Assembly: GCF_900313035.1 (NCBI RefSeq)
Contig: NZ_OMPS01000001.1
Span: forward strand, 1 to 64,000
Source of the DNA: Ruegeria sp. EL01
Lineage (GTDB): Bacteria > Pseudomonadota > Alphaproteobacteria > Rhodobacterales > Rhodobacteraceae
Reading direction: 5' to 3'
DNA length: 64,000 nt
A model generated the notes under the pieces. It saw nothing but the letters and a program-made list of their open reading frames with translations, was not told where the DNA came from and made no database searches. Made by a program: the position numbers and the translations under genes. Within the stretch, counting starts at the first letter, position 1. Each line of letters starts with the position of its first letter. Below, in pieces: positions 1-64,000 of the stretch.

Positions 1-265
1 CCTCACGACCGCAGGTGATGCCGAAAAAGAACCGCAAGGCCACGATCCGCGTGTTGAAAGTCGAGGGCGTTACCCCGGTATCGGTCATGTGCAGTTGATA
101 GGCGCGCAATTCCTCAGGCGTAGCTGTATCCGGCGGATGCCCGAGAAACGTAACGAAATCCTTGATTGCTCTGATGTGCGACTTCTGAGCTTTGTCGCCC
201 ATCCCCCGGATGCGCATGTCCTCCATCATCCGCGCACGCAGCGGGCTCATCTTCTCCTCTGTCAT
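1..265 (-). CDS. Tyrosine recombinase/integrase, N-terminal fragment (runs off window)
   Basis: About 88 codons are visible and read leftward out of the window without a stop, so the catalytic domain lies outside. The start at 265 is preceded by a GGAGG ribosome-binding site six bases upstream. The protein begins MTEEKMSPLRARMMEDMRIR and continues as a SAM-like helical DNA-binding domain ending in an ALRFFFGITCGRE stretch. This resembles the N-terminal core-binding domain of the tyrosine recombinases that often accompany IS91-family transposases. That link is family knowledge from memory, and the transposase itself is not in view. The fold assignment is fairly sure; mobile-element membership is an inference. 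Confidence 0.7.
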   Translation of the reverse strand, partial: MTEEKMSPLRARMMEDMRIRGMGDKAQKSHIRAIKDFVTFLGHPPDTATPEELRAYQLHMTDTGVTPSTFNTRIVALRFFFGITCGRE

Positions 266-569
266 CGGAACCTCCTGTCATCAGATTGAGAAACCTCAAT
301 CGTCAGACAGGTCAGCGAGACCGCAAAATGCGGGCCTCATGGGATGCGCGCAACATCAGCCAAATGCGCCATTGCCGCGCGAGCGGCTTAGTCCATGGGC
401 GGATGTGCGACTCAATATCATCTAATCTAAATTGCAGATGCCGTGAGCATGACGATTACTTCCAGCCCCACCTGTAACCGGTATGCTGTACAATCTAGGA
501 CAAGATTGCTATTTGGCCCGTTCCTGCAAATCATTGCAAACTTCAGACTAGAAAGGTGGTGTAAACCAC
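266..569. other. Intergenic, possible mobile-element end and rpsU upstream region
   Basis: No gene is seen here. A short hairpin (CCGCA at 321-325, TGCGG at 329-333) lies between the recombinase start and rpsU. The boundary of any insertion element cannot be placed without its other end. Confidence 0.35.
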
Positions 570-770
570 ATGCAGGTTAGTGTTCGCGACAACAATGTCG
601 ATCAGGCCCTTCGGGTTCTTAAGAAAAAGCTCCAGAAGGAAGGCGTTTTCCGAGAAATGAAGCTCAAGCAACATTTCGAGAAGCCGTCCGAGAAAAACGC
701 GCGCCAGAAAGCTGAAGCGGTCCGCCGCGCCAGAAAGCTGGCACGTAAGAAGTTGGAACGCGAAGGATGA
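570..770 (+). CDS. rpsU: 30S ribosomal protein S21
   Basis: A 66-residue, strongly basic protein starting [20 protein letters not shown], the typical S21 sequence. It continues through a Lys/Arg-rich helical region to a C-terminal [13 protein letters not shown] stretch. S21 is a small-subunit protein near the mRNA exit region that helps mRNA base-pair with 16S rRNA. Length matches alphaproteobacterial S21. An AGGTGG ribosome-binding site precedes the ATG by about nine bases. It is a monocistronic gene with its own terminator 28 bases downstream. No anomaly is visible. Confidence 0.97.
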
Positions 771-797
771 TGTAATCATTCCTCGACGCTGAAAAGC

Positions 798-828
798 AAC
801 CCCCGTTGTCCGATGGCAGCGGGGTTTT
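798..828 (+). terminator. Rho-independent terminator of rpsU
   Basis: A hairpin formed by aacccccg and cggggtt is followed directly by a T-run (GGGGTTTT). It sits 28 bases after the rpsU stop codon. Confidence 0.75.
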
Positions 829-977
829 GCGTATCAACGGGCTATTTGGGACTGAGAGCGCTATAAATTAGCTTACAGCAGCACGCGTTTTGCATTGCCT
901 AGAGAGCAGACGGTGTTCACGGATGAAGCGCCATCCCACGAAAACATCCACGCTCGCACAATCCTTTCTGCGCAGAG

Positions 978-1631
978 TCAGTCGAAGTAGTGCACCAGCG
1001 GGCGGGCGGCGCGGAAGATCTCAATCATCAGATCGATTGCCTCGTCGTCAAGCAGTAGAGCGTCTGGCAAATCTTTGCGGCATCCCAGGCCAGCCATTTT
1101 CAGATAGGGCGCAGCGGGGTCGTTACTTGCAAAGCCTTCCGGCACAGTACTCAACGCCTTTCGCGTGACAATTCCGTCTGGGAAAGTCCTCTTGAACTCA
1201 GGGTCGTCCAAGATGGTTGTCAAGCCGCTCGGATCATCGATCAAACGCGTTCGCATTCGGGCGAGCGCGGCCTTCGAGGGTTTGAAAAGTGCGGCACCTG
1301 CGTGGCAATTTCCTGGCTCGATGTGGAGATAGTATCCGAAGCTTTCTTCGGGATCACCAGCGTTGGCAAAAACATCCACGTCCGAGCGGTATAGAGCACG
1401 CCCGATGCGGTCTCGTGACTCCTGAAAGGATTTGGTGTAGCTTCGCTTCGGTTTGATCCCCGCCTCAGCCACTAAAGGATCAAAGCGATCAGCATAGTCG
1501 TGCAGTGTCATTGCGATACCAGCGAAATTACGCGAGGCGTCGTCGCGTTCTTCGCGGTGCTGGCCCATCCAGGCTTTGCGGTTGTTCATTCCGAGATTCG
1601 CAAGGAACGCAAATGTTTCTGGCTCTACCAC
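978..1631 (-). CDS. DUF2461 (TIGR02453) family protein
   Basis: 217 residues if translation starts at the GTG at 1631, which has an AGGAG ribosome-binding site eight bases upstream. A longer ATG start at 1691 exists but has no comparable site, and it adds a tail not typical of the family. The N-terminal pattern ETFAFLANLGMNNRKAW, the internal SYTKSFQESRDRIGRALYRSD and the SFGYYLHIEPGN segment match the DUF2461 family from memory. The molecular function of the family is not established. The gene stands alone between rpsU and a tiny basic gene. Confidence 0.8.
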   Translation of the reverse strand: MVEPETFAFLANLGMNNRKAWMGQHREERDDASRNFAGIAMTLHDYADRFDPLVAEAGIKPKRSYTKSFQESRDRIGRALYRSDVDVFANAGDPEESFGYYLHIEPGNCHAGAALFKPSKAALARMRTRLIDDPSGLTTILDDPEFKRTFPDGIVTRKALSTVPEGFASNDPAAPYLKMAGLGCRKDLPDALLLDDEAIDLMIEIFRAARPLVHYFD

Positions 1632-1709
1632 GGGCGCAACTCCTGTTTCGCAGTTGCCAAGATGCCCAATACGGCTATCCCACCAAGTCACTTCAAAATT
1701 GCAGTCGGC

Positions 1710-1859
1710 CTACGCCGATTTATTCTGTGCCTTTTTGCCAGTTTTAATTGGCCTTTCCCCATGTCGTCCGGCAGTGCCGTTGAGCGCTTGATGCCAAGCA
1801 GGCTTCTTGACAGGGTTTGCACCCGGGCGCTTTGCCTTGGGTTTTTTGGATTTAGGCAT
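1710..1859 (-). CDS. Small basic protein of unknown function
   Basis: A 49-residue protein starting MPKSKKPKAKRPGANPVKKP, rich in Lys, Pro and Arg. The ATG at 1859 has a GAGAGG ribosome-binding site nine bases upstream, which favours a real gene over the longer overlapping frames. It lies 78 bases upstream of the DUF2461 gene on the same strand, so the two may be co-transcribed. No domain is recognised. It could be a nucleic-acid-associated peptide, but nothing in the sequence proves that. Confidence 0.45.
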   Translation of the reverse strand: MPKSKKPKAKRPGANPVKKPAWHQALNGTAGRHGERPIKTGKKAQNKSA

Positions 1860-2422
1860 TGGGTGTCCTCTCTTGGTTTCAGGCAGCCATAGAAGGTTTG
1901 AGACCGGATTGATACCACCCAGTTCGGGCGTGGACATGATGTTAAGCAACAGAGATCGACGCAGTTCAATCGTACCTCCATGTGAAAACTCATTAGAGTT
2001 AGTTTCGCCTCAACAACAGAATAGATCATTTCGGAATGCTGCGTCGCGTATGAACGGCAGCAATGGCGGGCCGCGTTGCAGCATGACAGGGTTCGGTCGA
2101 GCGACTGCTATGGGCCGCAAGCGATCAGGGCAGGGCACCTAGTCGCTCAACAATGTTCAGCAAGTGACCTAACGCCGTTAAACCGTTGGTCTGAGAGCCG
2201 TGTCAGCTTTCGGATGTTCACCATGCGTGTCGTAGTCGACAGTCATATTGCTGCATGCTGAGACAAGCTTCATAAGCCAAGATCAGCGTAATCCACCAAA
2301 ATGCACAAAAAAATTTAAGTCTTTGAATTCTTGGGGAGACGCGTCTCATTATTTACGTACTCCGACAGGGTGGTTTCTGCGCCGGAACGGTACTGAGAAT
2401 AATGATTATGTTAAATTTACTT
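1860..2422. other. Intergenic stretch without a recognisable gene
   Basis: Short open frames on both strands lack ribosome-binding sites and protein-like composition. The promoter for the leftward 1859-978 genes presumably lies near 1870-2000. Nothing else is seen. Confidence 0.5.
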
Positions 2423-2507
2423 TGGTGCGGGTGGAGGGACTTGAACCCCCACGCCTTGCGGCGCCAGAACCTAAATCTGGTGCGTCTACCAATTTCGCCA
2501 CACCCGC
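2423..2507 (-). tRNA. tRNA-Leu (anticodon UAG)
   Basis: Read on the minus strand, the acceptor stem GCGGGTG (2507-2501) pairs with CACCCGC, followed by A and an encoded CCA (2425-2423). The anticodon arm CCAGA-TTTAGGT-TCTGG gives anticodon TAG. A long variable arm (CGCC GCAA GGCG) confirms a class II tRNA, and the T-arm contains TTCAAGT. Length is 85 nt including CCA. Confidence 0.96.
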
Positions 2508-3387
2508 AACCAAGCACCGAAGTGCCGGAATGAGGCGCTCAATAGCAAAGCTTGCATCCGAGTGCGAGAGGTAAAATCAGGCTGCCGTCAAGATTGTTGA
2601 AAGTAGCATCCAAGCATGGTTGCGATATTGCAGATACCTAGGGTTTGAACATGCTGATGGGTCGAACGAAGCAAGTGGTGCGAATAATCCGTCCGGCTCT
2701 TGGTCAATTGGGTTTTGTCACTTCGCCCGAATCCGTTTGATCAAGCTCTGCGAACACGCGATTTGCCTTTTTTCAATGTTGTTTTGTGAACTGGTATTAC
2801 AGGCATGCTATGAAGCGCTTGGCAATTCTTGCATACGTTGAGTGCCTGGGTCTATGTCACGTTGAATCTCCGTTTCTAAAGCGCAGGAAAAGTTTCACAA
2901 CGATACTCAATTAGGTCGCTTCAAGATCACCCTATATCCGTATGAGACATATACTAAATTTCTCATTCTCTTTCCATCCCAAAGACACGCCGTTGGCGAC
3001 CCACAGTATCATGAAGGTCAATAGAACATTGTGCGAAGGATAGGCGCACATAATTCAAAACGGATGATTGACGAATAAGCGCAATTTCAGTTTTCTGACC
3101 AGAGCCGAGGAAGCTTTCAGCACCTGATCGAGGCGAAAATACCTCCATCAATGGCTGTCATTCAGAGTGGCGTCATCCCGGACGGCACACTAACACCCGC
3201 AAAGGTTGAGACATTCCTGCGCCGCGACACCACATTTGCGCCACAATTCAAACGCCAAAAGATCTTATTCGCGTCAAAATAACACCGCCTTGAAGGTTCT
3301 TGTTAGAGGCAAGGACTTAAAGAGTCTTCTTCGCCGTTCCGGTACCCGTACGAGTTTTCCGCTCAACTCCACAACAAGGTGTTTGCT
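2508..3387. other. Long intergenic region upstream of the GTPase-kinase locus
   Basis: About 880 bases with no convincing gene on either strand. Open frames of 60-73 codons here have no ribosome-binding site and no family resemblance. The promoter of the rightward operon starting at 3388 should lie near its right end. I see no clear transposase remnant. Confidence 0.5.
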
Positions 3388-3813
3388 GTGACCGATTTGA
3401 ACCACTCTACCACTGCTTCGGAGCAAGACGCTGTCTTCTTCGCTCGTGAAAGCTTTCTCGGAGAGCTCAAGACCCTAAACCGGGATTATCCGAATACGGG
3501 TTTTGGCATCTCCCTACGCACCCACTCTGGCGAGCACTATCTGCTGGCCAATGCGCGCATGCCGTTACCAGCGGCAAAATCCGACGGGTTTCCAACCGGA
3601 CGACGCGTCGCAAGCCTGGAAAACGGCGATCGCTTTAGTTCGATCGAGGTTATGGCTGATTCCCTGGCCTATGAAACCATTTCGCCACGGGCCGAGGCCG
3701 AGATCTTGGGGAATGCGATAGAACTGATTGCCCGTATTGATACATTGACCGGCATCCCTGCCGGTGGTGTTCCACAAGAACCCCAGATCGCTGCAACGGG
3801 AACCGGAGGCTGA
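3388..3813 (+). CDS. Unrecognised small protein, first gene of the dynamin-like GTPase operon
   Basis: 141 residues from a GTG at 3388 (MTDLNHSTT...), chosen because AAGG lies eight bases upstream. A GTG nine bases earlier is the alternative. The sequence is soluble, mixed alpha/beta, with no signal peptide or membrane segment. A segment FGISLRTHSGEHYLLANARM looks like a beta-hairpin and the C-terminal third looks helical. No family is recognised. It ends two bases before the first large GTPase, whose ribosome-binding site (GGAGG) lies inside its last codons. Translation is therefore linked, and the product probably works with the GTPases. Confidence 0.75.
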   Translation: MTDLNHSTTASEQDAVFFARESFLGELKTLNRDYPNTGFGISLRTHSGEHYLLANARMPLPAAKSDGFPTGRRVASLENGDRFSSIEVMADSLAYETISPRAEAEILGNAIELIARIDTLTGIPAGGVPQEPQIAATGTGG

Positions 3814-3815
3814 TA

Positions 3816-5828
3816 ATGGCGCGCAACGACCACCTTTTATCTGTCGGTAACGAAGCGCTGGCGCCTATGACGTCAGCAATGACCTCGCTGACCGCGCAGA
3901 TAGACCAATTGACTGAGGTGGCCGATGCACGGTCCTCGGCGCGGCTGGCCACGCTTAAGACGCGGATGGAGAACTTTACCGCCAGCGTTACGATGGTTGG
4001 TCAGGTCAAGGCCGGAAAATCGTCGATTGTGAACATTCTTGCAGGTCGCCCTGGGCTGCTGCCGTCAGATGTGAACCCGTGGACGTCCGTTGTGACGACC
4101 CTGAACATCAACACGCGCACGCACGGCGATACGAAATCTAAGTTTACATTCTTTGAGCAGGAAGAATGGGACAACCTGATGGTCGGTGGTGGTCGTTTGG
4201 GCGAATTGGCCAATCGGGCCGGTGCCGACGACGAAATGGATGACATTCGTCGCCAAATTGGGGAAATGAAAGCCAAGTCCGAAGAGCGGTTGGGCAAACA
4301 TTTCGATCTGGTTCTGGGCCAGAGCCACCAGTATGAGTATTTCGACGAAGAGCTGATCCAGCGCTACGTCTGCCTCGGTGATGAGGACGATCCTGACATT
4401 GATCCCAAAACAGGGCGCTTTGCTGATGTGACCAAGTCAGCGGAACTGTATATGGACATTCCGCAATACCCGGTCGCACTAAAGCTGTGTGACACACCCG
4501 GCGTAAACGATACCTTCATGGTGCGCGAGCAGATCACGTTGCGCAGTCTCCGCGGATCTGAGGTGTGTATTGTCGTGTTGGCGGCCAGTCAGGCGCTGAC
4601 GACAATGGATATGGCGCTGATGCGGATCATCTCTCAGTTCGAAAACCGTCAAATCATTCTATTCGTGAACCGCATCGATGAATTGTCGGATCCGGTCACT
4701 CAGGTGCCCGAGATCCGTGACAGGATTCAGGACACGCTGAAACAGAACAACATCGACAAGAATGCAAGCGTTGTGTTCGGTAGCGCCTTGTGGGCCGAAG
4801 CTGCCTTAACTGGCAATCCGGATATTCTGACCGAGGAATCCCGCGAGGCCCTGAACACGTTCTACCTGGCAGCGGGCTTTGGCGATCAGGCGGCCTCGCT
4901 CGACAAGATCTGGGCCCTGTCCGGCCTTCCCGATCTGCTGCTTGCCATGAGCGAACGCATCGCCGAGGGTGCAGGCACGCGTCTGCTGGATCGGGTTCGT
5001 CATCGTGCGCGCAACATCGCTAGTCAGATCCGCGCAACAGCTGTTGCTAAAACCCTGTCCAGTGGCGAAGGCGTTGTACGCGATTTGGATGGTGTATCGC
5101 CAGAAGACGCGATCGCAACCGTTTCCGCCGAATACGAAAAGAAAGTTGCAGACCTGACAGTGGCATTGCGTGACAAGATACTGGAGCGGCTGAACTCTGC
5201 CGAAGCCAACTTTGTCAAACGCGCGACGGATTCCCTGATCTCGCATTTGGAGATGAATGGAGAGCAAGGAACCTGGCAGTATGATCCGGCCGGGCTGCGA
5301 ACCCTGCAAAAAGCGGCATATTTCAGTTTTGCGCGATCTATGCGGAAAGACGCAGGTGCGCTGTATTCCGCTGCTGCTGCAGATGTAGAGACACTGTATC
5401 ATAAGCTTCTTGGCAATCATTTGGGTGAATTCAGTATCGAAGCGCCCATTGTCCCTCGTGTTCCGCCGCCACTTGGCATTGGCCGTACCATCGCGCTTGA
5501 TCTTCAGAGCACTTGGTGGCGGCGTTGGTGGCAAAAGCGCAAGGGTTTCGAGGCGTATGCAGCGGACTACACGCGCTTGATTGCATCCGAAGCGAATTCG
5601 ATCACCAAGGATATTGAGGAAAATCAGGTCGCTGCCGTGCTGGAGAATGTTCGGGCAATTCTGGCTGATTTCATGCGCGAGCAAAAAGAAACTCTGCTGA
5701 GCATCTCGGCTTCTGCCGAGAAGGACGGAGGCCAGAATTCTGCGCTAATGGCAGGTTTACAGCAACAGAAGTCTCGGGACGACATCCTGGGCGACATCCT
5801 TAAAGATCTGAGCAACGAAGCGGCATGA
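3816..5828 (+). CDS. Dynamin-like large GTPase, long type (module A)
   Basis: 670 residues. The GTPase domain has a P-loop GQVKAGKS at 62-69, a switch-I region around PWTSVVT at 88-94, G3 DTPG at 226-229 and G4 NRID at 285-288. The KAGKS form and the large insert (about 100-215) between switch I and G3 are typical of bacterial dynamin-like proteins. The remainder is mostly helical, with a Trp/Arg-rich patch LQSTWWRRWWQKRKGF near residue 570 that could insert into or bind membrane. There is no signal peptide, so it is cytoplasmic or peripheral. It is clearly paralogous to the gene at 9005-11047. It overlaps the next GTPase by ATGA, so the two products are likely partners. Membrane remodelling is inferred from the family. 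Confidence 0.88.
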   Translation: MARNDHLLSVGNEALAPMTSAMTSLTAQIDQLTEVADARSSARLATLKTRMENFTASVTMVGQVKAGKSSIVNILAGRPGLLPSDVNPWTSVVTTLNINTRTHGDTKSKFTFFEQEEWDNLMVGGGRLGELANRAGADDEMDDIRRQIGEMKAKSEERLGKHFDLVLGQSHQYEYFDEELIQRYVCLGDEDDPDIDPKTGRFADVTKSAELYMDIPQYPVALKLCDTPGVNDTFMVREQITLRSLRGSEVCIVVLAASQALTTMDMALMRIISQFENRQIILFVNRIDELSDPVTQVPEIRDRIQDTLKQNNIDKNASVVFGSALWAEAALTGNPDILTEESREALNTFYLAAGFGDQAASLDKIWALSGLPDLLLAMSERIAEGAGTRLLDRVRHRARNIASQIRATAVAKTLSSGEGVVRDLDGVSPEDAIATVSAEYEKKVADLTVALRDKILERLNSAEANFVKRATDSLISHLEMNGEQGTWQYDPAGLRTLQKAAYFSFARSMRKDAGALYSAAAADVETLYHKLLGNHLGEFSIEAPIVPRVPPPLGIGRTIALDLQSTWWRRWWQKRKGFEAYAADYTRLIASEANSITKDIEENQVAAVLENVRAILADFMREQKETLLSISASAEKDGGQNSALMAGLQQQKSRDDILGDILKDLSNEAA

Positions 5829-7588
5829 GCGAACAAATGGCAAAAGAATCAACAACCCGCTTCATTTCGCCTAAGGCGTGGGAACGCATCGAGCAATGGT
5901 CTCGTCGCAAGCCGGTCTTCGCTCTGATGGGAGAATTCAGTGCCGGTAAATCGACGCTTATGAACTTTCTGTTGCGAACGCAGACGTTGCCAACGCAAGT
6001 CACCGCAACGCAACTGCCGCCCGTGTGGTTCAGCTGGGGCAATCAATCAGCCTATGTTAAGCGTCAGGACGGCAGCACAGAAGATATTGAACTGGATCAG
6101 CTTGAAGCGGTTGGTGTGAACGACGCGCAGTTCATCCGAATTTTCCTTGAGGCTGATATCCTTGAGGCCGTTGATCTGATCGACACGCCCGGAATTTCGG
6201 ACCCTAAGATATCGACAGATGTCTGGCAGCGCGCTGTTGGGCAGGCCAACGGTGTCTTGTGGTGTACCCATGCCACCCAAGCATGGCGAGAAACCGAGCG
6301 TGCAACGTGGGTCTCGCTGCCCGATCGGCTGCAAAACAACTCTCTGTTGCTGGTCACTCGGGCGGATGCACTGGGACAGAAAGACCGTCAAAAGGTGCTG
6401 CGTCGCGTTAATCGCGAAGCCGGCCATTTGTTCAACCGCTCGATCCTGTTCTCTGCCCGGGACGCGATTACCGCACGGGATAAAACCGGCGATGCCGAGA
6501 TGTGGTCGCGCAGCGGCGGCGGCAAAATGATCGATAGCTTCCTCGAGATTACCGAGCACATCATGGACACCCGTGCGGATCAGTTGGCACGGTACCAGAT
6601 CGACAAAAGCATGTCCGACGCGCCCAAAGTTCAACCTTTGCGCCCGGCATCAAAATCCGCCGAGCTGGAAACGGGTGCAGAAGGTACCTCGCCGTTGAAG
6701 TTGGTGAACCCTCTGACCGATGGCACAGACATTGATCAGGCAGAATCTTCAGTTGTGACCAGCTTCCCGGTGCGCCCTGCTCGGGTGGAGCGGCGCTCTG
6801 ACGATGCGGAACGGACGCGAATTGACTCGGAGGAGGCCGAGCGGCTGCGGGCGGAAATGGTGCCCGAAGCAGAGCCGGTGGCAGGACCTGCCGACAGCAA
6901 CGATGACGAGTTGCGTGCCTTCTTCAAGGATACGTCCAACGGTCCGCTTGATCTGAGCAGCATGTCCGAGTCCAACCGGGATGATGACGATCTCGACCTG
7001 CTTGATGACCCGGACTTTGATGACGACATCGAGGAAGAAACCCTCTTCGACAACGACCCCACCGAAGACGAATTGCAGGTTGAAGAGGCGGATAACTCAG
7101 AAGATCTTCTGGCTTCTCTCAACGAGTCCCTGGCGGACACAACCAAAGTCGAAAGCAAAGAACCGGAACCCGTTGAACCAGCGGAAGATCGCGGCATTGA
7201 AGTCTCGGTCTCTTCCATTACGGCCCTGATGGCTGAGCAATCGAATGACAACGTTGACGATTATGAGCCCGAACCAGAATCCAACGGGTTGATCGAGGTT
7301 GAAAGCGCACCGCAGCCCGTGGATGCCGGTGAGATCAAAGAAACCGCCGCGGGTGAAATGATTGATGTATCCGTCGATTCGATGTTGAGCGCGTCGTCTA
7401 TGTGGCAGGAAATCGTCGGCAGAGAAGACCTTCCTGAAGATGCGGATGGATTGATGAACGTCTTCAAAGCCTTTCTTGCTGAATTTGACCAGATCGCCGT
7501 CGAACACAATGCGCGACAAGTAAAGGAGTCCTTACGTCCAATCCCGACAGCCAGCGAAAACAGTGGCGCAGAATGGCATATGTTGTAA
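5825..7588 (+). CDS. Dynamin-like GTPase, short type with long acidic tail (module A)
   Basis: 587 residues. P-loop GEFSAGKS at 36-43, G3 DTPG at 120-123, and TRAD at 178-181 in place of a canonical NKxD. A striking WCTHATQAWRETERATW segment lies at 146-162. Residues from about 260 to 480 are low-complexity and very rich in Asp/Glu (for example DDDDLDLLDDPDFDDD), presumably disordered. A short predicted helical domain (about 510-575) ends the protein. The GTPase half is paralogous to the gene at 11044-12330, which shares the WCT..T.AWRETER signature, but that paralogue lacks the long acidic segment. The ATGA overlap with the preceding long GTPase implies a heteromeric pair, as in known paired bacterial dynamins. 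Confidence 0.87.
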   Translation: MSEQMAKESTTRFISPKAWERIEQWSRRKPVFALMGEFSAGKSTLMNFLLRTQTLPTQVTATQLPPVWFSWGNQSAYVKRQDGSTEDIELDQLEAVGVNDAQFIRIFLEADILEAVDLIDTPGISDPKISTDVWQRAVGQANGVLWCTHATQAWRETERATWVSLPDRLQNNSLLLVTRADALGQKDRQKVLRRVNREAGHLFNRSILFSARDAITARDKTGDAEMWSRSGGGKMIDSFLEITEHIMDTRADQLARYQIDKSMSDAPKVQPLRPASKSAELETGAEGTSPLKLVNPLTDGTDIDQAESSVVTSFPVRPARVERRSDDAERTRIDSEEAERLRAEMVPEAEPVAGPADSNDDELRAFFKDTSNGPLDLSSMSESNRDDDDLDLLDDPDFDDDIEEETLFDNDPTEDELQVEEADNSEDLLASLNESLADTTKVESKEPEPVEPAEDRGIEVSVSSITALMAEQSNDNVDDYEPEPESNGLIEVESAPQPVDAGEIKETAAGEMIDVSVDSMLSASSMWQEIVGREDLPEDADGLMNVFKAFLAEFDQIAVEHNARQVKESLRPIPTASENSGAEWHML

Positions 7589-7640
7589 TGGAATCCGAAT
7601 CAAGGTAACGGATAATTTGTAATGGAAAACAGATAGTTAT

Positions 7641-8042
7641 ATGTCGATCCAGGCCGCACTTGAATCCGCAATGGACACCATACCCGACTGTATTGCAGGC
7701 GGGTATGTTGACATGGAAACGGGTATGCTTTTGGGAACATGTCTTACTGATCAAGACAGTGCCAATGTCTTGGATGCGCTGGCGGTTGCCGTGGCGAATT
7801 TGTTCCAGGGACGTGGCGTTGCGGCTTTTGAAACGTTGTTACGGCAGGCGGGAACGGAAGACGCGGGAAATCCGGGATTTGGTGAAATCGCAGTGTTTTC
7901 GCAAGACCGGTTGAACATCTTTTTGCGAACCCAAGAATATCCGGATCACGTGGTTTGCTACATCTGTCGGCACAGCGCGAATGTCGGTTTGGCACTAACA
8001 AAGTCACATCTCAGCTTGGGGCCGGTTGCGGCCGCAGTTTGA
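7641..8042 (+). CDS. Roadblock/LC7-like small protein
   Basis: 133 residues starting MSIQAALESAMDTIPDC. The order of a helix, a GGYVDMETGMLLG beta-hairpin, a helix (VLDALAVAVANLFQG) and later strands ending in VVCYICRHSANVGLALTKSH fits the Roadblock/LC7 fold. In bacteria such proteins often regulate small GTPases (MglB acts on MglA). The assignment is by pattern only. It lies 52 bases after the short GTPase of module A and 23 bases before the next gene. A regulator or scaffold for the neighbouring GTPases is a reasonable inference. The ribosome-binding site is weak (GGAAAA). Confidence 0.7.
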   Translation: MSIQAALESAMDTIPDCIAGGYVDMETGMLLGTCLTDQDSANVLDALAVAVANLFQGRGVAAFETLLRQAGTEDAGNPGFGEIAVFSQDRLNIFLRTQEYPDHVVCYICRHSANVGLALTKSHLSLGPVAAAV

Positions 8043-8065
8043 GCGGGACCAGAGGGGGTCACGTC

Positions 8066-8938
8066 ATGATGGATACTGACATACTGGACATGCTCGAAGA
8101 TATCGGGCGGTCGTCGGTGGCAAGATTGTCGCCGGCCGTTTTGGTTTCTGGTGACGCTGCTGCGACCCGCCGCGTGGAAATTCTGCGTGTCATTCGCGGA
8201 ACCGTTCTGCCGCGCCGTCTGGAGTTCACTGCAGCAAATGGCGACTGCCTGGCGATCGAGGTTAACAGCTCGCGGGTCACAGATGTCTTCCAGGTTCGAT
8301 CAGGACCTATTCCTGATTTTGCCACCGAGGCGCGCGAAGATTTGGTTGGCAAACTGGCACAGATTGTTTCGGATATCTCCAGCGCCCCTGCCCCGTTGGA
8401 ATTGGTGTCGCTGAAACCGGATACAGCGCTTGAAGCTGATGACGTCGGCATCACACTCAGCGAAATTGAAGCCGCGTGTGAGCAGATTGAGCTGCCTTCT
8501 GAACCCATTGTGTCGGTTGTGCAGGAAACCGAAGAAGCGCCCGCTACCGTACAATCTGAAGAAGACATTGTCGAGCAGAGGGAAAGCCTGGCTCAGGACT
8601 TTTTTGACGGGGTCCACCGTTTTTCGACCGGGCGTGTTTTGATGGCAAGTGCGGATGGGGAGGCGCTGCGTTTCGAAGGGCAATGCGCGCCTGACGGAAC
8701 AATGCAACCAGATCAAAATTTGCTGGCGCGTTTCGCTGCAGATCTGGCGGGTTGGGACAACGATACAGAGACAGAACTAAACCACCCCCAACTGATCGTG
8801 ATGCGCCCTTCGGGTGGAAAAGGCGCAGGTCTGGCCGTTGTACATGACGGCGAGCAAATTGCAGTTGCTGTGCATGAAGCGCGCAAATTGGGCGCGGTTG
8901 TCAATCTTTGGAGTTCGCTTCTGGAGACGGGAAAATGA
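8066..8938 (+). CDS. Uncharacterised acidic protein between the two GTPase modules
   Basis: 290 residues from the ATG at 8066, which has a strong AGAGGGGG site seven bases upstream. Longer in-frame starts would overlap the previous gene. The N-terminal half (to about 125) is mixed alpha/beta. It is followed by a Glu-rich linker (about 140-185) and a C-terminal alpha/beta domain ending GLAVVHDGEQIAVAVHEARK and a helix. That C-terminal part may be another Roadblock-like fold, but the evidence is thin. There is no signal peptide or membrane segment. It follows the Roadblock-like gene by 23 bases. A 66-base AT-rich gap separates it from module B and could hold a promoter. Confidence 0.78.
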   Translation: MMDTDILDMLEDIGRSSVARLSPAVLVSGDAAATRRVEILRVIRGTVLPRRLEFTAANGDCLAIEVNSSRVTDVFQVRSGPIPDFATEAREDLVGKLAQIVSDISSAPAPLELVSLKPDTALEADDVGITLSEIEAACEQIELPSEPIVSVVQETEEAPATVQSEEDIVEQRESLAQDFFDGVHRFSTGRVLMASADGEALRFEGQCAPDGTMQPDQNLLARFAADLAGWDNDTETELNHPQLIVMRPSGGKGAGLAVVHDGEQIAVAVHEARKLGAVVNLWSSLLETGK

Positions 8939-9004
8939 CTCCGTCCGTAACATTTATAAATTCGAATAATTCAGTTTATTGTTTCAAGTTTCAGGATAGT
9001 AGTT

Positions 9005-11047
9005 ATGAGTGAATCTAGTCGTCGCGAGTTAATTCGCATTGCCGAAGATATGAACGAGATCAGCAACGATGAAACGCGTCAGTTTATTTCGCGTATTGTC
9101 GGTGATCTAACCAACCTTAAACCTTCGATCGCATTTGTTGGGCAAATCAAAGCCGGAAAATCCCGTTTGATAAATGGATTTACCGGTCAGGCAGAATACC
9201 TGCCATCAGACGTTAACCCGTGGACGACTGTCATCACGGATATGCATTTTGGACACCCGTCCGGGCGGACCGATGGGGCAGAGTTTCACTTCTTCGATAA
9301 TCACCAGTGGCAATCCTTGATCGTCGAAGGTGAAGAGTTGCGCAACATGTTCCCGGATGACGAGGACAGCTACAAACGCGAGATGATCGAAGAACAGGTC
9401 GAGGCGATGCAAGTCCGGGCGCGGCGGCGACTGGGCGATAGCTACGAACAATTGCTTGGCCAACACCATGATTTGGACCATCTGACGTCGGACGACCTTG
9501 CGCGGTATGTCTGCGCAGGTGATGACCCGGCCGATGACGGCGTCTTGGATCCGGGCAGTGACCGGGGTTTGTACAGCGACATCACCCGCAAGGCCGAGGT
9601 GTATTTTGACGTCGGCCATTTCCCGTTTCCATTAACCGTGACTGACACGCCCGGCGTAAACGACCCACTGCTGATCCGCGAAGAGATCTCGCGCCAGTAT
9701 CTGAAGGAATCCGACTTCTTTGTTGTCGTCCTTTCGGCACATCAGGCCCTATCACGAGCTGATCTGAAGCTGTTCAGGCTGATGCAGGCCTTGGAGCTTG
9801 GTCAGATCGTCGTTTTCATCAACCGCGTCGACGAATTAGGTGATGGGGCAGAAGACGCCACGAAAGTGCGCGCAGACGTTATGGAAGGGCTCGAAAAAGC
9901 ACTTGGGAACGCGGATATCGATGTATCGATGGGCAGTGCTCAGTGGGCACATTTCGCGCTGACCGGCGATGAGACGGGTATAAACCATGATCACGTCCTG
10001 GCTTGGCTGCGCGCCCATCCTGAACAGATGAAACAGTATCTGGACGGCGTGGAAGAGATCAAACAGGGTCCCGGCCCGATCAGTCGCGAGGCGGTCTTGC
10101 GCTTTGCGGCAATGATAGCCTCTGGTTTGCCGGATTTGCGCCGCCATGTAACACAAGCTTTGACTGATGGCCCACGTAATGAACAATTGCGGATGGCATG
10201 GCAGCATCTCAACAGTTTCGCCCGGGGCGAGCTGGAGCGGTCTCAGGCTCATCTGCGTGTGCTGGAAGATGACAACGCGGCCAATTTGGCCAGCGCAGAT
10301 GAAAACGACAAAACCCTGGCCGACCTGCGCAGTCTTGTTGCGGGCAAAACGCAAGAGATTACCCAGGACATGGACGATGTCCTGGCAAATCTGCGCGGCG
10401 TTATGGATGACACCGTGGCCGAAGCTGTTTCCGCCGTCGTTCGGGGGTCTGGCGGGCAATCGCCCTTGCTGGCCAAAGGCGGCGCAACCGAACTGAATTT
10501 CACACCCTTGCGCGAGCGGATGAGAGAACTGGTTCAAGGTGCATCCCAGGTGGTTCGGCAACGCATGCTAAGCGAACTCTATGCGATTGACATGCAAAGC
10601 AACGCCGCACTCCGAGCTCTGCCCGGCTGGCAGGAACCCGTCGACAACCGCATGAACACCAGCGCTGTGCGCTGGTTCCGTCCGGATACCACGGCACTGA
10701 CACGTGGAATTACAGTTGAATTGCGTGTAAACTGGTTATCGCGCCTGATTTCTCGCAACAGCGTCGTGTCACGCGCGGAAAAGATGATCGTGCAGGAATT
10801 CGAATTGATCGGCGACGATCTGATTGACACTGCGCGGGATGACCTGTCTGAAAGACTGACTACGGTTCTGGATCACTATCTGGCTTTGCTGGCCGGGCAT
10901 CTTGAACACAGATCCGGAACCGATGAAACAAATGCACAGGCCGAAGCGCAAGTCGCATTCGACCGGGCGCGCCGCATCGCAGATGAGCTGGAGACAGCCT
11001 TTGGCACAAACATTGCGGAAGAACGACAAGCAGAGGCTGCGGAATGA
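9005..11047 (+). CDS. Dynamin-like large GTPase, long type (module B)
   Basis: 680 residues. P-loop GQIKAGKS at 46-53, LPSDVNPWTTVIT switch-I region at 66-78, DTPG at 214-217 and NRVD at 273-276. It matches the first long GTPase throughout the GTPase domain, including the LPSDVNPWT block and the insert ending in RYVC.GDD. The C-terminal half is helical (about 395-470 likely coiled coil) and has a hydrophobic/basic stretch LRVNWLSRLISRN near 575. This lies where its paralogue has the Trp/Arg patch. It overlaps the next gene by ATGA. Upstream are 66 AT-rich bases and an AGGAT ribosome-binding site. Probably a cytoplasmic, membrane-associated partner of the following GTPase. Confidence 0.88.
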   Translation: MSESSRRELIRIAEDMNEISNDETRQFISRIVGDLTNLKPSIAFVGQIKAGKSRLINGFTGQAEYLPSDVNPWTTVITDMHFGHPSGRTDGAEFHFFDNHQWQSLIVEGEELRNMFPDDEDSYKREMIEEQVEAMQVRARRRLGDSYEQLLGQHHDLDHLTSDDLARYVCAGDDPADDGVLDPGSDRGLYSDITRKAEVYFDVGHFPFPLTVTDTPGVNDPLLIREEISRQYLKESDFFVVVLSAHQALSRADLKLFRLMQALELGQIVVFINRVDELGDGAEDATKVRADVMEGLEKALGNADIDVSMGSAQWAHFALTGDETGINHDHVLAWLRAHPEQMKQYLDGVEEIKQGPGPISREAVLRFAAMIASGLPDLRRHVTQALTDGPRNEQLRMAWQHLNSFARGELERSQAHLRVLEDDNAANLASADENDKTLADLRSLVAGKTQEITQDMDDVLANLRGVMDDTVAEAVSAVVRGSGGQSPLLAKGGATELNFTPLRERMRELVQGASQVVRQRMLSELYAIDMQSNAALRALPGWQEPVDNRMNTSAVRWFRPDTTALTRGITVELRVNWLSRLISRNSVVSRAEKMIVQEFELIGDDLIDTARDDLSERLTTVLDHYLALLAGHLEHRSGTDETNAQAEAQVAFDRARRIADELETAFGTNIAEERQAEAAE

Positions 11048-12330
11048 TTGAATTTCCCGGAACCGAAAAGGAAGTGCGTCAGCTTGAGCGCTTTCTGAAC
11101 GCGTCAGAAGACTTGCCATCGGACGCGGCTTTGGATGACATGCGCGCACGGGCTCTGGCCCATGCCGAACGTCTGTCCAATGCGGTAAATATCGGTTTCG
11201 CCGGAGAGTTTGGGGCTGGAAAGTCAAGCCTTGCCAACATGTTGGCCGGCGCAGATATCTTGCCGACCGGGCCACAACACCTGAAATTGCCACTGGTGAT
11301 TGTCGCTTATGCGGACGCACCTGAAACCACCGTGGGTTGGTGGGAAAAGGAACCCAAGACTTATTCCGGGATCGCGCTGGAAAAGGCGGCGGCGGACAAT
11401 CCTGATTTCATCTCCGTGGGTCTTAACACGCCTGCCCTTAAAGAAATCTCGTTGTTTGATTTGCCAGGCTCGGGTGCACTGGATGATACGTATAAGCAGA
11501 CTCTGGATCTGTTGAAATTCGTCGACTGTGCCATCTGGTGCACCAATGGTACCAATGCCTGGCGCGAGACTGAACGCCATCTTTGGGCCCAGGTTCCATC
11601 TAAATTGCGCGAGAACAGCCTGTTGGCGGTCACCCATTCGGACTTGCCGCCTGTCCATGATGCGCTGGATCGTGTTTTGGCCCGTTTGAACAAGGAAAAG
11701 GGCGCCATGTTCCGCACTGTTGTGCCAATCGGCACGCCAGTTGCGGTCCGCGCCATGGCACAAGAGCCCGAGCCTGATTTCAAGCTTTGGGAAACTTGCG
11801 GAGGGCAAAATCTGGCGGAACAGGTGCTCGAGGTCGCCTCAAACCGGCGCCAGTGCGACCTTGACGCCGCGCGCAAGGACCTGCAGCAGGACTTCTTGCC
11901 ATTTCTTGAAACGCTGCAGGGGCCGGAGCCCGAACAGACCGAGAGCGATGGCACGTCGATGCAAGCCACCCTTGGATCTGCATTGCCCCCGCTGAACAAC
12001 CCCATTCTTGAGGATTGGCTGGCAGCCATCGCCAGTATCTACGAGGATCTACGTGAATCCACGGATATCGAACCCGCCGCTTTTTTGCAAAGTTGTCAGG
12101 AAATTGTCGAGGATTTTGCCGAGCGCCTGGAGCAAGGCGATGAAATCGATCCCGATGCCGACTGGATTCCGGCTGAGTTCGAGAAAGCGACAGATCTGTT
12201 GCTGCTGCTACAATTCGAGAGTGGCAACGCACCCCTGAAGGATGCAATCAGCATTCTGGCACAGCTGAGTGACAACCTTGCCTGGGCCGGTAGCACCGTT
12301 CCAGAATCACAGTCCAAAACCGGAACCTGA
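11044..12330 (+). CDS. Dynamin-like GTPase, short type (module B)
   Basis: 428 residues. P-loop GEFGAGKS at 54-61, G3 DLPG at 139-142 (Leu for Thr), G4 position THSD at 197-200, and WCTNGTNAWRETERHLW at 165-181. The last features are shared with the short GTPase of module A. The C-terminal part (about 280-420) is acidic and helical but lacks the long Asp-rich region of its paralogue. A GAGG site overlaps the end of the preceding gene, and the ATGA junction makes translation coupled. This is the last gene before a 339-base gap, so it probably ends the GTPase transcription unit. Confidence 0.85.
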   Translation: MIEFPGTEKEVRQLERFLNASEDLPSDAALDDMRARALAHAERLSNAVNIGFAGEFGAGKSSLANMLAGADILPTGPQHLKLPLVIVAYADAPETTVGWWEKEPKTYSGIALEKAAADNPDFISVGLNTPALKEISLFDLPGSGALDDTYKQTLDLLKFVDCAIWCTNGTNAWRETERHLWAQVPSKLRENSLLAVTHSDLPPVHDALDRVLARLNKEKGAMFRTVVPIGTPVAVRAMAQEPEPDFKLWETCGGQNLAEQVLEVASNRRQCDLDAARKDLQQDFLPFLETLQGPEPEQTESDGTSMQATLGSALPPLNNPILEDWLAAIASIYEDLRESTDIEPAAFLQSCQEIVEDFAERLEQGDEIDPDADWIPAEFEKATDLLLLLQFESGNAPLKDAISILAQLSDNLAWAGSTVPESQSKTGT

Positions 12331-12478
12331 CGCGTTCACGCTTAGATTGCGCGGCTTCGCGGCGATTCGAAGGCGCGCAGAATCAGCCCTACATTGTTTC
12401 GAATTCGTAGACCAACCGTCTGAATCGGGTGGATCAGTTTTCACATTTCATCCCCTAGGTCTCGATATATAGTGTTTG

Positions 12479-12500
12479 TATATGGGAGAAATACCATATA
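12479..12500. promoter_or_regulatory. AT-rich inverted repeat upstream of the kinase gene (possible operator)
   Basis: TATATGG (12479-12485) and CCATATA (12494-12500) form a perfect 7-bp inverted repeat with an 8-base spacer. It lies about 170 bases upstream of the kinase start, inside the 339-base gap 12331-12669, which otherwise shows no gene and no T-tailed terminator. A binding site or promoter element is inferred from symmetry and base composition only. Confidence 0.35.
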
Positions 12501-12669
12501 TAGAAATACGACAAAAACGATCCATAGTGAAGCCATGAGGCGGCCCCAATAAAGTCAAATTTGAAACGTCTAACCGTTCTCAAGTGTCCTGCGTTTGTTT
12601 TGGTTGTGAGTTCGTGGGTTATTTACGCAGTTATTAATGCCGCTAAACGAGTAGAACGGGCGTAAAGTA

Positions 12670-14853
12670 ATGAGCCACAATCAGGCTGTCGGTGCATCGC
12701 ACGACGAACCAAAAATCGAAGGACTGCAACCTGGCGCAAAGCTTCTGCGCGGGCAGTATGAAATTCTTCGCTTCCTCAGCAATGGTGGGTTTGGAATAAC
12801 CTACCTAGCGCGCGATAGCCTGGAACGCGACGTCGTCATCAAAGAGTGTTACCCCGGCGCCTTATGCCGTCGGAACGGCGATTTGGTCGAACCAGCCGAT
12901 TCCGCAAACAAGGACGATCTGCGCGCAATTATCGACCTTTTCATTTTGGAAGCCCGCAACCACGCGCGGTTGGTGCATCCCAATATCGTTGACGTACATC
13001 AGGTCTTTGAAGACAACGACACCGCTTACATCGCGATGGATTTGATCCGAGGGTGCGATCTGCTCGACTATGTCGAAAATCCCGAAAACGACGGCGGACC
13101 TGACTTTATTGTTCAGGTCACCGAAAAGATGCTGTCGGCGGTCTCATTCATCCATCAAAGCGGTATGCTGCATCGGGACATCTCGCCCGACAACATCCTG
13201 ATAGACGAGAATGGCGACCCTATCCTGATCGACTTTGGGGCAGCACGCGAACAGGCAGCAAATAAGTCGGTTGCACTTATGACCCTTCGCGTCATCAAGG
13301 ACGGGTATTCACCCCATGAATTCTACGTTCGCGGTGCCGAACAAGGCCCCAGCAGCGATCTCTATGTTCTGGCTGCTACCTTGTATCACGCCATCAGTGG
13401 CGAGCGCCCTATCGACGGACAAACCCGCCTGAACGCCTTCAATAACGGTCAGGATGACCCTTATCAGCCGCTTTCCGGTCGTTTCGGCGGCTACCCAGAT
13501 GGGTTCCTGGAGGCGCTGGACAAAGCGATGGAAGTGCACGCCACCGACCGTCTGGACACAGCGCTGGATTGGTTGCGAATGTTCCGCGGTCCGGGCGTGA
13601 TGTTTGACACGTTTGCCTATCGTCCCGTGTCCGTCATCGTCGGCATGGACCGGAAGGACAAAGAAGAAGAACAGGCAAGGATCAAGGCAGAAAGCGAAAA
13701 TGCCGAAGCCGTTGTAACCGCCCTGCTGGCCGGTAACGCAGATATCGCACTGGGCAACGAAGACAAGAAAGATGACGAGCCTGCAAAGTTCTCTGGCAAA
13801 GAGGACAACGCGGTTGCCGTAGATACTGTGGTTCAGAGCGGGTCAGGCGGCAACGGCAAACTGATCGCAGGCGTGGCCCTTGTGGCGTTGGCCGTTGCCG
13901 CAGGTGGTTTCTTTGTGATGTCTGGCGATAAGGCCGAACCAACCGCAGACACGACAACTGCGGCAACAGTCGCAGTCACCCAATCTTCACAATCTGAGGC
14001 GGAACAAGTGGCTTCCGAGTCAGAAACACCGGCCGCTTTGGCGCCTGAGCCAGCATCGGTCGTTGAAAACGCGCCAGAACCAGAAAGCGTTGCGGCGCAG
14101 CCTGTCGAGCAGGAACAGGCCGAAACTGCGGAAATAGCTGCCACAGAAGCAGCCTCCGCAGAATCAAAAACGACTGAGGCTGAACCTCAGGCTATCGAAC
14201 TGGCGACAGACCAAGGGCCCAAAGCCGCTCTGGATGGGTCAGTCAATCTCGCTGAAACGCAGGTCTCGTTTGCGCATTGGGATGTAGAGATCCCGTTCGA
14301 CATATCCCGTCGTCGCGCATCAACCGGCAATGTGATTGCAATCACCAGTATCGACCCCGGCGTTGATATGGCAGTCGTCGGTGAATGGGTGACCCGTGGG
14401 GCGGCGATTTTCACGTTGAATGGCAAGCCAATTCGATCGGACGCATCTTTTGCCGCGCAAGTGCTGGACAATCTCCAGGTGGATCCCGATGGCTATACGC
14501 GCGTGGCAGCTCGCTACCGTTCCCTTGGTAAAACCCGAGCGAACAATGGGCTGCTGGCGCTGCCTGTCATTCGTTCGGTAGGTCTTGAAAATGGCTACGC
14601 GTTCACCATTCGCGGAATCGGCGAAGCCGAATGGCAGACCGAGGTTTTGAGTGTTCCTGCCGAAAGCGTGGGCACGCTTCAGAAAAATGATGTCCTGCTG
14701 AGTGACGCACAAACCGGAATGGCTTTCGATGGGTCAGAGAGTTTGGATGCATTGTTGGCCGAACTTGTTTCGGAAAATCAGGCTGAGGCGCGCTTTATCG
14801 TGTTGCGAAATGGTGCCGAAGCCGCCGCGGCCATGCCATTAGCGCAGGAGTGA
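12670..14853 (+). CDS. Membrane-anchored Ser/Thr protein kinase with PDZ-like extracytoplasmic region
   Basis: 727 residues. The kinase domain spans about 30-310: Gly-rich loop NGGFGITYL at 38-46, catalytic Lys58 in VVIKE, Glu94 of helix C, HRDISPDN at 168-175 (Asp170, Asn175) and DFG at 188-190. All key residues are present, so it should be active. A charged linker with helical Glu/Lys runs (about 335-375) follows, then one membrane segment at 398-417. An Ala/Glu/Thr-rich spacer (about 425-515) leads to an ectodomain (about 525-727) whose GEWVTRGAAIFTLNGKPI segment looks PDZ-like. The topology is cytoplasmic kinase, periplasmic sensor. The FHA and PP2C genes downstream complete a phospho-signalling set. 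Likely substrates are the FHA protein and the GTPases, by inference. Confidence 0.9.
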   Translation: MSHNQAVGASHDEPKIEGLQPGAKLLRGQYEILRFLSNGGFGITYLARDSLERDVVIKECYPGALCRRNGDLVEPADSANKDDLRAIIDLFILEARNHARLVHPNIVDVHQVFEDNDTAYIAMDLIRGCDLLDYVENPENDGGPDFIVQVTEKMLSAVSFIHQSGMLHRDISPDNILIDENGDPILIDFGAAREQAANKSVALMTLRVIKDGYSPHEFYVRGAEQGPSSDLYVLAATLYHAISGERPIDGQTRLNAFNNGQDDPYQPLSGRFGGYPDGFLEALDKAMEVHATDRLDTALDWLRMFRGPGVMFDTFAYRPVSVIVGMDRKDKEEEQARIKAESENAEAVVTALLAGNADIALGNEDKKDDEPAKFSGKEDNAVAVDTVVQSGSGGNGKLIAGVALVALAVAAGGFFVMSGDKAEPTADTTTAATVAVTQSSQSEAEQVASESETPAALAPEPASVVENAPEPESVAAQPVEQEQAETAEIAATEAASAESKTTEAEPQAIELATDQGPKAALDGSVNLAETQVSFAHWDVEIPFDISRRRASTGNVIAITSIDPGVDMAVVGEWVTRGAAIFTLNGKPIRSDASFAAQVLDNLQVDPDGYTRVAARYRSLGKTRANNGLLALPVIRSVGLENGYAFTIRGIGEAEWQTEVLSVPAESVGTLQKNDVLLSDAQTGMAFDGSESLDALLAELVSENQAEARFIVLRNGAEAAAAMPLAQE

Positions 14854-14894
14854 ATGACCGGTTCAAGAAGATCTGCCAGCGTTTGTTTGCTGAG

Positions 14895-14919
14895 GGTGGC
14901 ACCCCAAGTCTAGGCCACC
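14895..14919 (+). terminator. Hairpin after the kinase gene (weak terminator or processing site)
   Basis: GGTGGC (14895-14900) pairs with GCCACC (14914-14919) in the 209-base gap between the kinase and FHA genes. No T-run follows, so termination is uncertain. Confidence 0.3.
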
Positions 14920-15062
14920 TTGGCGGGAACCGGCGCGCCGCAGAAAGCTAAGAGTTTTCTCGGTTGATCAATGTTGTAGTAGCCGCTGCGCCACCGTGCG
15001 CAGGGGTAAGTAGAAGCCCAACGGCGCAAGTTACGCGCCACCAAACTTAAGGTGTCGACACC

Positions 15063-16052
15063 ATGTTCAAATATAAAAGCCCTCTCAGCCGGCTTCTCGA
15101 AGGTGCCGGCAAAGCCCAGGATGACGGTGTTGTAGAAAGCGCAGCACCCGCTGAGGACAAGCAGGAGCCGATCGCCGATTTCAATGCCCTGCGAGCAGCC
15201 TTGGCTGGCGGAAACATGGCATCTGAAACTTACGAGGAAACGGACGAGCTGATCCCCGAAGGAAAGATGCCAGACTTTGAGGACCCCAAAGTTGACGTCG
15301 CTGAGGACGAAAAAGCCGCAGATGAAGCCATTGCGCCTGATGCCACGGTCGAAACCGTGGAAACCACGGCTGAGGTTCCTGCTGTAGAGTCTGCAGAGGG
15401 TTCGAGTGAGAACGATCAGGTCCTAACCCTCCATCTGACGGAGCACGACGCAGTCGGCGACGACGACGTTGTATCCAACGTCGAAGAGATCGCAGCGGAC
15501 ACAGCTGAGGTTGTTGTCGATATCTCGGCCCCGACGTCCGAGGCGACGCCGGAACCAGTTGAACAACCCGTGACCGAACCGGCACCGGTCGAAGACCGCC
15601 GGTCTCGTGTCAAAACAACCTTCCTTGGTTTTGAACGCGCTGACACGCATGTTCAGGATCTGATCGAAACAGCGGCACCAGTCGCAAAAACGGAAACCGC
15701 TCAGGAATCCTTTCCAGTGGGATGGTTGGTTGTGACGTCTGGCCCGGGTCGGGGTGCCAGCATCGGCTTGACAGAAGGCCTGATGCAGATTGGGCGCAAC
15801 GATGATCAGGCCATCCAACTTGATTTCGGCGACACTGGGATCTCGCGGTCCAACCACGCTGTGATCGCGTATGATCCTGAAGATCGAAAGTGTTACCTGG
15901 GCCATGGAGGTAAAGCCAATCTTGTGCGGCTGAACGGCAAACCAGTCCTGAGTACGGTTCCACTATCCAGCGGGGACCTGATCCGGATCAGCGAAACCTC
16001 TGTGCGTTTTGTTGCCTTCTGTGACGACGGTTTTGATTGGCGGGAATCCTGA
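15063..16052 (+). CDS. FHA-domain protein
   Basis: 329 residues. The long N-terminal region (about 20-180) is acidic and low-complexity, followed by a basic-aromatic patch RVKTTFLGFE near 180-190 with two threonines. The C-terminal FHA domain (about 235-318) shows IGR for the phosphothreonine-contacting Arg, ISRSNHAVI for the Ser-x-x-His element, and VRLNGKPV with the conserved Asn. FHA domains bind phosphothreonine, so this is the reader of the upstream kinase. AAGGTG serves as ribosome-binding site. It is followed after three bases by the phosphatase gene. There is no membrane segment. The TT-containing patch is a candidate kinase target, but this is inference. Confidence 0.88.
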   Translation: MFKYKSPLSRLLEGAGKAQDDGVVESAAPAEDKQEPIADFNALRAALAGGNMASETYEETDELIPEGKMPDFEDPKVDVAEDEKAADEAIAPDATVETVETTAEVPAVESAEGSSENDQVLTLHLTEHDAVGDDDVVSNVEEIAADTAEVVVDISAPTSEATPEPVEQPVTEPAPVEDRRSRVKTTFLGFERADTHVQDLIETAAPVAKTETAQESFPVGWLVVTSGPGRGASIGLTEGLMQIGRNDDQAIQLDFGDTGISRSNHAVIAYDPEDRKCYLGHGGKANLVRLNGKPVLSTVPLSSGDLIRISETSVRFVAFCDDGFDWRES

Positions 16053-16055
16053 TAG

Positions 16056-16841
16056 ATGTTGGCGACCCCGGCATATGATATTGCGCTGATCCTGGATCAG
16101 GGACAGCGCGATTCGCAGGAAGACGCGATTGCTTCGCGCGTGTTTGACGCGGCGGGTTCGGGTTATATCGTTATCGCCGATGGAATGGGTGGCCACGAAG
16201 CAGGCGAGGTTGCATCAGAGATGGTGATTTCCGCTTGGCGCGACTCTCTGGACAACGAGCTTGAAAAAGACAACTCGGCCGAGGCCACGTTGGTTGATAC
16301 GCTTCCTTTGGCGGCAATGCAGGCCAATGCGGCAATAGCAAGTCATAACGAAGAACAAGGTGATGGGTTCAACATGGGGTCCACCCTTCTGGGTGTGCTG
16401 TTACTGGATCAGCGCGTGTTTTGGATTTCGATCGGGGACAGCCCGCTTTATCTTTTCCGAAACGGCGACTTGCGCCAAATCAACGAAGATCACTCGATGG
16501 CACCGATGATCGACGCGCAAGCAGCTCAGGGGCTTCTGACAGAAGCCGAGGCGCAAGCCCATCCTGACCGGAACCAGTTGACTTCGGTCGTGATGGGCGC
16601 AGCAATCCCTCAGGTTGATTGCCCGGAAGAGCCGCTGACACTGACGCCGGAGGACCTTCTCATTTTGGGCAGCGACGGGCTGCAATATCTGAACAACACC
16701 GAGATACAAACCATCCTGAGCCACAATTCACAGGCATTGGCCCAGGACATCGCGGACTCGTTATTGCAGGCGCTGCAGGTCAAAAACGATCCGGATCAGG
16801 ACAACCTATCAATTGCAGTCGTGAAACTGAAGAGAACCTAA
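16056..16841 (+). CDS. PP2C-type Ser/Thr protein phosphatase
   Basis: 261 residues, a compact single-domain PPM phosphatase. Metal-binding motifs are complete: RDSQEDA at 18-24, ADGMGGHEAG at 41-50, a GSDGL motif near 212 and DPDQDNLSIAVV at the C-terminus. The MGSTLLGVLL and ISIGDSPLYLFR strands match the family. It removes phosphate from Ser/Thr and should reverse the action of the kinase encoded upstream. The gene starts three bases after the FHA gene, so the two are surely co-transcribed. There is no signal peptide; it acts in the cytoplasm. The set resembles the PpkA/PppA/Fha regulators of type VI secretion, but no secretion genes are nearby. Confidence 0.93.
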   Translation: MLATPAYDIALILDQGQRDSQEDAIASRVFDAAGSGYIVIADGMGGHEAGEVASEMVISAWRDSLDNELEKDNSAEATLVDTLPLAAMQANAAIASHNEEQGDGFNMGSTLLGVLLLDQRVFWISIGDSPLYLFRNGDLRQINEDHSMAPMIDAQAAQGLLTEAEAQAHPDRNQLTSVVMGAAIPQVDCPEEPLTLTPEDLLILGSDGLQYLNNTEIQTILSHNSQALAQDIADSLLQALQVKNDPDQDNLSIAVVKLKRT

Positions 16842-16862
16842 AAAGGCAAAGCAACAGTAACT

Positions 16863-18125
16863 ATGAGAAAACATCTGATCATATCCAGCCTGGCACTAGC
16901 CGCTGCTACCGGCGCGGCCTCAGCCCAGGAGGCGTGTTCGACCTATGAGATTCAGCGCGGCGACAGCCTGCGTGATCTGTCGATAAAGGTTTACGCGACC
17001 GAAGACTTCCGCATCCTCTATGACGCCAACCGGGATGTCATCGGCTCAAACCCGAACATTATTCGGGTCGGCGATGTCCTCACCATGCCCTGCCTGGAAG
17101 AGATTGGGCGCGAACCGGTTCTGGCAGACACCGAGGCAGAACGGCTTGCCGCCACAATGGCAGCGGAACTGGTGAAAGCTGCAGAAGCGCGTGCCGAAAA
17201 GGCCATCGCAGAAGCCGAAGCCCGTGTCGCCGCGGCAGAAGCCGAAGCGCAACAAGCCAGCCAAGATGCCGTAGTTGCCGCCAAGGCCGAAGCGGAAAAA
17301 GAGATCGAGGCGGCCCGTGCCGAAGGCGCTGCTCTGATCCGTGACGCTGGAGTGGCTGCGCGCCCCGAATTTGGCGACCGCCAGCTGCTGTTGATTACAA
17401 GTGGAAACTACGCGCCCTTTACGGATGAGGCGCTACCGCATCGCGGCCTGTACACACAATTGGTAGAGACCGCGATGCTACGCGCTGCACCCGAGCAGTC
17501 TTATAAGATCCAGTTCGTAAATGACTGGTCTTCGCATCTGGATCTTCTTATGCCGACGCTGGCTTTCGACGGAACGTTTCCGTGGTCGCGTCCGAATTGC
17601 GAAGCGGCCGAAACTCTATCCGAAAACGATCGTTCGCGTTGTGAAACCTACAACTTCTCGAACCCGTTCTACGAAGTTGTGGATACGTTCTTCGCGCGAA
17701 GCGGCTCGGGCTATGAACAAACTCTGACCTATGCTGACTTTGCGGGCACGACGATCTGCCGTCCCGAAGGCTGGTCTTTGTCACATATGGATGTGGTCGG
17801 CCTTTATGAACCTGCCGTTACTTTGATGCGACCGGTATCACCGGATGACTGCTTCCATGCCGTGATGGAAGGAACAGCAGATATTGTCGCGATCGAGGCT
17901 CATCTGGCGGTCGAGGCAATCGGGCGCCTGGGCTACGAACATCGCATTATCGAAAATCCAAACCTGGCGGCCATCAAGTCGCTTAACGTCATGACCCACA
18001 AAGATAATCCCGATGGGGAAGCGATCCTTGAGACGTTGAATCAGGGTTTGGCAATCATGCAGCAATCCGGCGAATGGCGCGATATCGTGTCAGCCGCCCT
18101 GCGGTATCAAATGGAAAATGGATAG
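16863..18125 (+). CDS. Periplasmic LysM + solute-binding-domain protein with coiled coil
   Basis: 420 residues. A signal peptide (about 1-21, ending ASA before QE) exports it. A LysM domain at about 27-75 (YEIQRGDSLRDLSIKVY ... RVGDVLTMP) suggests peptidoglycan binding. Residues 90-165 are an Ala/Glu heptad region, a long coiled coil. Residues 175-415 resemble a family 3 solute-binding domain with VNDWSSHLDLLMP. No ABC permease or ATPase gene is nearby, so a receptor or sensor role is more likely than transport. It is closely related to the next gene. Ligand unknown. It follows the phosphatase by 21 bases. Confidence 0.85.
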   Translation: MRKHLIISSLALAAATGAASAQEACSTYEIQRGDSLRDLSIKVYATEDFRILYDANRDVIGSNPNIIRVGDVLTMPCLEEIGREPVLADTEAERLAATMAAELVKAAEARAEKAIAEAEARVAAAEAEAQQASQDAVVAAKAEAEKEIEAARAEGAALIRDAGVAARPEFGDRQLLLITSGNYAPFTDEALPHRGLYTQLVETAMLRAAPEQSYKIQFVNDWSSHLDLLMPTLAFDGTFPWSRPNCEAAETLSENDRSRCETYNFSNPFYEVVDTFFARSGSGYEQTLTYADFAGTTICRPEGWSLSHMDVVGLYEPAVTLMRPVSPDDCFHAVMEGTADIVAIEAHLAVEAIGRLGYEHRIIENPNLAAIKSLNVMTHKDNPDGEAILETLNQGLAIMQQSGEWRDIVSAALRYQMENG

Positions 18126-18140
18126 GGCTCCAAAAAGCCC
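18125..18140 (+). other. Small hairpin between the two LysM genes
   Basis: GGGCT (18125-18129) pairs with AGCCC (18136-18140) over a six-base loop, directly after the stop of the first LysM gene. There is no T-run. It may be an mRNA-stability element rather than a terminator. Confidence 0.35.
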
Positions 18141-18169
18141 GATAAATCAAAAGTCTGGAGGAAGTGGAC

Positions 18170-19276
18170 ATGTTTGAATTCAATCTTAAGAAAGTTGTGA
18201 TGTCGGCCACCGCCGTCACCGCTTTGAGCGCCGGTGCCGCCGCTGCTCAGGAAGCTTGTACTAACTATACTGTTGCAGATGGTGACACGATGGCCACGAT
18301 CGCCATCGCGGCCTATGGCTCATCGAACTATCAGCCGATCTTCAACGCCAACCGGAACGTGATCACGAACCCCGGCGCGCTTGAACCGGGCTTGGTTCTG
18401 GCCTTGCCTTGTGAAGATGGCAGCCTGCCCAACGGCCAAAGCGCCCAGGATCTCATCGCGGCAGAAGAACAGCGCGCGGCAAGCGTCAAACGCTCGAATG
18501 TCTACGCCCCGCCGATCAAGATGGTGGCTGGCAACGGATGGGAACCGTTTACAAGTGAAGCGTTGGGCGGTGGCGGCATCATGACCCGTCTGGCGACCAC
18601 CAGTCTTCAGCGTGCTGGCAACAGCCGTGACTACTCTGTCAGCTTTGTAGATGACTGGAGCTCGCATTTGGATACTCTCTTGCCACTTGGCGCGTTTGAT
18701 ATCTCAATTGCCTGGACCGTGCCGGATTGTACCAACCGCACCTATGAATGGTCTGCGGAAACCGAAGCCCGGTGTACCCAGTTTGTCGCTTCCGTTCCGG
18801 TCTATGATATCGTTGGTGGCTTCTTCACCCTGCCGGAAAGCGAATACGCAAAGGCGACAACCTTCAAAGATCTAGAAGGCTCGACCCTTTGTCGTATGGC
18901 GGGTTGGAGCATGGTGGTGCTGGAAGAAGTCGGCCTGAACCGCGAAAACACAACTGTGGTTCAGCCTAATTCAGCGCGCGAGTGCCTTGATGCCGTTCTG
19001 ACCGGCACCGCTGATGTTGCTTCGTTCGAAGTTGACCTGTTCGCGGCGACCATGAAAGAGATGGGCTTGACCTCAGCCGACCTTACCGAAAACCCATATG
19101 TCTCGACTTTGTCTTCAATGAGCTTCCTTGCCCATCGGACCAACCCGTTTGCGCGTGAGTATATTGCGATGATGAACAAGGGTCTGATCGAAATGCGCGA
19201 ATCCGGCGAATGGTACGCGATCATCTCGGACACCCTGCGCGAGCAGAACGAAAAGTTGAACGCAGCTTCGAACTGA
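18170..19276 (+). CDS. Periplasmic LysM + solute-binding-domain protein, second copy
   Basis: 368 residues from the ATG at 18170, which has a GGAGG site eight bases upstream. The start six bases earlier is less well placed. Signal peptide about 1-27 (ending AAA before QEAC). LysM domain about 32-80 (YTVADGDTMATIAIAAY ... LVLALPC). Solute-binding-like domain about 115-360. It shares DWSSHLDTLLP, GTADV and SGEWYAIISDTL with the preceding protein, but lacks its coiled-coil spacer. So these are tandem paralogues of different reach from the cell wall. It is the last gene of the locus, closed by a strong terminator. Ligand unknown; a signal input for the kinase ectodomain is possible. Confidence 0.85.
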   Translation: MFEFNLKKVVMSATAVTALSAGAAAAQEACTNYTVADGDTMATIAIAAYGSSNYQPIFNANRNVITNPGALEPGLVLALPCEDGSLPNGQSAQDLIAAEEQRAASVKRSNVYAPPIKMVAGNGWEPFTSEALGGGGIMTRLATTSLQRAGNSRDYSVSFVDDWSSHLDTLLPLGAFDISIAWTVPDCTNRTYEWSAETEARCTQFVASVPVYDIVGGFFTLPESEYAKATTFKDLEGSTLCRMAGWSMVVLEEVGLNRENTTVVQPNSARECLDAVLTGTADVASFEVDLFAATMKEMGLTSADLTENPYVSTLSSMSFLAHRTNPFAREYIAMMNKGLIEMRESGEWYAIISDTLREQNEKLNAASN

Positions 19277-19299
19277 TCCCTCGGTTCAGCTGATAGACT

Positions 19300-19327
19300 G
19301 GGGCTGGTCTTTGACCGGCCCCTTTTT
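19300..19327 (+). terminator. Strong Rho-independent terminator ending the kinase/LysM unit
   Basis: GGGGCTGGTC (19300-19309), loop TTT and GACCGGCCCC (19313-19322) form a 10-bp stem with one G-T pair, followed by TTTTT (19323-19327). It reaches the stop codon of the convergent deacetylase gene. Confidence 0.88.
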
Positions 19328-20183
19328 ATTTGTCGAGCAGCAATTGGTCCAAACGACCGGACAATCCCTCGGGCGGAATCAACCGGGCCAGTTTTCGAAT
19401 CAAACGGGCCCCGCCAAATCGAAGCCATTGGTTTTGCCGCGCGGCCCAATATGTGGCCTTGCCAATCCCCAGTTTTTTCAAGTCGTTCCTGGGAACCCAA
19501 AATTTCCCATGATCAACCGCTTCATATGGGTGCAAGTAAACGTGCGGAACGACTCCCGTACTTTTTGCCTGGGTAATCAAATCCCGCGCAACCGTATCAG
19601 GCGCAAGCTTCAAGTAAGTGCCTCCCAGTCGTATTTGTGGACCACTGCCTTTGTACTTCCCGGAAAACAATGGAATCAGTTGCAATTCCGACAAGGTCAT
19701 CGAATTGGAAAACTGCTGACATTCATCCGCACTTCCAAAGAAAGACGAGCTATCATAGTCGAAGTAGCGCTCGATCAGCTTGTAGTGCTCAGGCGTGTTT
19801 CGGTTCAGGCGGAATTTTGGGGCACGAAATCCCCGGACCGAAGTGTTTGCAGCCTGTTCTAAACTGTCCTTTGCCCACGCCAGCATCTGCTCAATCGTCG
19901 CAGCCGATTGCCGGTCCATGCTGTCGTGATAGTGGTAGTGGCAGGCAATTTCGTGCCCTTGTTTTGCAATATGTGCCACAAGATCAGGGGCTTTTTCGGC
20001 AACAACGCCCGTACAGAAAAAGGTGGCCGTGCAGCCGCTCGGGCCACCATGATCCTGCAGAAAGGTGGCGATAGTCTCATAACTTCGCCAAAGCGCATCA
20101 ACCCGAAGCGGTCCTGTGTCCCAAACACCAAGCTCACGCTTCAGGTCGTGCGAGAAATCTTCGAAATCGATGCTTAGAAACAC
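19326..20183 (-). CDS. Polysaccharide deacetylase (NodB homology, CE4 family)
   Basis: 285 residues. CE4 motifs are visible: SIDFEDF with catalytic Asp at 6/9, the zinc ligand region with His77 and His82-86 (GHEIACHYHYHD), RGFRAPKF at 117-124 and a late VYLHPYE. The family removes N-acetyl groups from polysaccharides or their precursors. No signal peptide is present, so it probably acts on a cytoplasmic or membrane-linked intermediate. It resembles deacetylases in exopolysaccharide clusters. The GTG start at 20183 lies four bases after the stop of the upstream carbamoyltransferase gene, so the two are coupled and the products may modify the same sugar. Confidence 0.87.
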   Translation of the reverse strand: MFLSIDFEDFSHDLKRELGVWDTGPLRVDALWRSYETIATFLQDHGGPSGCTATFFCTGVVAEKAPDLVAHIAKQGHEIACHYHYHDSMDRQSAATIEQMLAWAKDSLEQAANTSVRGFRAPKFRLNRNTPEHYKLIERYFDYDSSSFFGSADECQQFSNSMTLSELQLIPLFSGKYKGSGPQIRLGGTYLKLAPDTVARDLITQAKSTGVVPHVYLHPYEAVDHGKFWVPRNDLKKLGIGKATYWAARQNQWLRFGGARLIRKLARLIPPEGLSGRLDQLLLDK

Positions 20184-20187
20184 GCGA

Positions 20188-21960
20188 TCACGCCACTGCT
20201 TTGCTTGGGCTTTCCTCTTTCAGTGCTTCGCGAAGCACAACAAAATCACCAATCACCAAAGCATCAACACCCGAGGCTGCAAAGGTCGCGCAGGCGTTTT
20301 CCGGAGTGTAAACGATGGGTTCCTGAATGTTGAACGAGGTGTTCAACAAGACCGGCACGCCGGTTTTCTCGCCGAATTTGGTCAGCAGCGCATGATACAG
20401 CGGGTTGGCCGACTGCGATACCGTATGCACGCGGGCAGTCTGGTCCGTATGGGTTATCGCCGGAATATCTGCGGCGCGTTCGTCGCGAACGCGGGCAACG
20501 ATGTTCATATACGGGCTGGATTGATCGATCTCGAAAAAGTCCGAAGCGGCCTCTTCTGCTACGCTGGGTGCAAAGGGGCGAAAATGCTCTCGTTTCTTGA
20601 TCTTTGCATTGATGTCGTCGCGAATGCTGTCCTTTCGCGAGTCAGCGAGGAAGGACCGCGTACCAAGTGCTCGGGGGCCAAATTCGGCACGACCCTGAAA
20701 CCAGGCGATGATCTTGCCATCGGCCAGCAGGCCGGTCACTTGTTCAAGAAATTCAGCCTGGCCCAGTGCTGTTTGTGGCTGCGCGCAGCAGCTATCCAGG
20801 GCCGTGGTAATGGCAGCAGTATCCCATTCCGCCCCTTGATAGGGATTACGGACCGACGTCAGATCAACTTTGTCATGGGGAACGCAGGCCAACGCCGCGC
20901 CCACCGCGCATCCCGCATCATGCGGCGCGGGTGGGATGATGATTTCGTCAAACGTATCTTTCGAAATCAATGTTCCGTTGGCTGTCACGTTGAGCGCGCA
21001 CCCGCCTGAAATGACCAACTTGCGCAAATCGGGGTTTGCTTTGCGAACCGGACCAAGAATGTGATGCAGCGCGTCTTCAAATGCCGCCTGAACCGAGGCT
21101 GCTAGGTCGATGTGGCGTTCATTCGGGGCAGTTCCCGGCGTTCGCGCCTCTCCGAACAGCTCTTCAAGACGCGGGTGGAACACACCGCGCAGGGCAGAGT
21201 GATAGTCGCACAGCGTGGTGTTAACGCGATAGCCACCATTATCTTCGAGAAGCAGAATTTCCTTGAGGATCGCATCGCGATAGATGGGTTTGCCGTAAGG
21301 CGCCAAACCCATCATCTTGTATTCGCCTTCCAGCATCTTGAAGCCAAGAAAGCCGGTGAACGCAGAATAAAAATGTCCCAAAGAGTTGGGCCAGCGGTGA
21401 TCCGCTATACCTTCGCGTTTGCCATTGCGGACAGTGGTCACAATAGTCGAGCTTTCTTCGCCACCGCCATCATAGGAAAGCGATACAAAGCTGTCCCAAT
21501 CGCGCATCGCCTCGGCATAAAGTTGATGGGTCAGGTGGTGATTGATGTAGTGCAGTTTAAAGTCGCATGGGCCATGTTCAGTCGTCAGGATCTTCCGGAC
21601 GCGGAACAAGTCCATCCAGCCACTTTCCTGCGGGCCTTCCGTTGCGGATTTTGATGAGAACAATGCGCCGATACGGGTTGTCACACTTTTTGCCGCCGAT
21701 GGGCTTTGCAAGATCTTGCGTACCGTACCAACGCCACGTCCAGCCATCCGCCACGGCTGCCAATAGACGGCAACCTCATCGATATCTGAAAACTCCAGCC
21801 CACCGATTCGCAGAACTTCGGTGATCGCATGATGCGGAAATGCGCCGTCATTCTTGACCCGCGTCAACCGCTCCTCTTCGACTGCGGCAACCAATTTGCC
21901 ATCTACAAACAGCGCCGCTGCACTGTTATTCATCGTCGCTAAACCCAATATTACTGACAT
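20188..21960 (-). CDS. Carbamoyltransferase (NodU/CmcH family)
   Basis: 590 residues. It starts MSVILGLATMNNSAAALFVD, the typical nucleotide-binding start of the N-terminal domain. It has the histidine motif INHHLTHQLY, GGCALNVTANG, the C-terminal-domain signature GRAEFGPRALGTRS and LLNTSFNIQEPIV. The family transfers carbamoyl from carbamoyl phosphate, via an adenylated intermediate, to hydroxyls of sugars or antibiotics. Here it likely carbamoylates a sugar of the surface polysaccharide. Full length, intact motifs. An AAAGGTG site lies upstream of the ATG. It forms a two-gene unit with the deacetylase and is divergent from a second carbamoyltransferase. Confidence 0.92.
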   Translation of the reverse strand: MSVILGLATMNNSAAALFVDGKLVAAVEEERLTRVKNDGAFPHHAITEVLRIGGLEFSDIDEVAVYWQPWRMAGRGVGTVRKILQSPSAAKSVTTRIGALFSSKSATEGPQESGWMDLFRVRKILTTEHGPCDFKLHYINHHLTHQLYAEAMRDWDSFVSLSYDGGGEESSTIVTTVRNGKREGIADHRWPNSLGHFYSAFTGFLGFKMLEGEYKMMGLAPYGKPIYRDAILKEILLLEDNGGYRVNTTLCDYHSALRGVFHPRLEELFGEARTPGTAPNERHIDLAASVQAAFEDALHHILGPVRKANPDLRKLVISGGCALNVTANGTLISKDTFDEIIIPPAPHDAGCAVGAALACVPHDKVDLTSVRNPYQGAEWDTAAITTALDSCCAQPQTALGQAEFLEQVTGLLADGKIIAWFQGRAEFGPRALGTRSFLADSRKDSIRDDINAKIKKREHFRPFAPSVAEEAASDFFEIDQSSPYMNIVARVRDERAADIPAITHTDQTARVHTVSQSANPLYHALLTKFGEKTGVPVLLNTSFNIQEPIVYTPENACATFAASGVDALVIGDFVVLREALKEESPSKAVA

Positions 21961-22496
21961 AACCTAAAACACCTTTGGCCAAATATACTGCCGATAACCG
22001 GCACAGAGTAACGGTCAGAGCATTGGTGGCGCAAGGTCGTAGGTCACTTAAGCGGGCTAAAAATTTACAGCATTGGATCGGAACGGCCCGATAGGCTGAA
22101 AAACAAATACAAATACCCGCTTTGGCAGCTAGTCGGCGGCCAAATACAGGAGCTGAACTGGCCCTGATTTGCGAACAATCATACAGATGTCGCGAATCCG
22201 TTCACAAAATCGGGCGTTGCATTTGAGCTATAGCGAAAGCAACAAAAGAGTGTTTACAAGACCCCTGCCCCATCTGTTAGGTTGATGGCGATAAATTTGG
22301 CATTTGGTTCGGTTTAAGATTTTCAGGTTTGCATATGTTCCCATATCGCCAAAGTTTGGTCTCGCCAGAGCATGCGGGATATTGGCTTGAATGTTGCAAA
22401 GACAGTTCGTTAGGAAGGGTTTGGGCCCTGATTGTGCTGCAAGCGGTGGCATGACCTGTTGAATCTGAAACCGGCCAGTTTGGTGAGGTGTTTAAG
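21961..22496. other. Divergent intergenic region between two carbamoyltransferase genes
   Basis: 536 bases without a convincing gene. It should hold promoters for both the leftward (21960) and rightward (22497) units. Open frames on the minus strand here run into the coding region opposite and have no ribosome-binding site. Confidence 0.5.
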
Positions 22497-24068
22497 ATGA
22501 AGATTCTGTCTTTCAAATCTGGCCACGATGGCACCGTCGCCGGCGTCGACAGCGCCGATGACAGCCTTTTGTTTTCGTATGAAGCCGAAAAGAACAGCTT
22601 CCCCCGATATACACCGGTAACCCCGGACACGTTTATTGATGCTGGCCTGTGGTTCAAAGACTTGCCAGATGTCCTTGCGCTGAGTGGCTGGTCCAGCAAT
22701 GGCACTGATCACGTGACAACATCAGGAGCCGGATATTTCGGAATTGGGCCTGGGTCAGAAACGGTCGGCAAACGCACGTTCTTTGGCAAAACACTCGATT
22801 ATTATACCTCGACCCATGAGCGTGCCCATATCTGGTGCAGCTATGCATTGTCGCCTTTTGCGCAGGGAGAGCCCTGTTACGTGCTGCTTTGGGAAGGCGT
22901 ACTTGGCGACTTTTATGAAATCGACCGCAACCTGAACATTCACCATCGCGGGCGCGTGATGACTTCACCAGGCACGCGCTTTGCGTTCCTATATGCTTTG
23001 GCTGATCCGGATTTCCCAATCTCTGGCGGTGAGTTGCGGCCAGCAGACCCGGGCCGTTTGATGGCCGCTTGTGCTTTCGGCGAAAGCGGTCCAGCCGAGG
23101 AAGAAGAACAGGTGTTGATCGATCAAATTCTGTCGATAGACACAACGACTGACCCTTTGCGCAAAAGCTCTTTTGTTAATTCACCGTATTTCAACATCGG
23201 AACAGACAGCCAAAGGCTGAAGAACCTGGCCACCAAACTGTCGGACGCGATTTTCCAACAGTTCCACGAGTTTGCGGAAACACATCTGCAAGAGGGTTAT
23301 CCTCTGATCATTGCCGGCGGCTGCGGCTTGAATGGGAACTGGAACACCAAGTGGGAGAAAAACGGCCTGTTCAAGGATGTGTTTGTCCCGCCAACCACCG
23401 GGGATTCCGGGTGCGCGATTGGCACGGCTGTCGACGCGATGCGTCATTTCACCGGGCGTGCCAAGTTGAATTGGTCTGTCTATTCAGGCCAGTCCTTCTG
23501 CGACGACAAGGCCAATCTCGACGGGCTTACAGCGACAGAACTAAACCTTAAGGATGTGGCGCAGGCGTTGTATGATGGGAAGATCATCGGCTGGACCCGT
23601 GGCAACTGCGAGATTGGCCCGCGCGCGCTTGGCAATCGCTCGATATTGGCTGCACCGTTCAACGCGGAAACGCGGGCGCGGCTGAACCGGATCAAAGGGC
23701 GCGCGGAAAACAGCCCTGTTGCACCATCATGTCTGGAAGAAGATGCGCCGCTGCATTTCGATCTGGAAGGGTCGTCACCCTATATGCTGAGCTTCCAACA
23801 GGTTATAGACCCCAAACTCGCGGCGGTCACTCATGTGGATGGTTCCGCTCGCGTGCAAACCGTGCGGCGCGATCAAAACGCCTTTTTCTACGACCTACTG
23901 GCAGAGTTCAAAGCCATCTCGGGCGTTGGTGTATTGTGTAACACTTCACTGAACTTCAAAAATTCAGGCTTTATCAATTCAACGAGTGATTTGGCCCACT
24001 ATGCCCGACAAGTAGGATTAGACGGGTTTGTGGCGGGCAATACATTTTATGAGATTGGTAGCATTTAA
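22497..24068 (+). CDS. Carbamoyltransferase, divergent second copy
   Basis: 523 residues from the ATG at 22497, with GGTGAGG eight bases upstream; a GTG nine bases earlier is the alternative. It starts MKILSFKSGHDGTVAGVD. Family motifs: HERAHIWCSYALSPF (histidine region), GGCGLNGNWNTKW, GNCEIGPRALGNRSILAAP and LCNTSLNFKNSGF. It is about 70 residues shorter than the 20188-21960 enzyme and only distantly related, so the two probably modify different acceptors. It is the first gene of a rightward three-gene unit with a GT-C membrane protein and a DPM1-like glycosyltransferase. Acceptor unknown. Confidence 0.88.
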   Translation: MKILSFKSGHDGTVAGVDSADDSLLFSYEAEKNSFPRYTPVTPDTFIDAGLWFKDLPDVLALSGWSSNGTDHVTTSGAGYFGIGPGSETVGKRTFFGKTLDYYTSTHERAHIWCSYALSPFAQGEPCYVLLWEGVLGDFYEIDRNLNIHHRGRVMTSPGTRFAFLYALADPDFPISGGELRPADPGRLMAACAFGESGPAEEEEQVLIDQILSIDTTTDPLRKSSFVNSPYFNIGTDSQRLKNLATKLSDAIFQQFHEFAETHLQEGYPLIIAGGCGLNGNWNTKWEKNGLFKDVFVPPTTGDSGCAIGTAVDAMRHFTGRAKLNWSVYSGQSFCDDKANLDGLTATELNLKDVAQALYDGKIIGWTRGNCEIGPRALGNRSILAAPFNAETRARLNRIKGRAENSPVAPSCLEEDAPLHFDLEGSSPYMLSFQQVIDPKLAAVTHVDGSARVQTVRRDQNAFFYDLLAEFKAISGVGVLCNTSLNFKNSGFINSTSDLAHYARQVGLDGFVAGNTFYEIGSI

Positions 24069-24165
24069 GCCTAACAGCTTTGTTGTTTGAGGCACCCGGG
24101 CAAAAAAAGAGTATCATGAAGAGTGTAACGCGTTATTTGTTGACGAGTATTGAAGGAGGTCGGTC

Positions 24166-25701
24166 GTGAACACCGTCCGTTCAAATAGACTGGCTCGACC
24201 AGATGTCCTTTGGTGCGCCTGTATCGCCATGGTCGCCACAATCATGTTTGTCGCGGCGACGCCATGGGGCATTGGTATCCGTCCGGATTCTGCATTTTAC
24301 CTAAGTTTTCCATACTTTTTGCAGGGCAATTCCCCGGGCTATGTCTGGGCGATCGATATTGTTTCTGCGTTTGGCCTCGACAGCATCGCGGCCGCAACGG
24401 TTTTGAACGTTGCGTTTCTTATTCTGACCGCCGTCACCGTGTATGGCCTGGTCCGTGGGTTCGGTGCGACGCGCCTCATCGCTGTTTTGTCTGCTGTTTT
24501 GATTTTGACTTCGCCGCTTGTGTTTGAACTGCACGTCACGGTCCTGTCGGAGGCGATGTTCATATTCCTTCTCGTTGCCTCGTTGAGCTTACTGAGTGTC
24601 TACGCGGGAACAGGATCGGTTCGTTTCTTGCTTCTGGCGGGGCTTGTCTCGGTCTTGGTTTTCCTGACACGCTTTAATGGCGCGCCTGTTTGGGTTGTGG
24701 GCGTCCTGACAGCCTTATTTCTCGGCTCTGGAAACGTAAAAACGCGCGTGTTGCACGCACTTGCTTTTGTTGCCGTTGTCGCGGCTCCGCTGCTTCTGTG
24801 GTCTGTTATCGAAGCCAAAACCGGTGGCACAGGGCTGGGGCGTGAATTTGGGTTCCTTGGCAACGCAACCATTGGCATTTTAATGCAAGGGGCAAACTCG
24901 ATCTGGGTTTCCTTTTTCCCAAGCGTTGTCCCTGGATTTGTGAAAGCCGTAGCAGCGCTGGCTTTGATTGGTCTGCTGGCTGCTGTTGTCTGGTACGGGG
25001 CCGAACGACACGTATTTTCTATGGATGGATCTCAATCCAACGCAAAGCTTGTCGCCTTCCCCCTGATATCAGCGGTCTACATCTTCGGTCATTTTGCACT
25101 CTTGCTAGTGTCGATATTGATCGAACCAAACCTGCCACTTAAGCCCTCATACTTTGCGCCGGTTTATGTGCTGATTGTCGTGATTGGCGCACAATGCTGC
25201 GTGATGTTGCGTGAAGACGGAAAGACACGCGCGCAGGCTTTGCTTGGAAACGGTTTGTTGGTTTTTGGAGCGTTGGTTCTGGCATCGAATCTCATTAGAA
25301 CTGGTGTGTTGATTTCCAGTTTCCGCAGCGAAGGAATATTTTTCTCGGGTCCTCAGTGGGTGCAGTCACCTTTGGTGTCTGAAATCAACAGTTTGGCGCC
25401 CGACGTATTTGTCTACACCAACGCACCCGACGTGGTGCACCTGTTGACCGGCAAAGGGACGACATGGTTGCCAATGAAGTTCGATCGCCGCACCGGCAAA
25501 GAACACCCAAGACGCCCCTACAACAAAACCATAAGCGAGATGCGTGAAGGTCTCGCCCAAGGGAAAGCTGTTGTCGCCTACTTCGACGAGATTACCTGGC
25601 GGTTCTATCTGCCGACCCAACAAGAGCTGACCGAAGAACTGAACCTGAAACAGGTCGTTCGGACAACAGATGGAACTCTTTTACACTCAAACATGAATTA
25701 A
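24166..25701 (+). CDS. GT-C type membrane glycosyltransferase (PMT/ArnT-like)
   Basis: 511 residues. GTG start with a GGAGG site. About ten hydrophobic membrane segments fill residues 15-400, and a soluble extracytoplasmic-type domain follows (about 405-511). An early loop contains IRPDSAFYLSFPYF, an acidic position in the place used by GT-C enzymes for catalysis. The family uses polyprenyl-phosphate sugars outside the membrane. The DPM1-like enzyme encoded next (25767) would supply such a donor, a common pairing. Exact substrate unknown. Assignment is from topology and context rather than a strong motif. Confidence 0.7.
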   Translation: MNTVRSNRLARPDVLWCACIAMVATIMFVAATPWGIGIRPDSAFYLSFPYFLQGNSPGYVWAIDIVSAFGLDSIAAATVLNVAFLILTAVTVYGLVRGFGATRLIAVLSAVLILTSPLVFELHVTVLSEAMFIFLLVASLSLLSVYAGTGSVRFLLLAGLVSVLVFLTRFNGAPVWVVGVLTALFLGSGNVKTRVLHALAFVAVVAAPLLLWSVIEAKTGGTGLGREFGFLGNATIGILMQGANSIWVSFFPSVVPGFVKAVAALALIGLLAAVVWYGAERHVFSMDGSQSNAKLVAFPLISAVYIFGHFALLLVSILIEPNLPLKPSYFAPVYVLIVVIGAQCCVMLREDGKTRAQALLGNGLLVFGALVLASNLIRTGVLISSFRSEGIFFSGPQWVQSPLVSEINSLAPDVFVYTNAPDVVHLLTGKGTTWLPMKFDRRTGKEHPRRPYNKTISEMREGLAQGKAVVAYFDEITWRFYLPTQQELTEELNLKQVVRTTDGTLLHSNMN

Positions 25702-25766
25702 CTGCGTGCTCGTTGGCGTATCCTCAAGTTACTATCGCCCTGAATTAAAAGACTCGAGGACAGGCC

Positions 25767-26762
25767 ATGCTCATGAGCCAAGGCACAGTTGATTTCAAAG
25801 GCGACGCCTCGGCTTTGCCAGACCTGCGAACGTTGGAAATCGCTGTCATTCTGCCGTGTTACAATGAGGCGGTTGCAATCGGAGAAACGGTTGCGCAGTT
25901 TCGCCAGGCATTACCGAAGGCGACGATTTACGTCTTCGACAACAACTCGACCGATGACACAATCCGTGTGGCCCAGCAAGCCGGGGCGACAGTGTGCACC
26001 GAGGCCTTGCAAGGCAAGGGCAACGTCGTCCGCCGGATGTTCGCGGATATCGACGCGGATGTCTACGTCATGGCTGATGGTGACGCAACCTATGACAGCG
26101 CGGCCGCGCCAGAACTGGTGCAGCTTCTTGTTTCACAGAACTTAGACATGGTGAATGGCGCTCGCGTGAACAAAGAAACCGAGGCATATCGACCAGGCCA
26201 CAAATTTGGGAACGCGTTGTTCAGCGGTTTGGTAAAGTTCTTTTTCAGCAACAAGATCAACGATCTTTTGTCCGGCTACCGTGTTTTTAGCCGGCGCTTT
26301 GTCAAAAGCTTTCCGGCATTGTCCAACGGGTTTGAGATCGAAACCGAGCTGACGGTTCATGCGATGCAAATGCGCATGCCGATCGGAGAAATAGAGACCA
26401 ACTACTTCTCTCGCTTGCCGGACTCTAACTCCAAGCTTTCGACATTCCGAGATGGGTGGCGCATCCTCAAAATGATCAGCTTTTTGATCAAAGAAGAAAA
26501 GCCAATGACCTTCTTCCTGTCGCTGGCGTACATCTTCTTTCTACCCTCATTGTGGGTCTTTCTTTCAGTATTGGTCGAGTATCTGGAAACCGGGCTGGTG
26601 AACCGCATACCCTCATTGCTGGTTGCTGTCTCAGGGTTTGTAGCGTCTATGCTATCGGTTGTATGCGCTCTGATCCTGGACTCGTTGGCGCGGGGGCGCC
26701 GTGAAATCCGGCGCCTGTCTTACCTGCAATTTCCAGGTGTCACGAACGCGCCCAAATCCTAG
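25767..26762 (+). CDS. Family 2 glycosyltransferase, DPM1/polyprenyl-phosphate type
   Basis: 331 residues. GT-A domain about 20-240: ILPCYNEAVAIGETV, DNNSTDDT, an ADGDATYD metal-binding motif and LSGYRVFSRRF. Two membrane helices follow (about 245-315). This matches enzymes that transfer a sugar from a nucleotide donor to polyprenyl phosphate, with the helices as anchor. It probably makes the lipid-linked donor for the GT-C protein encoded upstream. GAGGA ribosome-binding site six to seven bases before the ATG. It ends at a symmetrical hairpin shared with the convergent gene. Confidence 0.88.
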   Translation: MLMSQGTVDFKGDASALPDLRTLEIAVILPCYNEAVAIGETVAQFRQALPKATIYVFDNNSTDDTIRVAQQAGATVCTEALQGKGNVVRRMFADIDADVYVMADGDATYDSAAAPELVQLLVSQNLDMVNGARVNKETEAYRPGHKFGNALFSGLVKFFFSNKINDLLSGYRVFSRRFVKSFPALSNGFEIETELTVHAMQMRMPIGEIETNYFSRLPDSNSKLSTFRDGWRILKMISFLIKEEKPMTFFLSLAYIFFLPSLWVFLSVLVEYLETGLVNRIPSLLVAVSGFVASMLSVVCALILDSLARGRREIRRLSYLQFPGVTNAPKS

Positions 26763-26772
26763 TCTGGGCGCG
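26747..26772. terminator. Symmetric hairpin between convergent genes (bidirectional terminator candidate)
   Basis: CGCGCCCA (26747-26754) and TGGGCGCG (26765-26772) form a perfect 8-bp stem with a 10-base loop that holds the TAG stop of the + strand gene. There is no T-run on either side, so strength is uncertain. Confidence 0.5.
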
Positions 26773-26779
26773 TCACCGA

Positions 26780-27940
26780 TCAGTCTAACAGCTGATCATA
26801 AATCCTGCAGACACCATCGATATGGATGGCCATGCCAAAGTTATCCCGGGCATGGCGTTGTCCCGCCTCGATAATCTTGGCCCGGATGTCCCCATCTTGA
26901 TGCAGGCGCATGACAGGTTCTACGAAGCCTTCGGCGTCAAATGGATCGACAAGGAAACCGTTTTCGCCGTCAACAATCGCCTCGATATTGCCGCCATGTC
27001 GTGTCGCGACAACTGGCGTGCCCAGATACATCGTTTCAATCAGGGTGCGACCGAAGGGTTCATCTAATGCGGTCACCAGATTGGCATCCATCGCCGCCAT
27101 GTAGCCATCAATCGGTTGGCGAAATCCCATCATGTGAATTTGGTTGTCCATCCACGCCTCGGCGGCCAAGTCCTTGCAAACCTGGTCCAACGCGTTCCCG
27201 CGATCAACAACGCTGCCGAAAAGGAAGCCGTGGACCGGCACGTCCGGCATGCGATTTTGAATCGCGGCAACTGCCTTTACAAAGTGATCCGGCCGTTTGC
27301 GGGGCACGAAGTTTCCGAAATACCCCAGCAGCAAGGCATCATCCGGCAACTCCATTTCTTCAAGCACACCTTTTCGCGCCGTCGCGGGATCCGGTGGATC
27401 GGGATTAAAGTCAAAGGGGCTGCGGATAACGGTGAACTTTTTGTCCACTGACCGCACAGGATTGCTGGGTTTTGAGAAATGAGAGACGCTGATGATGTGG
27501 TCCGACAGGACCGGAGCCAGTTTGTTGATCCCAAAGGCCGTGGGGTCCTGGCGATGGTGCCAGATGTGTTTGCGTCCCGACAGTTTCGTCGGCAAGGCCC
27601 AATTCGAATGCATCCGCCCTTCGTTGGTGTGCACGATGTCCGGCTTGATCCGGTTCAGAACCGAGATGAAACTTGGTACACTTGAAAGCAGGTAGCGCGC
27701 CGGACCGCAATCTCCGTCATAGCTGATCTGCCCCGGAGACATCAGGGCGGGCTTCTCCAGCACCTCATAGTCTAACCCGAAAGACCGGGCATACTCACCG
27801 GCCAGTCCGTCCTTGTAGTGGACCAGAATGTAGGGTTCATACTTTGATCTGTCCAAGCCGGCGGCCAGTTTCATGGCCGAGACATGGCTTCCGCCGATTA
27901 CGGTGTCTCCCTCGAAAGGGAAAAGGATACGTTTGGTCAT
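26780..27940 (-). CDS. Glycosyltransferase, GT4 family (GT-B fold)
   Basis: 386 residues. N-terminal half begins ILFPFEGDTVIGGSHVSAMK, with the glycine-rich acceptor-side loop. C-terminal nucleotide-binding half contains GYFGNFVPRKRPD and EPFGRTLIETMYLGTPVVA, the E-x7-E retaining-transferase motif. There is no membrane segment; it acts on the cytoplasmic face using nucleotide sugars. It is downstream of the flippase gene in a leftward pair (gap 76 bases). Sugar and acceptor cannot be read from the sequence. Confidence 0.88.
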   Translation of the reverse strand: MTKRILFPFEGDTVIGGSHVSAMKLAAGLDRSKYEPYILVHYKDGLAGEYARSFGLDYEVLEKPALMSPGQISYDGDCGPARYLLSSVPSFISVLNRIKPDIVHTNEGRMHSNWALPTKLSGRKHIWHHRQDPTAFGINKLAPVLSDHIISVSHFSKPSNPVRSVDKKFTVIRSPFDFNPDPPDPATARKGVLEEMELPDDALLLGYFGNFVPRKRPDHFVKAVAAIQNRMPDVPVHGFLFGSVVDRGNALDQVCKDLAAEAWMDNQIHMMGFRQPIDGYMAAMDANLVTALDEPFGRTLIETMYLGTPVVATRHGGNIEAIVDGENGFLVDPFDAEGFVEPVMRLHQDGDIRAKIIEAGQRHARDNFGMAIHIDGVCRIYDQLLD

Positions 27941-28016
27941 TATTCTTCTCGTTAAGCGTAAGTCACTGGTAAATTTCGAACTTTATAGGGCAACGTTATG
28001 GAAGGGTTATAGTCCC

Positions 28017-29324
28017 CTATCTTGGTGCCGGATAGGACCGGATCGCTAAAATGCAGCCAGTCGTCCAAACAATGTTGAATATGACGTGGGCCAGGGCGAC
28101 GCCTTCGATCCCTAAAACAAACAAAAGCGGTACAAAGGAGATCGCAAAAACTCCCGTCGCCATCATGGTTGTCCGCACCAGTGCCCGATCGAGCCCCATA
28201 CTCAGCAGTGCCGGATTTAATGCTAGGCCCCCTAGATAGATCACTGCCGCAAACATCAAAATTGTCATCACCGGCGCAGCGCCCTGGAACTCTGCGCCAA
28301 ACAACAACACGGCCAGATCAGACATCTTCCATGCCAATGGGATCGAGATGGCGAGGGAAACCCCAAACATCAACAGCGAGATATAGCGAACCAGCTTCCA
28401 AAAGCGATCATGCTTCTGCGCTGACCACAGTCGCGTCATTTCGGGGTAAAGTACCTGTCGGATGGGGCCACCAATGCGCACGATGTTGGTCATAATGCGC
28501 TTGCCAACCTGATAGAAACCCACCGATGTCACGTCGAGCAGTGCGCCCACAACCAAAACATCCAGCCGCTGCGTCGATTGCCGGAGAACTACGTTAAAGT
28601 TTGAGTTCCACAAGAACCGCAGAAATCCGGGGTTTTGCTTCAGGGCAGTACTCAGTTTTAGGGACATAAAGGCGCGTACGCCCCGCCGCTGCAATTCCCT
28701 CAGGGCAATGAAGAAGGCAACGAGGCCGGTCAGGATCTGATGCATCAGCATCAAGGCCAGGAACGCCCAAAGACCCAGATCCAGCAGGAATACGATGATC
28801 GTTCCAATAAGGCGCAGCCCGGCCACAACCATGTCCGAGATCGCCAATAGATCGAATCTGTCGTGAATTCGGAGAACCGCGATGCCGGTTGGTCGCAAAG
28901 AAAAAAGCAGCCCAATCGCAACCAACGCTATGTAAGATGCTCCGATGTCCTCGGGCAGACCAATCATTGGGGCGACAGTTGGTGCCAGAAGGATCGCAAC
29001 CGTACCTGCCAAAATGCCCCCGATAATGTCGATGACAATCGACAGTTTGATCAGATGACCAAAACGATGGGTATCATCCTCGGTCAGGGCATCGCTGCCG
29101 TATTTGATCACCGCCTGCCAAGGCTCCAATCGGCACAACCGGTCCAAGACCTGCACATAGGCATCTACTAACGCCAAAATTCCCACCGCAGCAGGGCCCA
29201 CCGCCCGTGCGGTGATGATCAGGGTCGCCAGGCCAAATACTGCGATCAGTATCTGGGACAAGAACAGCCATGACATGTTCTTGGCAAGCCGCCCAATCAG
29301 AGATCTGGCATCAAACCGGGTCAT
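28017..29324 (-). CDS. wzx: Polysaccharide flippase (Wzx-like, MOP/PST superfamily)
   Basis: 435 residues, about 12 hydrophobic membrane segments and little else. It starts with a short basic N-terminus followed by LFLSQILIAVFGLATLIITARAVG, typical for this superfamily, whose members flip undecaprenyl-linked repeat units across the inner membrane. Position beside glycosyltransferases, with a Wzy-like and a Wzz-like gene a few kilobases away, supports a Wzx/Wzy-type pathway. The gene symbol is by role, not by close similarity. Confidence 0.85.
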   Translation of the reverse strand: MTRFDARSLIGRLAKNMSWLFLSQILIAVFGLATLIITARAVGPAAVGILALVDAYVQVLDRLCRLEPWQAVIKYGSDALTEDDTHRFGHLIKLSIVIDIIGGILAGTVAILLAPTVAPMIGLPEDIGASYIALVAIGLLFSLRPTGIAVLRIHDRFDLLAISDMVVAGLRLIGTIIVFLLDLGLWAFLALMLMHQILTGLVAFFIALRELQRRGVRAFMSLKLSTALKQNPGFLRFLWNSNFNVVLRQSTQRLDVLVVGALLDVTSVGFYQVGKRIMTNIVRIGGPIRQVLYPEMTRLWSAQKHDRFWKLVRYISLLMFGVSLAISIPLAWKMSDLAVLLFGAEFQGAAPVMTILMFAAVIYLGGLALNPALLSMGLDRALVRTTMMATGVFAISFVPLLFVLGIEGVALAHVIFNIVWTTGCILAIRSYPAPR

Positions 29325-29672
29325 AGTTCTTGATTACGGTAATTCCGGGCGTTGACCCGGGCACCCAAAGACAACATGGTGCAAAAAAACCTTGGTACTC
29401 GTCTCAGGTCAAATACCTTTCATAACTCGTCAAACTCTAATTTTTGGCGATTCTATCCGCCCCTACTTCTATCATTTTGTTTTTTACGCTTGTATCGTTT
29501 TACGAAAGCGCAGTTTGATAGGGAAATCCAGTCCTGTTTTGGGAAACCGGTTTTGAACATGCGAAAATGTAGTTGGGGCCCTTCCAAAACAGGGTGGAAG
29601 AACGCGGTAGCTTATCCTTTCCAGGTGCGGGTACTAGGTGGTCGATCGAGTTTAGGTATTAATTAACGCTAT
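29325..29672. other. Divergent intergenic region (flippase / sulfotransferase)
   Basis: 348 bases, AT-richer than the neighbours, with promoters expected for both directions. An open frame of 104 codons here has no ribosome-binding site and unnatural composition, and I do not call it. Confidence 0.5.
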
Positions 29673-30602
29673 ATGGAACAAGCAAAAGTTCTCCTCCACA
29701 TCGGGTACCACAAGACCGCTACATCCGCGTTGCAGAAACAGTTGTTCTCAACGTCTGATGGTCCGTTTGCAAGTCCGCCCGAGGAACGAAAATTCGTCCT
29801 TTCAAACAGATTCGTATTGCCGCAACCGTTGACCTTTGATTCATCTGCTGTTCGTGAACAATACGCGGATTTTCTTGACGCTTCTCACAAATCGGAAAAA
29901 ATCGCTGTTTTCTCGCACGAGCGGTTTTCAGGCTACCCAGCTTCGGGTGGATTCGACAGCCCGTTGATTGCGCAACGCCTGAATCAAACCTTCCCCGAAG
30001 CCCATGTTCTCATCGTCTTCCGGGAACAACTTTCAAGCATTCTGTCTATGTACAGCCAGTACATTACGGATGGGGGGCACAAGTCCTTTAAGGGCTACAT
30101 CGCGCAGATCGAACCCATGATGCGCCGTGTCCCGATGTTTACACCGGATTTCTACAGGTATGATCGGCTTTTTCGATACTACCAAAACCTATTTGGCGCT
30201 GATCGCGTACACGGTCTGACCTACGAGCAGTTTGTTCGAGATTCCGATGCCTTTGTGTCCAGCTTGTGCAACTCGTTAGGGGTTGCAGCGCCAAAGCATG
30301 ACTTTGTGAAAACAAACACGAAGCGCTCGCAGAGTTTTCAGCTGTTGCAGCGCGGGGTGAACCGCATTTTCAGCAACAATCAGCTCAGCACTGGGGCGAT
30401 GATCCCCTTTCCTTACGCCACCCGACGGTTTGGGAAGCTGAGCGGGCCACTGAGCCGTGTTTTCCCGGGCGCATTGGATCAGGCACTGGAAAACCGTATG
30501 GCAAAGCAAGCCGCAGCTCAGTTCGAAGGGGCCTTTGCCGAATCCAATGCAATCCTCAAAGAACTTACCGGTTTGCCGCTTGAAGACTACGGGTATCAAT
30601 AA
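29673..30602 (+). CDS. Sulfotransferase-like P-loop protein
   Basis: 309 residues. The PAPS-binding 5'-phosphosulfate loop is visible as HIGYHKTATSALQ at 9-21, and the 3'-phosphate region as VLIVFREQLSSILSMYSQYI near 109-128. Those two motifs define the family. The enzyme would transfer sulfate from PAPS to a sugar hydroxyl, consistent with a sulfated marine polysaccharide. It is a single-gene unit on the + strand, closed by a perfect hairpin at 30657-30687. No signal peptide. Acceptor unknown. Confidence 0.83.
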   Translation: MEQAKVLLHIGYHKTATSALQKQLFSTSDGPFASPPEERKFVLSNRFVLPQPLTFDSSAVREQYADFLDASHKSEKIAVFSHERFSGYPASGGFDSPLIAQRLNQTFPEAHVLIVFREQLSSILSMYSQYITDGGHKSFKGYIAQIEPMMRRVPMFTPDFYRYDRLFRYYQNLFGADRVHGLTYEQFVRDSDAFVSSLCNSLGVAAPKHDFVKTNTKRSQSFQLLQRGVNRIFSNNQLSTGAMIPFPYATRRFGKLSGPLSRVFPGALDQALENRMAKQAAAQFEGAFAESNAILKELTGLPLEDYGYQ

Positions 30603-30656
30603 CCGGACCGCCTGCGCTGAAGCCTGTCATCCGTTCAAAACAGCACCCCAAAAAGC

Positions 30657-30687
30657 AAATGACCAGCACCCCAAATGCTGGTCATTT
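30657..30687 (+). terminator. Perfect 12-bp inverted repeat, terminator of the sulfotransferase gene
   Basis: AAATGACCAGCA (30657-30668) and TGCTGGTCATTT (30676-30687) pair perfectly across a 7-base loop. A short T/C-rich tail follows. It lies 55 bases past the stop codon. Confidence 0.75.
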
Positions 30688-30901
30688 CTTCCGAGTGAGT
30701 GATAGTGCCCTGAGGCTTCACCGGTATTTATCTGTGGTTGAACCTAATTTATCAAAGCATGTGCATGACGGGTATTAGGGGAATCCCGTAGGTTTGGCAG
30801 TTTTTTGCTAAAATACGGAAAAAAAGGAGTTTTCTCGCCCGAACAGGGCTGGGCCTTATGTTCGGAGCTTCCCTTTCCAGAAGGGGAAACTTGGAAATAT
30901 T

Positions 30902-32104
30902 TCAGTTGATCTTGGTTGGAACCAACTGCTCATGCTGCTGTAGCAGCCCCATTTTTCTGAGCAGAATTGTGTTCACCCGCCGCACATCAAATACGGCTTC
31001 CGCGCGTTCGCGCGAGGCCTGTCCCAACTGTAGAATCAGATCAGGTTGGTCCAAAAATTTTGCCATTGCTTGGCTCAACGCTTGCGGGTTGCGCATAGGT
31101 ACAACGAAACCCGTTTCGCCTTCGACGACCGGGTCAGAGCACCCCGGCGCGTCCGTGGTTATGACAGCGCGTCCGGTCGACATCGCCTCGAGGATCGTGC
31201 GGGGAATACCTTCACGATAGGCAGAGGGCAAAACAAAGACCGAGCAGTTTTTCAAATAGGGGCGGACATCCGTTGTTTCGCCCAGATACTCAATCACACC
31301 TTCACGCGTCCAGGTGTCGATCTCATGTTGATCAACCGAGTCGGGATTGGCGTCCATCGGTCCTAAAAGCTGAAACCGTGCCTGAGGGTGCTCGCGTTTC
31401 AACAGGCGCGCGGCGTCGACAAAGTCAAAAACGCCCTTCTCTTTTAGAAGTCTGGAGATCATCAGAAACACCGGCGGCCCATCGGGTGGGCTTGAGGGCG
31501 CGTATTTGGTCAGATTTACACCGGATCCGGGCACAACGCTCAATTCAGTGCCTGCGCTGACCATCCCACGGGCCTGAAACTCTTCCTCGTCGGCTTTGTT
31601 GTAAACCAGCAATTCGTCAACGCCTTTCAACGACATGCGGTACAAGTTGGAGGAGAGTGCGCGGACCAATCGTCGTTTCAAGCTGGTATTCTGGGCATTG
31701 AACACATACCCCAAGCCGGTGCACATCGCGTATTTTTGCGGCACTCGCGCCAGTCGTGCGGCCAGGCATCCATAGATGATTGGCTTCATTGTGTAGGCAA
31801 AAACCGTGTCCGGCTGAACGTCTTCGAATATCCGCTTTAGGGCACGTACGGTTCCAATGTCTTCGATCGGGTTCATTCCGGTGCGGGACATTGGAAATTC
31901 CACAAACTTGACGCCGATGTCTCGTAAGGCCGCCTCGCTGGGTTCATGGCGTTCCGGGCCACAGGCAATGACCTCGGCCCGCATCGACATTTCGCGCAAC
32001 AGATCAAAGCGGAAATTCACCAGCGAAGACGTCAGATTGGCAACCACTGCAATCTTGCGAACAGGTATTTCTTGCCCGGTTTTTGGGGATTCAAGTGATT
32101 GCAA
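30902..32104 (-). CDS. Glycosyltransferase, GT4 family (PglA/WbnH-like)
   Basis: 400 residues from a TTG at 32104 with GGAG about nine bases upstream. N-terminal domain starts KIAVVANLTSSLVNFRFDLL, a form seen in GT4 enzymes that extend undecaprenyl-linked oligosaccharides. Later MCTGLGYVFNA, SRLLKEKGVFDFVDAARLL and EGIPRTILEAMSTGRAVITT (E-x7-E) complete the GT-B pattern. Last gene of a long leftward unit coming from 46.9 kb. Probably adds a sugar to the repeat unit on the cytoplasmic face. Specificity cannot be read. Confidence 0.88.
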   Translation of the reverse strand: MQSLESPKTGQEIPVRKIAVVANLTSSLVNFRFDLLREMSMRAEVIACGPERHEPSEAALRDIGVKFVEFPMSRTGMNPIEDIGTVRALKRIFEDVQPDTVFAYTMKPIIYGCLAARLARVPQKYAMCTGLGYVFNAQNTSLKRRLVRALSSNLYRMSLKGVDELLVYNKADEEEFQARGMVSAGTELSVVPGSGVNLTKYAPSSPPDGPPVFLMISRLLKEKGVFDFVDAARLLKREHPQARFQLLGPMDANPDSVDQHEIDTWTREGVIEYLGETTDVRPYLKNCSVFVLPSAYREGIPRTILEAMSTGRAVITTDAPGCSDPVVEGETGFVVPMRNPQALSQAMAKFLDQPDLILQLGQASRERAEAVFDVRRVNTILLRKMGLLQQHEQLVPTKIN

Positions 32105-32213
32105 TACAACACACTCCAGTCACTTTCTATCCAATCCGTACGGGTGCTGATCAATCAACATCTTAAACAAAATCCGCCCAAAACTGTGCTGACTGATGAC
32201 TGATGTCAACACG

Positions 32214-33473
32214 TCACTGGGCCCGTCTTAGGCGTCGCGCAACCGAGGGCAGCCTAATATCCCGCCCTGTCAGACAAACGGACAAGCCCAGCATCCACGG
32301 TACAAGCCAGAACCGGGCGTAGAAATGCGGCGCCGTGTTCAGAACCATCATCAGCATCAACAAAATTGTGACGGCCAGCGCAGTGTTCTTCGCATCGCCC
32401 ATCATCATCTTGTAACGCCAGATCACGTATATTCCAGAAGCAAACAACCCAGCCAAACCCACAAGGGAAACAGCGCCGCCTTCTGTGAGAGTCAGTAGGT
32501 AGGCGTTGTGTACTGGCGCGCCGATTGCGCTTTTTTCTTCGTATTGGTCGATTCCATATCCCAGCCACAGCGTTTCGTTTCCGAACCGCATGGATTCCTG
32601 TATCAAAAACAGCCTGTCATCAATGGTGCCGGACTCACTGATATCGGCGTTTCGAACCGCCGAGAACACGCGCTCCTGAAACACTTCCGGCAGGAAGTGC
32701 TCACCAAACAGAACAGCCGCGATGAAGAACAGCACAACACCGATTGTCAGGCCGACCGTTGCTTTCACAGACCCGGTCAGCAAAACAAAAAGCGTGGTGC
32801 CCACCATGCAAAGGTAAAAAGCCGTATTCGAACCAGTCAGAAGTACTCCATAAGTTACTGGTATAAAAAGGGAAATGGCTACGAGAGTTGTTACGCGACG
32901 AACACCCCGCAACCAAACCAAAAAAACCAGCGCAAGTGCGGCCAGAACCCCTGATTCATTTTCCTTCTCGAACAAGCCGCTGAGACGTCCGTTCCCGCTT
33001 ACGAAATCGTTCCGGCCGGGGACGAAATTGACATAGTAGGCGCCGTGAATCATCGCCAGCGCGATAGAAAGCACGAAGAGGAAAATCAGCGTCTCGGTTT
33101 CTTTCCGCGATCGTCGCAGGATAATCCATGGCAGAAGCACAAATGAAAAACAGTACTGCATGAGTCCAAGCGCGCCCGCCACCGCATCACCATTGATGAT
33201 CGAGGCAGCCGCAAAACCCGCCAGAAAAGTCAGTACAGACGCGAACCAAAGAGTGGAGGCAGATCCCAAAGGGCGAAGCGGCAGACGCCCTTTGAACAGA
33301 ACCACTAAGAAAGCCAACAGAATGAATAAGTCTCCGAGTGTGAAAAACACAAACCCCGGTCGAAAGTAGTTTAGCGGCGAAAAGAAGACAGCTATCGCAA
33401 CAAGTATGAACTCAAGCCTTGTTTCCGGCTTCGTGTGTGTCCGGATGACGTGTTCGTTGACAGACTTCAGCAT
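32214..33473 (-). CDS. O-antigen polymerase/ligase-type membrane protein (Wzy-like)
   Basis: 419 residues with about 11 membrane segments and a larger loop near 260-310 (FQERVFSAVRNADISESGTIDDRL ... WLGYGIDQYEEKSAIGAPVHNAYLL, split here). The loop-helix pattern with a conserved His-Asn (PVHNAY) is typical of the O-antigen ligase/polymerase (Wzy_C) superfamily. It would polymerise repeat units in the periplasm. It lies 13 bases after the Wzz-like gene, its expected partner. Ligase and polymerase cannot be separated by sequence reading; the neighbourhood favours polymerase. GGTGGG site before the ATG. Confidence 0.8.
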   Translation of the reverse strand: MLKSVNEHVIRTHTKPETRLEFILVAIAVFFSPLNYFRPGFVFFTLGDLFILLAFLVVLFKGRLPLRPLGSASTLWFASVLTFLAGFAAASIINGDAVAGALGLMQYCFSFVLLPWIILRRSRKETETLIFLFVLSIALAMIHGAYYVNFVPGRNDFVSGNGRLSGLFEKENESGVLAALALVFLVWLRGVRRVTTLVAISLFIPVTYGVLLTGSNTAFYLCMVGTTLFVLLTGSVKATVGLTIGVVLFFIAAVLFGEHFLPEVFQERVFSAVRNADISESGTIDDRLFLIQESMRFGNETLWLGYGIDQYEEKSAIGAPVHNAYLLTLTEGGAVSLVGLAGLFASGIYVIWRYKMMMGDAKNTALAVTILLMLMMVLNTAPHFYARFWLVPWMLGLSVCLTGRDIRLPSVARRLRRAQ

Positions 33474-33486
33474 GTTCCCACCGCGC

Positions 33487-35307
33487 CTATCCGAAATTCA
33501 CGAGCTTGGTCGGTTCCAGATTCAATTGCCGCAGCTTTTCCAGAGAACGAACAATTTCTTCGACACCGGAAGACTGATCACGGGTGATAAACACAACATT
33601 GTCGGTAAAGGACAGCAATCGTCCGAGTGCGGCGTTTTCAGTTATGGGCGGGACGTGTATGACTATTTGGTCATACAAGTCGCTCAACGCCGCTGTTCCG
33701 GACCACATGTTATGTGAATCAAACAGATCTACAGGAACCTGATCATTCCCCGAAGGTCTGACATATTTGACCTTTTCTGCGATCTCCACGGTCTCCTGTG
33801 TCATCAATAGTGCATTGCCCAACAACAGCGGCAAACCATATTGGGACCTGTCCCGAGGTAACAGATCTGCAACTGACGGGTCATCCGTCGGATCAAGGTC
33901 TATGAACAAAACACGCAAACCATCCTTGGCCGCAGAAACCGACAGGCACAAAGTGACGAAGGCGGATTGATCGGTTTGCGAAGACGAAGTGATTAACATT
34001 CGCGCCGATCCATCCTGGGACAGCCTATCCATCAGAACTGACAAAACGTGCCGAGCCCCTTCCGCCCGCGGATCGGGTGGCATGCGTTGATCGAACAGCG
34101 CAAGCAGTGCGGAAATGCTGTGGCGCGCAGTCCGGGGAAACCGAGGAAAGGCCAATGCCCCCTGCAACCCCAGCGCGGGGTGCACTGAACGGCGGACGAA
34201 CAGCCGCTTGTTCAGCATTTCCCGCAGGAGGATGGTAATGAAGGCGATAACCAACGCGCTGGCGAAGCTTCCTGCCAATACCGTGTTGCGGTTTGGCAGC
34301 GCAGGTTCCAGTGGCGGCTGAGCGACCGATATCTGACGGGCCAGAGGCTCCATCAATCCGGCATGGACTGCCAGGTCACGGTTACGCTGAAAAAGTATTT
34401 GGCGCCGGGCTAACAGGTCTTCAAGCCGTTGTTCCAAGGTAATACGTTCTTGCGCCGCTTTCGAGCGTTGCTCAAGCTGCGCCTGCACGCGCTCCACTCG
34501 TTGTTCAAGCGGCTCGATCTCGGATTGGGGTGCCTCGCTTTCAGACAGAAAACGCAATCGCACAAGAACATTCCGAAGCTCAGCGGACAGAGCAGTGCCT
34601 TCATCCTTGTCATCCAGTTGATTGGATAGGATGAGGTTGGACAACTCGGCTTCGATGCCGGAAATTTCTTCCTCTAACTCACCCATGCGATCTACAAGTA
34701 GATCGATTTTCTCATGCGCGCTGCTTTGCTGTATCTCGAGCGTCAGATCGATATAGGTTCTTGCGATCTCATTGGCGATCTGGGCAGCTCTGCTTGGGTT
34801 GGTGTCATGTACCTGAATCCCGATCCCCAGCGTGTTCCGGTAGGGTGAAACAACGTAGCTTTCCAGCAGCTTGGACGTTGTTTCAGTCAGGTTTTCAACG
34901 GGCGAATATGCGTCAGCAAGCCCGCGCATCCAAAGCGGATTGTAGGTTGGGTCTTCATCAAGCCCTAATCGCTTGACGACCTTCTCAGCAAAGTCCCGAG
35001 ACCTGATAATTTCCACCTCGGTCTGCATTTCCGATAGCGCGACTTCAAGATTGGCGATCGGTCTAAGGTCCGCACGGATTGTAACTCTGCGGTCATCCAG
35101 AACAATGACCGACCCGGTCACATACAGCCTGTCCTTGAACAGCACGACCAAAACGGCGACCAACATTACAGCGACAAACACCGACAAAAACAGGGTCAGA
35201 TTGCGCCGCACGATTGCGCGAACACCCACGAGACCAAGACGTTCGACCTGATCCTCATCCAGCTGCATTTCGCTCGTTCTGTCCGGCATAGTATTCGAGA
35301 TATTCAC
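33487..35307 (-). CDS. Wzz/Wzc-type chain-length protein with degenerate kinase domain
   Basis: 606 residues. Membrane segments near 39-60 and 340-360 flank a long periplasmic coiled-coil region, as in polysaccharide co-polymerases. The cytoplasmic C-terminal domain (about 400-606) has the BY-kinase fold, but the nucleotide loop reads LITSSSQTDQSAFV, without the GKS/T of Walker A. The Walker A' region VLFIDLD is retained. The C-terminus ends LVNFG and lacks a tyrosine cluster. So it is probably a pseudokinase that sets chain length or recruits partners. It precedes the Wzy-like gene. The active counterpart is encoded at 49688-51553. GTG start, with AAGG nine bases upstream. Confidence 0.83.
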   Translation of the reverse strand: MNISNTMPDRTSEMQLDEDQVERLGLVGVRAIVRRNLTLFLSVFVAVMLVAVLVVLFKDRLYVTGSVIVLDDRRVTIRADLRPIANLEVALSEMQTEVEIIRSRDFAEKVVKRLGLDEDPTYNPLWMRGLADAYSPVENLTETTSKLLESYVVSPYRNTLGIGIQVHDTNPSRAAQIANEIARTYIDLTLEIQQSSAHEKIDLLVDRMGELEEEISGIEAELSNLILSNQLDDKDEGTALSAELRNVLVRLRFLSESEAPQSEIEPLEQRVERVQAQLEQRSKAAQERITLEQRLEDLLARRQILFQRNRDLAVHAGLMEPLARQISVAQPPLEPALPNRNTVLAGSFASALVIAFITILLREMLNKRLFVRRSVHPALGLQGALAFPRFPRTARHSISALLALFDQRMPPDPRAEGARHVLSVLMDRLSQDGSARMLITSSSQTDQSAFVTLCLSVSAAKDGLRVLFIDLDPTDDPSVADLLPRDRSQYGLPLLLGNALLMTQETVEIAEKVKYVRPSGNDQVPVDLFDSHNMWSGTAALSDLYDQIVIHVPPITENAALGRLLSFTDNVVFITRDQSSGVEEIVRSLEKLRQLNLEPTKLVNFG

Positions 35308-35346
35308 CCGGTCTGACCTTCTCTGTCTCTCGGCGCTTTCAGGGCC

Positions 35347-36405
35347 TTAGACCGCATCGTCGATTGTTTCGTCCCACTCTGCAAGAATGTTATCTGGCGC
35401 CAGCCAGACCCGGCTTTCCAAATCCGCATCCCGCATGCGTTGTAGTAACTCAGGTGATTTGGCCAACCGAAGCACCGCCTGCGCCAATGCGTCAACGTCT
35501 TCCAGAGGAACCAGCAGGCCATTTTCTTCTGGTCGGATCAATTCGCGCGGCCCGTAAGGGCAATCAAACGAGACGATTGGCAAGCCGGTAACGGTTGCTT
35601 CAGCCAGTACATTCGGGAAGCCTTCGTAGCGGGATGGGAAGACCAGTATATCCGCCCCATGCATCCATTCCCCCGGCGCCGGGCTTGAACCCGGCAGTGA
35701 AACGATATCAGTCAAATTCAGACGATCTCGCTGAACTTCCAGCGCTTTTCGTTCTGGACCCTCACCATAAATGGTCAACTGCGTCTCCGGATGGCCTTTC
35801 AGAATTTGAGGCATCGCCGACAGCAGCAAATCGAATCCTTTTTGCCGATCCAGACGTCCCACCGCGACAAGATTGCTTGTTCCTGTACCCAATTGCTCGC
35901 GAGCGCCAGCAGGCAAGGCGCAGGGGTTTGAAATGATGCGCGCCTTGCGCTTGATCGCACGTGGTAGGTCTTCGCTGGCTCTTTGTGTCTGCATAACCAC
36001 CGTGCGTGCGCGGCGGGCCAGCAGGTTTTGGGCGTGGCGCCACAACGGATGGGCAGATTGCGCACGCGGGTTGTTTCGCTCGGAGATAATCACGGGCGTA
36101 CGCCGGTCCCAGGTCGCCATAAGCGTGAGAACATTAATCTTCGTCAGAAAGGTGACAACCACGTCAGGCGACACATCTTGAACCACATTCCGGATGTGTC
36201 GATAGCGATCCAACTGCCCGCCATTCGAGTTGGCAACATGTAAGGTCACGTCGTCTGGATAGGGGAAATATGACCCGCCCACGGGCATGGTCAGGCCCGC
36301 GACGTGTACCTCATCTCTACGCTCAAGGCGATGAGCAGCCAATATCGAGACAATCTTTTCGGCACCCCCTGCCCCGAAACCGCCCTGAATTATCAACAGC
36401 TTCAC
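35347..36405 (-). CDS. Glycosyltransferase, GT4 family (PglJ/PglH-like)
   Basis: 352 residues from a GTG start. Begins KLLIIQGGFGAGGAEKIVSI, the GGAE loop common in GT4 enzymes that act on undecaprenyl-PP-linked glycans. VGRLDRQKGFDLLLSAM and EGFPNVLAEATVTGLPIVS (E-x7-E) mark the donor-binding half. Soluble, cytoplasmic face. It starts six bases after the stop of the GT2 gene upstream in the same leftward unit, so the two are co-transcribed. Sugar unknown. Confidence 0.88.
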   Translation of the reverse strand: MKLLIIQGGFGAGGAEKIVSILAAHRLERRDEVHVAGLTMPVGGSYFPYPDDVTLHVANSNGGQLDRYRHIRNVVQDVSPDVVVTFLTKINVLTLMATWDRRTPVIISERNNPRAQSAHPLWRHAQNLLARRARTVVMQTQRASEDLPRAIKRKARIISNPCALPAGAREQLGTGTSNLVAVGRLDRQKGFDLLLSAMPQILKGHPETQLTIYGEGPERKALEVQRDRLNLTDIVSLPGSSPAPGEWMHGADILVFPSRYEGFPNVLAEATVTGLPIVSFDCPYGPRELIRPEENGLLVPLEDVDALAQAVLRLAKSPELLQRMRDADLESRVWLAPDNILAEWDETIDDAV

Positions 36406-36411
36406 GCGGGA

Positions 36412-37410
36412 TTATCCTGACATCTTCTTACGTGGCGCTTCAGCCTCGCGCAGCGGCGCGGTTGTCTGGTCACTAGGGCCGGGTCGATTGAGTTCATGTT
36501 CGATGATTGGCCGGTTCAAGTCTTTGGACTGCAGGAATATACGCCCGATGTATTCGCCGAGGATGCCCAGGAACATGGCGTTCAGTGTCATCGATAGCAG
36601 CAGAAGGATGGTCGTTGTCGCAAAACCAGCAGGCCAGTCATGACCAAAGACAACCTTGGCGATCAGATAGCCGACCATCAGCAGGAACATTGAAAGCCCA
36701 ACTGTCAAACTGATCATCGACGCCAGACGCAGCGGCAAAAGCGAGTGGTTGATCAGCCCGTCCACGGCCAATGACAACATCGCGCGGAATGGGAATTTCG
36801 AGTCTCCAGCCGTGCGCGCTGCGCGGTCGTATTCGAAACCAACCTGATTGAACCCCATACCGCTGATTAGCCCGCGGACATAAGGTGATCGATCATCGAC
36901 ACGGCGCAGCTCATCCAGAATGCGGCGGTCTGTCAGGCGAAACTCTCCTGCGTTACGTGGCAAATCGTCATCGCTGATCATATCAATCAGGGCATAAAAG
37001 CTGCGTCGCGCAGCGGCCACAACGCGTCCGTCCGGCAGGCTGCGGCGGATACCATACACGACGTGGTTCCCCTGCCGCCACAGGTCCAACATCTGAGGGA
37101 TCAGCTCGGGCGGGTCCTGCATATCGCAATCCAATTGAACAGCGCATGCCCCATTGGCCGAACGATACGCCGTCAGGACCGAGGCCTGATACCCCATGTT
37201 ACGCGCAAACCGGATGACCCGGACACGCGGATCGGACGCCGCCAGTTCGGACAGGATCTCATATGTTCGGTCTTCGGAGTGATTGTCGGTAAAGATGATC
37301 TCGGGCTCGTACCCGTCCAACCCGTCGAACACCGCGATAACCCGGTCATAGGCCATCTGCACATTTTCTTCTTCGTTGTAGGCAGGAATAAGGATTGAAA
37401 CGAGTGTCAT
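36412..37410 (-). CDS. Family 2 glycosyltransferase, ArnC/GtrB-like, membrane-anchored
   Basis: 332 residues. GT-A domain: SILIPAYNEEENVQMAYDRV, TDNHSEDRTYEIL, LDCDMQDPPELIP (metal-binding D-x-D) and NAGEFRLTDRR. Two membrane helices follow (about 228-295). The family attaches a sugar to polyprenyl phosphate. Such proteins often partner with a GtrA flippase and a GT-C transferase, both encoded upstream in this unit (44266-44721 and 42626-44269). The start overlaps the stop of the SDR gene by ATGA. A polar C-terminal tail ends APRKKMSG. Confidence 0.88.
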   Translation of the reverse strand: MTLVSILIPAYNEEENVQMAYDRVIAVFDGLDGYEPEIIFTDNHSEDRTYEILSELAASDPRVRVIRFARNMGYQASVLTAYRSANGACAVQLDCDMQDPPELIPQMLDLWRQGNHVVYGIRRSLPDGRVVAAARRSFYALIDMISDDDLPRNAGEFRLTDRRILDELRRVDDRSPYVRGLISGMGFNQVGFEYDRAARTAGDSKFPFRAMLSLAVDGLINHSLLPLRLASMISLTVGLSMFLLMVGYLIAKVVFGHDWPAGFATTTILLLLSMTLNAMFLGILGEYIGRIFLQSKDLNRPIIEHELNRPGPSDQTTAPLREAEAPRKKMSG

Positions 37411-38369
37411 GTTACCTGTCCTGTCACTTTAGTACCCGGATTGTGCCGCCTGGCCCAATCTACAGTGGTTTTCAAACCTTCTTCTAAGGCCACTATTGGC
37501 GCCCAGTCATAGCAGGATTTCATCAATCCCGGATGGTTTATCAAGTCGATTGCCGGGCCGCTTGCCGTGCCAAATTGCAGCAGTGCTGCGGGTGTTTCGG
37601 TCAATCGCTGCAAGATCAATGCAACTTCGCGGACCTTGGTGGGTAAGCCGGTGCTGATGTTTACGACAGGGCCCGCTGCCAATGGGTCGGAACCCAACAG
37701 AAGCAAACCGCGCACCACATCATCCACATGGATCAGATCCCGTGCATCTTCCGGTCTGCCAATTTGCGCGGTGCGATGGTTCAACAGGTTGTCGATGAGA
37801 TAGGGAACAAGCTGCTGTCCGGTCTGCCCCGGCCCATAGGTCAAAGACAGGCGCGCGGTCACTGCCGGGAACGGCAACCGAGATCGCAGCATTTCGAGAT
37901 ATTTGGTGCCGGTCAGCATTGACGTACCATAGCTGTCTCGCGGCTTTTCACACTGCGTTTCGACGTATGGAACAGGGTTTTCACCGTATTCCGCAATTGT
38001 TCCCAGCCGGACAAAGGCACCGGGAGGTGCTACGCAACTCGCCGCTGCACGCAAAACGTTCAGAAGGATCTGGACGTTTTCATGCAAGCTGTCAGCAGCA
38101 TCAGACAAATCCGCAGCCGCCGGAATGCGGGTTTTGGCTGCGGCATGAAACACCAGATCGGGTCGACACTCCTCGAATACGTTTTGGATGTCTGTACTTG
38201 TGGTCAAGTTTGCCCGGCGCACATTTAAGTTTGACGCCACATTAGCCAGTCGGTCTGTAGACGCAGTTGGCCGCACAAGCGCGGTCACATGATCCCCACG
38301 GGCAGCGCAGGCCCGCACCAGATGAGAGCCAATGAACCCGTTTGCTCCGGTAACCAGAACACGCATCAT
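37407..38369 (-). CDS. Extended SDR nucleotide-sugar epimerase/reductase, altered active site
   Basis: 320 residues. NAD(P)-binding GANGFIG at 8-14, then VFHAAAKT, a Thr124 at the usual Ser/Thr position (RLGTIAEYG), RLSLTYGPGQ and RDLIHVDDVVRG. All are normal for extended SDRs. The catalytic YxxxK reads YGTSM at 147-151, so the lysine is replaced by Met. Lys156 follows five residues later. Context with CDP-glucose enzymes suggests the last step to a CDP-(di)deoxyhexose, a paratose/abequose-synthase-like role. That is inference. ATGA overlap with the GT2 gene. Alternatively it may be a non-redox or degenerate member. Confidence 0.8.
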   Translation of the reverse strand: MMRVLVTGANGFIGSHLVRACAARGDHVTALVRPTASTDRLANVASNLNVRRANLTTSTDIQNVFEECRPDLVFHAAAKTRIPAAADLSDAADSLHENVQILLNVLRAAASCVAPPGAFVRLGTIAEYGENPVPYVETQCEKPRDSYGTSMLTGTKYLEMLRSRLPFPAVTARLSLTYGPGQTGQQLVPYLIDNLLNHRTAQIGRPEDARDLIHVDDVVRGLLLLGSDPLAAGPVVNISTGLPTKVREVALILQRLTETPAALLQFGTASGPAIDLINHPGLMKSCYDWAPIVALEEGLKTTVDWARRHNPGTKVTGQVT

Positions 38370-38443
38370 AACGTATTGCCCGGACAGAAAAAATGTCCCA
38401 AATGTTCAAGCATACCCATCTCTGCCTGCCTATCGTCGCACGA

Positions 38444-39340
38444 CTATTGTGCGCCTTGATAGTGCGTAACGGCCTCTTTTGGTTTCAACACAGTGTCGGA
38501 CTTTCGGCCCAGGAAAAACACCCCACTGGCGCCATCGACCCGGTAAGGTTCCGGGATCAGACGATCGAGATATTGCGCCCAGAAAACGCAAAGCTTGGCC
38601 ACTTTCCCCGCTGTGCGCGACCGGAACAATCCCCGGAACAGGTAATCCACCGACCACATGAACTGTACGCCCGGCCCGGCACTGGCCCCTGAATCGATCC
38701 GTTCGAACGCGCGAAACAGATAACGGTGACCGCTTTCGGTAAATCGCGTGAAATCATAGGGGCCTTCGTGGACCTGCTGCAGAAAAGGTGTTTCCGCATA
38801 GATCAGACCACCCGGTTTCAAAACCCGGTGAATTTCGGATGCCACCTGACGCGGGTCGAGGACATGTTCCAGCACGGCCTGAATGACCACGCCGTCAAAG
38901 ACATCATCCTGCATCGGAATGTCATGGGCATCTGCCACGAACTGGATATTAGGCGATTGATAGATGTCAAAGGCGAAGATCTGAACGTTGGGATCGTCAT
39001 AGAGCTTTCCCATGCCCTGCCCAACACTGCCGCCGCCCACGATCAAAACACGAGGGTTCGGGTTTAATGCCTTCATCTCGGACAGAAACCGATCCACGTT
39101 GCGTAAAGTGACCTGCTTGATCGGCGAAGCCAACCGTTTCAGGAACTTGATCGGGCCACGATAAGCCGGGCGGTGGATCTGGGATTCAACCTCGATATCC
39201 GTTGGTTTAGGAGGCTCAATGACCGAGTCTTCATAGCGTACAAAAACCGGCACCCCGCCGTTGACGGCGCAAGGGCCAGACCCTTGCTTGAAATCATCCC
39301 GGATCAGATCCCGGATCGCCTCGGTCGGGGCCAGCGGCAT
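38444..39340 (-). CDS. SAM-dependent methyltransferase, class I
   Basis: 298 residues. SAM-binding motif VLIVGGGSVGQGM near 98-110, acidic FAFDIYQ next, DVFDGVVIQAVLEHVLDP near 147-164 and EIHRVLKPGGLIYAETPF. These are the Methyltransf_11 pattern. The N-terminal 90 residues include a short segment like the Trm112/UbiE-type leader (NGGVPVF). It likely methylates a sugar or its lipid-linked precursor. Its start codon overlaps the stop of the RfbH-like gene by one base, so they are co-translated and may act on the same CDP-sugar. Confidence 0.83.
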   Translation of the reverse strand: MPLAPTEAIRDLIRDDFKQGSGPCAVNGGVPVFVRYEDSVIEPPKPTDIEVESQIHRPAYRGPIKFLKRLASPIKQVTLRNVDRFLSEMKALNPNPRVLIVGGGSVGQGMGKLYDDPNVQIFAFDIYQSPNIQFVADAHDIPMQDDVFDGVVIQAVLEHVLDPRQVASEIHRVLKPGGLIYAETPFLQQVHEGPYDFTRFTESGHRYLFRAFERIDSGASAGPGVQFMWSVDYLFRGLFRSRTAGKVAKLCVFWAQYLDRLIPEPYRVDGASGVFFLGRKSDTVLKPKEAVTHYQGAQ

Positions 39341-40554
39341 CAGGATGCCTCCCGCGAAAGCCCGGCAGCATGAGGCGCCAGGACTTCGGTCACTTTTTCA
39401 TGCATATAATCGATCTGAGGCTGGGTCAGGCCATGGTGACATGCCAGAAGGATACCGCCACGCATAACCGAATCCGAAACCGAGTAACCCGCTGGATCGC
39501 TGCGATATTCCAGACCTTTCATCGCCGGTTGACGCAGAATGTTGCCGGTAAAGACCGGCCGGGTCTGAATGTCGGATGTTTCCAGGAAAATCTGCAGCTG
39601 GCGCCGGGTGAACGGTGCGTTTTCGCGGATGGTCAGCGGGAAGGCCAACCAACCTGTACGAGACCCCGGCAGCTGTTTGGGCAGAATGAACCATTCTTCG
39701 TACTGAGCAAAGAAGGCGCGGTGGGCATCGTATGCCTCTTCGCGAACCTTGATGTTGTTGCCTAGTTTACCCAATTGCACCAACCCAAAGGCTGCACTCA
39801 CTTCCGAAGGCTCCAGGTTGTACCCCAGCGCTTCGAACAGGAATTTGGCATCATATTCAATACCATCCAGTTGTACGTTAAAGCGATTTTCGATGGCCTC
39901 GGACTCGACAAATAGCGATGAGCTGCGCCCCCAGGACCGCATCAGCAGCGCTTTGCGGGCAAGTTCGTCGTCGTTCACACACAGCATACCGCCATTGCCC
40001 GCGCCATTGATGACGTGGCTGCCATAAAAGCTAGTGGTCGAGATGTCAGAGTATTTTCCGGTGCTGACGCCTTCCATCGTGGCACCCAACGTATCGGCAC
40101 TGTCCTCGATCACTTTCAACCCATGTGCATCCGCCAACTCGCGGATCTTGCGCCAATCAGGCAGGTTACCGATCAGCGATGGGATCATAACCGCAGACGT
40201 GTTTGACGTGATCATCCGTTCGATCTGATCCACGTCGATGTTGTAAGTGCCTTCTGCGGCATCCACAAAAGCAGGGATCAGTCCCTGACGCACCAACGGT
40301 GCAACGGTTGTGGCAAAGGTCAACGCGGGTGTAATCACCTCGCTGCCTTTTGGCAGATCCAGAATTTCGACTGCCAGATAGTTCGCGGATGAACCCGAAT
40401 TGGTCATAATCCCGTGCGATTTGGCAAATAGAGAGGACACTTTCTCCTGCATTTCGCGCACTTTTGGGCCCATTTGGGTAGATGTCTTCAAAACCTCAAC
40501 AACGGCATCAATCTCTTCCTGGCCGTGTACAGTCTGCCCGTAATTCACTCTCAT
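39340..40554 (-). CDS. RfbH/ColD-like PLP-dependent 3-dehydrase (DegT fold), no Fe-S cysteines
   Basis: 404 residues. DegT fold with EDSADTLGA (Asp151 contacts the cofactor ring). At the lysine position the sequence reads SFYGSH with His180, the hallmark of PMP-dependent sugar dehydratases (E1/RfbH, ColD) rather than aminotransferases. In RfbH the following block carries cysteines for a [2Fe-2S] cluster; here it reads WGRSSSLFVE (208-217), with Ser/Leu and no cysteine. So a ColD-like, cluster-free dehydration is more likely, or an unusual variant. It follows CDP-glucose 4,6-dehydratase by 24 bases, which supplies CDP-4-keto-6-deoxyglucose. AGGAG ribosome-binding site. Confidence 0.82.
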   Translation of the reverse strand: MRVNYGQTVHGQEEIDAVVEVLKTSTQMGPKVREMQEKVSSLFAKSHGIMTNSGSSANYLAVEILDLPKGSEVITPALTFATTVAPLVRQGLIPAFVDAAEGTYNIDVDQIERMITSNTSAVMIPSLIGNLPDWRKIRELADAHGLKVIEDSADTLGATMEGVSTGKYSDISTTSFYGSHVINGAGNGGMLCVNDDELARKALLMRSWGRSSSLFVESEAIENRFNVQLDGIEYDAKFLFEALGYNLEPSEVSAAFGLVQLGKLGNNIKVREEAYDAHRAFFAQYEEWFILPKQLPGSRTGWLAFPLTIRENAPFTRRQLQIFLETSDIQTRPVFTGNILRQPAMKGLEYRSDPAGYSVSDSVMRGGILLACHHGLTQPQIDYMHEKVTEVLAPHAAGLSREAS

Positions 40555-40578
40555 TAATCTTACTCCTAAAAATGTCGC

Positions 40579-41706
40579 TTACTGCGCTGCGACCGTCGGG
40601 CGGTCTGGTTCTACAGATGATATCCGGCGTTCGAAATGGTCGATCTGTGTATTTGTGATCTCTACCATGTTCCCGCCTTTGGCATGTGTCTTGTACCAAT
40701 CTGCGGTCAGATTGATCGCGTCTTGCAATGTCAAACGCGGACGCCAGCCCAATCGGGTCTGGGCTTTTGTACTGTCCAGTCGCAGAATGCCGGCCTCGTG
40801 CGGCGCGTCAGATGTCTGATCCGGGAAATTGAAGACTGGCGCACCCGCGCCCCAGGCGCGCTGAATCATGTCTGCCAATTGCCGGACATCGACGGTACTA
40901 GAAACATCGGGTCCAAAATTCCACGCCCCGGCAAAAGTTTCTCCGTCCGTCAGCATTCTTTCGGCAACCTGCAGATAACCAGAGACCGGCTCCAACACAT
41001 GTTGCCAAGGTCGAATGCTGGCCGGGTTTCGAATCACAACCGGGTCGCCCTTAGACCATGCCCGGATGACGTCTGGGACCAACCGGTCTTCACCCCAATC
41101 ACCACCGCCAAACACATTTCCTGCACGAACGGTTGCCAACCTGGGACCGTTGGTGTCGGAAAAGAACGAGTGCGCATAAGATTGTGCCACAAGTTCGGTT
41201 GCCGCTTTCGAGGCGCTATAGGGGTCTTTGCCACCCAACGGGTCGCTTTCGCGATAGCCCCAAACCCATTCGTGGTTGTCATAGCATTTGTCGCTGGTGA
41301 TCACGATCACCGCCTTTAGTGACGGCATCTTACGGGCGATTTCCAGGACGTTGGCAGTGCCTTGAACATTCGTCGCAAATGTTTCAGCCGGTTCGCGATA
41401 TGATTTCCGAACAAGCGGTTGCGCTGCCATGTGAAACAGGATTTCGGCATCGACCCCTGCCAGTGTTTTCGATAGCTGGGCTGGATCACGGATATCGGCG
41501 AAACGACTGTCCGTCGCCGCGCCGATGTCGCAGGCATCGTACAGGGACGGTCCCGGCTCTGGCGGTAGCGAAAGACCAGTAACACTGGCCCCCAGGCGTT
41601 GCAGCCACAGCGACATCCAGCCGCCTTTAAAGCCGCTGTGCCCCGTTACAAGGACGCGGCGGCCGTTGAACTGGCCGCCGAACATCTGAGTCTCTTGAGC
41701 CGTCAT
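40579..41706 (-). CDS. rfbG: CDP-glucose 4,6-dehydratase
   Basis: 375 residues from the ATG at 41706, with GAGGG five bases upstream; an in-frame start 45 bases earlier would overlap rfbF and is less likely. NAD-binding GHSGFKGGWMSLWLQ, HMAAQPLVRKSYREP, ITSDKCYDNHEWVWGYRE, catalytic DPYSASKAATE (YxxxK), and VRAGNVFGGGDWGEDRLVPD are textbook for this enzyme. It converts CDP-D-glucose to CDP-4-keto-6-deoxyglucose with tightly bound NAD. It lies seven bases after rfbF and before the RfbH-like gene, the normal order of CDP-dideoxyhexose pathways. Confidence 0.95.
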   Translation of the reverse strand: MTAQETQMFGGQFNGRRVLVTGHSGFKGGWMSLWLQRLGASVTGLSLPPEPGPSLYDACDIGAATDSRFADIRDPAQLSKTLAGVDAEILFHMAAQPLVRKSYREPAETFATNVQGTANVLEIARKMPSLKAVIVITSDKCYDNHEWVWGYRESDPLGGKDPYSASKAATELVAQSYAHSFFSDTNGPRLATVRAGNVFGGGDWGEDRLVPDVIRAWSKGDPVVIRNPASIRPWQHVLEPVSGYLQVAERMLTDGETFAGAWNFGPDVSSTVDVRQLADMIQRAWGAGAPVFNFPDQTSDAPHEAGILRLDSTKAQTRLGWRPRLTLQDAINLTADWYKTHAKGGNMVEITNTQIDHFERRISSVEPDRPTVAAQ

Positions 41707-41713
41707 TTTGCCC

Positions 41714-42520
41714 TCAAATTGCGACCGGGTATTCAGCCGAGGCTTCTTCACCGAATTGCATCCAGGGTGGCGTTTCTTCCTCGCTCAGAGCGTTCAGGGC
41801 GTTGCGGTCACGGATGGTATCCATCGGATGCCAGAACCCATCATGGCGGTACGCCATCAGCTCTCCGTCGCGTGCCATCTGGGACAGTGGCGACTGTTCC
41901 AACGGTTCTGTGTCATCAACCATGTAGTCCATGACGCCCGGTTCAAACACGAAATACCCGCCGTTAATCCAGGTCTCACGCCGACGCACTTTTTCAGTGA
42001 AAGCATCCACGCGATCACCTTTTAGTTCGATATTCCCGAACCGCGCAGGTGGCTGCACAGCGGTCACCGTTGCCAGTTTGCCGTGTGATTTGTGGAAATC
42101 GAGCAGCGCGTTGATGTCGATATTACCCAAACCGTCGGAATAGGTGCACATGAAAGTCTCACCCGGGTTCATCCACTCTTTCAGGCGTCGGATACGCCCG
42201 CTGGTCATGGTGTGGGCACCAGTGTCCACCACTGACACATTCCAACCGCCCGGCGCAGATGGCACCAGCTTCAACTCTCCGGTGTCGAGAGCCACTGAGA
42301 TATTGTTCGCAATCAGGTGGTAGTTGGCAAAGAACTGCTTCAGCAGCAGCGCCTTATATCCAGCGGCCACAACAAAATCGCGGTGTCCGAAATGGCTGTA
42401 AATATCCATAACGCGCGCGATGATGGGTCTGCCGCCAACCTCGACCATCGGTTTTGGAATCGCGACTGTTTCTTCGGCGAGCCGTGAACCCAGCCCTCCT
42501 GCCAGAAGAATTGTTTTCAT
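41714..42520 (-). CDS. rfbF: Glucose-1-phosphate cytidylyltransferase
   Basis: 268 residues, the usual length. Starts MKTILLAGGLGSRLAEET with the nucleotide-binding GGxGSR loop, then IPKPMVEVGGRPI, TYSDGLGNIDI (metal-binding) and FWHPMDTIRDRNAL near the C-terminus. It makes CDP-glucose from CTP and glucose-1-phosphate, the first step of CDP-deoxysugar synthesis. GGGAG ribosome-binding site. Directly followed by rfbG. Cytoplasmic. Confidence 0.96.
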   Translation of the reverse strand: MKTILLAGGLGSRLAEETVAIPKPMVEVGGRPIIARVMDIYSHFGHRDFVVAAGYKALLLKQFFANYHLIANNISVALDTGELKLVPSAPGGWNVSVVDTGAHTMTSGRIRRLKEWMNPGETFMCTYSDGLGNIDINALLDFHKSHGKLATVTAVQPPARFGNIELKGDRVDAFTEKVRRRETWINGGYFVFEPGVMDYMVDDTEPLEQSPLSQMARDGELMAYRHDGFWHPMDTIRDRNALNALSEEETPPWMQFGEEASAEYPVAI

Positions 42521-42625
42521 TCGTGCTACTCCCTCAAATAAACCTTTTCAAAATTTACACTTTCACGTTGGAGCTCAGGGTGTCTCCGCCAACGAGTCAT
42601 GAGCGGGTTTGGTGCTGCTCCATTG

Positions 42626-44269
42626 TCATTCTGCCGCATCTGCGCGTCTTAAGTATATCACACCTTCGCCATAGCGGTTGCTTAACCCGTCTTTTTGCAC
42701 TGCAGCGTAGCCATTTTCATTCGCATATCGCAACAATGGCGCCTCAAGGTCAGAATCATATCCTAATAGGAATGCTGAGGGCGGGTTGGAATCAAACAGC
42801 GTCAGCAGGTCCTTTTCCCCGGCCATAATGTACTGCTTTGCCAGTTCCGGGTCGGTGTATGGTGCGATGCGATAGGCAAATGGCCCGGTCGACAATTCAA
42901 CATAGACCGGCAGGTGTGCTTCCAGCGGGTAAAGCGGCATGAATGTTGCGACCGGCCCGTCTGGATTTGCGCTGTCAGCTACGGCTTCACGAAGGGAGGC
43001 CCCTCCTTTTGCGATCCGAGCAGACGTAAAGCTATCTGGTTTCGCCAAACTAAGCAGTCCGGGGGCAAGTCGGGGGGCACCCAGCAGGAACAACAAAGCA
43101 GATCCTGCAAGACAGAGCGGAACAATCTGCGCCCGTTTTTCATGAGGGACCAGACGATAGATCAATGCGGCAAGCAAAGGCACTGCGATCAAAGGCTGTA
43201 TGTAATACTGTGGAAAGCCTGGCGTCGGCACAAAGCTGAACAGTGCGGTCATGCCAAGCACAGCCAAAACCATAAGGATCTGCCCCAGTCCGGTGCGCGT
43301 TTGTGTCGATTTGGCTACGCTGAGAACGCCCAGAAAAAACAAGACCATCAGGCCAATCAAGGCAGCACCGCTGAACCATGTCGCATAGGCAAGCTGGATC
43401 TTTTTTCCCAAGCCCATGGCCAGACCCGGTTCTGAGGCAGCATTGGCCTGCCAATAGGCAATATGCGGCCCGGTGTGGAACTTCAGAACATGCGCAAGAA
43501 ACCCGGAAGGGTCCGCTGCAAGATACCAAAACAGTGGCAGTGCACCCACCAAACCACCAATCAGAACTGGCAGAACAACAGAACGCAGCCGTTCAGAAAA
43601 AGGCAGATGCCAAGGTAGTAGGAAAGCGGCGACCGCGACGGGTGGGATGAAAATCACCGCGCTGACTTTCAGGCCGGCTGCTATGGACAGAAGCAGACCG
43701 GATATCAGCAACTGAGCAAAGCGGGGCCGGTCCCGTAGTGTTTCGACTATAAACAGTCCCAGGCCCCATGCTGCAAAAGGCAATGGCAATAGGTTGTTAC
43801 TGGCCGCCATGCCCGCCTGCGTTTGCAGCGTTTCGTTAATGACCAAAACCACCACAAAGAACACTGATAACAGCGCTGAACCTGATATCCGCCATGTTGC
43901 CCAACCGACGCCCGAGGCCAGCAATAGCCAGGCGCAGAACTGACCAAAGCGTGCAGATGCCAAAAGCCCCTCACCGCCGAACATCAGGTAGAACCCGCGA
44001 TAGAACCAAGCCGAGTTTGGGACATGATTGTAGAAGAAGTCTCCGTAAAGGCTTGAGTACCCAAGTAATTCCGCAGGCGGCACAAACATCAACTCGTCCC
44101 GGCGCAAGCCATACCCCATGATGCGCCCATAAAGAGCCACAAACAGAAGGACCAAAACGCCCGCGATCAGAACTCGCGTCAATACGCTGCCAAAAACCGC
44201 TCGGGTTGGGGCACCTGATGTGTCGTTGCTGTGACCAGCATCCAGCATTGGGTCGGTGGACTGAGTCAT
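42626..44269 (-). CDS. GT-C type membrane glycosyltransferase
   Basis: 547 residues with about 11-12 membrane segments from residue 30 to 410 and a C-terminal soluble domain (about 415-547). The first loop has GYGLRRDELMFVPPAELLGY, including the acidic Asp typical of GT-C enzymes, and VPNSAWFYRGFYLMFG. It would transfer a sugar from polyprenyl phosphate in the periplasm. The ATGA overlap with the GtrA gene upstream and the ArnC-like GT2 in the same unit make a complete GT2/GtrA/GT-C side-group system. The sugar is unknown. Confidence 0.78.
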   Translation of the reverse strand: MTQSTDPMLDAGHSNDTSGAPTRAVFGSVLTRVLIAGVLVLLFVALYGRIMGYGLRRDELMFVPPAELLGYSSLYGDFFYNHVPNSAWFYRGFYLMFGGEGLLASARFGQFCAWLLLASGVGWATWRISGSALLSVFFVVVLVINETLQTQAGMAASNNLLPLPFAAWGLGLFIVETLRDRPRFAQLLISGLLLSIAAGLKVSAVIFIPPVAVAAFLLPWHLPFSERLRSVVLPVLIGGLVGALPLFWYLAADPSGFLAHVLKFHTGPHIAYWQANAASEPGLAMGLGKKIQLAYATWFSGAALIGLMVLFFLGVLSVAKSTQTRTGLGQILMVLAVLGMTALFSFVPTPGFPQYYIQPLIAVPLLAALIYRLVPHEKRAQIVPLCLAGSALLFLLGAPRLAPGLLSLAKPDSFTSARIAKGGASLREAVADSANPDGPVATFMPLYPLEAHLPVYVELSTGPFAYRIAPYTDPELAKQYIMAGEKDLLTLFDSNPPSAFLLGYDSDLEAPLLRYANENGYAAVQKDGLSNRYGEGVIYLRRADAAE

Positions 44270-44721
44270 TGCGTTATCTCCTGCGGGCTTGGGCGCAGGG
44301 CACGGGAAATCAAAATGTAAGACAAGACAACTGTTGGACCCAATGCAATGGCCTGGGCCAGATAGGGATCAAGCCCCACTTGCAAAAGACCCCATAACAG
44401 GAAGGCATTAAAGGCGTAAATCACGACATAAGACACGGCATAATGTGGCAGGCGACCATAGCCTTGCACATAAAACACATAGCGACCATGCACCTGAAAA
44501 TTCCAAAGCACGCCAACAACAAACTGTATGACCAGCGCCAACTGAGGATGTGCGCCCGACCACACAAGGCCTGCAAATACAGTATAGCCAAACAGCGTGT
44601 TTACGACACCGGCACCTAAGAAACGCAGGATTTGATGCCACCTGTGCTGGGTGGGGCGATATGCGCCAGAGTGACTTAGTCCTGACATTCTTATAACTCG
44701 CTCAAAAGAGCCCTTATTCAC
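44266..44721 (-). CDS. GtrA-family membrane protein
   Basis: 151 residues from GTG at 44721; an ATG at 44688 is an equally plausible start, giving 140 residues. Four membrane helices. The first helix reads FLGAGVVNTLFGYTVFAG, the GtrA signature, and WNFQVHGRYVF follows helix 2. GtrA proteins are thought to flip polyprenyl-phosphate sugars or support that step. The gene overlaps the GT-C gene by ATGA. A second GtrA gene lies at 60293. Confidence 0.85.
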   Translation of the reverse strand: MNKGSFERVIRMSGLSHSGAYRPTQHRWHQILRFLGAGVVNTLFGYTVFAGLVWSGAHPQLALVIQFVVGVLWNFQVHGRYVFYVQGYGRLPHYAVSYVVIYAFNAFLLWGLLQVGLDPYLAQAIALGPTVVLSYILISRALRPSPQEITQ

Positions 44722-44779
44722 TCGTACTACACACGGCAGCGGGGTCGGGCCGCCAAATAAAATGCATTAGACTATAATT

Positions 44780-46891
44780 TTAGCAATTGCCGACGGTTTC
44801 CAGAGACTCTGAGGTTTGAAAGCCGTTCACCACGTTCTTGGCCGAGATCGCTGGAACTGCAGGCTTTGCCGGGCGGTTCGTCAGATCTTTCGCTTCGATT
44901 GGGCGCAGTCCGTTGGCACCATACCCCGGCACCAGCTCTTTCAGCAGTTTCTTGACGGCAAGGTCGTTTCCTTCATGTGCCGCCTGTTCCAGCTTCAGGA
45001 TCATGGCGCGCAGACGCGCGGCTGACACACCCTCGGGGATGGCCGAAGACACGCCTGGAATACCACTGTCACGGTGCTCTTCTGTGACGTCGAACAGCTC
45101 TTCATAAAGCTTTTCACCTTTGCGGATACCGATGAATTTGATGTCGACATCTTTGTACGGCACCAGACCAGCAAGGCGGATCATGCGCTCTGCCAGATCG
45201 ACGATCTTCACAGGACGACCCATATCAAGAACGAAGATCTCACCGTGGCTGTCTTCAAGATTCAGACCCTTGGCTGCGGCAACCAGTGTCAACTGGACCG
45301 CTTCGCGGATCGTCATGAAGTAACGCTCCATTTTGGGGTCGGTGACAGTCAGCGGGCCGCCAGAGGAAATCTGACGCTGGAACAACGGGATAAGCGAACC
45401 AGACGAGCCCAGTACGTTACCGAAGCGAACCGAGAAGAAACGGGTTTCTTCGTCAGTTTCATTGGTTACACGGTCCTGCGCCTGCGAGTAGAACTCGGCA
45501 ACACGCTTGGTCGCGCCCATGACGCTGGTGCTGTTCACGGCCTTGTCGGTCGAAACCTGAACCATCGCGATTGCGCCCACGTTGCGTGCGGCGTCAGCGA
45601 CATTCCGGGTACCGATTACATTGGTCAGAACACCTTCACAGGGGTTGAGTTCGACCATCGGTACGTGCTTCAGAGCAGCGGCGTTGAACACCAGTTCAGG
45701 ACGATGACGTTCAAAGATCGAGTTCACACGGTCGGCGCTGCGAATATCGGCGACATAGATACGACGCGTCACTTCCGGGAAGTTCTGGCTCAGATCCATG
45801 TCGATTGAGTAGGCATTGTATTCGCAATTCTCAATCATGACGATTTCGGCTGGTTCGAACGAGGCGATCTGACGGGTCAGTTCACTGCCGATCGAGCCAC
45901 CAGCACCGGTGATCAGAACCCGGCGGCCTTCGAACATTTCGCGCAGCATCGAGCGTTCAACCGCTTTTTGCGGCCGATCCAGAATATCCTCGGGGTTTAC
46001 CGTACGAATACCTGAGCTTTCAGTGCCCAGCTCTTCCAACCCGGTCAGACGAGACACGGTGATGCTATTGGCTTCGGCCCAACGGGTCAGCTTGCGGATG
46101 CCATCACTTTCAAAGTGAGTCACGGGTTCCGTCAGCAGCAAGCGCTGAGGCAACGTTTCGCTGAACTTCAGGCGTTCGATGACAACATCCGCATCCAGCA
46201 ACGAGCCGATGATCTTTACATCGTGGAAGTAAAGGCCTTGCGTATTGCGGGCGTCGTCGATGATGCCAACAGGTTCGTATTTTGAGTCCGTATTGCTCAG
46301 CGAGCGAACAAACAGATCGCAGCTGGCACCGGTACCGACAAGGATTACAGGAATCTTACCATCCGAACGTTCCGAGCAGCCCTGTACTTTGCGCTTGAAC
46401 TCGGTGCTACGCGCCAGAATGCGCAGGCTTCCCAAGGCCGGAACGATCAAGAAGAACTGGATGACATATACGGCCAGTGGTACCTGAGCCGTGATCTGAA
46501 CTGCCAAACCAAGCAGCGCCAGTGTCCCGACACACAGTGCGGACGCGCGGACGATCAATGTGACATCACGCAACGACGTCGAGCGTGTGTGACGCTTGTA
46601 AATTCCGGACATTGGCAAAATTGCCAGCGCGACAAGGCACGACATAAGCACCAGGGGAACCAATACGGCCGCCGGCTGGGCGGGCAACACGCCGCCATTT
46701 GCAAGAACCACTGCCACGACAACAGAAATTGCCGAAGCAAGCACGTCGCCAATCACCAGACGGCGGTTCGCTCTCAGTTCATTTAGTTTTTGCTTTATTA
46801 TGGACCCAAAATCACCCAGCTTCAGCTCGGGCTCGACCGCGTTATCATTAACTGATCCATTTTTGAGCTTAACCAACTCACGCTCATACAT
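44780..46891 (-). CDS. UDP-sugar 4,6-dehydratase/epimerase, FlaA1/CapD-like, membrane-bound
   Basis: 703 residues from the ATG at 46891 (CGGAG site upstream); a longer TTG-started form is possible. Four membrane helices (about 45-155), a first Rossmann-like domain with LVGTGASCDLF, then the catalytic SDR domain with VLITGAGGSIGSE (GxxGxxG about 329-335), ALKHVPMVELNP, STDKAVNSTSVMGATKR (the Met-x-x-x-Lys active site of the FlaA1/PglF group) and VRFGNVLGSSGS. The family makes UDP-4-keto-6-deoxyhexosamines, precursors of amino-dideoxy sugars. It may supply the DegT aminotransferase at 54328. It is the first gene of the long leftward unit. Intact. Confidence 0.92.
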   Translation of the reverse strand: MYERELVKLKNGSVNDNAVEPELKLGDFGSIIKQKLNELRANRRLVIGDVLASAISVVVAVVLANGGVLPAQPAAVLVPLVLMSCLVALAILPMSGIYKRHTRSTSLRDVTLIVRASALCVGTLALLGLAVQITAQVPLAVYVIQFFLIVPALGSLRILARSTEFKRKVQGCSERSDGKIPVILVGTGASCDLFVRSLSNTDSKYEPVGIIDDARNTQGLYFHDVKIIGSLLDADVVIERLKFSETLPQRLLLTEPVTHFESDGIRKLTRWAEANSITVSRLTGLEELGTESSGIRTVNPEDILDRPQKAVERSMLREMFEGRRVLITGAGGSIGSELTRQIASFEPAEIVMIENCEYNAYSIDMDLSQNFPEVTRRIYVADIRSADRVNSIFERHRPELVFNAAALKHVPMVELNPCEGVLTNVIGTRNVADAARNVGAIAMVQVSTDKAVNSTSVMGATKRVAEFYSQAQDRVTNETDEETRFFSVRFGNVLGSSGSLIPLFQRQISSGGPLTVTDPKMERYFMTIREAVQLTLVAAAKGLNLEDSHGEIFVLDMGRPVKIVDLAERMIRLAGLVPYKDVDIKFIGIRKGEKLYEELFDVTEEHRDSGIPGVSSAIPEGVSAARLRAMILKLEQAAHEGNDLAVKKLLKELVPGYGANGLRPIEAKDLTNRPAKPAVPAISAKNVVNGFQTSESLETVGNC

Positions 46892-47370
46892 ACTCTGAAC
46901 TCCGGCGTACAAATTGCCCAACTACTAATCGACTCAACCTGACGGACCGATAAACAGCCGTTCCGCCTCAAAAGCCGCACTCATTCACCAACGCCCACAT
47001 GGCATCAGCAAGTCTGACTTATTTCAGTAAAAGTCCCCCACAACGGTCCAAGCACAAGAAATAACAGTACCCGAAACCAAGACCCCCTTCTCACTCATAC
47101 AAACCAAACTAATATTCAAACCAACCGATACATCGGCCAATATCGTCTAAATATAGCGTTAACGTATCACAGCGATAGCCGGATCAAAACGCTTTTTTGA
47201 CAATGTCGACATCATTTGACCAAAGAAATGTCCAATTTCCCAGCGTTCGCTTGCTGTTCTCTCTGTTAGGGGCACTGGAGCCGAAGCTCGCCAAGCAGAT
47301 ACGAGAGTGTCCACATTCGGCTTTTGTTTCCACTTCGGAAACTTAGCTGCCTTTTGATCATGACAAGCAG
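46892..47370. other. Intergenic region between the FlaA1-like and sulfotransferase genes
   Basis: 479 bases, AT-rich near 47000-47160. Promoter for the leftward unit starting at 46891 is expected here. An 84-codon minus-strand frame runs into it from the sulfotransferase gene and is not supported. Confidence 0.5.
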
Positions 47371-48228
47371 TCAATTGATTCGCGCTGGTTGGTGTTTTTG
47401 GGCATGTGCCCATGCGTGGCTGACATCCGGATCACGCTTTTCGATCCGGGCAATGTCTTCGGCATAAAAATCGGCCATGCGTCTGGCCAGATCGTCAGTC
47501 AGTGCAGGATATTCCACTTGCCGTGCGACGGCGTTGCGCAAAGATCGAACCGGCCACGTGTTGCGCACCGGATCCAGCACAAATCGAACTGGCGCCAGCG
47601 CCTTGCGCAGAGGCAGAGGAACCATTGCTGCGTTCTTATCCTTGACCTTCTTACTGATAGGCGGCTCCAACGTTTCCCTGAGATTCAGATGCGCCCTGAC
47701 CTTCTCTAGGTTCCCAACTGGGTTGCCTCGGACGTCTTCAAACGCAAGCAGCAAAATCTGGTCAACAGGGAACAGATCATAGAAACGGTCGAGGTGATGG
47801 GCATAGCGACCGTCCGATAGAAATCGACCATCTGCAGCGCGCGCCGGATCGAGGTAGTCCTCAATATGCTCAGAGACTTCGCCGCGACGAAACAACATGC
47901 AGTAGTCGGAATAGGCCCTTTGCACCGGGTCACGCATCTGCAGGATCAACCGGGCATTGGGCGCGAAATCACGGATGCGCGCAGCGGCCTCGGGCACAGT
48001 CAGATACGAGTTCGATTTTTCGCCAATCAGATCCGCGGTTTCGCAGCCGTCAAACTGGTTCCGATACCAACCGATCCCCCTATCGTATTCACGGGAAAAG
48101 AAGTGCAGCTCAGGCCCCGGCATGTAAATGGCCGGCGTTTGCGTCAATGACTGCTGCAACCAAGTGGTGGCACATTTTGCAGCACCAATGATCAGAAAGT
48201 CGACAGGGTGGTCTTCAGGCAATGTCAT
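47371..48228 (-). CDS. Sulfotransferase, heparan-sulfate-sulfotransferase-like
   Basis: 285 residues. PAPS motifs: IIGAAKCATTWL at 13-24 (5'-phosphosulfate loop) and LILQMRDPVQRAYSDYCM near 93-110 (3'-phosphate site). ELHFFSREYDRGIGWYRNQF between them is typical of glycosaminoglycan-type sulfotransferases. It would sulfate a polysaccharide hydroxyl or amine. It is distinct from the sulfotransferase at 29673. It sits just downstream of the export gene in the wzc-export-sulfotransferase leftward group. Cytoplasmic by sequence. Confidence 0.9.
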   Translation of the reverse strand: MTLPEDHPVDFLIIGAAKCATTWLQQSLTQTPAIYMPGPELHFFSREYDRGIGWYRNQFDGCETADLIGEKSNSYLTVPEAAARIRDFAPNARLILQMRDPVQRAYSDYCMLFRRGEVSEHIEDYLDPARAADGRFLSDGRYAHHLDRFYDLFPVDQILLLAFEDVRGNPVGNLEKVRAHLNLRETLEPPISKKVKDKNAAMVPLPLRKALAPVRFVLDPVRNTWPVRSLRNAVARQVEYPALTDDLARRMADFYAEDIARIEKRDPDVSHAWAHAQKHQPARIN

Positions 48229-48283
48229 AATACAAACTCGTAAACTAGAACTTTTGGGGTCATCCCCCGGAAACCCAAAATCA

Positions 48284-49489
48284 TCAATTTGAGGTCAGAA
48301 CAGTTCGCCTGACAACTTCGATTGTATCACCAGGCCTGACAAGATCAGTGCCCGTCACGCGTTGCGTTTGACCACCAACGCCGCGGGTCACGACGAACTC
48401 TATGATCGTTTCACTGGCCACGTCGTCGTCGCTGAGCAAGCCTGCAGCTGCCAATTCGCCGTGCAGGGTCGTTGCGGTCTCTAATCTTGTTTTCAGGGAC
48501 CCCAGCTCACTTTCCACACTGTTTAGCTGAACCAGCGTGTCCGAACGCGCGTTGTCGCCCAGTTCCAGCTGATCCCGTTCCGCGCGGTTCAAATCCTGCC
48601 GTGCGACCAACAGCGCAACTTCCTGGTCCAATCTCTTGGATTCAAGATCATTCAGTTGATTGGTCATTGTTGTGACCCTGTTTGAAACCGTCAGGCCCTT
48701 TTCCTTAAGGGAGTTCAGGTTCTCGAGTTCTTTGCTGACATTCGCGATCTGCGTGTTGCGCAGCTCAAGCTGTGTGGTCAGACTTGCGATCTGCTCAGTC
48801 AAAAGGCTTTGCAAATCCTGTATGCGTTCTCCCATACCTTCGCGCGCAGACAGAGTTGCCTGAAGTATCTCGCCTTCAAGACCTGTCGGAGGTTCAGGGA
48901 GCTCGCCGCTGTTCTCGTCGCTTTCCAGGATCGCCAAATCCGCAACCAGCCGCTGTCTTTCCTGCTCCAGCTCTCCGATCTGCGTCGACAGTAAACGGAT
49001 TTCGCCGCCCATGCGCAGAATCTGGAAATCATTGCTGGACGAAAACTCAATCGGTGGCCGGATGGTGCCGCCTGCCAAGGCCAGCACCTGCTGCGCGGTC
49101 ATCCCGAAATGAAAGTCATATGCGCCCGGCGAGTTCACGTCGCCAAGTACGTAAATGGGCAGGTGGCCCACGACTTCCAGTGCAATCCTGGGGGGCTCTG
49201 CCATACCAATCTGACGGCGGAACTTCAGTTCCAGAAGCGCAGCCAGTTCCGCCGGGGTGTGCCCTTCGGCATCAACCTGACCGACAAGCGGGACCATCAA
49301 GGTTCCGTCTCCGGTAATCGAATACTCGCCGGTTACGCCGTCCCAGGTCACGTAAGTCGTAGAGGCTGAGTCCCAGCGCATCGCCTTGAGGGACACTCGG
49401 TCCTGCGGCAACAAGCGATAGCCTTCGGCCAAGACCGAGCTGGCCGCCATCGCAAAAATCAAAAGGAATATTCTGAAACAGCTGTTCAA
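48284..49489 (-). CDS. Polysaccharide export protein (Wza/ExoF-like) with coiled coil
   Basis: 401 residues from a TTG at 49489, eight bases after GGGAG; a TTG five codons earlier is the alternative. Signal peptide about 1-21 (FLLIFAMAASSVLA). The polysaccharide export domain starts YRLLPQDRVSLKAMRW and includes GDGTLMVPLVGQVDAEGHT. An SLBB-like segment with YVLGDVNSPGAYDF follows. A coiled coil of about 170 residues (160-335) comes next, then a C-terminal strand segment DLVRPGDTIEVVRR. There is no lipobox Cys, so it resembles ExoF-type periplasmic proteins rather than the outer-membrane lipoprotein Wza. It works with the Wzc-like kinase encoded upstream. Confidence 0.85.
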   Translation of the reverse strand: MNSCFRIFLLIFAMAASSVLAEGYRLLPQDRVSLKAMRWDSASTTYVTWDGVTGEYSITGDGTLMVPLVGQVDAEGHTPAELAALLELKFRRQIGMAEPPRIALEVVGHLPIYVLGDVNSPGAYDFHFGMTAQQVLALAGGTIRPPIEFSSSNDFQILRMGGEIRLLSTQIGELEQERQRLVADLAILESDENSGELPEPPTGLEGEILQATLSAREGMGERIQDLQSLLTEQIASLTTQLELRNTQIANVSKELENLNSLKEKGLTVSNRVTTMTNQLNDLESKRLDQEVALLVARQDLNRAERDQLELGDNARSDTLVQLNSVESELGSLKTRLETATTLHGELAAAGLLSDDDVASETIIEFVVTRGVGGQTQRVTGTDLVRPGDTIEVVRRTVLTSN

Positions 49490-49687
49490 AATCTTGTCTC
49501 CCAACTCACTAACGCTGCAGGGCGTGCGATCATTTCCAGATGATCATGCAAAACTCTGCGGTACCAATTCTTACACACTGATCAAAAATGATCGATCAAT
49601 CACGCGCTGAAAAAACTCTGGGCCATCGCCTATGTCAAGAAAGCTAGTGTCTGCCGACCTGACTGGCAAGGGCAACAAGCTTTCCCG

Positions 49688-51553
49688 TCACGAGTAACCC
49701 GCCTTACTATAGTCACTATAATACGAATAAGTCCCGTAACCGTATTGGCGCTGCTTGTCCAAATCCACATCATTGATCAGGGTCGCTGTTGCCTCGATCC
49801 CATGCATATCCAGCTTTTCGAATGCGTCTTGCAATTCTTCAAGCCGCGTACGCCCCCAGCGCACAACAAACAATGTCCCGTCAATCAGCGATCCGACCCG
49901 GCAGGCATCGTTGACCACCAGAATCGGTGGCGTATCCACCAAAACCAGGTCATAGCTGGGATCAATACGCGACTTAAGCTCACTCAAGAGCGCGTTTTCA
50001 TCTTTGACCGATGCATCCGAGCGGACAGCAACGTTGAGCAGCGAAATCGAGCCCTCCGGCAGTCCTTCTATTTTCAACGCCTTTGGCCGGGCTTTCCCCG
50101 ACGCCGCGTCCTCTAGTGAATTTATCGAGTGCACGGCGTCGAGCGTGCGGCTGGCGCCTAACCTGTAGGAATCCAGATCGAGAACCAGAACTTTCAAACC
50201 TTCACGGGCAGCCGCCAGCGCAATCGAGACGGCAACGGTCGATTTTCCTTCGCTCGGAAGGCCAGACGTCACCAGCACAACCCTCCCCAGACCTTCGCGA
50301 TTGAACCAAAGCGTCAGGAAATTTCGCAATGCCTCGGCATATGGTGAGCGCGGGTTTTCTATGAAAAACGGGATAAGGTCCTGTTTTTTGTCCCATAGCT
50401 TGCGTCTCTTGATTTTAGGTAGAAAGCCATAGTTTACGGCTCCAACAGACGCGCTGATTTGCCCGTCGCTCCAGATCCGGGTGTTCAACGCTTCGAGCAA
50501 CGCGACAAGGAGTATGGACAAAAATGCTCCAGCGAAAATGCCGCCACCCAAAATCACGACAGGGTTGGGCCAGAACGGGCGGGACGGGATACGGGCAATT
50601 GTGACCTGCCGGGCCCCTTCCGATACAAACTGCAACTGAGTCTCTAACTCATTCAATCGCTCAATCGAGCTTTGGTACCGCGACCGCAGCAGTTCAAGCG
50701 AACGCTCCATGCCTATCAATCGCAGCTCGGCCCTTGATCGGATCAAGAGATCCGACCGTGCCAGATCCAATTCGACCTTCAGTTCTTCTGCTTCGGGCGA
50801 TGTAGGATCATCACCCGATACAACGTCGTATATCGCCTGTAATCTTTCAATATCAGCACGTTGGCGGTCAGGCATTGTTTCGTCATCAAGACTGTTTTCC
50901 CGAACGAACGCAGCCAGCGCGATTTCGTCAGCAGATAACTCTTCATTCAGCTGTGTGACGCGGGTGCGCAGGAAATCGATGGACCGGGTGATACCGGCCT
51001 GACGATCCCGGTCGCTTTCGGCAATATACGTTTCGGCGACCGTGTTGGCTATATCTGCAGCCAGTCGTGCATCATGGGATTCCGCATCAATCTTGATCGC
51101 CAGACTCTCGCCTTGCCTCGCAATGCTGTAAGACCCCAACAACTTGTCCACGACCTGCTCGCGCCGCAATTCGGGCGGTGCGGGTTGATCCGGTGGCGGT
51201 GCCGGCATGAACTCGGTGTTGGTGTATAGATCCATGTTCTGTGCCACGTCAGCGGCAAACACGCGGGATCTGAGGATATCCAATTGGGTTTCGATCGCCA
51301 CGCGCGATAGTTCGAAAGTTTCCAGTTGAACGTCCGTCGTTCGAACGCGGGTATCCAGCTGCGCCATCACAACAGTGGATTGCGCGCTATAGCTCGGTTC
51401 CAACCGTTTCAGCACGAAATAAGCTGCCACAAAAAACAGGATGCAAATCCCGATCATGAGCACCGCATGCCGTCGCAATACGGTCCAGATCATCGGCCGA
51501 GCAAAACGTTCGAATTGATTGGCCTGATAGGGTCGTTCAAGATTATCTGGCAC
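49688..51553 (-). CDS. Wzc-type tyrosine-protein kinase / polysaccharide co-polymerase
   Basis: 621 residues. Membrane segments near 30-50 and 345-365 enclose a periplasmic Wzz/GNVR region with coiled coils. The cytoplasmic BY-kinase domain has Walker A (LPSEGKST, about 425-436), Walker A' VLVLDLDSYRL, Walker B LVLVDTPPIL and a C-terminal tyrosine cluster YGYGTYSYYSDY. All parts are intact, so autophosphorylation is expected. It controls chain length and export with the Wza-like protein encoded next. GTG start after GGAAAGAG. It is the first gene of its leftward unit, divergent from the phosphoglycosyltransferase gene. Confidence 0.93.
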   Translation of the reverse strand: MPDNLERPYQANQFERFARPMIWTVLRRHAVLMIGICILFFVAAYFVLKRLEPSYSAQSTVVMAQLDTRVRTTDVQLETFELSRVAIETQLDILRSRVFAADVAQNMDLYTNTEFMPAPPPDQPAPPELRREQVVDKLLGSYSIARQGESLAIKIDAESHDARLAADIANTVAETYIAESDRDRQAGITRSIDFLRTRVTQLNEELSADEIALAAFVRENSLDDETMPDRQRADIERLQAIYDVVSGDDPTSPEAEELKVELDLARSDLLIRSRAELRLIGMERSLELLRSRYQSSIERLNELETQLQFVSEGARQVTIARIPSRPFWPNPVVILGGGIFAGAFLSILLVALLEALNTRIWSDGQISASVGAVNYGFLPKIKRRKLWDKKQDLIPFFIENPRSPYAEALRNFLTLWFNREGLGRVVLVTSGLPSEGKSTVAVSIALAAAREGLKVLVLDLDSYRLGASRTLDAVHSINSLEDAASGKARPKALKIEGLPEGSISLLNVAVRSDASVKDENALLSELKSRIDPSYDLVLVDTPPILVVNDACRVGSLIDGTLFVVRWGRTRLEELQDAFEKLDMHGIEATATLINDVDLDKQRQYGYGTYSYYSDYSKAGYS

Positions 51554-52083
51554 TGCTCTTTCCAGTTAGTAAAACGTTATTCCGACCTTCATCTGGGCGG
51601 CACATTTACGCGACCTTGGCCCAAAGAATCGGTTTCGTGTCATCCGGGAGTTAACCCATCTCGCCTCTTGCGATTGAACCGGTATCTGGTGACAATCGCA
51701 AGACACTGTTGATGCTCTTAGTGTATTTGTCGGGACAATCCTAGAAAACAGAGGGCATTCGCACAAAACTGGGTAATTTGGTCCCGGTTGCCACTCTCGT
51801 ACTCTCAGATGCTGAAGTCGGAAACAATTTCATTAAAACGCGGCGAATCGTTTATGATTTCTTACTGGTCAAAGCGCCCCACTCGGGGAACAGCGCCCCG
51901 TATGACTTGATTCGCCTGACCCGGCTCAGCACTTCTTGCAAATCATATCCAATTCGAACACAGTGGGGTGCGCGTATCTTTTTCTTCACCCCGCGTGCAG
52001 TTTTCTCGTCAGCCCTGCTTGACGAATTTTTTTTGATTTTGATGTGTTGTGGCCCGCCGCATAGTACTGAGTTGGATTGAAGT
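51554..52083. other. Divergent intergenic region (wzc / initiating transferase)
   Basis: 530 bases with no believable gene. It should contain promoters for both flanking polysaccharide units. Short frames on both strands lack ribosome-binding sites. Confidence 0.5.
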
Positions 52084-52710
52084 GTGAATAGAGTGCCCGA
52101 AATTCTGCTATGCGTAGTCTTGGGTGTGGTGGCCCTGCCCTTTTTCCTGATCGCTTGCCTTATTGTGCTTTTTTCTGTGGGTGCGCCGCTGATGTTTTCG
52201 CAACCACGATGCGGGCGCGATGGACAGATCTTCCAACTGTTCAAGCTGCGCAGCATGTCCGAAGCCCGTGGACCAAACGGCGCATTGCTGCCTGATGATC
52301 AACGTCAAACCAAGGTGACGGCACTTATCCGGCGACTGCGGCTGGATGAAATCCCGCAGCTGCTGCTGATTTTGCGCGGGCATATGGCGCTGGTCGGACC
52401 CCGTCCGTTGTTGCCCGAAACAATTGAAAGCTTTGGGACGGAAGGTCAGTATCGCTGTTCCGTTCGACCCGGCCTGACAGGCTGGGCACAGGTCAGCGGC
52501 AACACCAACCTCAGCAATACAGAAAAACTAGGTTTGGATATCTGGTACGTGGCGCATCGATCAACCCTGTTGGATCTGCGCATCATGGCTGAAACTGTTG
52601 GCGTCGCCATCTGGGGTGAAAACCGCCGGACCGATCGTATTGACGCCGCCGCCCAATGGCTGCGGGACCATCCACCAGCAAAGGCCAATTTACAGGGGTC
52701 ACCGGCATGA
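52084..52710 (+). CDS. Initiating phosphoglycosyltransferase (PglC-like sugar transferase)
   Basis: 208 residues from GTG. One N-terminal hydrophobic segment (about 8-34), then RCGRDGQIFQLFKLRSM, RLRLDEIPQLL, GHMALVGPRPLLP and RPGLTGWAQVSG, the bacterial sugar-transferase signature with its Asp-Glu pair. It transfers a phospho-sugar to undecaprenyl phosphate and starts repeat-unit assembly. The short PglC-like form usually acts on UDP-diacetamido or similar amino sugars, consistent with the aminotransferase encoded downstream. ATGA overlap with the formyltransferase gene. Confidence 0.93.
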   Translation: MNRVPEILLCVVLGVVALPFFLIACLIVLFSVGAPLMFSQPRCGRDGQIFQLFKLRSMSEARGPNGALLPDDQRQTKVTALIRRLRLDEIPQLLLILRGHMALVGPRPLLPETIESFGTEGQYRCSVRPGLTGWAQVSGNTNLSNTEKLGLDIWYVAHRSTLLDLRIMAETVGVAIWGENRRTDRIDAAAQWLRDHPPAKANLQGSPA

Positions 52711-53621
52711 AAACGATTTTGGTTGGCGCTGTCGAAACGTCTCATGCCGCCTTGGTGTCGATTTGCGCGGCAGGCCATGCACCAGATCTGGTTCTGACAC
52801 TGCCGCCTCATCTTTCTCATCGCCACTCTGATTTCGTTGATCTGAACATTGTGGCCGATCGTTACGGCGTTCCGGTTGAGTATATTGAGAAGACCAACGC
52901 CCCTGAAACCCTTGAAAAAATCGAAGCGGTGCAGCCTGATCTGATCCTCGTCATCGGTTGGTCGCAAATTTGCGATGCAGCGTTTCGCGCCATACCACGG
53001 ATCGGTTGCATTGGGTTTCATCCTTCGGCCCTGCCACGTCTGCGCGGACGTGGCGTGATACCGTGGACTGTTCTTATGCAGGAAAGCAATGTCGGGTCAT
53101 CGCTATTCTGGTTGGGCGAAGGGGCGGATGACGGACCAATCGCGGCCCAGGCGCGATATGCCGTTGATCCTGACAAGGTCACAGCCCGCGATCTTTATGA
53201 TCGGTCACTGCGCGCAATTTCAGGTCTTTTGCCGCCCTTACTGGAGCAGATCGCCGTCGGCGACATTCCACGTGAACCACAGCCCCAGACCGGCATCAGT
53301 GTATGCGCGCGCCGCCGACCCGAAGACGGGTTGATCGACTGGTCCCACCCGGCTGCCGAGATTGATCGATTGATCCGGGCATCTGGCCCACCTTACCCGG
53401 GTGCCTTCACCTATGGACCTGATGGCCGTCAACTGGTGGTGACAAAATCCGCCCGTACCGAGCCAGAAGGATACTACATTGGGCTGCCCGGTCAGGTGCA
53501 GGCCATCAACGGCCAGGGCTTCACCGTGGCCTGCGGCGACGGGCGATGTCTGGATATTCTGGAATGGTCAGGGGCCGACATCCCCCCGGCCATACATTCG
53601 AAATTGGGAAAGACAACATGA
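52707..53621 (+). CDS. Formyltransferase-family protein, probable sugar N-formyltransferase
   Basis: 304 residues. The N-terminal formyltransferase domain has GFHPSALPRLRGRGVIPW around 103-120 and GEGADDGPI at 138-145. These match the N-x-H...D active-site region, except that the Asn position holds Gly103; His105 and the Asp are retained. The C-terminal domain (about 195-304) resembles the small barrel of Fmt-like enzymes. With a PLP aminotransferase encoded two genes later it likely formylates an amino sugar, using formyl-tetrahydrofolate. Overlaps both neighbours by ATGA, so it belongs to a tight operon. Confidence 0.82.
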   Translation: MKTILVGAVETSHAALVSICAAGHAPDLVLTLPPHLSHRHSDFVDLNIVADRYGVPVEYIEKTNAPETLEKIEAVQPDLILVIGWSQICDAAFRAIPRIGCIGFHPSALPRLRGRGVIPWTVLMQESNVGSSLFWLGEGADDGPIAAQARYAVDPDKVTARDLYDRSLRAISGLLPPLLEQIAVGDIPREPQPQTGISVCARRRPEDGLIDWSHPAAEIDRLIRASGPPYPGAFTYGPDGRQLVVTKSARTEPEGYYIGLPGQVQAINGQGFTVACGDGRCLDILEWSGADIPPAIHSKLGKTT

Positions 53622-54313
53622 TTACCACTGATCTACTCAGCGCCGGGGCAGGCCCCGCGCTGGTCATCGCCCCTCATCCCGATGATGAGGTGTTGGGTGC
53701 GGGTGGCACGATCGCGCGGCTGGCCGATGCGGGTCGTGAAGTGCATGTGGTTGTCGTCACACGCGCAAAACCGCCAAAATTCGATGATGCCCAGACTGAA
53801 ATTACCCGGGCTGAGGCTCGCCGGTCGCATGAGTTTTTGGGGGTGACAAAAACGCATTGGTTGGATTTCACCGCAGCCGAGTTGTCCGAACAGCCGCATT
53901 CCGACCTGAACGCAGCCCTTGGTGCGTTGGTGCGCGACCTTGGAGCTGATCTGATCCTGGCGCCCCATCCTGGCGACATCCACATGGACCACCAGCTGAC
54001 GTTCCTGTCCAGCCTCGTGGCCAGTCGTCCACATCAGGATGAGTATCCAGCGACCATTGCCGCCTACGAAACATTATCAGAAACAAACTGGAACGCGCCG
54101 TATCTGACGCCGCCTTTCATACCCAATGTCTTTGTCGACATCACGGACACGCTGGAACGTAAACTTAAGGCGTTTGCCATGTTTGAAAGCCAGGCCAAGC
54201 TTCCACCGCACGAACGCTCGGTCGAAAGTATCAGAGCATTGGCAACCTTGCGCGGCGCGACGGTTCACCGACACGCAGCCGAAGGGTTCGTGCTGGTGCG
54301 GACCGTCGTCTAA
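53618..54313 (+). CDS. PIG-L family zinc deacetylase
   Basis: 231 residues from the ATG at 53618, which overlaps the preceding stop. The AxHPDDE motif reads APHPDDEVLGAGG at 18-30, and the second zinc site is HPGDIHMDHQ near 116-125. The family removes N-acetyl from GlcNAc-type sugars, from pseudaminic/teicoplanin-type intermediates or from lipid-linked sugars. It probably deacetylates a precursor before or after formylation. There is no signal peptide, so it is cytoplasmic. Substrate unknown. Confidence 0.88.
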   Translation: MITTDLLSAGAGPALVIAPHPDDEVLGAGGTIARLADAGREVHVVVVTRAKPPKFDDAQTEITRAEARRSHEFLGVTKTHWLDFTAAELSEQPHSDLNAALGALVRDLGADLILAPHPGDIHMDHQLTFLSSLVASRPHQDEYPATIAAYETLSETNWNAPYLTPPFIPNVFVDITDTLERKLKAFAMFESQAKLPPHERSVESIRALATLRGATVHRHAAEGFVLVRTVV

Positions 54314-54327
54314 CAGGAGGATTGAAC

Positions 54328-55506
54328 ATGCCTTCATGGCCCATCTACGATCAGGAACAGATCGATGCCGTCAGTCAGGTTTTGGCCTCGGGTAAGGTTA
54401 ATGCCTGGACCGGTCCTGATGTGCGCGCGTTCGAAGAAGAATACTGCGCCTATACCGGGTCCTCTCATGCGATCGCGATGGCCAACGGCACCCTGACACT
54501 GGACGCCGCGATGCATGTGTTGAATCTGAACCCCGGGGATGAAGTGATTGTGACGCCGCGCAGTTTCATCGCATCCGCCAGTTCCGTGATGCTGACGGGA
54601 GGCATACCCATTTTTGCGGATATCGACCCAGTCACACAGAATCTGACTGCCGAGACAATTGCGCCTCACATAACACCACGCACGCGCGGGATCATTCCAG
54701 TGCATTTGGGCGGTTGGCCCTGTGACATGGATGCGATAATGGATCTGGCGCGCGCGCATGATCTGTGGGTGATCGAGGATTGTGCACAGGCCCACGGCGC
54801 GATGATCGGCGACCGGCATGTTGGCACCATTGGTACCTTTGGTTCGTATTCATTCTGCCAGGACAAAATCATGACAACGGGCGGCGAAGGGGGCTTGCTG
54901 CTGACCAACGACGACGCGCTTTGGTCAAAGGTCTGGAGCTACAAAGACCACGGCAAAGGATATGACACCGTATTCAACAAATCACACCCGCCCGGTTTTC
55001 GTTGGCTGCACGATTCAGGTCCGGGTACAAACCTGCGCATGACCGGCCCCTCCGCCGCGCTGGGTCGCGTGCAGTTGAAGCGGCTCAACGATTGGCGCGC
55101 CCACCGGACCGCAAACGCTGAACTGCTGGCCAACGCCTTGTCCTCGTGCCCGGCATTCCGAGTGCCAGTTCCGTCCCAAGGGCTAACCCACGCTTACTAC
55201 CGTTTCTATGCGTTTGCGCGTCCAGAAGCTCTGGCCTCGGGCTGGTCCCGCGACCGGATAATTGCCGAGATTGCCGATGCCGGGTTCCCTGCATTCTCGG
55301 GCAGTTGTTCCGAGATCTATCTGGAGGAAACCTTTACTAAGAATGGATTAGGCCCAACCCATCGCCTGCCCGTCGCGCGGGAGCTGGGTGAAACAAGTCT
55401 GGCCTTCCTTATCGATCCGGCCTGGTCTCAGGACGATATCGGGCGCCTCGCCCAGTGTATTCTAGACGTCGGCAATCGTGCGTTGGCTGTGCAGAAGGCT
55501 GGCTAG
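54328..55506 (+). CDS. DegT/DnrJ/EryC1/StrS sugar aminotransferase
   Basis: 392 residues from the ATG at 54328 with an AGGAGG site seven bases upstream. PLP residues: Asp151 in VIEDCAQAHGA and Lys180 in SFCQDKIMTTGGEGG, so a true aminotransferase, unlike the RfbH-like protein at 39340. It converts a 4-keto (or 3-keto) nucleotide sugar to an amino sugar. The FlaA1-like dehydratase could provide the keto sugar. It lies in the 52084-58575 operon between the PIG-L and GT4 genes. Confidence 0.9.
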   Translation: MPSWPIYDQEQIDAVSQVLASGKVNAWTGPDVRAFEEEYCAYTGSSHAIAMANGTLTLDAAMHVLNLNPGDEVIVTPRSFIASASSVMLTGGIPIFADIDPVTQNLTAETIAPHITPRTRGIIPVHLGGWPCDMDAIMDLARAHDLWVIEDCAQAHGAMIGDRHVGTIGTFGSYSFCQDKIMTTGGEGGLLLTNDDALWSKVWSYKDHGKGYDTVFNKSHPPGFRWLHDSGPGTNLRMTGPSAALGRVQLKRLNDWRAHRTANAELLANALSSCPAFRVPVPSQGLTHAYYRFYAFARPEALASGWSRDRIIAEIADAGFPAFSGSCSEIYLEETFTKNGLGPTHRLPVARELGETSLAFLIDPAWSQDDIGRLAQCILDVGNRALAVQKAG

Positions 55507-56628
55507 ATGATTCTGCATGTGGTCACAGATTTTTCGACGCAGGGCGGAGCCCAAGCCATGTTGGCGCGCTTGCTGGCACACTCGGGTGAGCGCGCTGTTG
55601 TTGTGGCCCTGACCGAAGTGTCGGACCGCTGCCGTGCCATGGCGGGCAATGACAAGGTTGAGTACGTCTCGCTAAATGCCAGATCCCCACTGTCCTTTCC
55701 GCGCGCAATCTGGCGTATCGCGCGGCTGATCCGGACCCACAAACCTGACGTAGTTTTATGTTGGATGTATCACGCGATGGTCGTCGGGCTGATTGCGAAA
55801 CTGATGTCGATGCGGCAGGTACCAGTGGTTTGGACGGTGCGGCAGGCCTTGGACGATCCGGCTGCCTTTACCCGCAGTACCCGGGTCGCAGTTGGCTTGT
55901 CGCAGAAGCTTTCGCGGTTCAGCGATGGGATCATCTACAACTCGACCCGCGCATTGCAGCAACACGCCAAGTATGGATTCTCAGAAGCAAACGCAAGCGT
56001 CGTGCCAAACGGGTTTTTGCTTCCCAAAAATGCGCAATCGCGAAAAGGTCCGGCACGGGTCTTTGGGTTGGCCGCCCGGTTTCATCCGCAAAAAGATTTT
56101 GAGACCTTCTTTTGGGCTTTTTCCATCGCACGACGTTCTGTGCCAGACTTGACGGCCCGACTGGCCGGAGACGGTGTCACCACCGACAACCTCGCGCTGC
56201 GCGATTTACTTGCCAAAAACGAGCTTCCGGAAGACAGCGTGGTGCTATGTGGTGATTTGCATGACATGTCGGACTTCTACAACAGCATCGACATGTTGGT
56301 TTTATCCTCGCGCACCGAAGGTTTTCCAAATGTCATTGCAGAAGCCATGAGTTACGGCCGACCCGTTGTAACGACAGATGTTGGTGATGCAGCCAAAATC
56401 GTTGGCGAAAGCGGGTATGTTGTACCCGCGCGTGACGCGCAGGCGCTTGGCCAATCTCTGACTGATGCGGCGAACTGGTCACACGAAGAATATGAAGGGC
56501 GCAGTCAAGCCGCTCGCGATTGCATTGCAGACAGCTACTCACTGGCGGCCATCGCCAAAGCCTATGATTCAGTGCTGAGCGGTGTTGGAGAGCAGACGCG
56601 GGCATCTACTGCCTGGCATGCCGGATAG
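55507..56628 (+). CDS. Glycosyltransferase, GT4 family
   Basis: 373 residues, starting on the base after the aminotransferase stop. N-terminal VVTDFSTQGGAQAMLARLL (glycine-rich loop), mid LAARFHPQKDFETFFWAF and EGFPNVIAEAMSYGRPVVTT (E-x7-E). Two-domain GT-B, cytoplasmic. It probably adds a sugar to the lipid-linked unit started by the PglC-like enzyme. Specificity cannot be read. Confidence 0.88.
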   Translation: MILHVVTDFSTQGGAQAMLARLLAHSGERAVVVALTEVSDRCRAMAGNDKVEYVSLNARSPLSFPRAIWRIARLIRTHKPDVVLCWMYHAMVVGLIAKLMSMRQVPVVWTVRQALDDPAAFTRSTRVAVGLSQKLSRFSDGIIYNSTRALQQHAKYGFSEANASVVPNGFLLPKNAQSRKGPARVFGLAARFHPQKDFETFFWAFSIARRSVPDLTARLAGDGVTTDNLALRDLLAKNELPEDSVVLCGDLHDMSDFYNSIDMLVLSSRTEGFPNVIAEAMSYGRPVVTTDVGDAAKIVGESGYVVPARDAQALGQSLTDAANWSHEEYEGRSQAARDCIADSYSLAAIAKAYDSVLSGVGEQTRASTAWHAG

Positions 56629-56640
56629 GAAGATGATTTC

Positions 56641-58575
56641 ATGTGCGGAATAGCCGGATATCTTGCGTTCAAACCCGTCGGCCTAGAGAACGGGACTTCG
56701 ACCCTAAAGGCGATGTGCGACAGTATCCAGCATCGCGGGCCGGACGCTGACGGCATGTTCGTCGATCCCGACACGGGCGTTGCGCTGGGGCAACGACGTT
56801 TGGCGATCGTGGATCTAACGGAGACCGGTGAACAACCGATGACGTCCCCCAGCGGCCGGTATTGCATTGTCTACAACGGTGAAATTTACGGCTTTCTGGA
56901 CCTGCGCCAACAGCTGATCGATCATGGGGTCACGTTCCGCGGTACATCCGATACCGAAGTTCTTCTTGCATCGATGGATCTGTGGGGTATTCGCAAAACC
57001 CTTGACCTGGTGCACGGCATGTTTGCCTTTGCGGTACTCGACCGGCAAAGCAACAGGGTCGTCTTTGCCCGTGATCGACTAGGCAAGAAGCCTTTGTATT
57101 TGGGCGTCAAAGGCGGGCATCTGCTTTTTGGCTCGGAATTGAAAGCCTTGCGCGCCCACCCCGCGTTTGGAACACGCGAGGCCGACAGGCGCGCGCAGGC
57201 GCAATACGCGCGCTACGCGTTTATCCCAGCGCCGCTGACCATCTACCAGGATGTGATGAAGCTCCCGGCGGGGACTATGGTTGAAGTGCAACTGGACGCC
57301 CCCCCTGTGTCATCACAAGATCTGGTCGATGGGTTGCGCACGTTTTGGGATCTGCGGGACAGGGTCGAAGCGTGCCGGGCAGATCCTTACGGCGATGAGA
57401 CACAGGCACTTGGCGGGATTGAGGATGCGTTGCATTCCGCAGTTGGTGAGCGCATGGTTGCGGATGTCCCTGTTGGCACCTTTCTGTCAGGCGGGATCGA
57501 TTCCAGCCTGATCACCGCTATGATGCAGGAACAAGCTGCTGGCAAAGTCATCAGCTTTACCGTCCGGTTCGACCATGATGCTACAAACGAGGCCGACTAC
57601 GCCGCTGCAATCGCCAAGCATTTGGGGACAGATCACCACGAGGTCACGGCGACGCCTGAAATGGCCTTTGATTTGCTGCAAAAGCTGCCGCAGGTCTACG
57701 ATGAACCGTTTGCCGATCCCTCGGCATTTCCGACGTTGCTTGTATCACAATTGGCACGGGCGCAGCTTAAGGTCGTCATGTCTGGCGATGGCGGGGACGA
57801 GTCCTTTGGCGGCTATGAACGCTATGTTCGGATGATGGCGATGGAGCGTATTGGCGCCAAGTTGCCCGGCCCTGCCGTTTCAGCATTGGCGGCTTCGCCA
57901 GCTTTTGTCACAAACGCCGCAGCAAAAGTGCTGCGGCCGCTGGCCCCCACGTCAATGCGCGACCAGATTACCCCGGATCGGCTGGCCAAAGTGGCCTCAA
58001 TCGCGCGTCACCCTGATTTCCGCAGCCGCTATGACGCGCTGTTCACGCTGTGGAACCCACCTGCAGCCAATTGTCAGGGCGTATTCCAGACGCATCAGCT
58101 ACCAGATGGGCTGAGCTCAGTTGATAAAATGATGCTGCTGGATTCCGAATTGTACCTGCCAGAGAGCATTCTGGTCAAAGCGGACCGGGCCTCGATGTCA
58201 ACTGGGTTAGAGATCCGCGCGCCGCTGTTGGACTACCGCGTGGTCGAGGCCGCATGGCGGTCGCCTGATTCCCTGCGCTACAACGGGAAGTCCGGCAAGG
58301 TTGCCTTGCGGCGGCTGTTGGACAAACGTGTTCCCAAAGCGCTTTATGATCGACCCAAACAGGGCTTTGGTATTCCTTTGAACGACTGGCTACGTGGACC
58401 TCTCAAATCCATCGCTAGCGACGTTTTTGCCTCCGACAATTTGGTTGGTGAAGTCTTTGACCGGGCACAATTGAACAAACGCTGGAGCGAACACCTGTCA
58501 GGCACCCGCAACTGGGGCCCGCATCTCTGGGTCGTTCTGATGTACCACTTCTGGCAGGAAGAATGGCTGCGCTGA
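56641..58575 (+). CDS. asnB: Asparagine synthase (glutamine-hydrolysing) family amidotransferase
   Basis: 644 residues. Starts MCGIAGYLAF, so Cys2 becomes the nucleophile of the glutaminase domain, followed by SIQHRGPDADG and VYNGEIYGF. The synthetase domain has LSGGIDSSLITAMM (the PP-loop) near 283-296, and MSGDGGDESFGGYERY. Paralogues in polysaccharide loci often amidate uronic-acid sugars rather than make free asparagine. The location in the cassette supports that role here, but it is inference. Last gene of the rightward operon. AGGAAG site. Confidence 0.93.
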   Translation: MCGIAGYLAFKPVGLENGTSTLKAMCDSIQHRGPDADGMFVDPDTGVALGQRRLAIVDLTETGEQPMTSPSGRYCIVYNGEIYGFLDLRQQLIDHGVTFRGTSDTEVLLASMDLWGIRKTLDLVHGMFAFAVLDRQSNRVVFARDRLGKKPLYLGVKGGHLLFGSELKALRAHPAFGTREADRRAQAQYARYAFIPAPLTIYQDVMKLPAGTMVEVQLDAPPVSSQDLVDGLRTFWDLRDRVEACRADPYGDETQALGGIEDALHSAVGERMVADVPVGTFLSGGIDSSLITAMMQEQAAGKVISFTVRFDHDATNEADYAAAIAKHLGTDHHEVTATPEMAFDLLQKLPQVYDEPFADPSAFPTLLVSQLARAQLKVVMSGDGGDESFGGYERYVRMMAMERIGAKLPGPAVSALAASPAFVTNAAAKVLRPLAPTSMRDQITPDRLAKVASIARHPDFRSRYDALFTLWNPPAANCQGVFQTHQLPDGLSSVDKMMLLDSELYLPESILVKADRASMSTGLEIRAPLLDYRVVEAAWRSPDSLRYNGKSGKVALRRLLDKRVPKALYDRPKQGFGIPLNDWLRGPLKSIASDVFASDNLVGEVFDRAQLNKRWSEHLSGTRNWGPHLWVVLMYHFWQEEWLR

Positions 58576-58590
58576 GGCGGGAACTCAGAC

Positions 58591-60018
58591 CTAAGGTCCC
58601 GGATCACCTGCCAGAAAGCTCAGATACTCTTCAAGGTTTGACCACCCGTCCCCATCGCGGTCTTTCCAGGTATCGTCACGATCTTTCGGGTCAAGCCCCG
58701 CATGCGTTTCTTCCCATTCATCTGGCAGCCCGTCCAGGTCCCTGTCGTTCAGCACATTGACCTCGGGCAGGTCCGGCCAACCACCCACTTCATCCGGGTG
58801 ATCAATCCTATGCCCATCACACCCAAGCATGTTTTCGACTATGGAAGCGTCCAGACTGTCCAATTGCCGATCGGGCCCGAACCTTGCGCCGACATGCGAC
58901 GCAACATGATCCAAAACACCACCAACCGGCCGCGGCGTGACGGACAGCGGAAACGCAGGTTGTTCCACGACATTTGGAACTGCCGCCTCATCCACAATCC
59001 GACCTTGTTTCGACCTGTCGCACAAAACATCGAGCCGGTTGTCCATATACAGGTTGTCTTCTTCAAACACTTCCAGCTTGTTTCCGGGCTCAACTGGAAA
59101 AACCTCAATCGCTGCAGGGCGATTGCGGTCCCTCGTGCTGGGGCCGGGCAGGATCACATTGCCCACATAGTTGATCCAGGTGTCGCCATAAAGGTTACGA
59201 AACTCGCCAAATTGCGAGGTTGCATCGTAGAACACGTTGTTGACGATATCGACCGGCCCAAGGGGCGAGGACGAGATGTCCGGGTTTCTGTCTCGATTAT
59301 GCGCGAACAGATTGCCAAGCAGCGTGATCCGGCCACAATCGGAAACTGCCCCATCCTTGGCGCAGATCAGCGCACCTTTCGAGTGGCGCCGTTCGTTATG
59401 CGAAGATTTGTCCAACCCATAGGCCGCGATGGTGTTGGCGATCGTGATATCGTGGCTGGCTTTTCGTTCAGTGCCGATGCTGAGGTTTTCGTCGACACCA
59501 AAGGCGATTGAAACATGGTCGACATAAATGTTCGAGCTGCTTTCGATAATCAACCCGTCGACGCTGGGGGATTTTTCCTTGCTGGGACCCGGGCGAAACT
59601 TGAGATAGCGCAACAGAATGTCATGAGATTCGTAGATCATCAGCGGTGATTTCTGAACATTCCCGACCCGCAATTGAATGCCCTGTCCCGGCGCAGTTTG
59701 TCCTGCAATATAGGTGTTGGGTGACACGCGAAGCTGCTTGTCGACGACAATCGTGCCCGAAACGGCAAACAAACACACCCGACCGACACCCGGGTGCTGC
59801 AGGCATTCGCGCAAGCTGCCACGTCCAGAGTCCGCGAGGTTGGTAACGTAAAACACACTGCCGCCGCGCCACCCGGTCGCGTGTTTGCCATACCCTTCCG
59901 CGCCAGGGAAAGCGACGTTCCTGGTGTTGCCATCATCGGCAAGACCGCCTGTAGCAAGCGAAAACATCAATGCAGTGGATTGAATAAGAGTCAGACAAAG
60001 AGAACTCGAAAGGCGCAT
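58591..60018 (-). CDS. Secreted pectate-lyase-like beta-helix protein with Ca-binding tail
   Basis: 475 residues from the ATG at 60018; an earlier TTG start would put 18 residues before the signal peptide. Signal peptide about 1-27 (ending GGLA). The beta-helix starts NVAFPGAEGYGKHATGWRGG and VFYVTNLADSGRGSLRE, typical of pectate-lyase family 1-like proteins. SNIYVDHVSIAFGVDENLSI gives the stacked-ladder repeat. The C-terminal NDRDLDGLPDEWEE and KDRDGDGWSNLEEY are thrombospondin-3-type Ca-binding repeats. It may cleave or bind the polysaccharide made by this locus. It stands alone, convergent with asnB. Confidence 0.85.
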   Translation of the reverse strand: MRLSSSLCLTLIQSTALMFSLATGGLADDGNTRNVAFPGAEGYGKHATGWRGGSVFYVTNLADSGRGSLRECLQHPGVGRVCLFAVSGTIVVDKQLRVSPNTYIAGQTAPGQGIQLRVGNVQKSPLMIYESHDILLRYLKFRPGPSKEKSPSVDGLIIESSSNIYVDHVSIAFGVDENLSIGTERKASHDITIANTIAAYGLDKSSHNERRHSKGALICAKDGAVSDCGRITLLGNLFAHNRDRNPDISSSPLGPVDIVNNVFYDATSQFGEFRNLYGDTWINYVGNVILPGPSTRDRNRPAAIEVFPVEPGNKLEVFEEDNLYMDNRLDVLCDRSKQGRIVDEAAVPNVVEQPAFPLSVTPRPVGGVLDHVASHVGARFGPDRQLDSLDASIVENMLGCDGHRIDHPDEVGGWPDLPEVNVLNDRDLDGLPDEWEETHAGLDPKDRDDTWKDRDGDGWSNLEEYLSFLAGDPGP

Positions 60019-60292
60019 GTTGGAACCAATTGTTGCCGAAACCAAAAAACAAAACTCCGGAGATTGTCTCAATCCCCGGAACAGAGCCTAGCTGATGCAA
60101 ACAGGTTTGACACCCCAAACCACGAGAACGGTCTGAATCCGGCAATGTTTTGATTGCGCACATAAAGTTGGATGCGGCTGGCCATAGCTAGATCATGAAA
60201 AAGCCTTTTGCAGCGCGTCCGCCGATATCCGGGCTTCCCCTTCGGACAGGGATCGTTGCATGGTGCAATCGTGAAAAAGCAGGAGCCTTTGA

Positions 60293-60685
60293 TTGCTTTC
60301 AAATGAAACATATCGAGACGTGCTGGCCTTTGCGGTCGTTGGATCGCTGGCCTTCTTCGTGGACGCCGGAGTTTTTACCATTTTGGACACGCTGGGCGCG
60401 GGCACACTGGCGTCGCGATGCGTTTCGATTCTGGCTTCGGTCACATTCACTTGGTACCTGAACCGCACGTACACGTTTCGAACCACCAAACCGGCAAGCT
60501 TCTTCGAGTTTCTCAGCTATCTGGGCGGCCTGCAGATCGGTTTGCTGACCAATTTCAGCACCTTCTTTCTTGTTCTTTATCTATCGGACACCGCCAGCGC
60601 CTATCCTATAATAGCCTTGGCGATCGCAACGCTTGCCGGGATGACCATCAACTTTATGGTTTCGCGGCGGATATTAAAGAAATAG
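60293..60685 (+). CDS. GtrA-family membrane protein, second copy
   Basis: 130 residues from a TTG at 60293 that has AGGAG seven bases upstream. Four membrane helices. FAVVGSLAFFVDAGVFTIL and TFTWYLNRTYTFR match the GtrA family. It lacks adjacent GT2 or GT-C genes, unlike the copy at 44266, and may serve the GT2/GT-C pair at 24166-26762. Role in translocating polyprenyl-phosphate sugar is inferred from the family. Confidence 0.85.
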   Translation: MLSNETYRDVLAFAVVGSLAFFVDAGVFTILDTLGAGTLASRCVSILASVTFTWYLNRTYTFRTTKPASFFEFLSYLGGLQIGLLTNFSTFFLVLYLSDTASAYPIIALAIATLAGMTINFMVSRRILKK

Positions 60686-60793
60686 GAATACTTATTAAGC
60701 AAAACTCAATTATTGCTTCAAAGAAGTGCTGTAAGTACTCTGAGAGCATTGTTCGATTTAAGACGATGTTAACTAGTTGGGGAAAACCCTTTC

Positions 60794-61927
60794 GTGTTTA
60801 AGAACTTTTTTTTGATAACCATCAGTGCACTGGTCAGCTTGGGGATCGTAGAAATTGGACTACGGTTGTTTGACCCTCTGAATTTCGAGCCCCATATTAG
60901 CCGGAAACAAGCAACTGTGCCTTTGGTCAACAGTGAGAACTTCTTCTGCGAAGGTGGACCTGACCGACGTTCCCCCCACGACATCGTGTATTCGCGGGAA
61001 ACCCCGAACCAATCCTATTTCGAGTTCCGGAACGCGACCGTCACACTCATCGAGATCAATGAACATGGATTCCGTGGGGATTTTTCGTCAGATTATGACA
61101 AAGCTCAGATTATGGTTCTGGGCGACTCGTTCACCCGCGGAACGCTGGCGGATGAAACAGAAACCATACCGGCCCTTTTATCCATGTGGTCTGAGGATTC
61201 CCATTTTGTGAATCTGGGCACCGGTGGTCATGGGACGCTACAAAGTGCCCTGACATACGAGGAGTTCAAAGATCAGATACCGCACAAAACAGTTCTGATG
61301 TTTGTCTTCAATCGGAACGATCTGGTCGATAACATCAGGTTCCGAAAGTGGCAGGAAAACCCCGGCACGCGATCCCAAAACCCAACTTTGGTTCAGAAGA
61401 TCAAGCGCGCGATTGGGAAGCTTTATGTTGGAAAGCTGATCCTGCAGTTCAAACAAATCTTGTCTTATCAAGAGCTGTACCCTTCGATCCCGACAGAAAC
61501 GGAAAAGGCACTGCTTTTTGAATCGCTTCGTGACCTGACCCAATCGGTCGAGGATCAGGGCGCCCAGTTGTTCGTGTTTTCGCTGCCAGATATTTCAGAA
61601 TTTATTGGTGAGGATACGGTGACTTTTCGGGATGACCCAATAGGCTATGCCAATGCAACGCGTGCGTTAATCGCGCAAGGGGCGGAAGACTATGGCTACA
61701 CCTACGTGAACCTGAAGCCCGTTCTCGAGCAGTTTTCAGAGGACTTGGGAATTTCCACAAGCAGCCTTTTTGGCACCCCCGATCATCATATGCAGGAGCT
61801 TGGCAACTTCGCTGTGGCGTCTAAAGTCGCTCAGCTATTGCAAGACGAAGATATCTCTGTTTTTAACCCGGATGTGAAGTTTATTGATCGGACGCAGTTC
61901 GATCCGGCCAGCGTCGCCTGCCCCTAA
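60794..61927 (+). CDS. Membrane-anchored SGNH/GDSL-hydrolase-like protein
   Basis: 377 residues from a GTG start. An N-terminal membrane anchor (about 4-22) is followed by an exported domain. SGNH blocks: VLGDSFTRG near 108-116 (Ser nucleophile), GTGGHGTLQ near 141, a VFNRND block III near 170 and DHHMQELGN near 332 (Asp and His). These match SGNH hydrolases of the AlgX/AlgJ-like type that acetylate or deacetylate polysaccharides in the periplasm. It follows the GtrA gene by 108 bases on the same strand. Whether it adds or removes acyl groups cannot be read. Confidence 0.75.
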   Translation: MFKNFFLITISALVSLGIVEIGLRLFDPLNFEPHISRKQATVPLVNSENFFCEGGPDRRSPHDIVYSRETPNQSYFEFRNATVTLIEINEHGFRGDFSSDYDKAQIMVLGDSFTRGTLADETETIPALLSMWSEDSHFVNLGTGGHGTLQSALTYEEFKDQIPHKTVLMFVFNRNDLVDNIRFRKWQENPGTRSQNPTLVQKIKRAIGKLYVGKLILQFKQILSYQELYPSIPTETEKALLFESLRDLTQSVEDQGAQLFVFSLPDISEFIGEDTVTFRDDPIGYANATRALIAQGAEDYGYTYVNLKPVLEQFSEDLGISTSSLFGTPDHHMQELGNFAVASKVAQLLQDEDISVFNPDVKFIDRTQFDPASVACP

Positions 61928-61936
61928 GGTTGGCGA

Positions 61937-62665
61937 TCAGCCCTCGTCCGCGTCACCCAACAGAACAAACTTGCGTCCATGCAAAGAGATGTACAGCGGG
62001 TACTCAGGCAGATGCATCGAATGCAGGCGCTTTTCAAACTCTGCCGCATCGATATCCAGCGGCAGTTTCTGCAGGGCGGACAGCTCTTTCATCCGCCGTG
62101 CCTTACCGCGCCAGGCTTCGGCGGCCGAGGCTACAATTTGATCGTTCAAATAGCTCTCACCGCCGGTTGCGATCCCGCCAATAACCTCTTGAAGCAGATG
62201 AAACAGGTACAGATGCGTTCGCGCGAGTACGGAGCGTAAACCATCGTGTTTTAAGATCGGAAAGCGCAGTGCCTTGATAATGGAACCGTTGTCGACTTTG
62301 GTATTGATGATATGCGCAGTTACGCCGTAGTTTTCAGCCCCTTCATAGAGCGCAAAATTGATGCATCCGCTGCCCGGGTATTCTGGCGGACCAGGGTGGA
62401 AGTTTATCGCCGCAATGGCCGCCGCATCGATCAAGGCCTGATCCAAAATGAAGTAGCTGCGAAAACAAAATACGTAGTCTCCGCGCCAATCGCGCACCCA
62501 ATCGGGCAAGGTTTGGCCTAGTCCCTGAGATCCCACGTAGCTGACATCAAAGCCCGCAAAGTTCAGAAACTGCAGCGCCTTTTGCGTCCCGTCACAGTTT
62601 TCCCGACCAAAAAATAGTACCGTCGAACGGTCGCCCGGTTTCGCCGGATCAATGTCATTTGTCAT
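61937..62665 (-). CDS. Formyltransferase-family protein, single domain
   Basis: 242 residues from the ATG at 62665, with GAGTGA upstream; a GTG three codons earlier is possible. It keeps the full active-site triad: INFHPG (Asn88, His90) and VDNG (Asp125). Sequence around it: PEYPGSGCINFALYEGAENY. It lacks the second domain of Fmt. The family includes sugar N-formyltransferases and other formyl-group enzymes. It is convergent with the SGNH gene and stands alone, at the right end of the polysaccharide locus. Substrate unknown. Confidence 0.78.
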   Translation of the reverse strand: MTNDIDPAKPGDRSTVLFFGRENCDGTQKALQFLNFAGFDVSYVGSQGLGQTLPDWVRDWRGDYVFCFRSYFILDQALIDAAAIAAINFHPGPPEYPGSGCINFALYEGAENYGVTAHIINTKVDNGSIIKALRFPILKHDGLRSVLARTHLYLFHLLQEVIGGIATGGESYLNDQIVASAAEAWRGKARRMKELSALQKLPLDIDAAEFEKRLHSMHLPEYPLYISLHGRKFVLLGDADEG

Positions 62666-62769
62666 CAATATCACTCGTTCAAATCATCGGTGCCAGCGCT
62701 CAGGTACCAAGCGCATTCAACAGATTATGGCACACAACTAACATGTGCTCTAGCGTTTCCATTGGAGGC

Positions 62770-62797
62770 AAAAAAGGCCTGCGCCGTGACGCAGACC
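62770..62797 (-). terminator. Rho-independent terminator of the isocitrate dehydrogenase gene
   Basis: Read on the minus strand, GGTCTGCG (62797-62790) pairs with CGCAGGCC (62783-62776) across a 6-base loop and is followed by a run of T (62775-62770). Confidence 0.88.
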
Positions 62798-62805
62798 CAA
62801 AGAGC

Positions 62806-64000
62806 TTAGTCGATGATCGAGTTCAGCGTAGCGCTGGGGCGCATCACAGCCGCTGCTTTGGAAGAATCAGTGTGATAATACCCACCCAGATCAGCGGCGG
62901 CGCCCTGTGCTGTTGCCATTTCTGCCAAGATTTGGTCTTCATGGTCTGCCAGCTGTTTCGCGACAGGCGCAAACTCGGCCGCCAGATCGGCGTCATCAGA
63001 CTGGGCAGCCAGTGCCTCGGCCCAGTATCGCGCGAACCAGTAGTGGCTGTCACGGTTATCGGGCTGACCAACTTTACGGCTGGGCGATTTGTTGTTGTCC
63101 AGAATGCCCTGTGTGGCGGCCTCGGCCGCTGCGCCAAGAACACCTGCCTTCGCGTTGCCCTTACTGTCAGCGAGGAAGTTCAACGATTCCCCCAGCGCGC
63201 AGAATTCACCCATCGAATCCCAACGCAGGTGGTTCTCTTCGACGAGCTGCTGCACGTGTTTTGGCGCTGAACCGCCCGCACCGGTTTCGAAAAGACCGCC
63301 ACCATTCATCAGCTTGACGATTGACAGCATCTTGGCCGAAGTGCCCAGTTCGAGGATTGGGAACAGGTCGGTCAGATAGTCCCGCAGCACGTTACCGGTA
63401 ATGGCAATCGAGTCCTTGCCCGCCGTGATCGTCTCTAGCGACTGACGGGTCGCCTCACGCGGGGCCAGAATCATGAATTTGTCAGCGACACCAGCAGCTT
63501 CAAGTGCAGGTTTAACGTACTTGATTAACTCGGCGTCGTGGGCGCGGTTTGCGTCCAGCCAGAAGATCGCCTCGGACCCGGTCAGGCGCTGACGGTCTAG
63601 GGCCAGTTGGATCCAGTTTTCAATCGGCGCTTTCTTAACGGTGCAGGCGCGCCAGATGTCGCCCTTTTCCACATCGTGTGAATGCAGCGTTTCGCCACTG
63701 GCCAGAACGATACGAATGATACCGTCAGCTGGCGCTTCAAACGTCGTTGGATGCGAACCGTATTCCTCTGCCTTCTGCGCCATCAGGCCCACGTTGGCGA
63801 CCGCACCAACGGTGGCTGGGTTCAACGCGCCATTTGCTTTGAAGAAGTTGATCGACTCGTCATAAACGGTGGCATAGCAGCGGTCGGGGATCACACAATT
63901 GGTGTCTCCCTTGGCGCCTGCCTCATCCCAACCCTTGCCCCCGGCGCGGATCACAGCAGGCATCGAAGCGTCGATGATCACGTCTGACGGCACGTGCAGG
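62806..64000 (-). CDS. icd: NADP-dependent isocitrate dehydrogenase, monomeric type (3' part)
   Basis: About 398 codons are visible, ending at 62806; the N-terminal part lies beyond the right edge (full enzymes are about 740 residues). Sequence includes [70 protein letters not shown] and [11 protein letters not shown], typical of the monomeric enzyme. It oxidatively decarboxylates isocitrate to 2-oxoglutarate with NADP in the TCA cycle. It is a housekeeping gene flanking the polysaccharide locus. A strong terminator follows. Confidence 0.96.

Follow-up and report, generated by a model that had tools for sequence, protein, structure and literature searches.

Dynamin pairs linked with a kinase, FHA and PP2C trio and predicted Roadblock-fold proteins in Ruegeria sp. 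EL01 and other Rhodobacteraceae

Introduction

Pairs of dynamin-like GTPases are known from bacteria and, in our judgement and to our knowledge, the switch that activates them is largely an open matter. Several bacterial dynamins are also clustered in LeoABC of enterotoxigenic E. coli, among whose parts we know of neither a kinase trio nor Roadblock proteins. Two further described systems bear on the locus considered here, namely the threonine phosphorylation pathway of type VI secretion, with PpkA, Fha and PppA, and the Roadblock/LC7 GTPase regulators, of which MglB acts on the GTPase MglA.

The closest described counterpart is Cj-DLP1/Cj-DLP2 of Campylobacter jejuni, encoded by two adjoining genes, one per chain type. 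The Cj-DLP1/2 tetramer (5OWV) is described as tethering liposomes, and Cj-DLP1 as carrying a 119-residue N-terminal assembly domain (PMC6104087); the words 'kinase' and 'roadblock' are absent from the main text of that paper (PMC6104087). In a different setting, DynA of B. subtilis is described as delaying phage lysis (PMC8844932).

Ruegeria sp. EL01 carries, at 3388-19276 of the 64,000-nucleotide stretch of NZ_OMPS01000001.1 that was analysed (the window), 12 plus-strand genes by reading of the open frames, which encode two dynamin pairs, two proteins of predicted Roadblock fold, a kinase, an FHA protein, a PP2C, two LysM/solute-binding-like proteins and the unassigned protein A0. A first-pass annotation of this DNA had counted eleven genes on the same strand, of which the strand stands and the number does not. 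The module pairs its dynamins with a kinase, a reader, a phosphatase and Roadblock proteins of their own, to which one branch adds likely wall-anchored sensors, and dynamin switching can thereby be tested directly in marine bacteria that grow easily; searches of open-licence literature turned up no description of this combination of genes in titles or abstract openings.

Gene content of the locus

The run begins with A0 (3388..3813, plus strand, as are all features below; 141 aa, in an open frame from 3379), which has no Pfam family match and whose profile matches loci of Ruegeria, Aliiroseovarius and Roseovarius; the start codon of G1 lies 2 bases past its stop. G1 (3816..5828) and G3 (9005..11047), which compare with each other at 34%, are Cj-DLP1-type dynamin-like GTPases with 5owv_A as best PDB match (9.7e-13 for G3). 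Their partners, G2 (5825..7588) and G4 (11044..12330), each overlap the preceding gene by 4 bases and are of Cj-DLP2 type, with 5owv_C as best PDB match at E 3.2e-12 and 3.2e-10, respectively; G4 reaches 5owv_A at only 0.055, and G2 has a long acidic C-terminal part. The two pairs of large GTPases first annotated are borne out by Pfam, in which Dynamin_N is above cut-off in all four proteins (E 2e-11 for G1, 2.3e-10 for G2, 3.7e-13 for G3 and 1.5e-9 for G4).

The likeness to Cj-DLP1/2 therefore runs gene for gene, with G1 and G3 best matching chain A and G2 and G4 chain C, whereas the Ruegeria set differs in having two pairs and in adding the kinase trio, the Roadblock proteins and the sensors. 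Moreover, G1 and G3 leave no space for the 119-residue Cj-DLP1 assembly domain, their P-loops lying at residues 62-69 and 46-53, and the best-matching stretch of the G1 profile opens with position 8 aligned to residue 125 of the 5owv chain. The GTPase motifs are largely intact: with near-copies included in each count, P-loop, DxPG and [NT][KR]xD are present in 130, 130 and 130 of 130 G1-type proteins, in 60, 60 and 60 of 60 G3-type proteins, and in 128, 124 and 117 of the 128 partners that follow G1. Of the 130 G1-type genes, near-copies again counted, 128 have another dynamin-like, P-loop-bearing gene next in line. In G1, W567, W568 and W571 are invariant across 30 aligned rows, which is only suggestive of a membrane-binding tip, and the hydropathy scan finds a marginal hydrophobic stretch (1.73) that lies within the GTPase domain.

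Between the two dynamin pairs lie RB (7641..8042), a stand-alone protein of predicted Roadblock/LC7 fold, and C (about 8066..8938, start codon inferred), which combines an N-terminal part, unassigned in fold, with a predicted C-terminal Roadblock domain (residues 166-290). Sequence searches with RB gave no clear identity, since 30 RB sequences scanned against Pfam up to E 1 matched no Roadblock model and the RB profile finds in the PDB only LAMTOR4 (E 0.16-0.42) and one unrelated chain (0.8); the identity was therefore settled by fold. The AlphaFold2 model of RB (pLDDT 85.6, pTM 0.79) superposes on MglB with Z 15.8 and rmsd 1.9 over 118 aligned residues, and its Foldseek search matches 3kye at 2.3e-7. 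Similarly, residues 166-290 of the C model (pLDDT 86.3, pTM 0.57) align with MglB at Z 10.2 and rmsd 3.4 over 114 residues, while C has no Roadblock match in the Pfam scan and nothing useful among PDB sequences. Structure prediction thus confirms a Roadblock fold for RB and for the C-terminal part of C, so that the single Roadblock-like protein of the first-pass annotation stands by its predicted fold and a second domain, in C, had been missed. Both share this predicted fold with MglB and the other Roadblock/LC7 GTPase regulators, but C has the extra N-terminal part and both proteins are too distant for Pfam; since the module genes yielded no MglA-like small GTPase, a GAP role for them would be drawn by analogy.

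Downstream of G4 stand the transmembrane Ser/Thr kinase PK (12670..14853; Pkinase 2.4e-27), the FHA protein with its long acidic N-terminal part (15063..16052; FHA 2.8e-8) and the PP2C-type phosphatase (16056..16841; PP2C_2 3.4e-13), and these Pfam matches uphold the kinase, reader and eraser first proposed. The kinase was also rightly called transmembrane, as it holds the one segment of strong hydrophobicity (2.52) in the hydropathy scan, at about residues 396-420, past which about 300 residues are presumably periplasmic; this outer part has no PDB sequence match. K58, HRD 168-170 and DFG 188-190 are invariant in nine aligned kinases, five of which end without membrane helix and outer part. 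Among the higher-scoring members (above 380 bits for the kinase, 150 for FHA and 300 for PP2C), the motifs are largely retained: HRDxxxxN in 108, DFG in 109 and [VI]IKE in 101 of 109 kinases; SR-H in 66 and IGR in 61 of 66 FHA proteins; and DGxGG in 58, GDS in 59, SDG in 56 and the last Asp motif in 47 of 59 PP2Cs.

The run ends with LysM1 (P0011; 16863..18125) and LysM2 (P0012; 18164..19276), each with a start that resembles a signal peptide by eye. Their designation as two LysM/solute-binding proteins holds as a likeness, in their starts as in both domains, and their own matches stay under cut-off: the NCBIfam LysM model gives 3.9e-5 for LysM1 and 8.1e-10 for LysM2, and SBP_bac_3 gives E 2.1e-4 (LysM1, under cut-off) and 0.21 (LysM2). 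With the Pfam LysM model, LysM1 has no match, LysM2 scores 0.04 and the homologue P0014 2.7e-7; against the PDB, LysM1 has no sequence match.

An intrinsic-terminator-like hairpin (19300..19322; 10 pairs, 8 of them G-C, then TTTTT) lies 3' of the last gene. Terminator-like sites in the region number 18 against 19.6 in shuffles, so that what speaks for this hairpin is its place and its recurrence, a hairpin of like form and partly other letters lying 3' of LysM2 in Ruegeria sp. THAF33. A promoter scan yielded 5 sites, fewer than the 8.8 in shuffles, and was not used. By annotation and profiles, Ruegeria sp. THAF33 carries the same 12-gene run, which is therefore no reading artefact.

Conservation across Rhodobacteraceae

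The sample comprised 198 Rhodobacteraceae genomes from 197 genera, the source genome counted in, and the genome lists behind the co-occurrence, linkage and motif counts were compiled by hand. A G1-type dynamin was found in 48 of the 198 genomes. Within stretches of at most 20 kb (30 kb in the case of the window and L041), a trio gene (kinase, FHA or PP2C) lies with a G1/G3-type dynamin in 36 of these 48 genomes, a count from which G448 of the class sample was left out, and RB and C each do so in 39 of 48. The 80 named loci, the best 80 of 530, do not enter the 36 of 48, and some of them repeat sampled genomes (for example L145/L072, L094/L032, L162/L069 and L163/L079). Co-occurrence follows the same pattern, with G1 and the trio PP2C both present in 39 genomes, G1 only in 9, PP2C only in 4 and neither in 146 (Fisher p 5e-28, uncorrected for ancestry); the PP2C cut of 139 bits was placed by eye at the gap from 139.7 to 107.3 among the best matches per genome, and G008 (107 bits) and weaker PP2C matches were scored as absent.

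The GTPase and kinase halves are linked in at least five gene orders, with the trio upstream, downstream, divergent or convergent; for instance, two Leisingera plasmids carry the module, by profile, in two differing orders, the annotated kinase of one being cut by the stretch end. The two blocks are thus not rarely adjacent in other genomes, which the first-pass annotation had named as the sign of separate systems, and its view of a single system agrees with the linkage, the varied orders and the shared presence; there is good support for the two halves being one unit. Its further expectation that all eleven genes would co-occur fails, because only one branch has the LysM proteins and a G3/G4 pair, and what is conserved is the set of kinase, FHA, PP2C, G1, G2, RB and C.

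In the commoner branch, LysM proteins were not seen in the stretches covered, and together with the five of nine kinases that lack an outer part this means that the wall-sensing half is not general; LysM/solute-binding proteins do adjoin PP2C or FHA in further genera. X4, the gene before G1 in the commoner branch, was rejected as an active GTPase, having a P-loop in 26 of 36 cases but DxPG in 2 of 36; the G2, G4 and X4 profiles recruit one another, and these labels were assigned by position. The flanks were likewise set aside as a hint to function, since no flanking family is common to more than 8 of 34 loci and their place is not fixed, the mre and u1-u3 genes having served as queries and hence standing outside this count.

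Proposed function and alternative explanations

The preferred reading, held with somewhat less than even confidence, is that the module functions as a single unit, a dynamin-pair system that responds to the envelope. G1 and G2, and in the LysM branch likewise G3 and G4, would form heterotypic dynamin complexes on the inner membrane that tether, seal or remodel it. RB and C, the latter through its Roadblock domain, may act on these GTPases as a scaffold or as a regulator of GTPase activity, much as MglB acts on MglA. The LysM/solute-binding proteins, placed on periplasmic peptidoglycan, would report the state of the wall to the kinase through its outer part, and the kinase may in turn phosphorylate the FHA protein, the GTPases or both; the FHA domain would read the phosphomark and recruit the complex, and the PP2C would reset it. 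In this scheme we infer a physical complex, its substrates, the direction of signalling and membrane repair as the output. A bolder version, which is tentative and rather doubtful, would make the module an undescribed machine in which a Ser/Thr phospho-relay and peptidoglycan-anchored sensors directly gate heterotypic dynamins through Roadblock regulators for on-demand membrane fusing, tethering or sealing; if true, such gated dynamins would be a bacterial counterpart of mitofusin control by signals or of GTPase regulation of the Ragulator type.

An unlikely alternative with several features in its favour is an anti-phage or protective system, in which the dynamins would keep the membrane intact or trigger a response on infection and the trio would act as the alarm. 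About a quarter of the sampled family genomes have it (48/198), the module occurs on plasmids and in varied genomic places, tRNA genes lie near several copies, and the delayed phage lysis with B. subtilis DynA offers a precedent (PMC8844932). Nevertheless, the module adjoins tRNA-Leu in 41 of 45 Ruegeria-titled loci, in the manner of a resident gene set, and the genes annotated in the flanks carry metabolic, transport or regulatory product names. A PADLOC scan of 10 of the 12 proteins, LysM1 and LysM2 being left out, matched individual proteins to LeoA/LeoBC and to kinase models and yielded no full system. Residues 222-648 of G1 match LeoA at E 2.4e-10, and the other GTPases match LeoA/LeoBC more weakly; the module thus shares with LeoABC a cluster of several dynamins, but these matches are far weaker than those within the G1-G4-type family. 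Similarly, kinase residues 24-300 match the PD-T4-6 kinase model at E 5.6e-41, and also MAD6, but both matches fall within the kinase domain, which is probably common to many bacterial Ser/Thr kinases.

A cell-shape or elongation module working with MreB and the Rod complex is distinctly unlikely. It draws on four loci (L046, L051, L052, L053) in which C is followed on the same strand by mreB, mreC, a small MreD-like frame, PBP2 and rodA, and on a fifth (L054) in which mreB follows C before the contig ends; the mre genes were checked by Pfam in L051, with no match for the MreD-like frame. Among the 34 loci of this layout, however, these five group as one clade in the G1 tree and amount to a single change, while MreB was not found in the stretches of the other 29, some of which are incomplete, so that a general link to MreB was rejected. 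The 18 named loci of this tree were hand-picked, and L101, L128, L129, L130 and L133 are labelled LysM by kinship, as their stretches stop before that gene.

Two independent systems, neighbours by chance or through shared mobility, would account for the 12 of 48 genomes without a trio gene near G1, although some of these stretches stop at contig ends; in G003 and G168 the trio is located elsewhere in the genome. Trios alone or with other sensors also occur without nearby dynamins, as in L172 (from the source genome), L176, L177, L182 and L183. This explanation is nonetheless decidedly improbable in view of the co-occurrence (39/9/4/146) and of linkage kept in so many arrangements.

The first-pass annotation had likened the trio to type VI secretion regulators while seeing no secretion gene, and both parts stand with VipB (PF05943) as the gene searched for: a membrane Ser/Thr kinase, an FHA reader and a PP2C eraser share one gene run, as with PpkA, Fha and PppA, but the Ruegeria trio adjoins dynamins and its likely sensors are LysM/solute-binding proteins. 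That these are displaced type VI regulators is hardly credible for Ruegeria sp. EL01 despite the same three protein kinds, as VipB has no match in the source genome (G000) or in G043, trio and VipB show no association across the 198 genomes (14/34/30/120, p 0.23), and the PP2Cs on VipB-bearing contigs match P0010 much more weakly, at E about 1e-11 to 1e-21 versus <1e-40.

Gene content and organization

Twelve plus-strand genes occupy positions 3388-19276 when the open frames are read, one more than the first-pass annotation had counted, and the identities, linkage and motifs of their proteins are observed directly. In the window's branch these genes run in the order A0 (a 141-aa protein), the Cj-DLP1-type dynamin G1 and its Cj-DLP2-type partner G2, the stand-alone Roadblock-fold protein RB, protein C, a second dynamin pair (G3, G4), a trio of kinase, FHA and PP2C proteins, and finally LysM1 and LysM2. 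Pfam recognizes Dynamin_N in four of the proteins and one domain each of the protein kinase, FHA and PP2C families; the kinase has a single strong membrane helix, and its K58, HRD and DFG motifs are intact. G1 and G2 overlap by 4 bases, as do G3 and G4, which fits co-produced pairs. Spacings of ~340 bases before the kinase gene and ~210 before the FHA gene leave room for internal promoters; a single transcript is thus a supposition rather than an established feature. After LysM2, a hairpin of 10 pairs with a T tract lies at 19300-19322, a kind of site that is no commoner in this region than in shuffled sequence, and a hairpin of matching form occupies the equivalent position in Ruegeria sp. 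THAF33.

Distribution and linkage

The G1 profile matches 48 of 198 Rhodobacteraceae genomes (47 of 197 genera), by a first-pass profile search that scores few candidates per genome and may therefore miss remote forms. In the order sample it matches 97 of 292 genomes, all of this family among the matches listed, and in the class sample two of 385, the own genome and another of the same family. G1 loci were fetched, and their six-frame open frames were searched with profiles of the module proteins. Among the sampled loci the most frequent order runs kinase, FHA, PP2C, X4 (the protein before G1 in this layout), G1, G2, RB, C; divergent (Actibacterium, L145) and convergent (Defluviimonas, L147 and L154; Leisingera plasmid, L195) arrangements also occur, and in Roseovarius aestuarii (L164) the trio and LysM lie upstream of G1. 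In 36 of the 48 genomes at least one trio gene lies on the fetched stretch that carries the dynamin; for RB and for C the figure is 39 each. Several of the 12 stretches devoid of a trio gene (G003, G004, G015, G019, G022, G051, G054, G074, G147, G153, G159, G168) end at contig ends; G003 and G168 hold a trio elsewhere, and on a small contig of G147 (L189) FHA and PP2C adjoin a dynamin-like gene. The first-pass annotation had proposed that GTPase and kinase blocks rarely adjacent in other genomes would be separate systems; this linkage, together with the joint presence of G1 and the trio's PP2C (39 both, 9 G1 only, 4 PP2C only, 146 neither), supports one system.

Dynamin pairs and Roadblock proteins

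Judged purely by sequence, G1 and G3 match chain A of 5owv, the Cj-DLP1/2 tetramer, best among PDB entries, and G2 and G4 match chain C best; a profile search with G1 likewise returns chain A, whose 732 residues are taken to be DLP1 because its N-terminus is longer. PMC6104087 reports that most bacterial dynamins are encoded as pairs in operons, that the Cj-DLP1/2 tetramer tethers liposomes, and that Cj-DLP1 depends on a 119-residue assembly domain at its N-terminus. The module pairs are of the same type, but only 61 (G1) and 45 (G3) residues precede the P-loop, which leaves no space for such a domain; their mode of assembly must therefore differ from that of Cj-DLP1/2. The Roadblock proteins may act as a substitute scaffold. 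The predicted fold of RB is Roadblock/LC7 (Foldseek match 2.3e-7; against MglB, Z 15.8 and rmsd 1.9 over 118 residues), and residues 166-290 of C are modelled as a Roadblock domain (Z 10.2, rmsd 3.4 over 114 residues against MglB) preceded by an N-terminal part of unassigned fold; Pfam recognizes Roadblock in neither protein. Four consecutive dynamin genes also occur at 817-7665 of L194, a plasmid locus of Rhodobacter sp. CZR27, where two are G1-type, each followed by a partner gene, and no kinase trio was found within the 14.8 kb stretch.

Putative sensors and other phospho-signalling sets

The starts of LysM1 and LysM2 resemble signal peptides, and in both a LysM part and a family-3 solute-binding-like part are recognized, with scores below the curated cut-offs. 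A LysM-bearing module of convergent order lies at 8854-19791 of L195, on a 72-kb plasmid of Leisingera sp. S132; its annotated kinase extends in part past the end of the fetched stretch. Two LysM/solute-binding-like proteins stand there between FHA and kinase, and Pfam LysM passes in one (2.7e-7), with none found in the other. Similarly, a second kinase/FHA/PP2C set of the own genome (L172, G000:C36:22000-41999, at 1463-10416) adjoins a PilJ-domain protein and two proteins in which a binding-protein domain is joined to an OmpA domain; no dynamin was found in that 20 kb. A likely wall-binding binding protein beside the trio is thus a repeated theme across the module, the Leisingera plasmid and L172, and constitutes the main ground for envelope sensing.

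A further phospho-signalling cluster of the own genome (L173, G000:C48:4500-24499, at 7507-16780) encodes a VWA-FHA protein, PP2C, a kinase-like frame, a trypsin-FHA protein and an FGE-sulfatase-domain protein, and a comparable series of matches to FHA, PP2C and kinase appears in L174 and, in part, in L185. VipB, the type VI secretion sheath protein (PF05943), has no match in the own genome, and its presence is not associated with that of G1 (14 both, 34 G1 only, 30 VipB only, 120 neither).

Proposed function

We infer complex formation, substrates and output of the module as follows. The state of the envelope would be detected on the periplasmic side; kinase and PP2C together would determine how far the FHA protein, and perhaps the GTPases, are phosphorylated; and the dynamin pairs, controlled by the Roadblock proteins, would tether or seal the inner membrane. 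The module may also, or instead, protect against phage, since DynA of B. subtilis is a precedent for membrane surveillance as well as for delayed phage lysis (PMC8844932). A literature search by titles and abstract starts found no description of this gene combination; the module is a real, conserved and apparently undescribed gene set, in which the parts are known and the combination is new.

History and surroundings

A tree of G1 with 66 rows places the 13 LysM-labelled rows (five labelled by kinship) in one branch (100/100) together with two 'trio' rows and one 'alone' row, and the kinase-first layout falls mainly in the other half. The module lies directly upstream of mreB in L046, L051, L052, L053 and L054, followed also by mreC, an MreD-like gene, PBP2 and rodA where the contig extends that far. 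These five loci form one clade (100/100), with one change, so the mreB link is a single event, a lead rather than a rule. Other flanking genes of G1 loci are not conserved.

The window's G1 matches that of an uncultured Ruegeria at 98%, and its named relatives assign the window to Ruegeria; the same twelve-gene run is sited on an 811-kb replicon in THAF33. A tRNA-Leu gene (2423-2507, minus strand) lies just upstream of the module, as it does at ~0.2-0.8 kb in 41 of 45 loci titled Ruegeria (the others being L095, L111, L131 and L166, the last a second copy); a tRNA-Pro gene lies ~1 kb upstream in 6 of 6 loci titled Aliiroseovarius. Downstream, polysaccharide-type genes at 19326-30602 encode a deacetylase, two carbamoyltransferases, a PMT-like protein, a glycosyltransferase, a polysaccharide-synthesis membrane protein and a sulfotransferase; the genes downstream of the THAF33 module differ, except for one glycosyltransferase.
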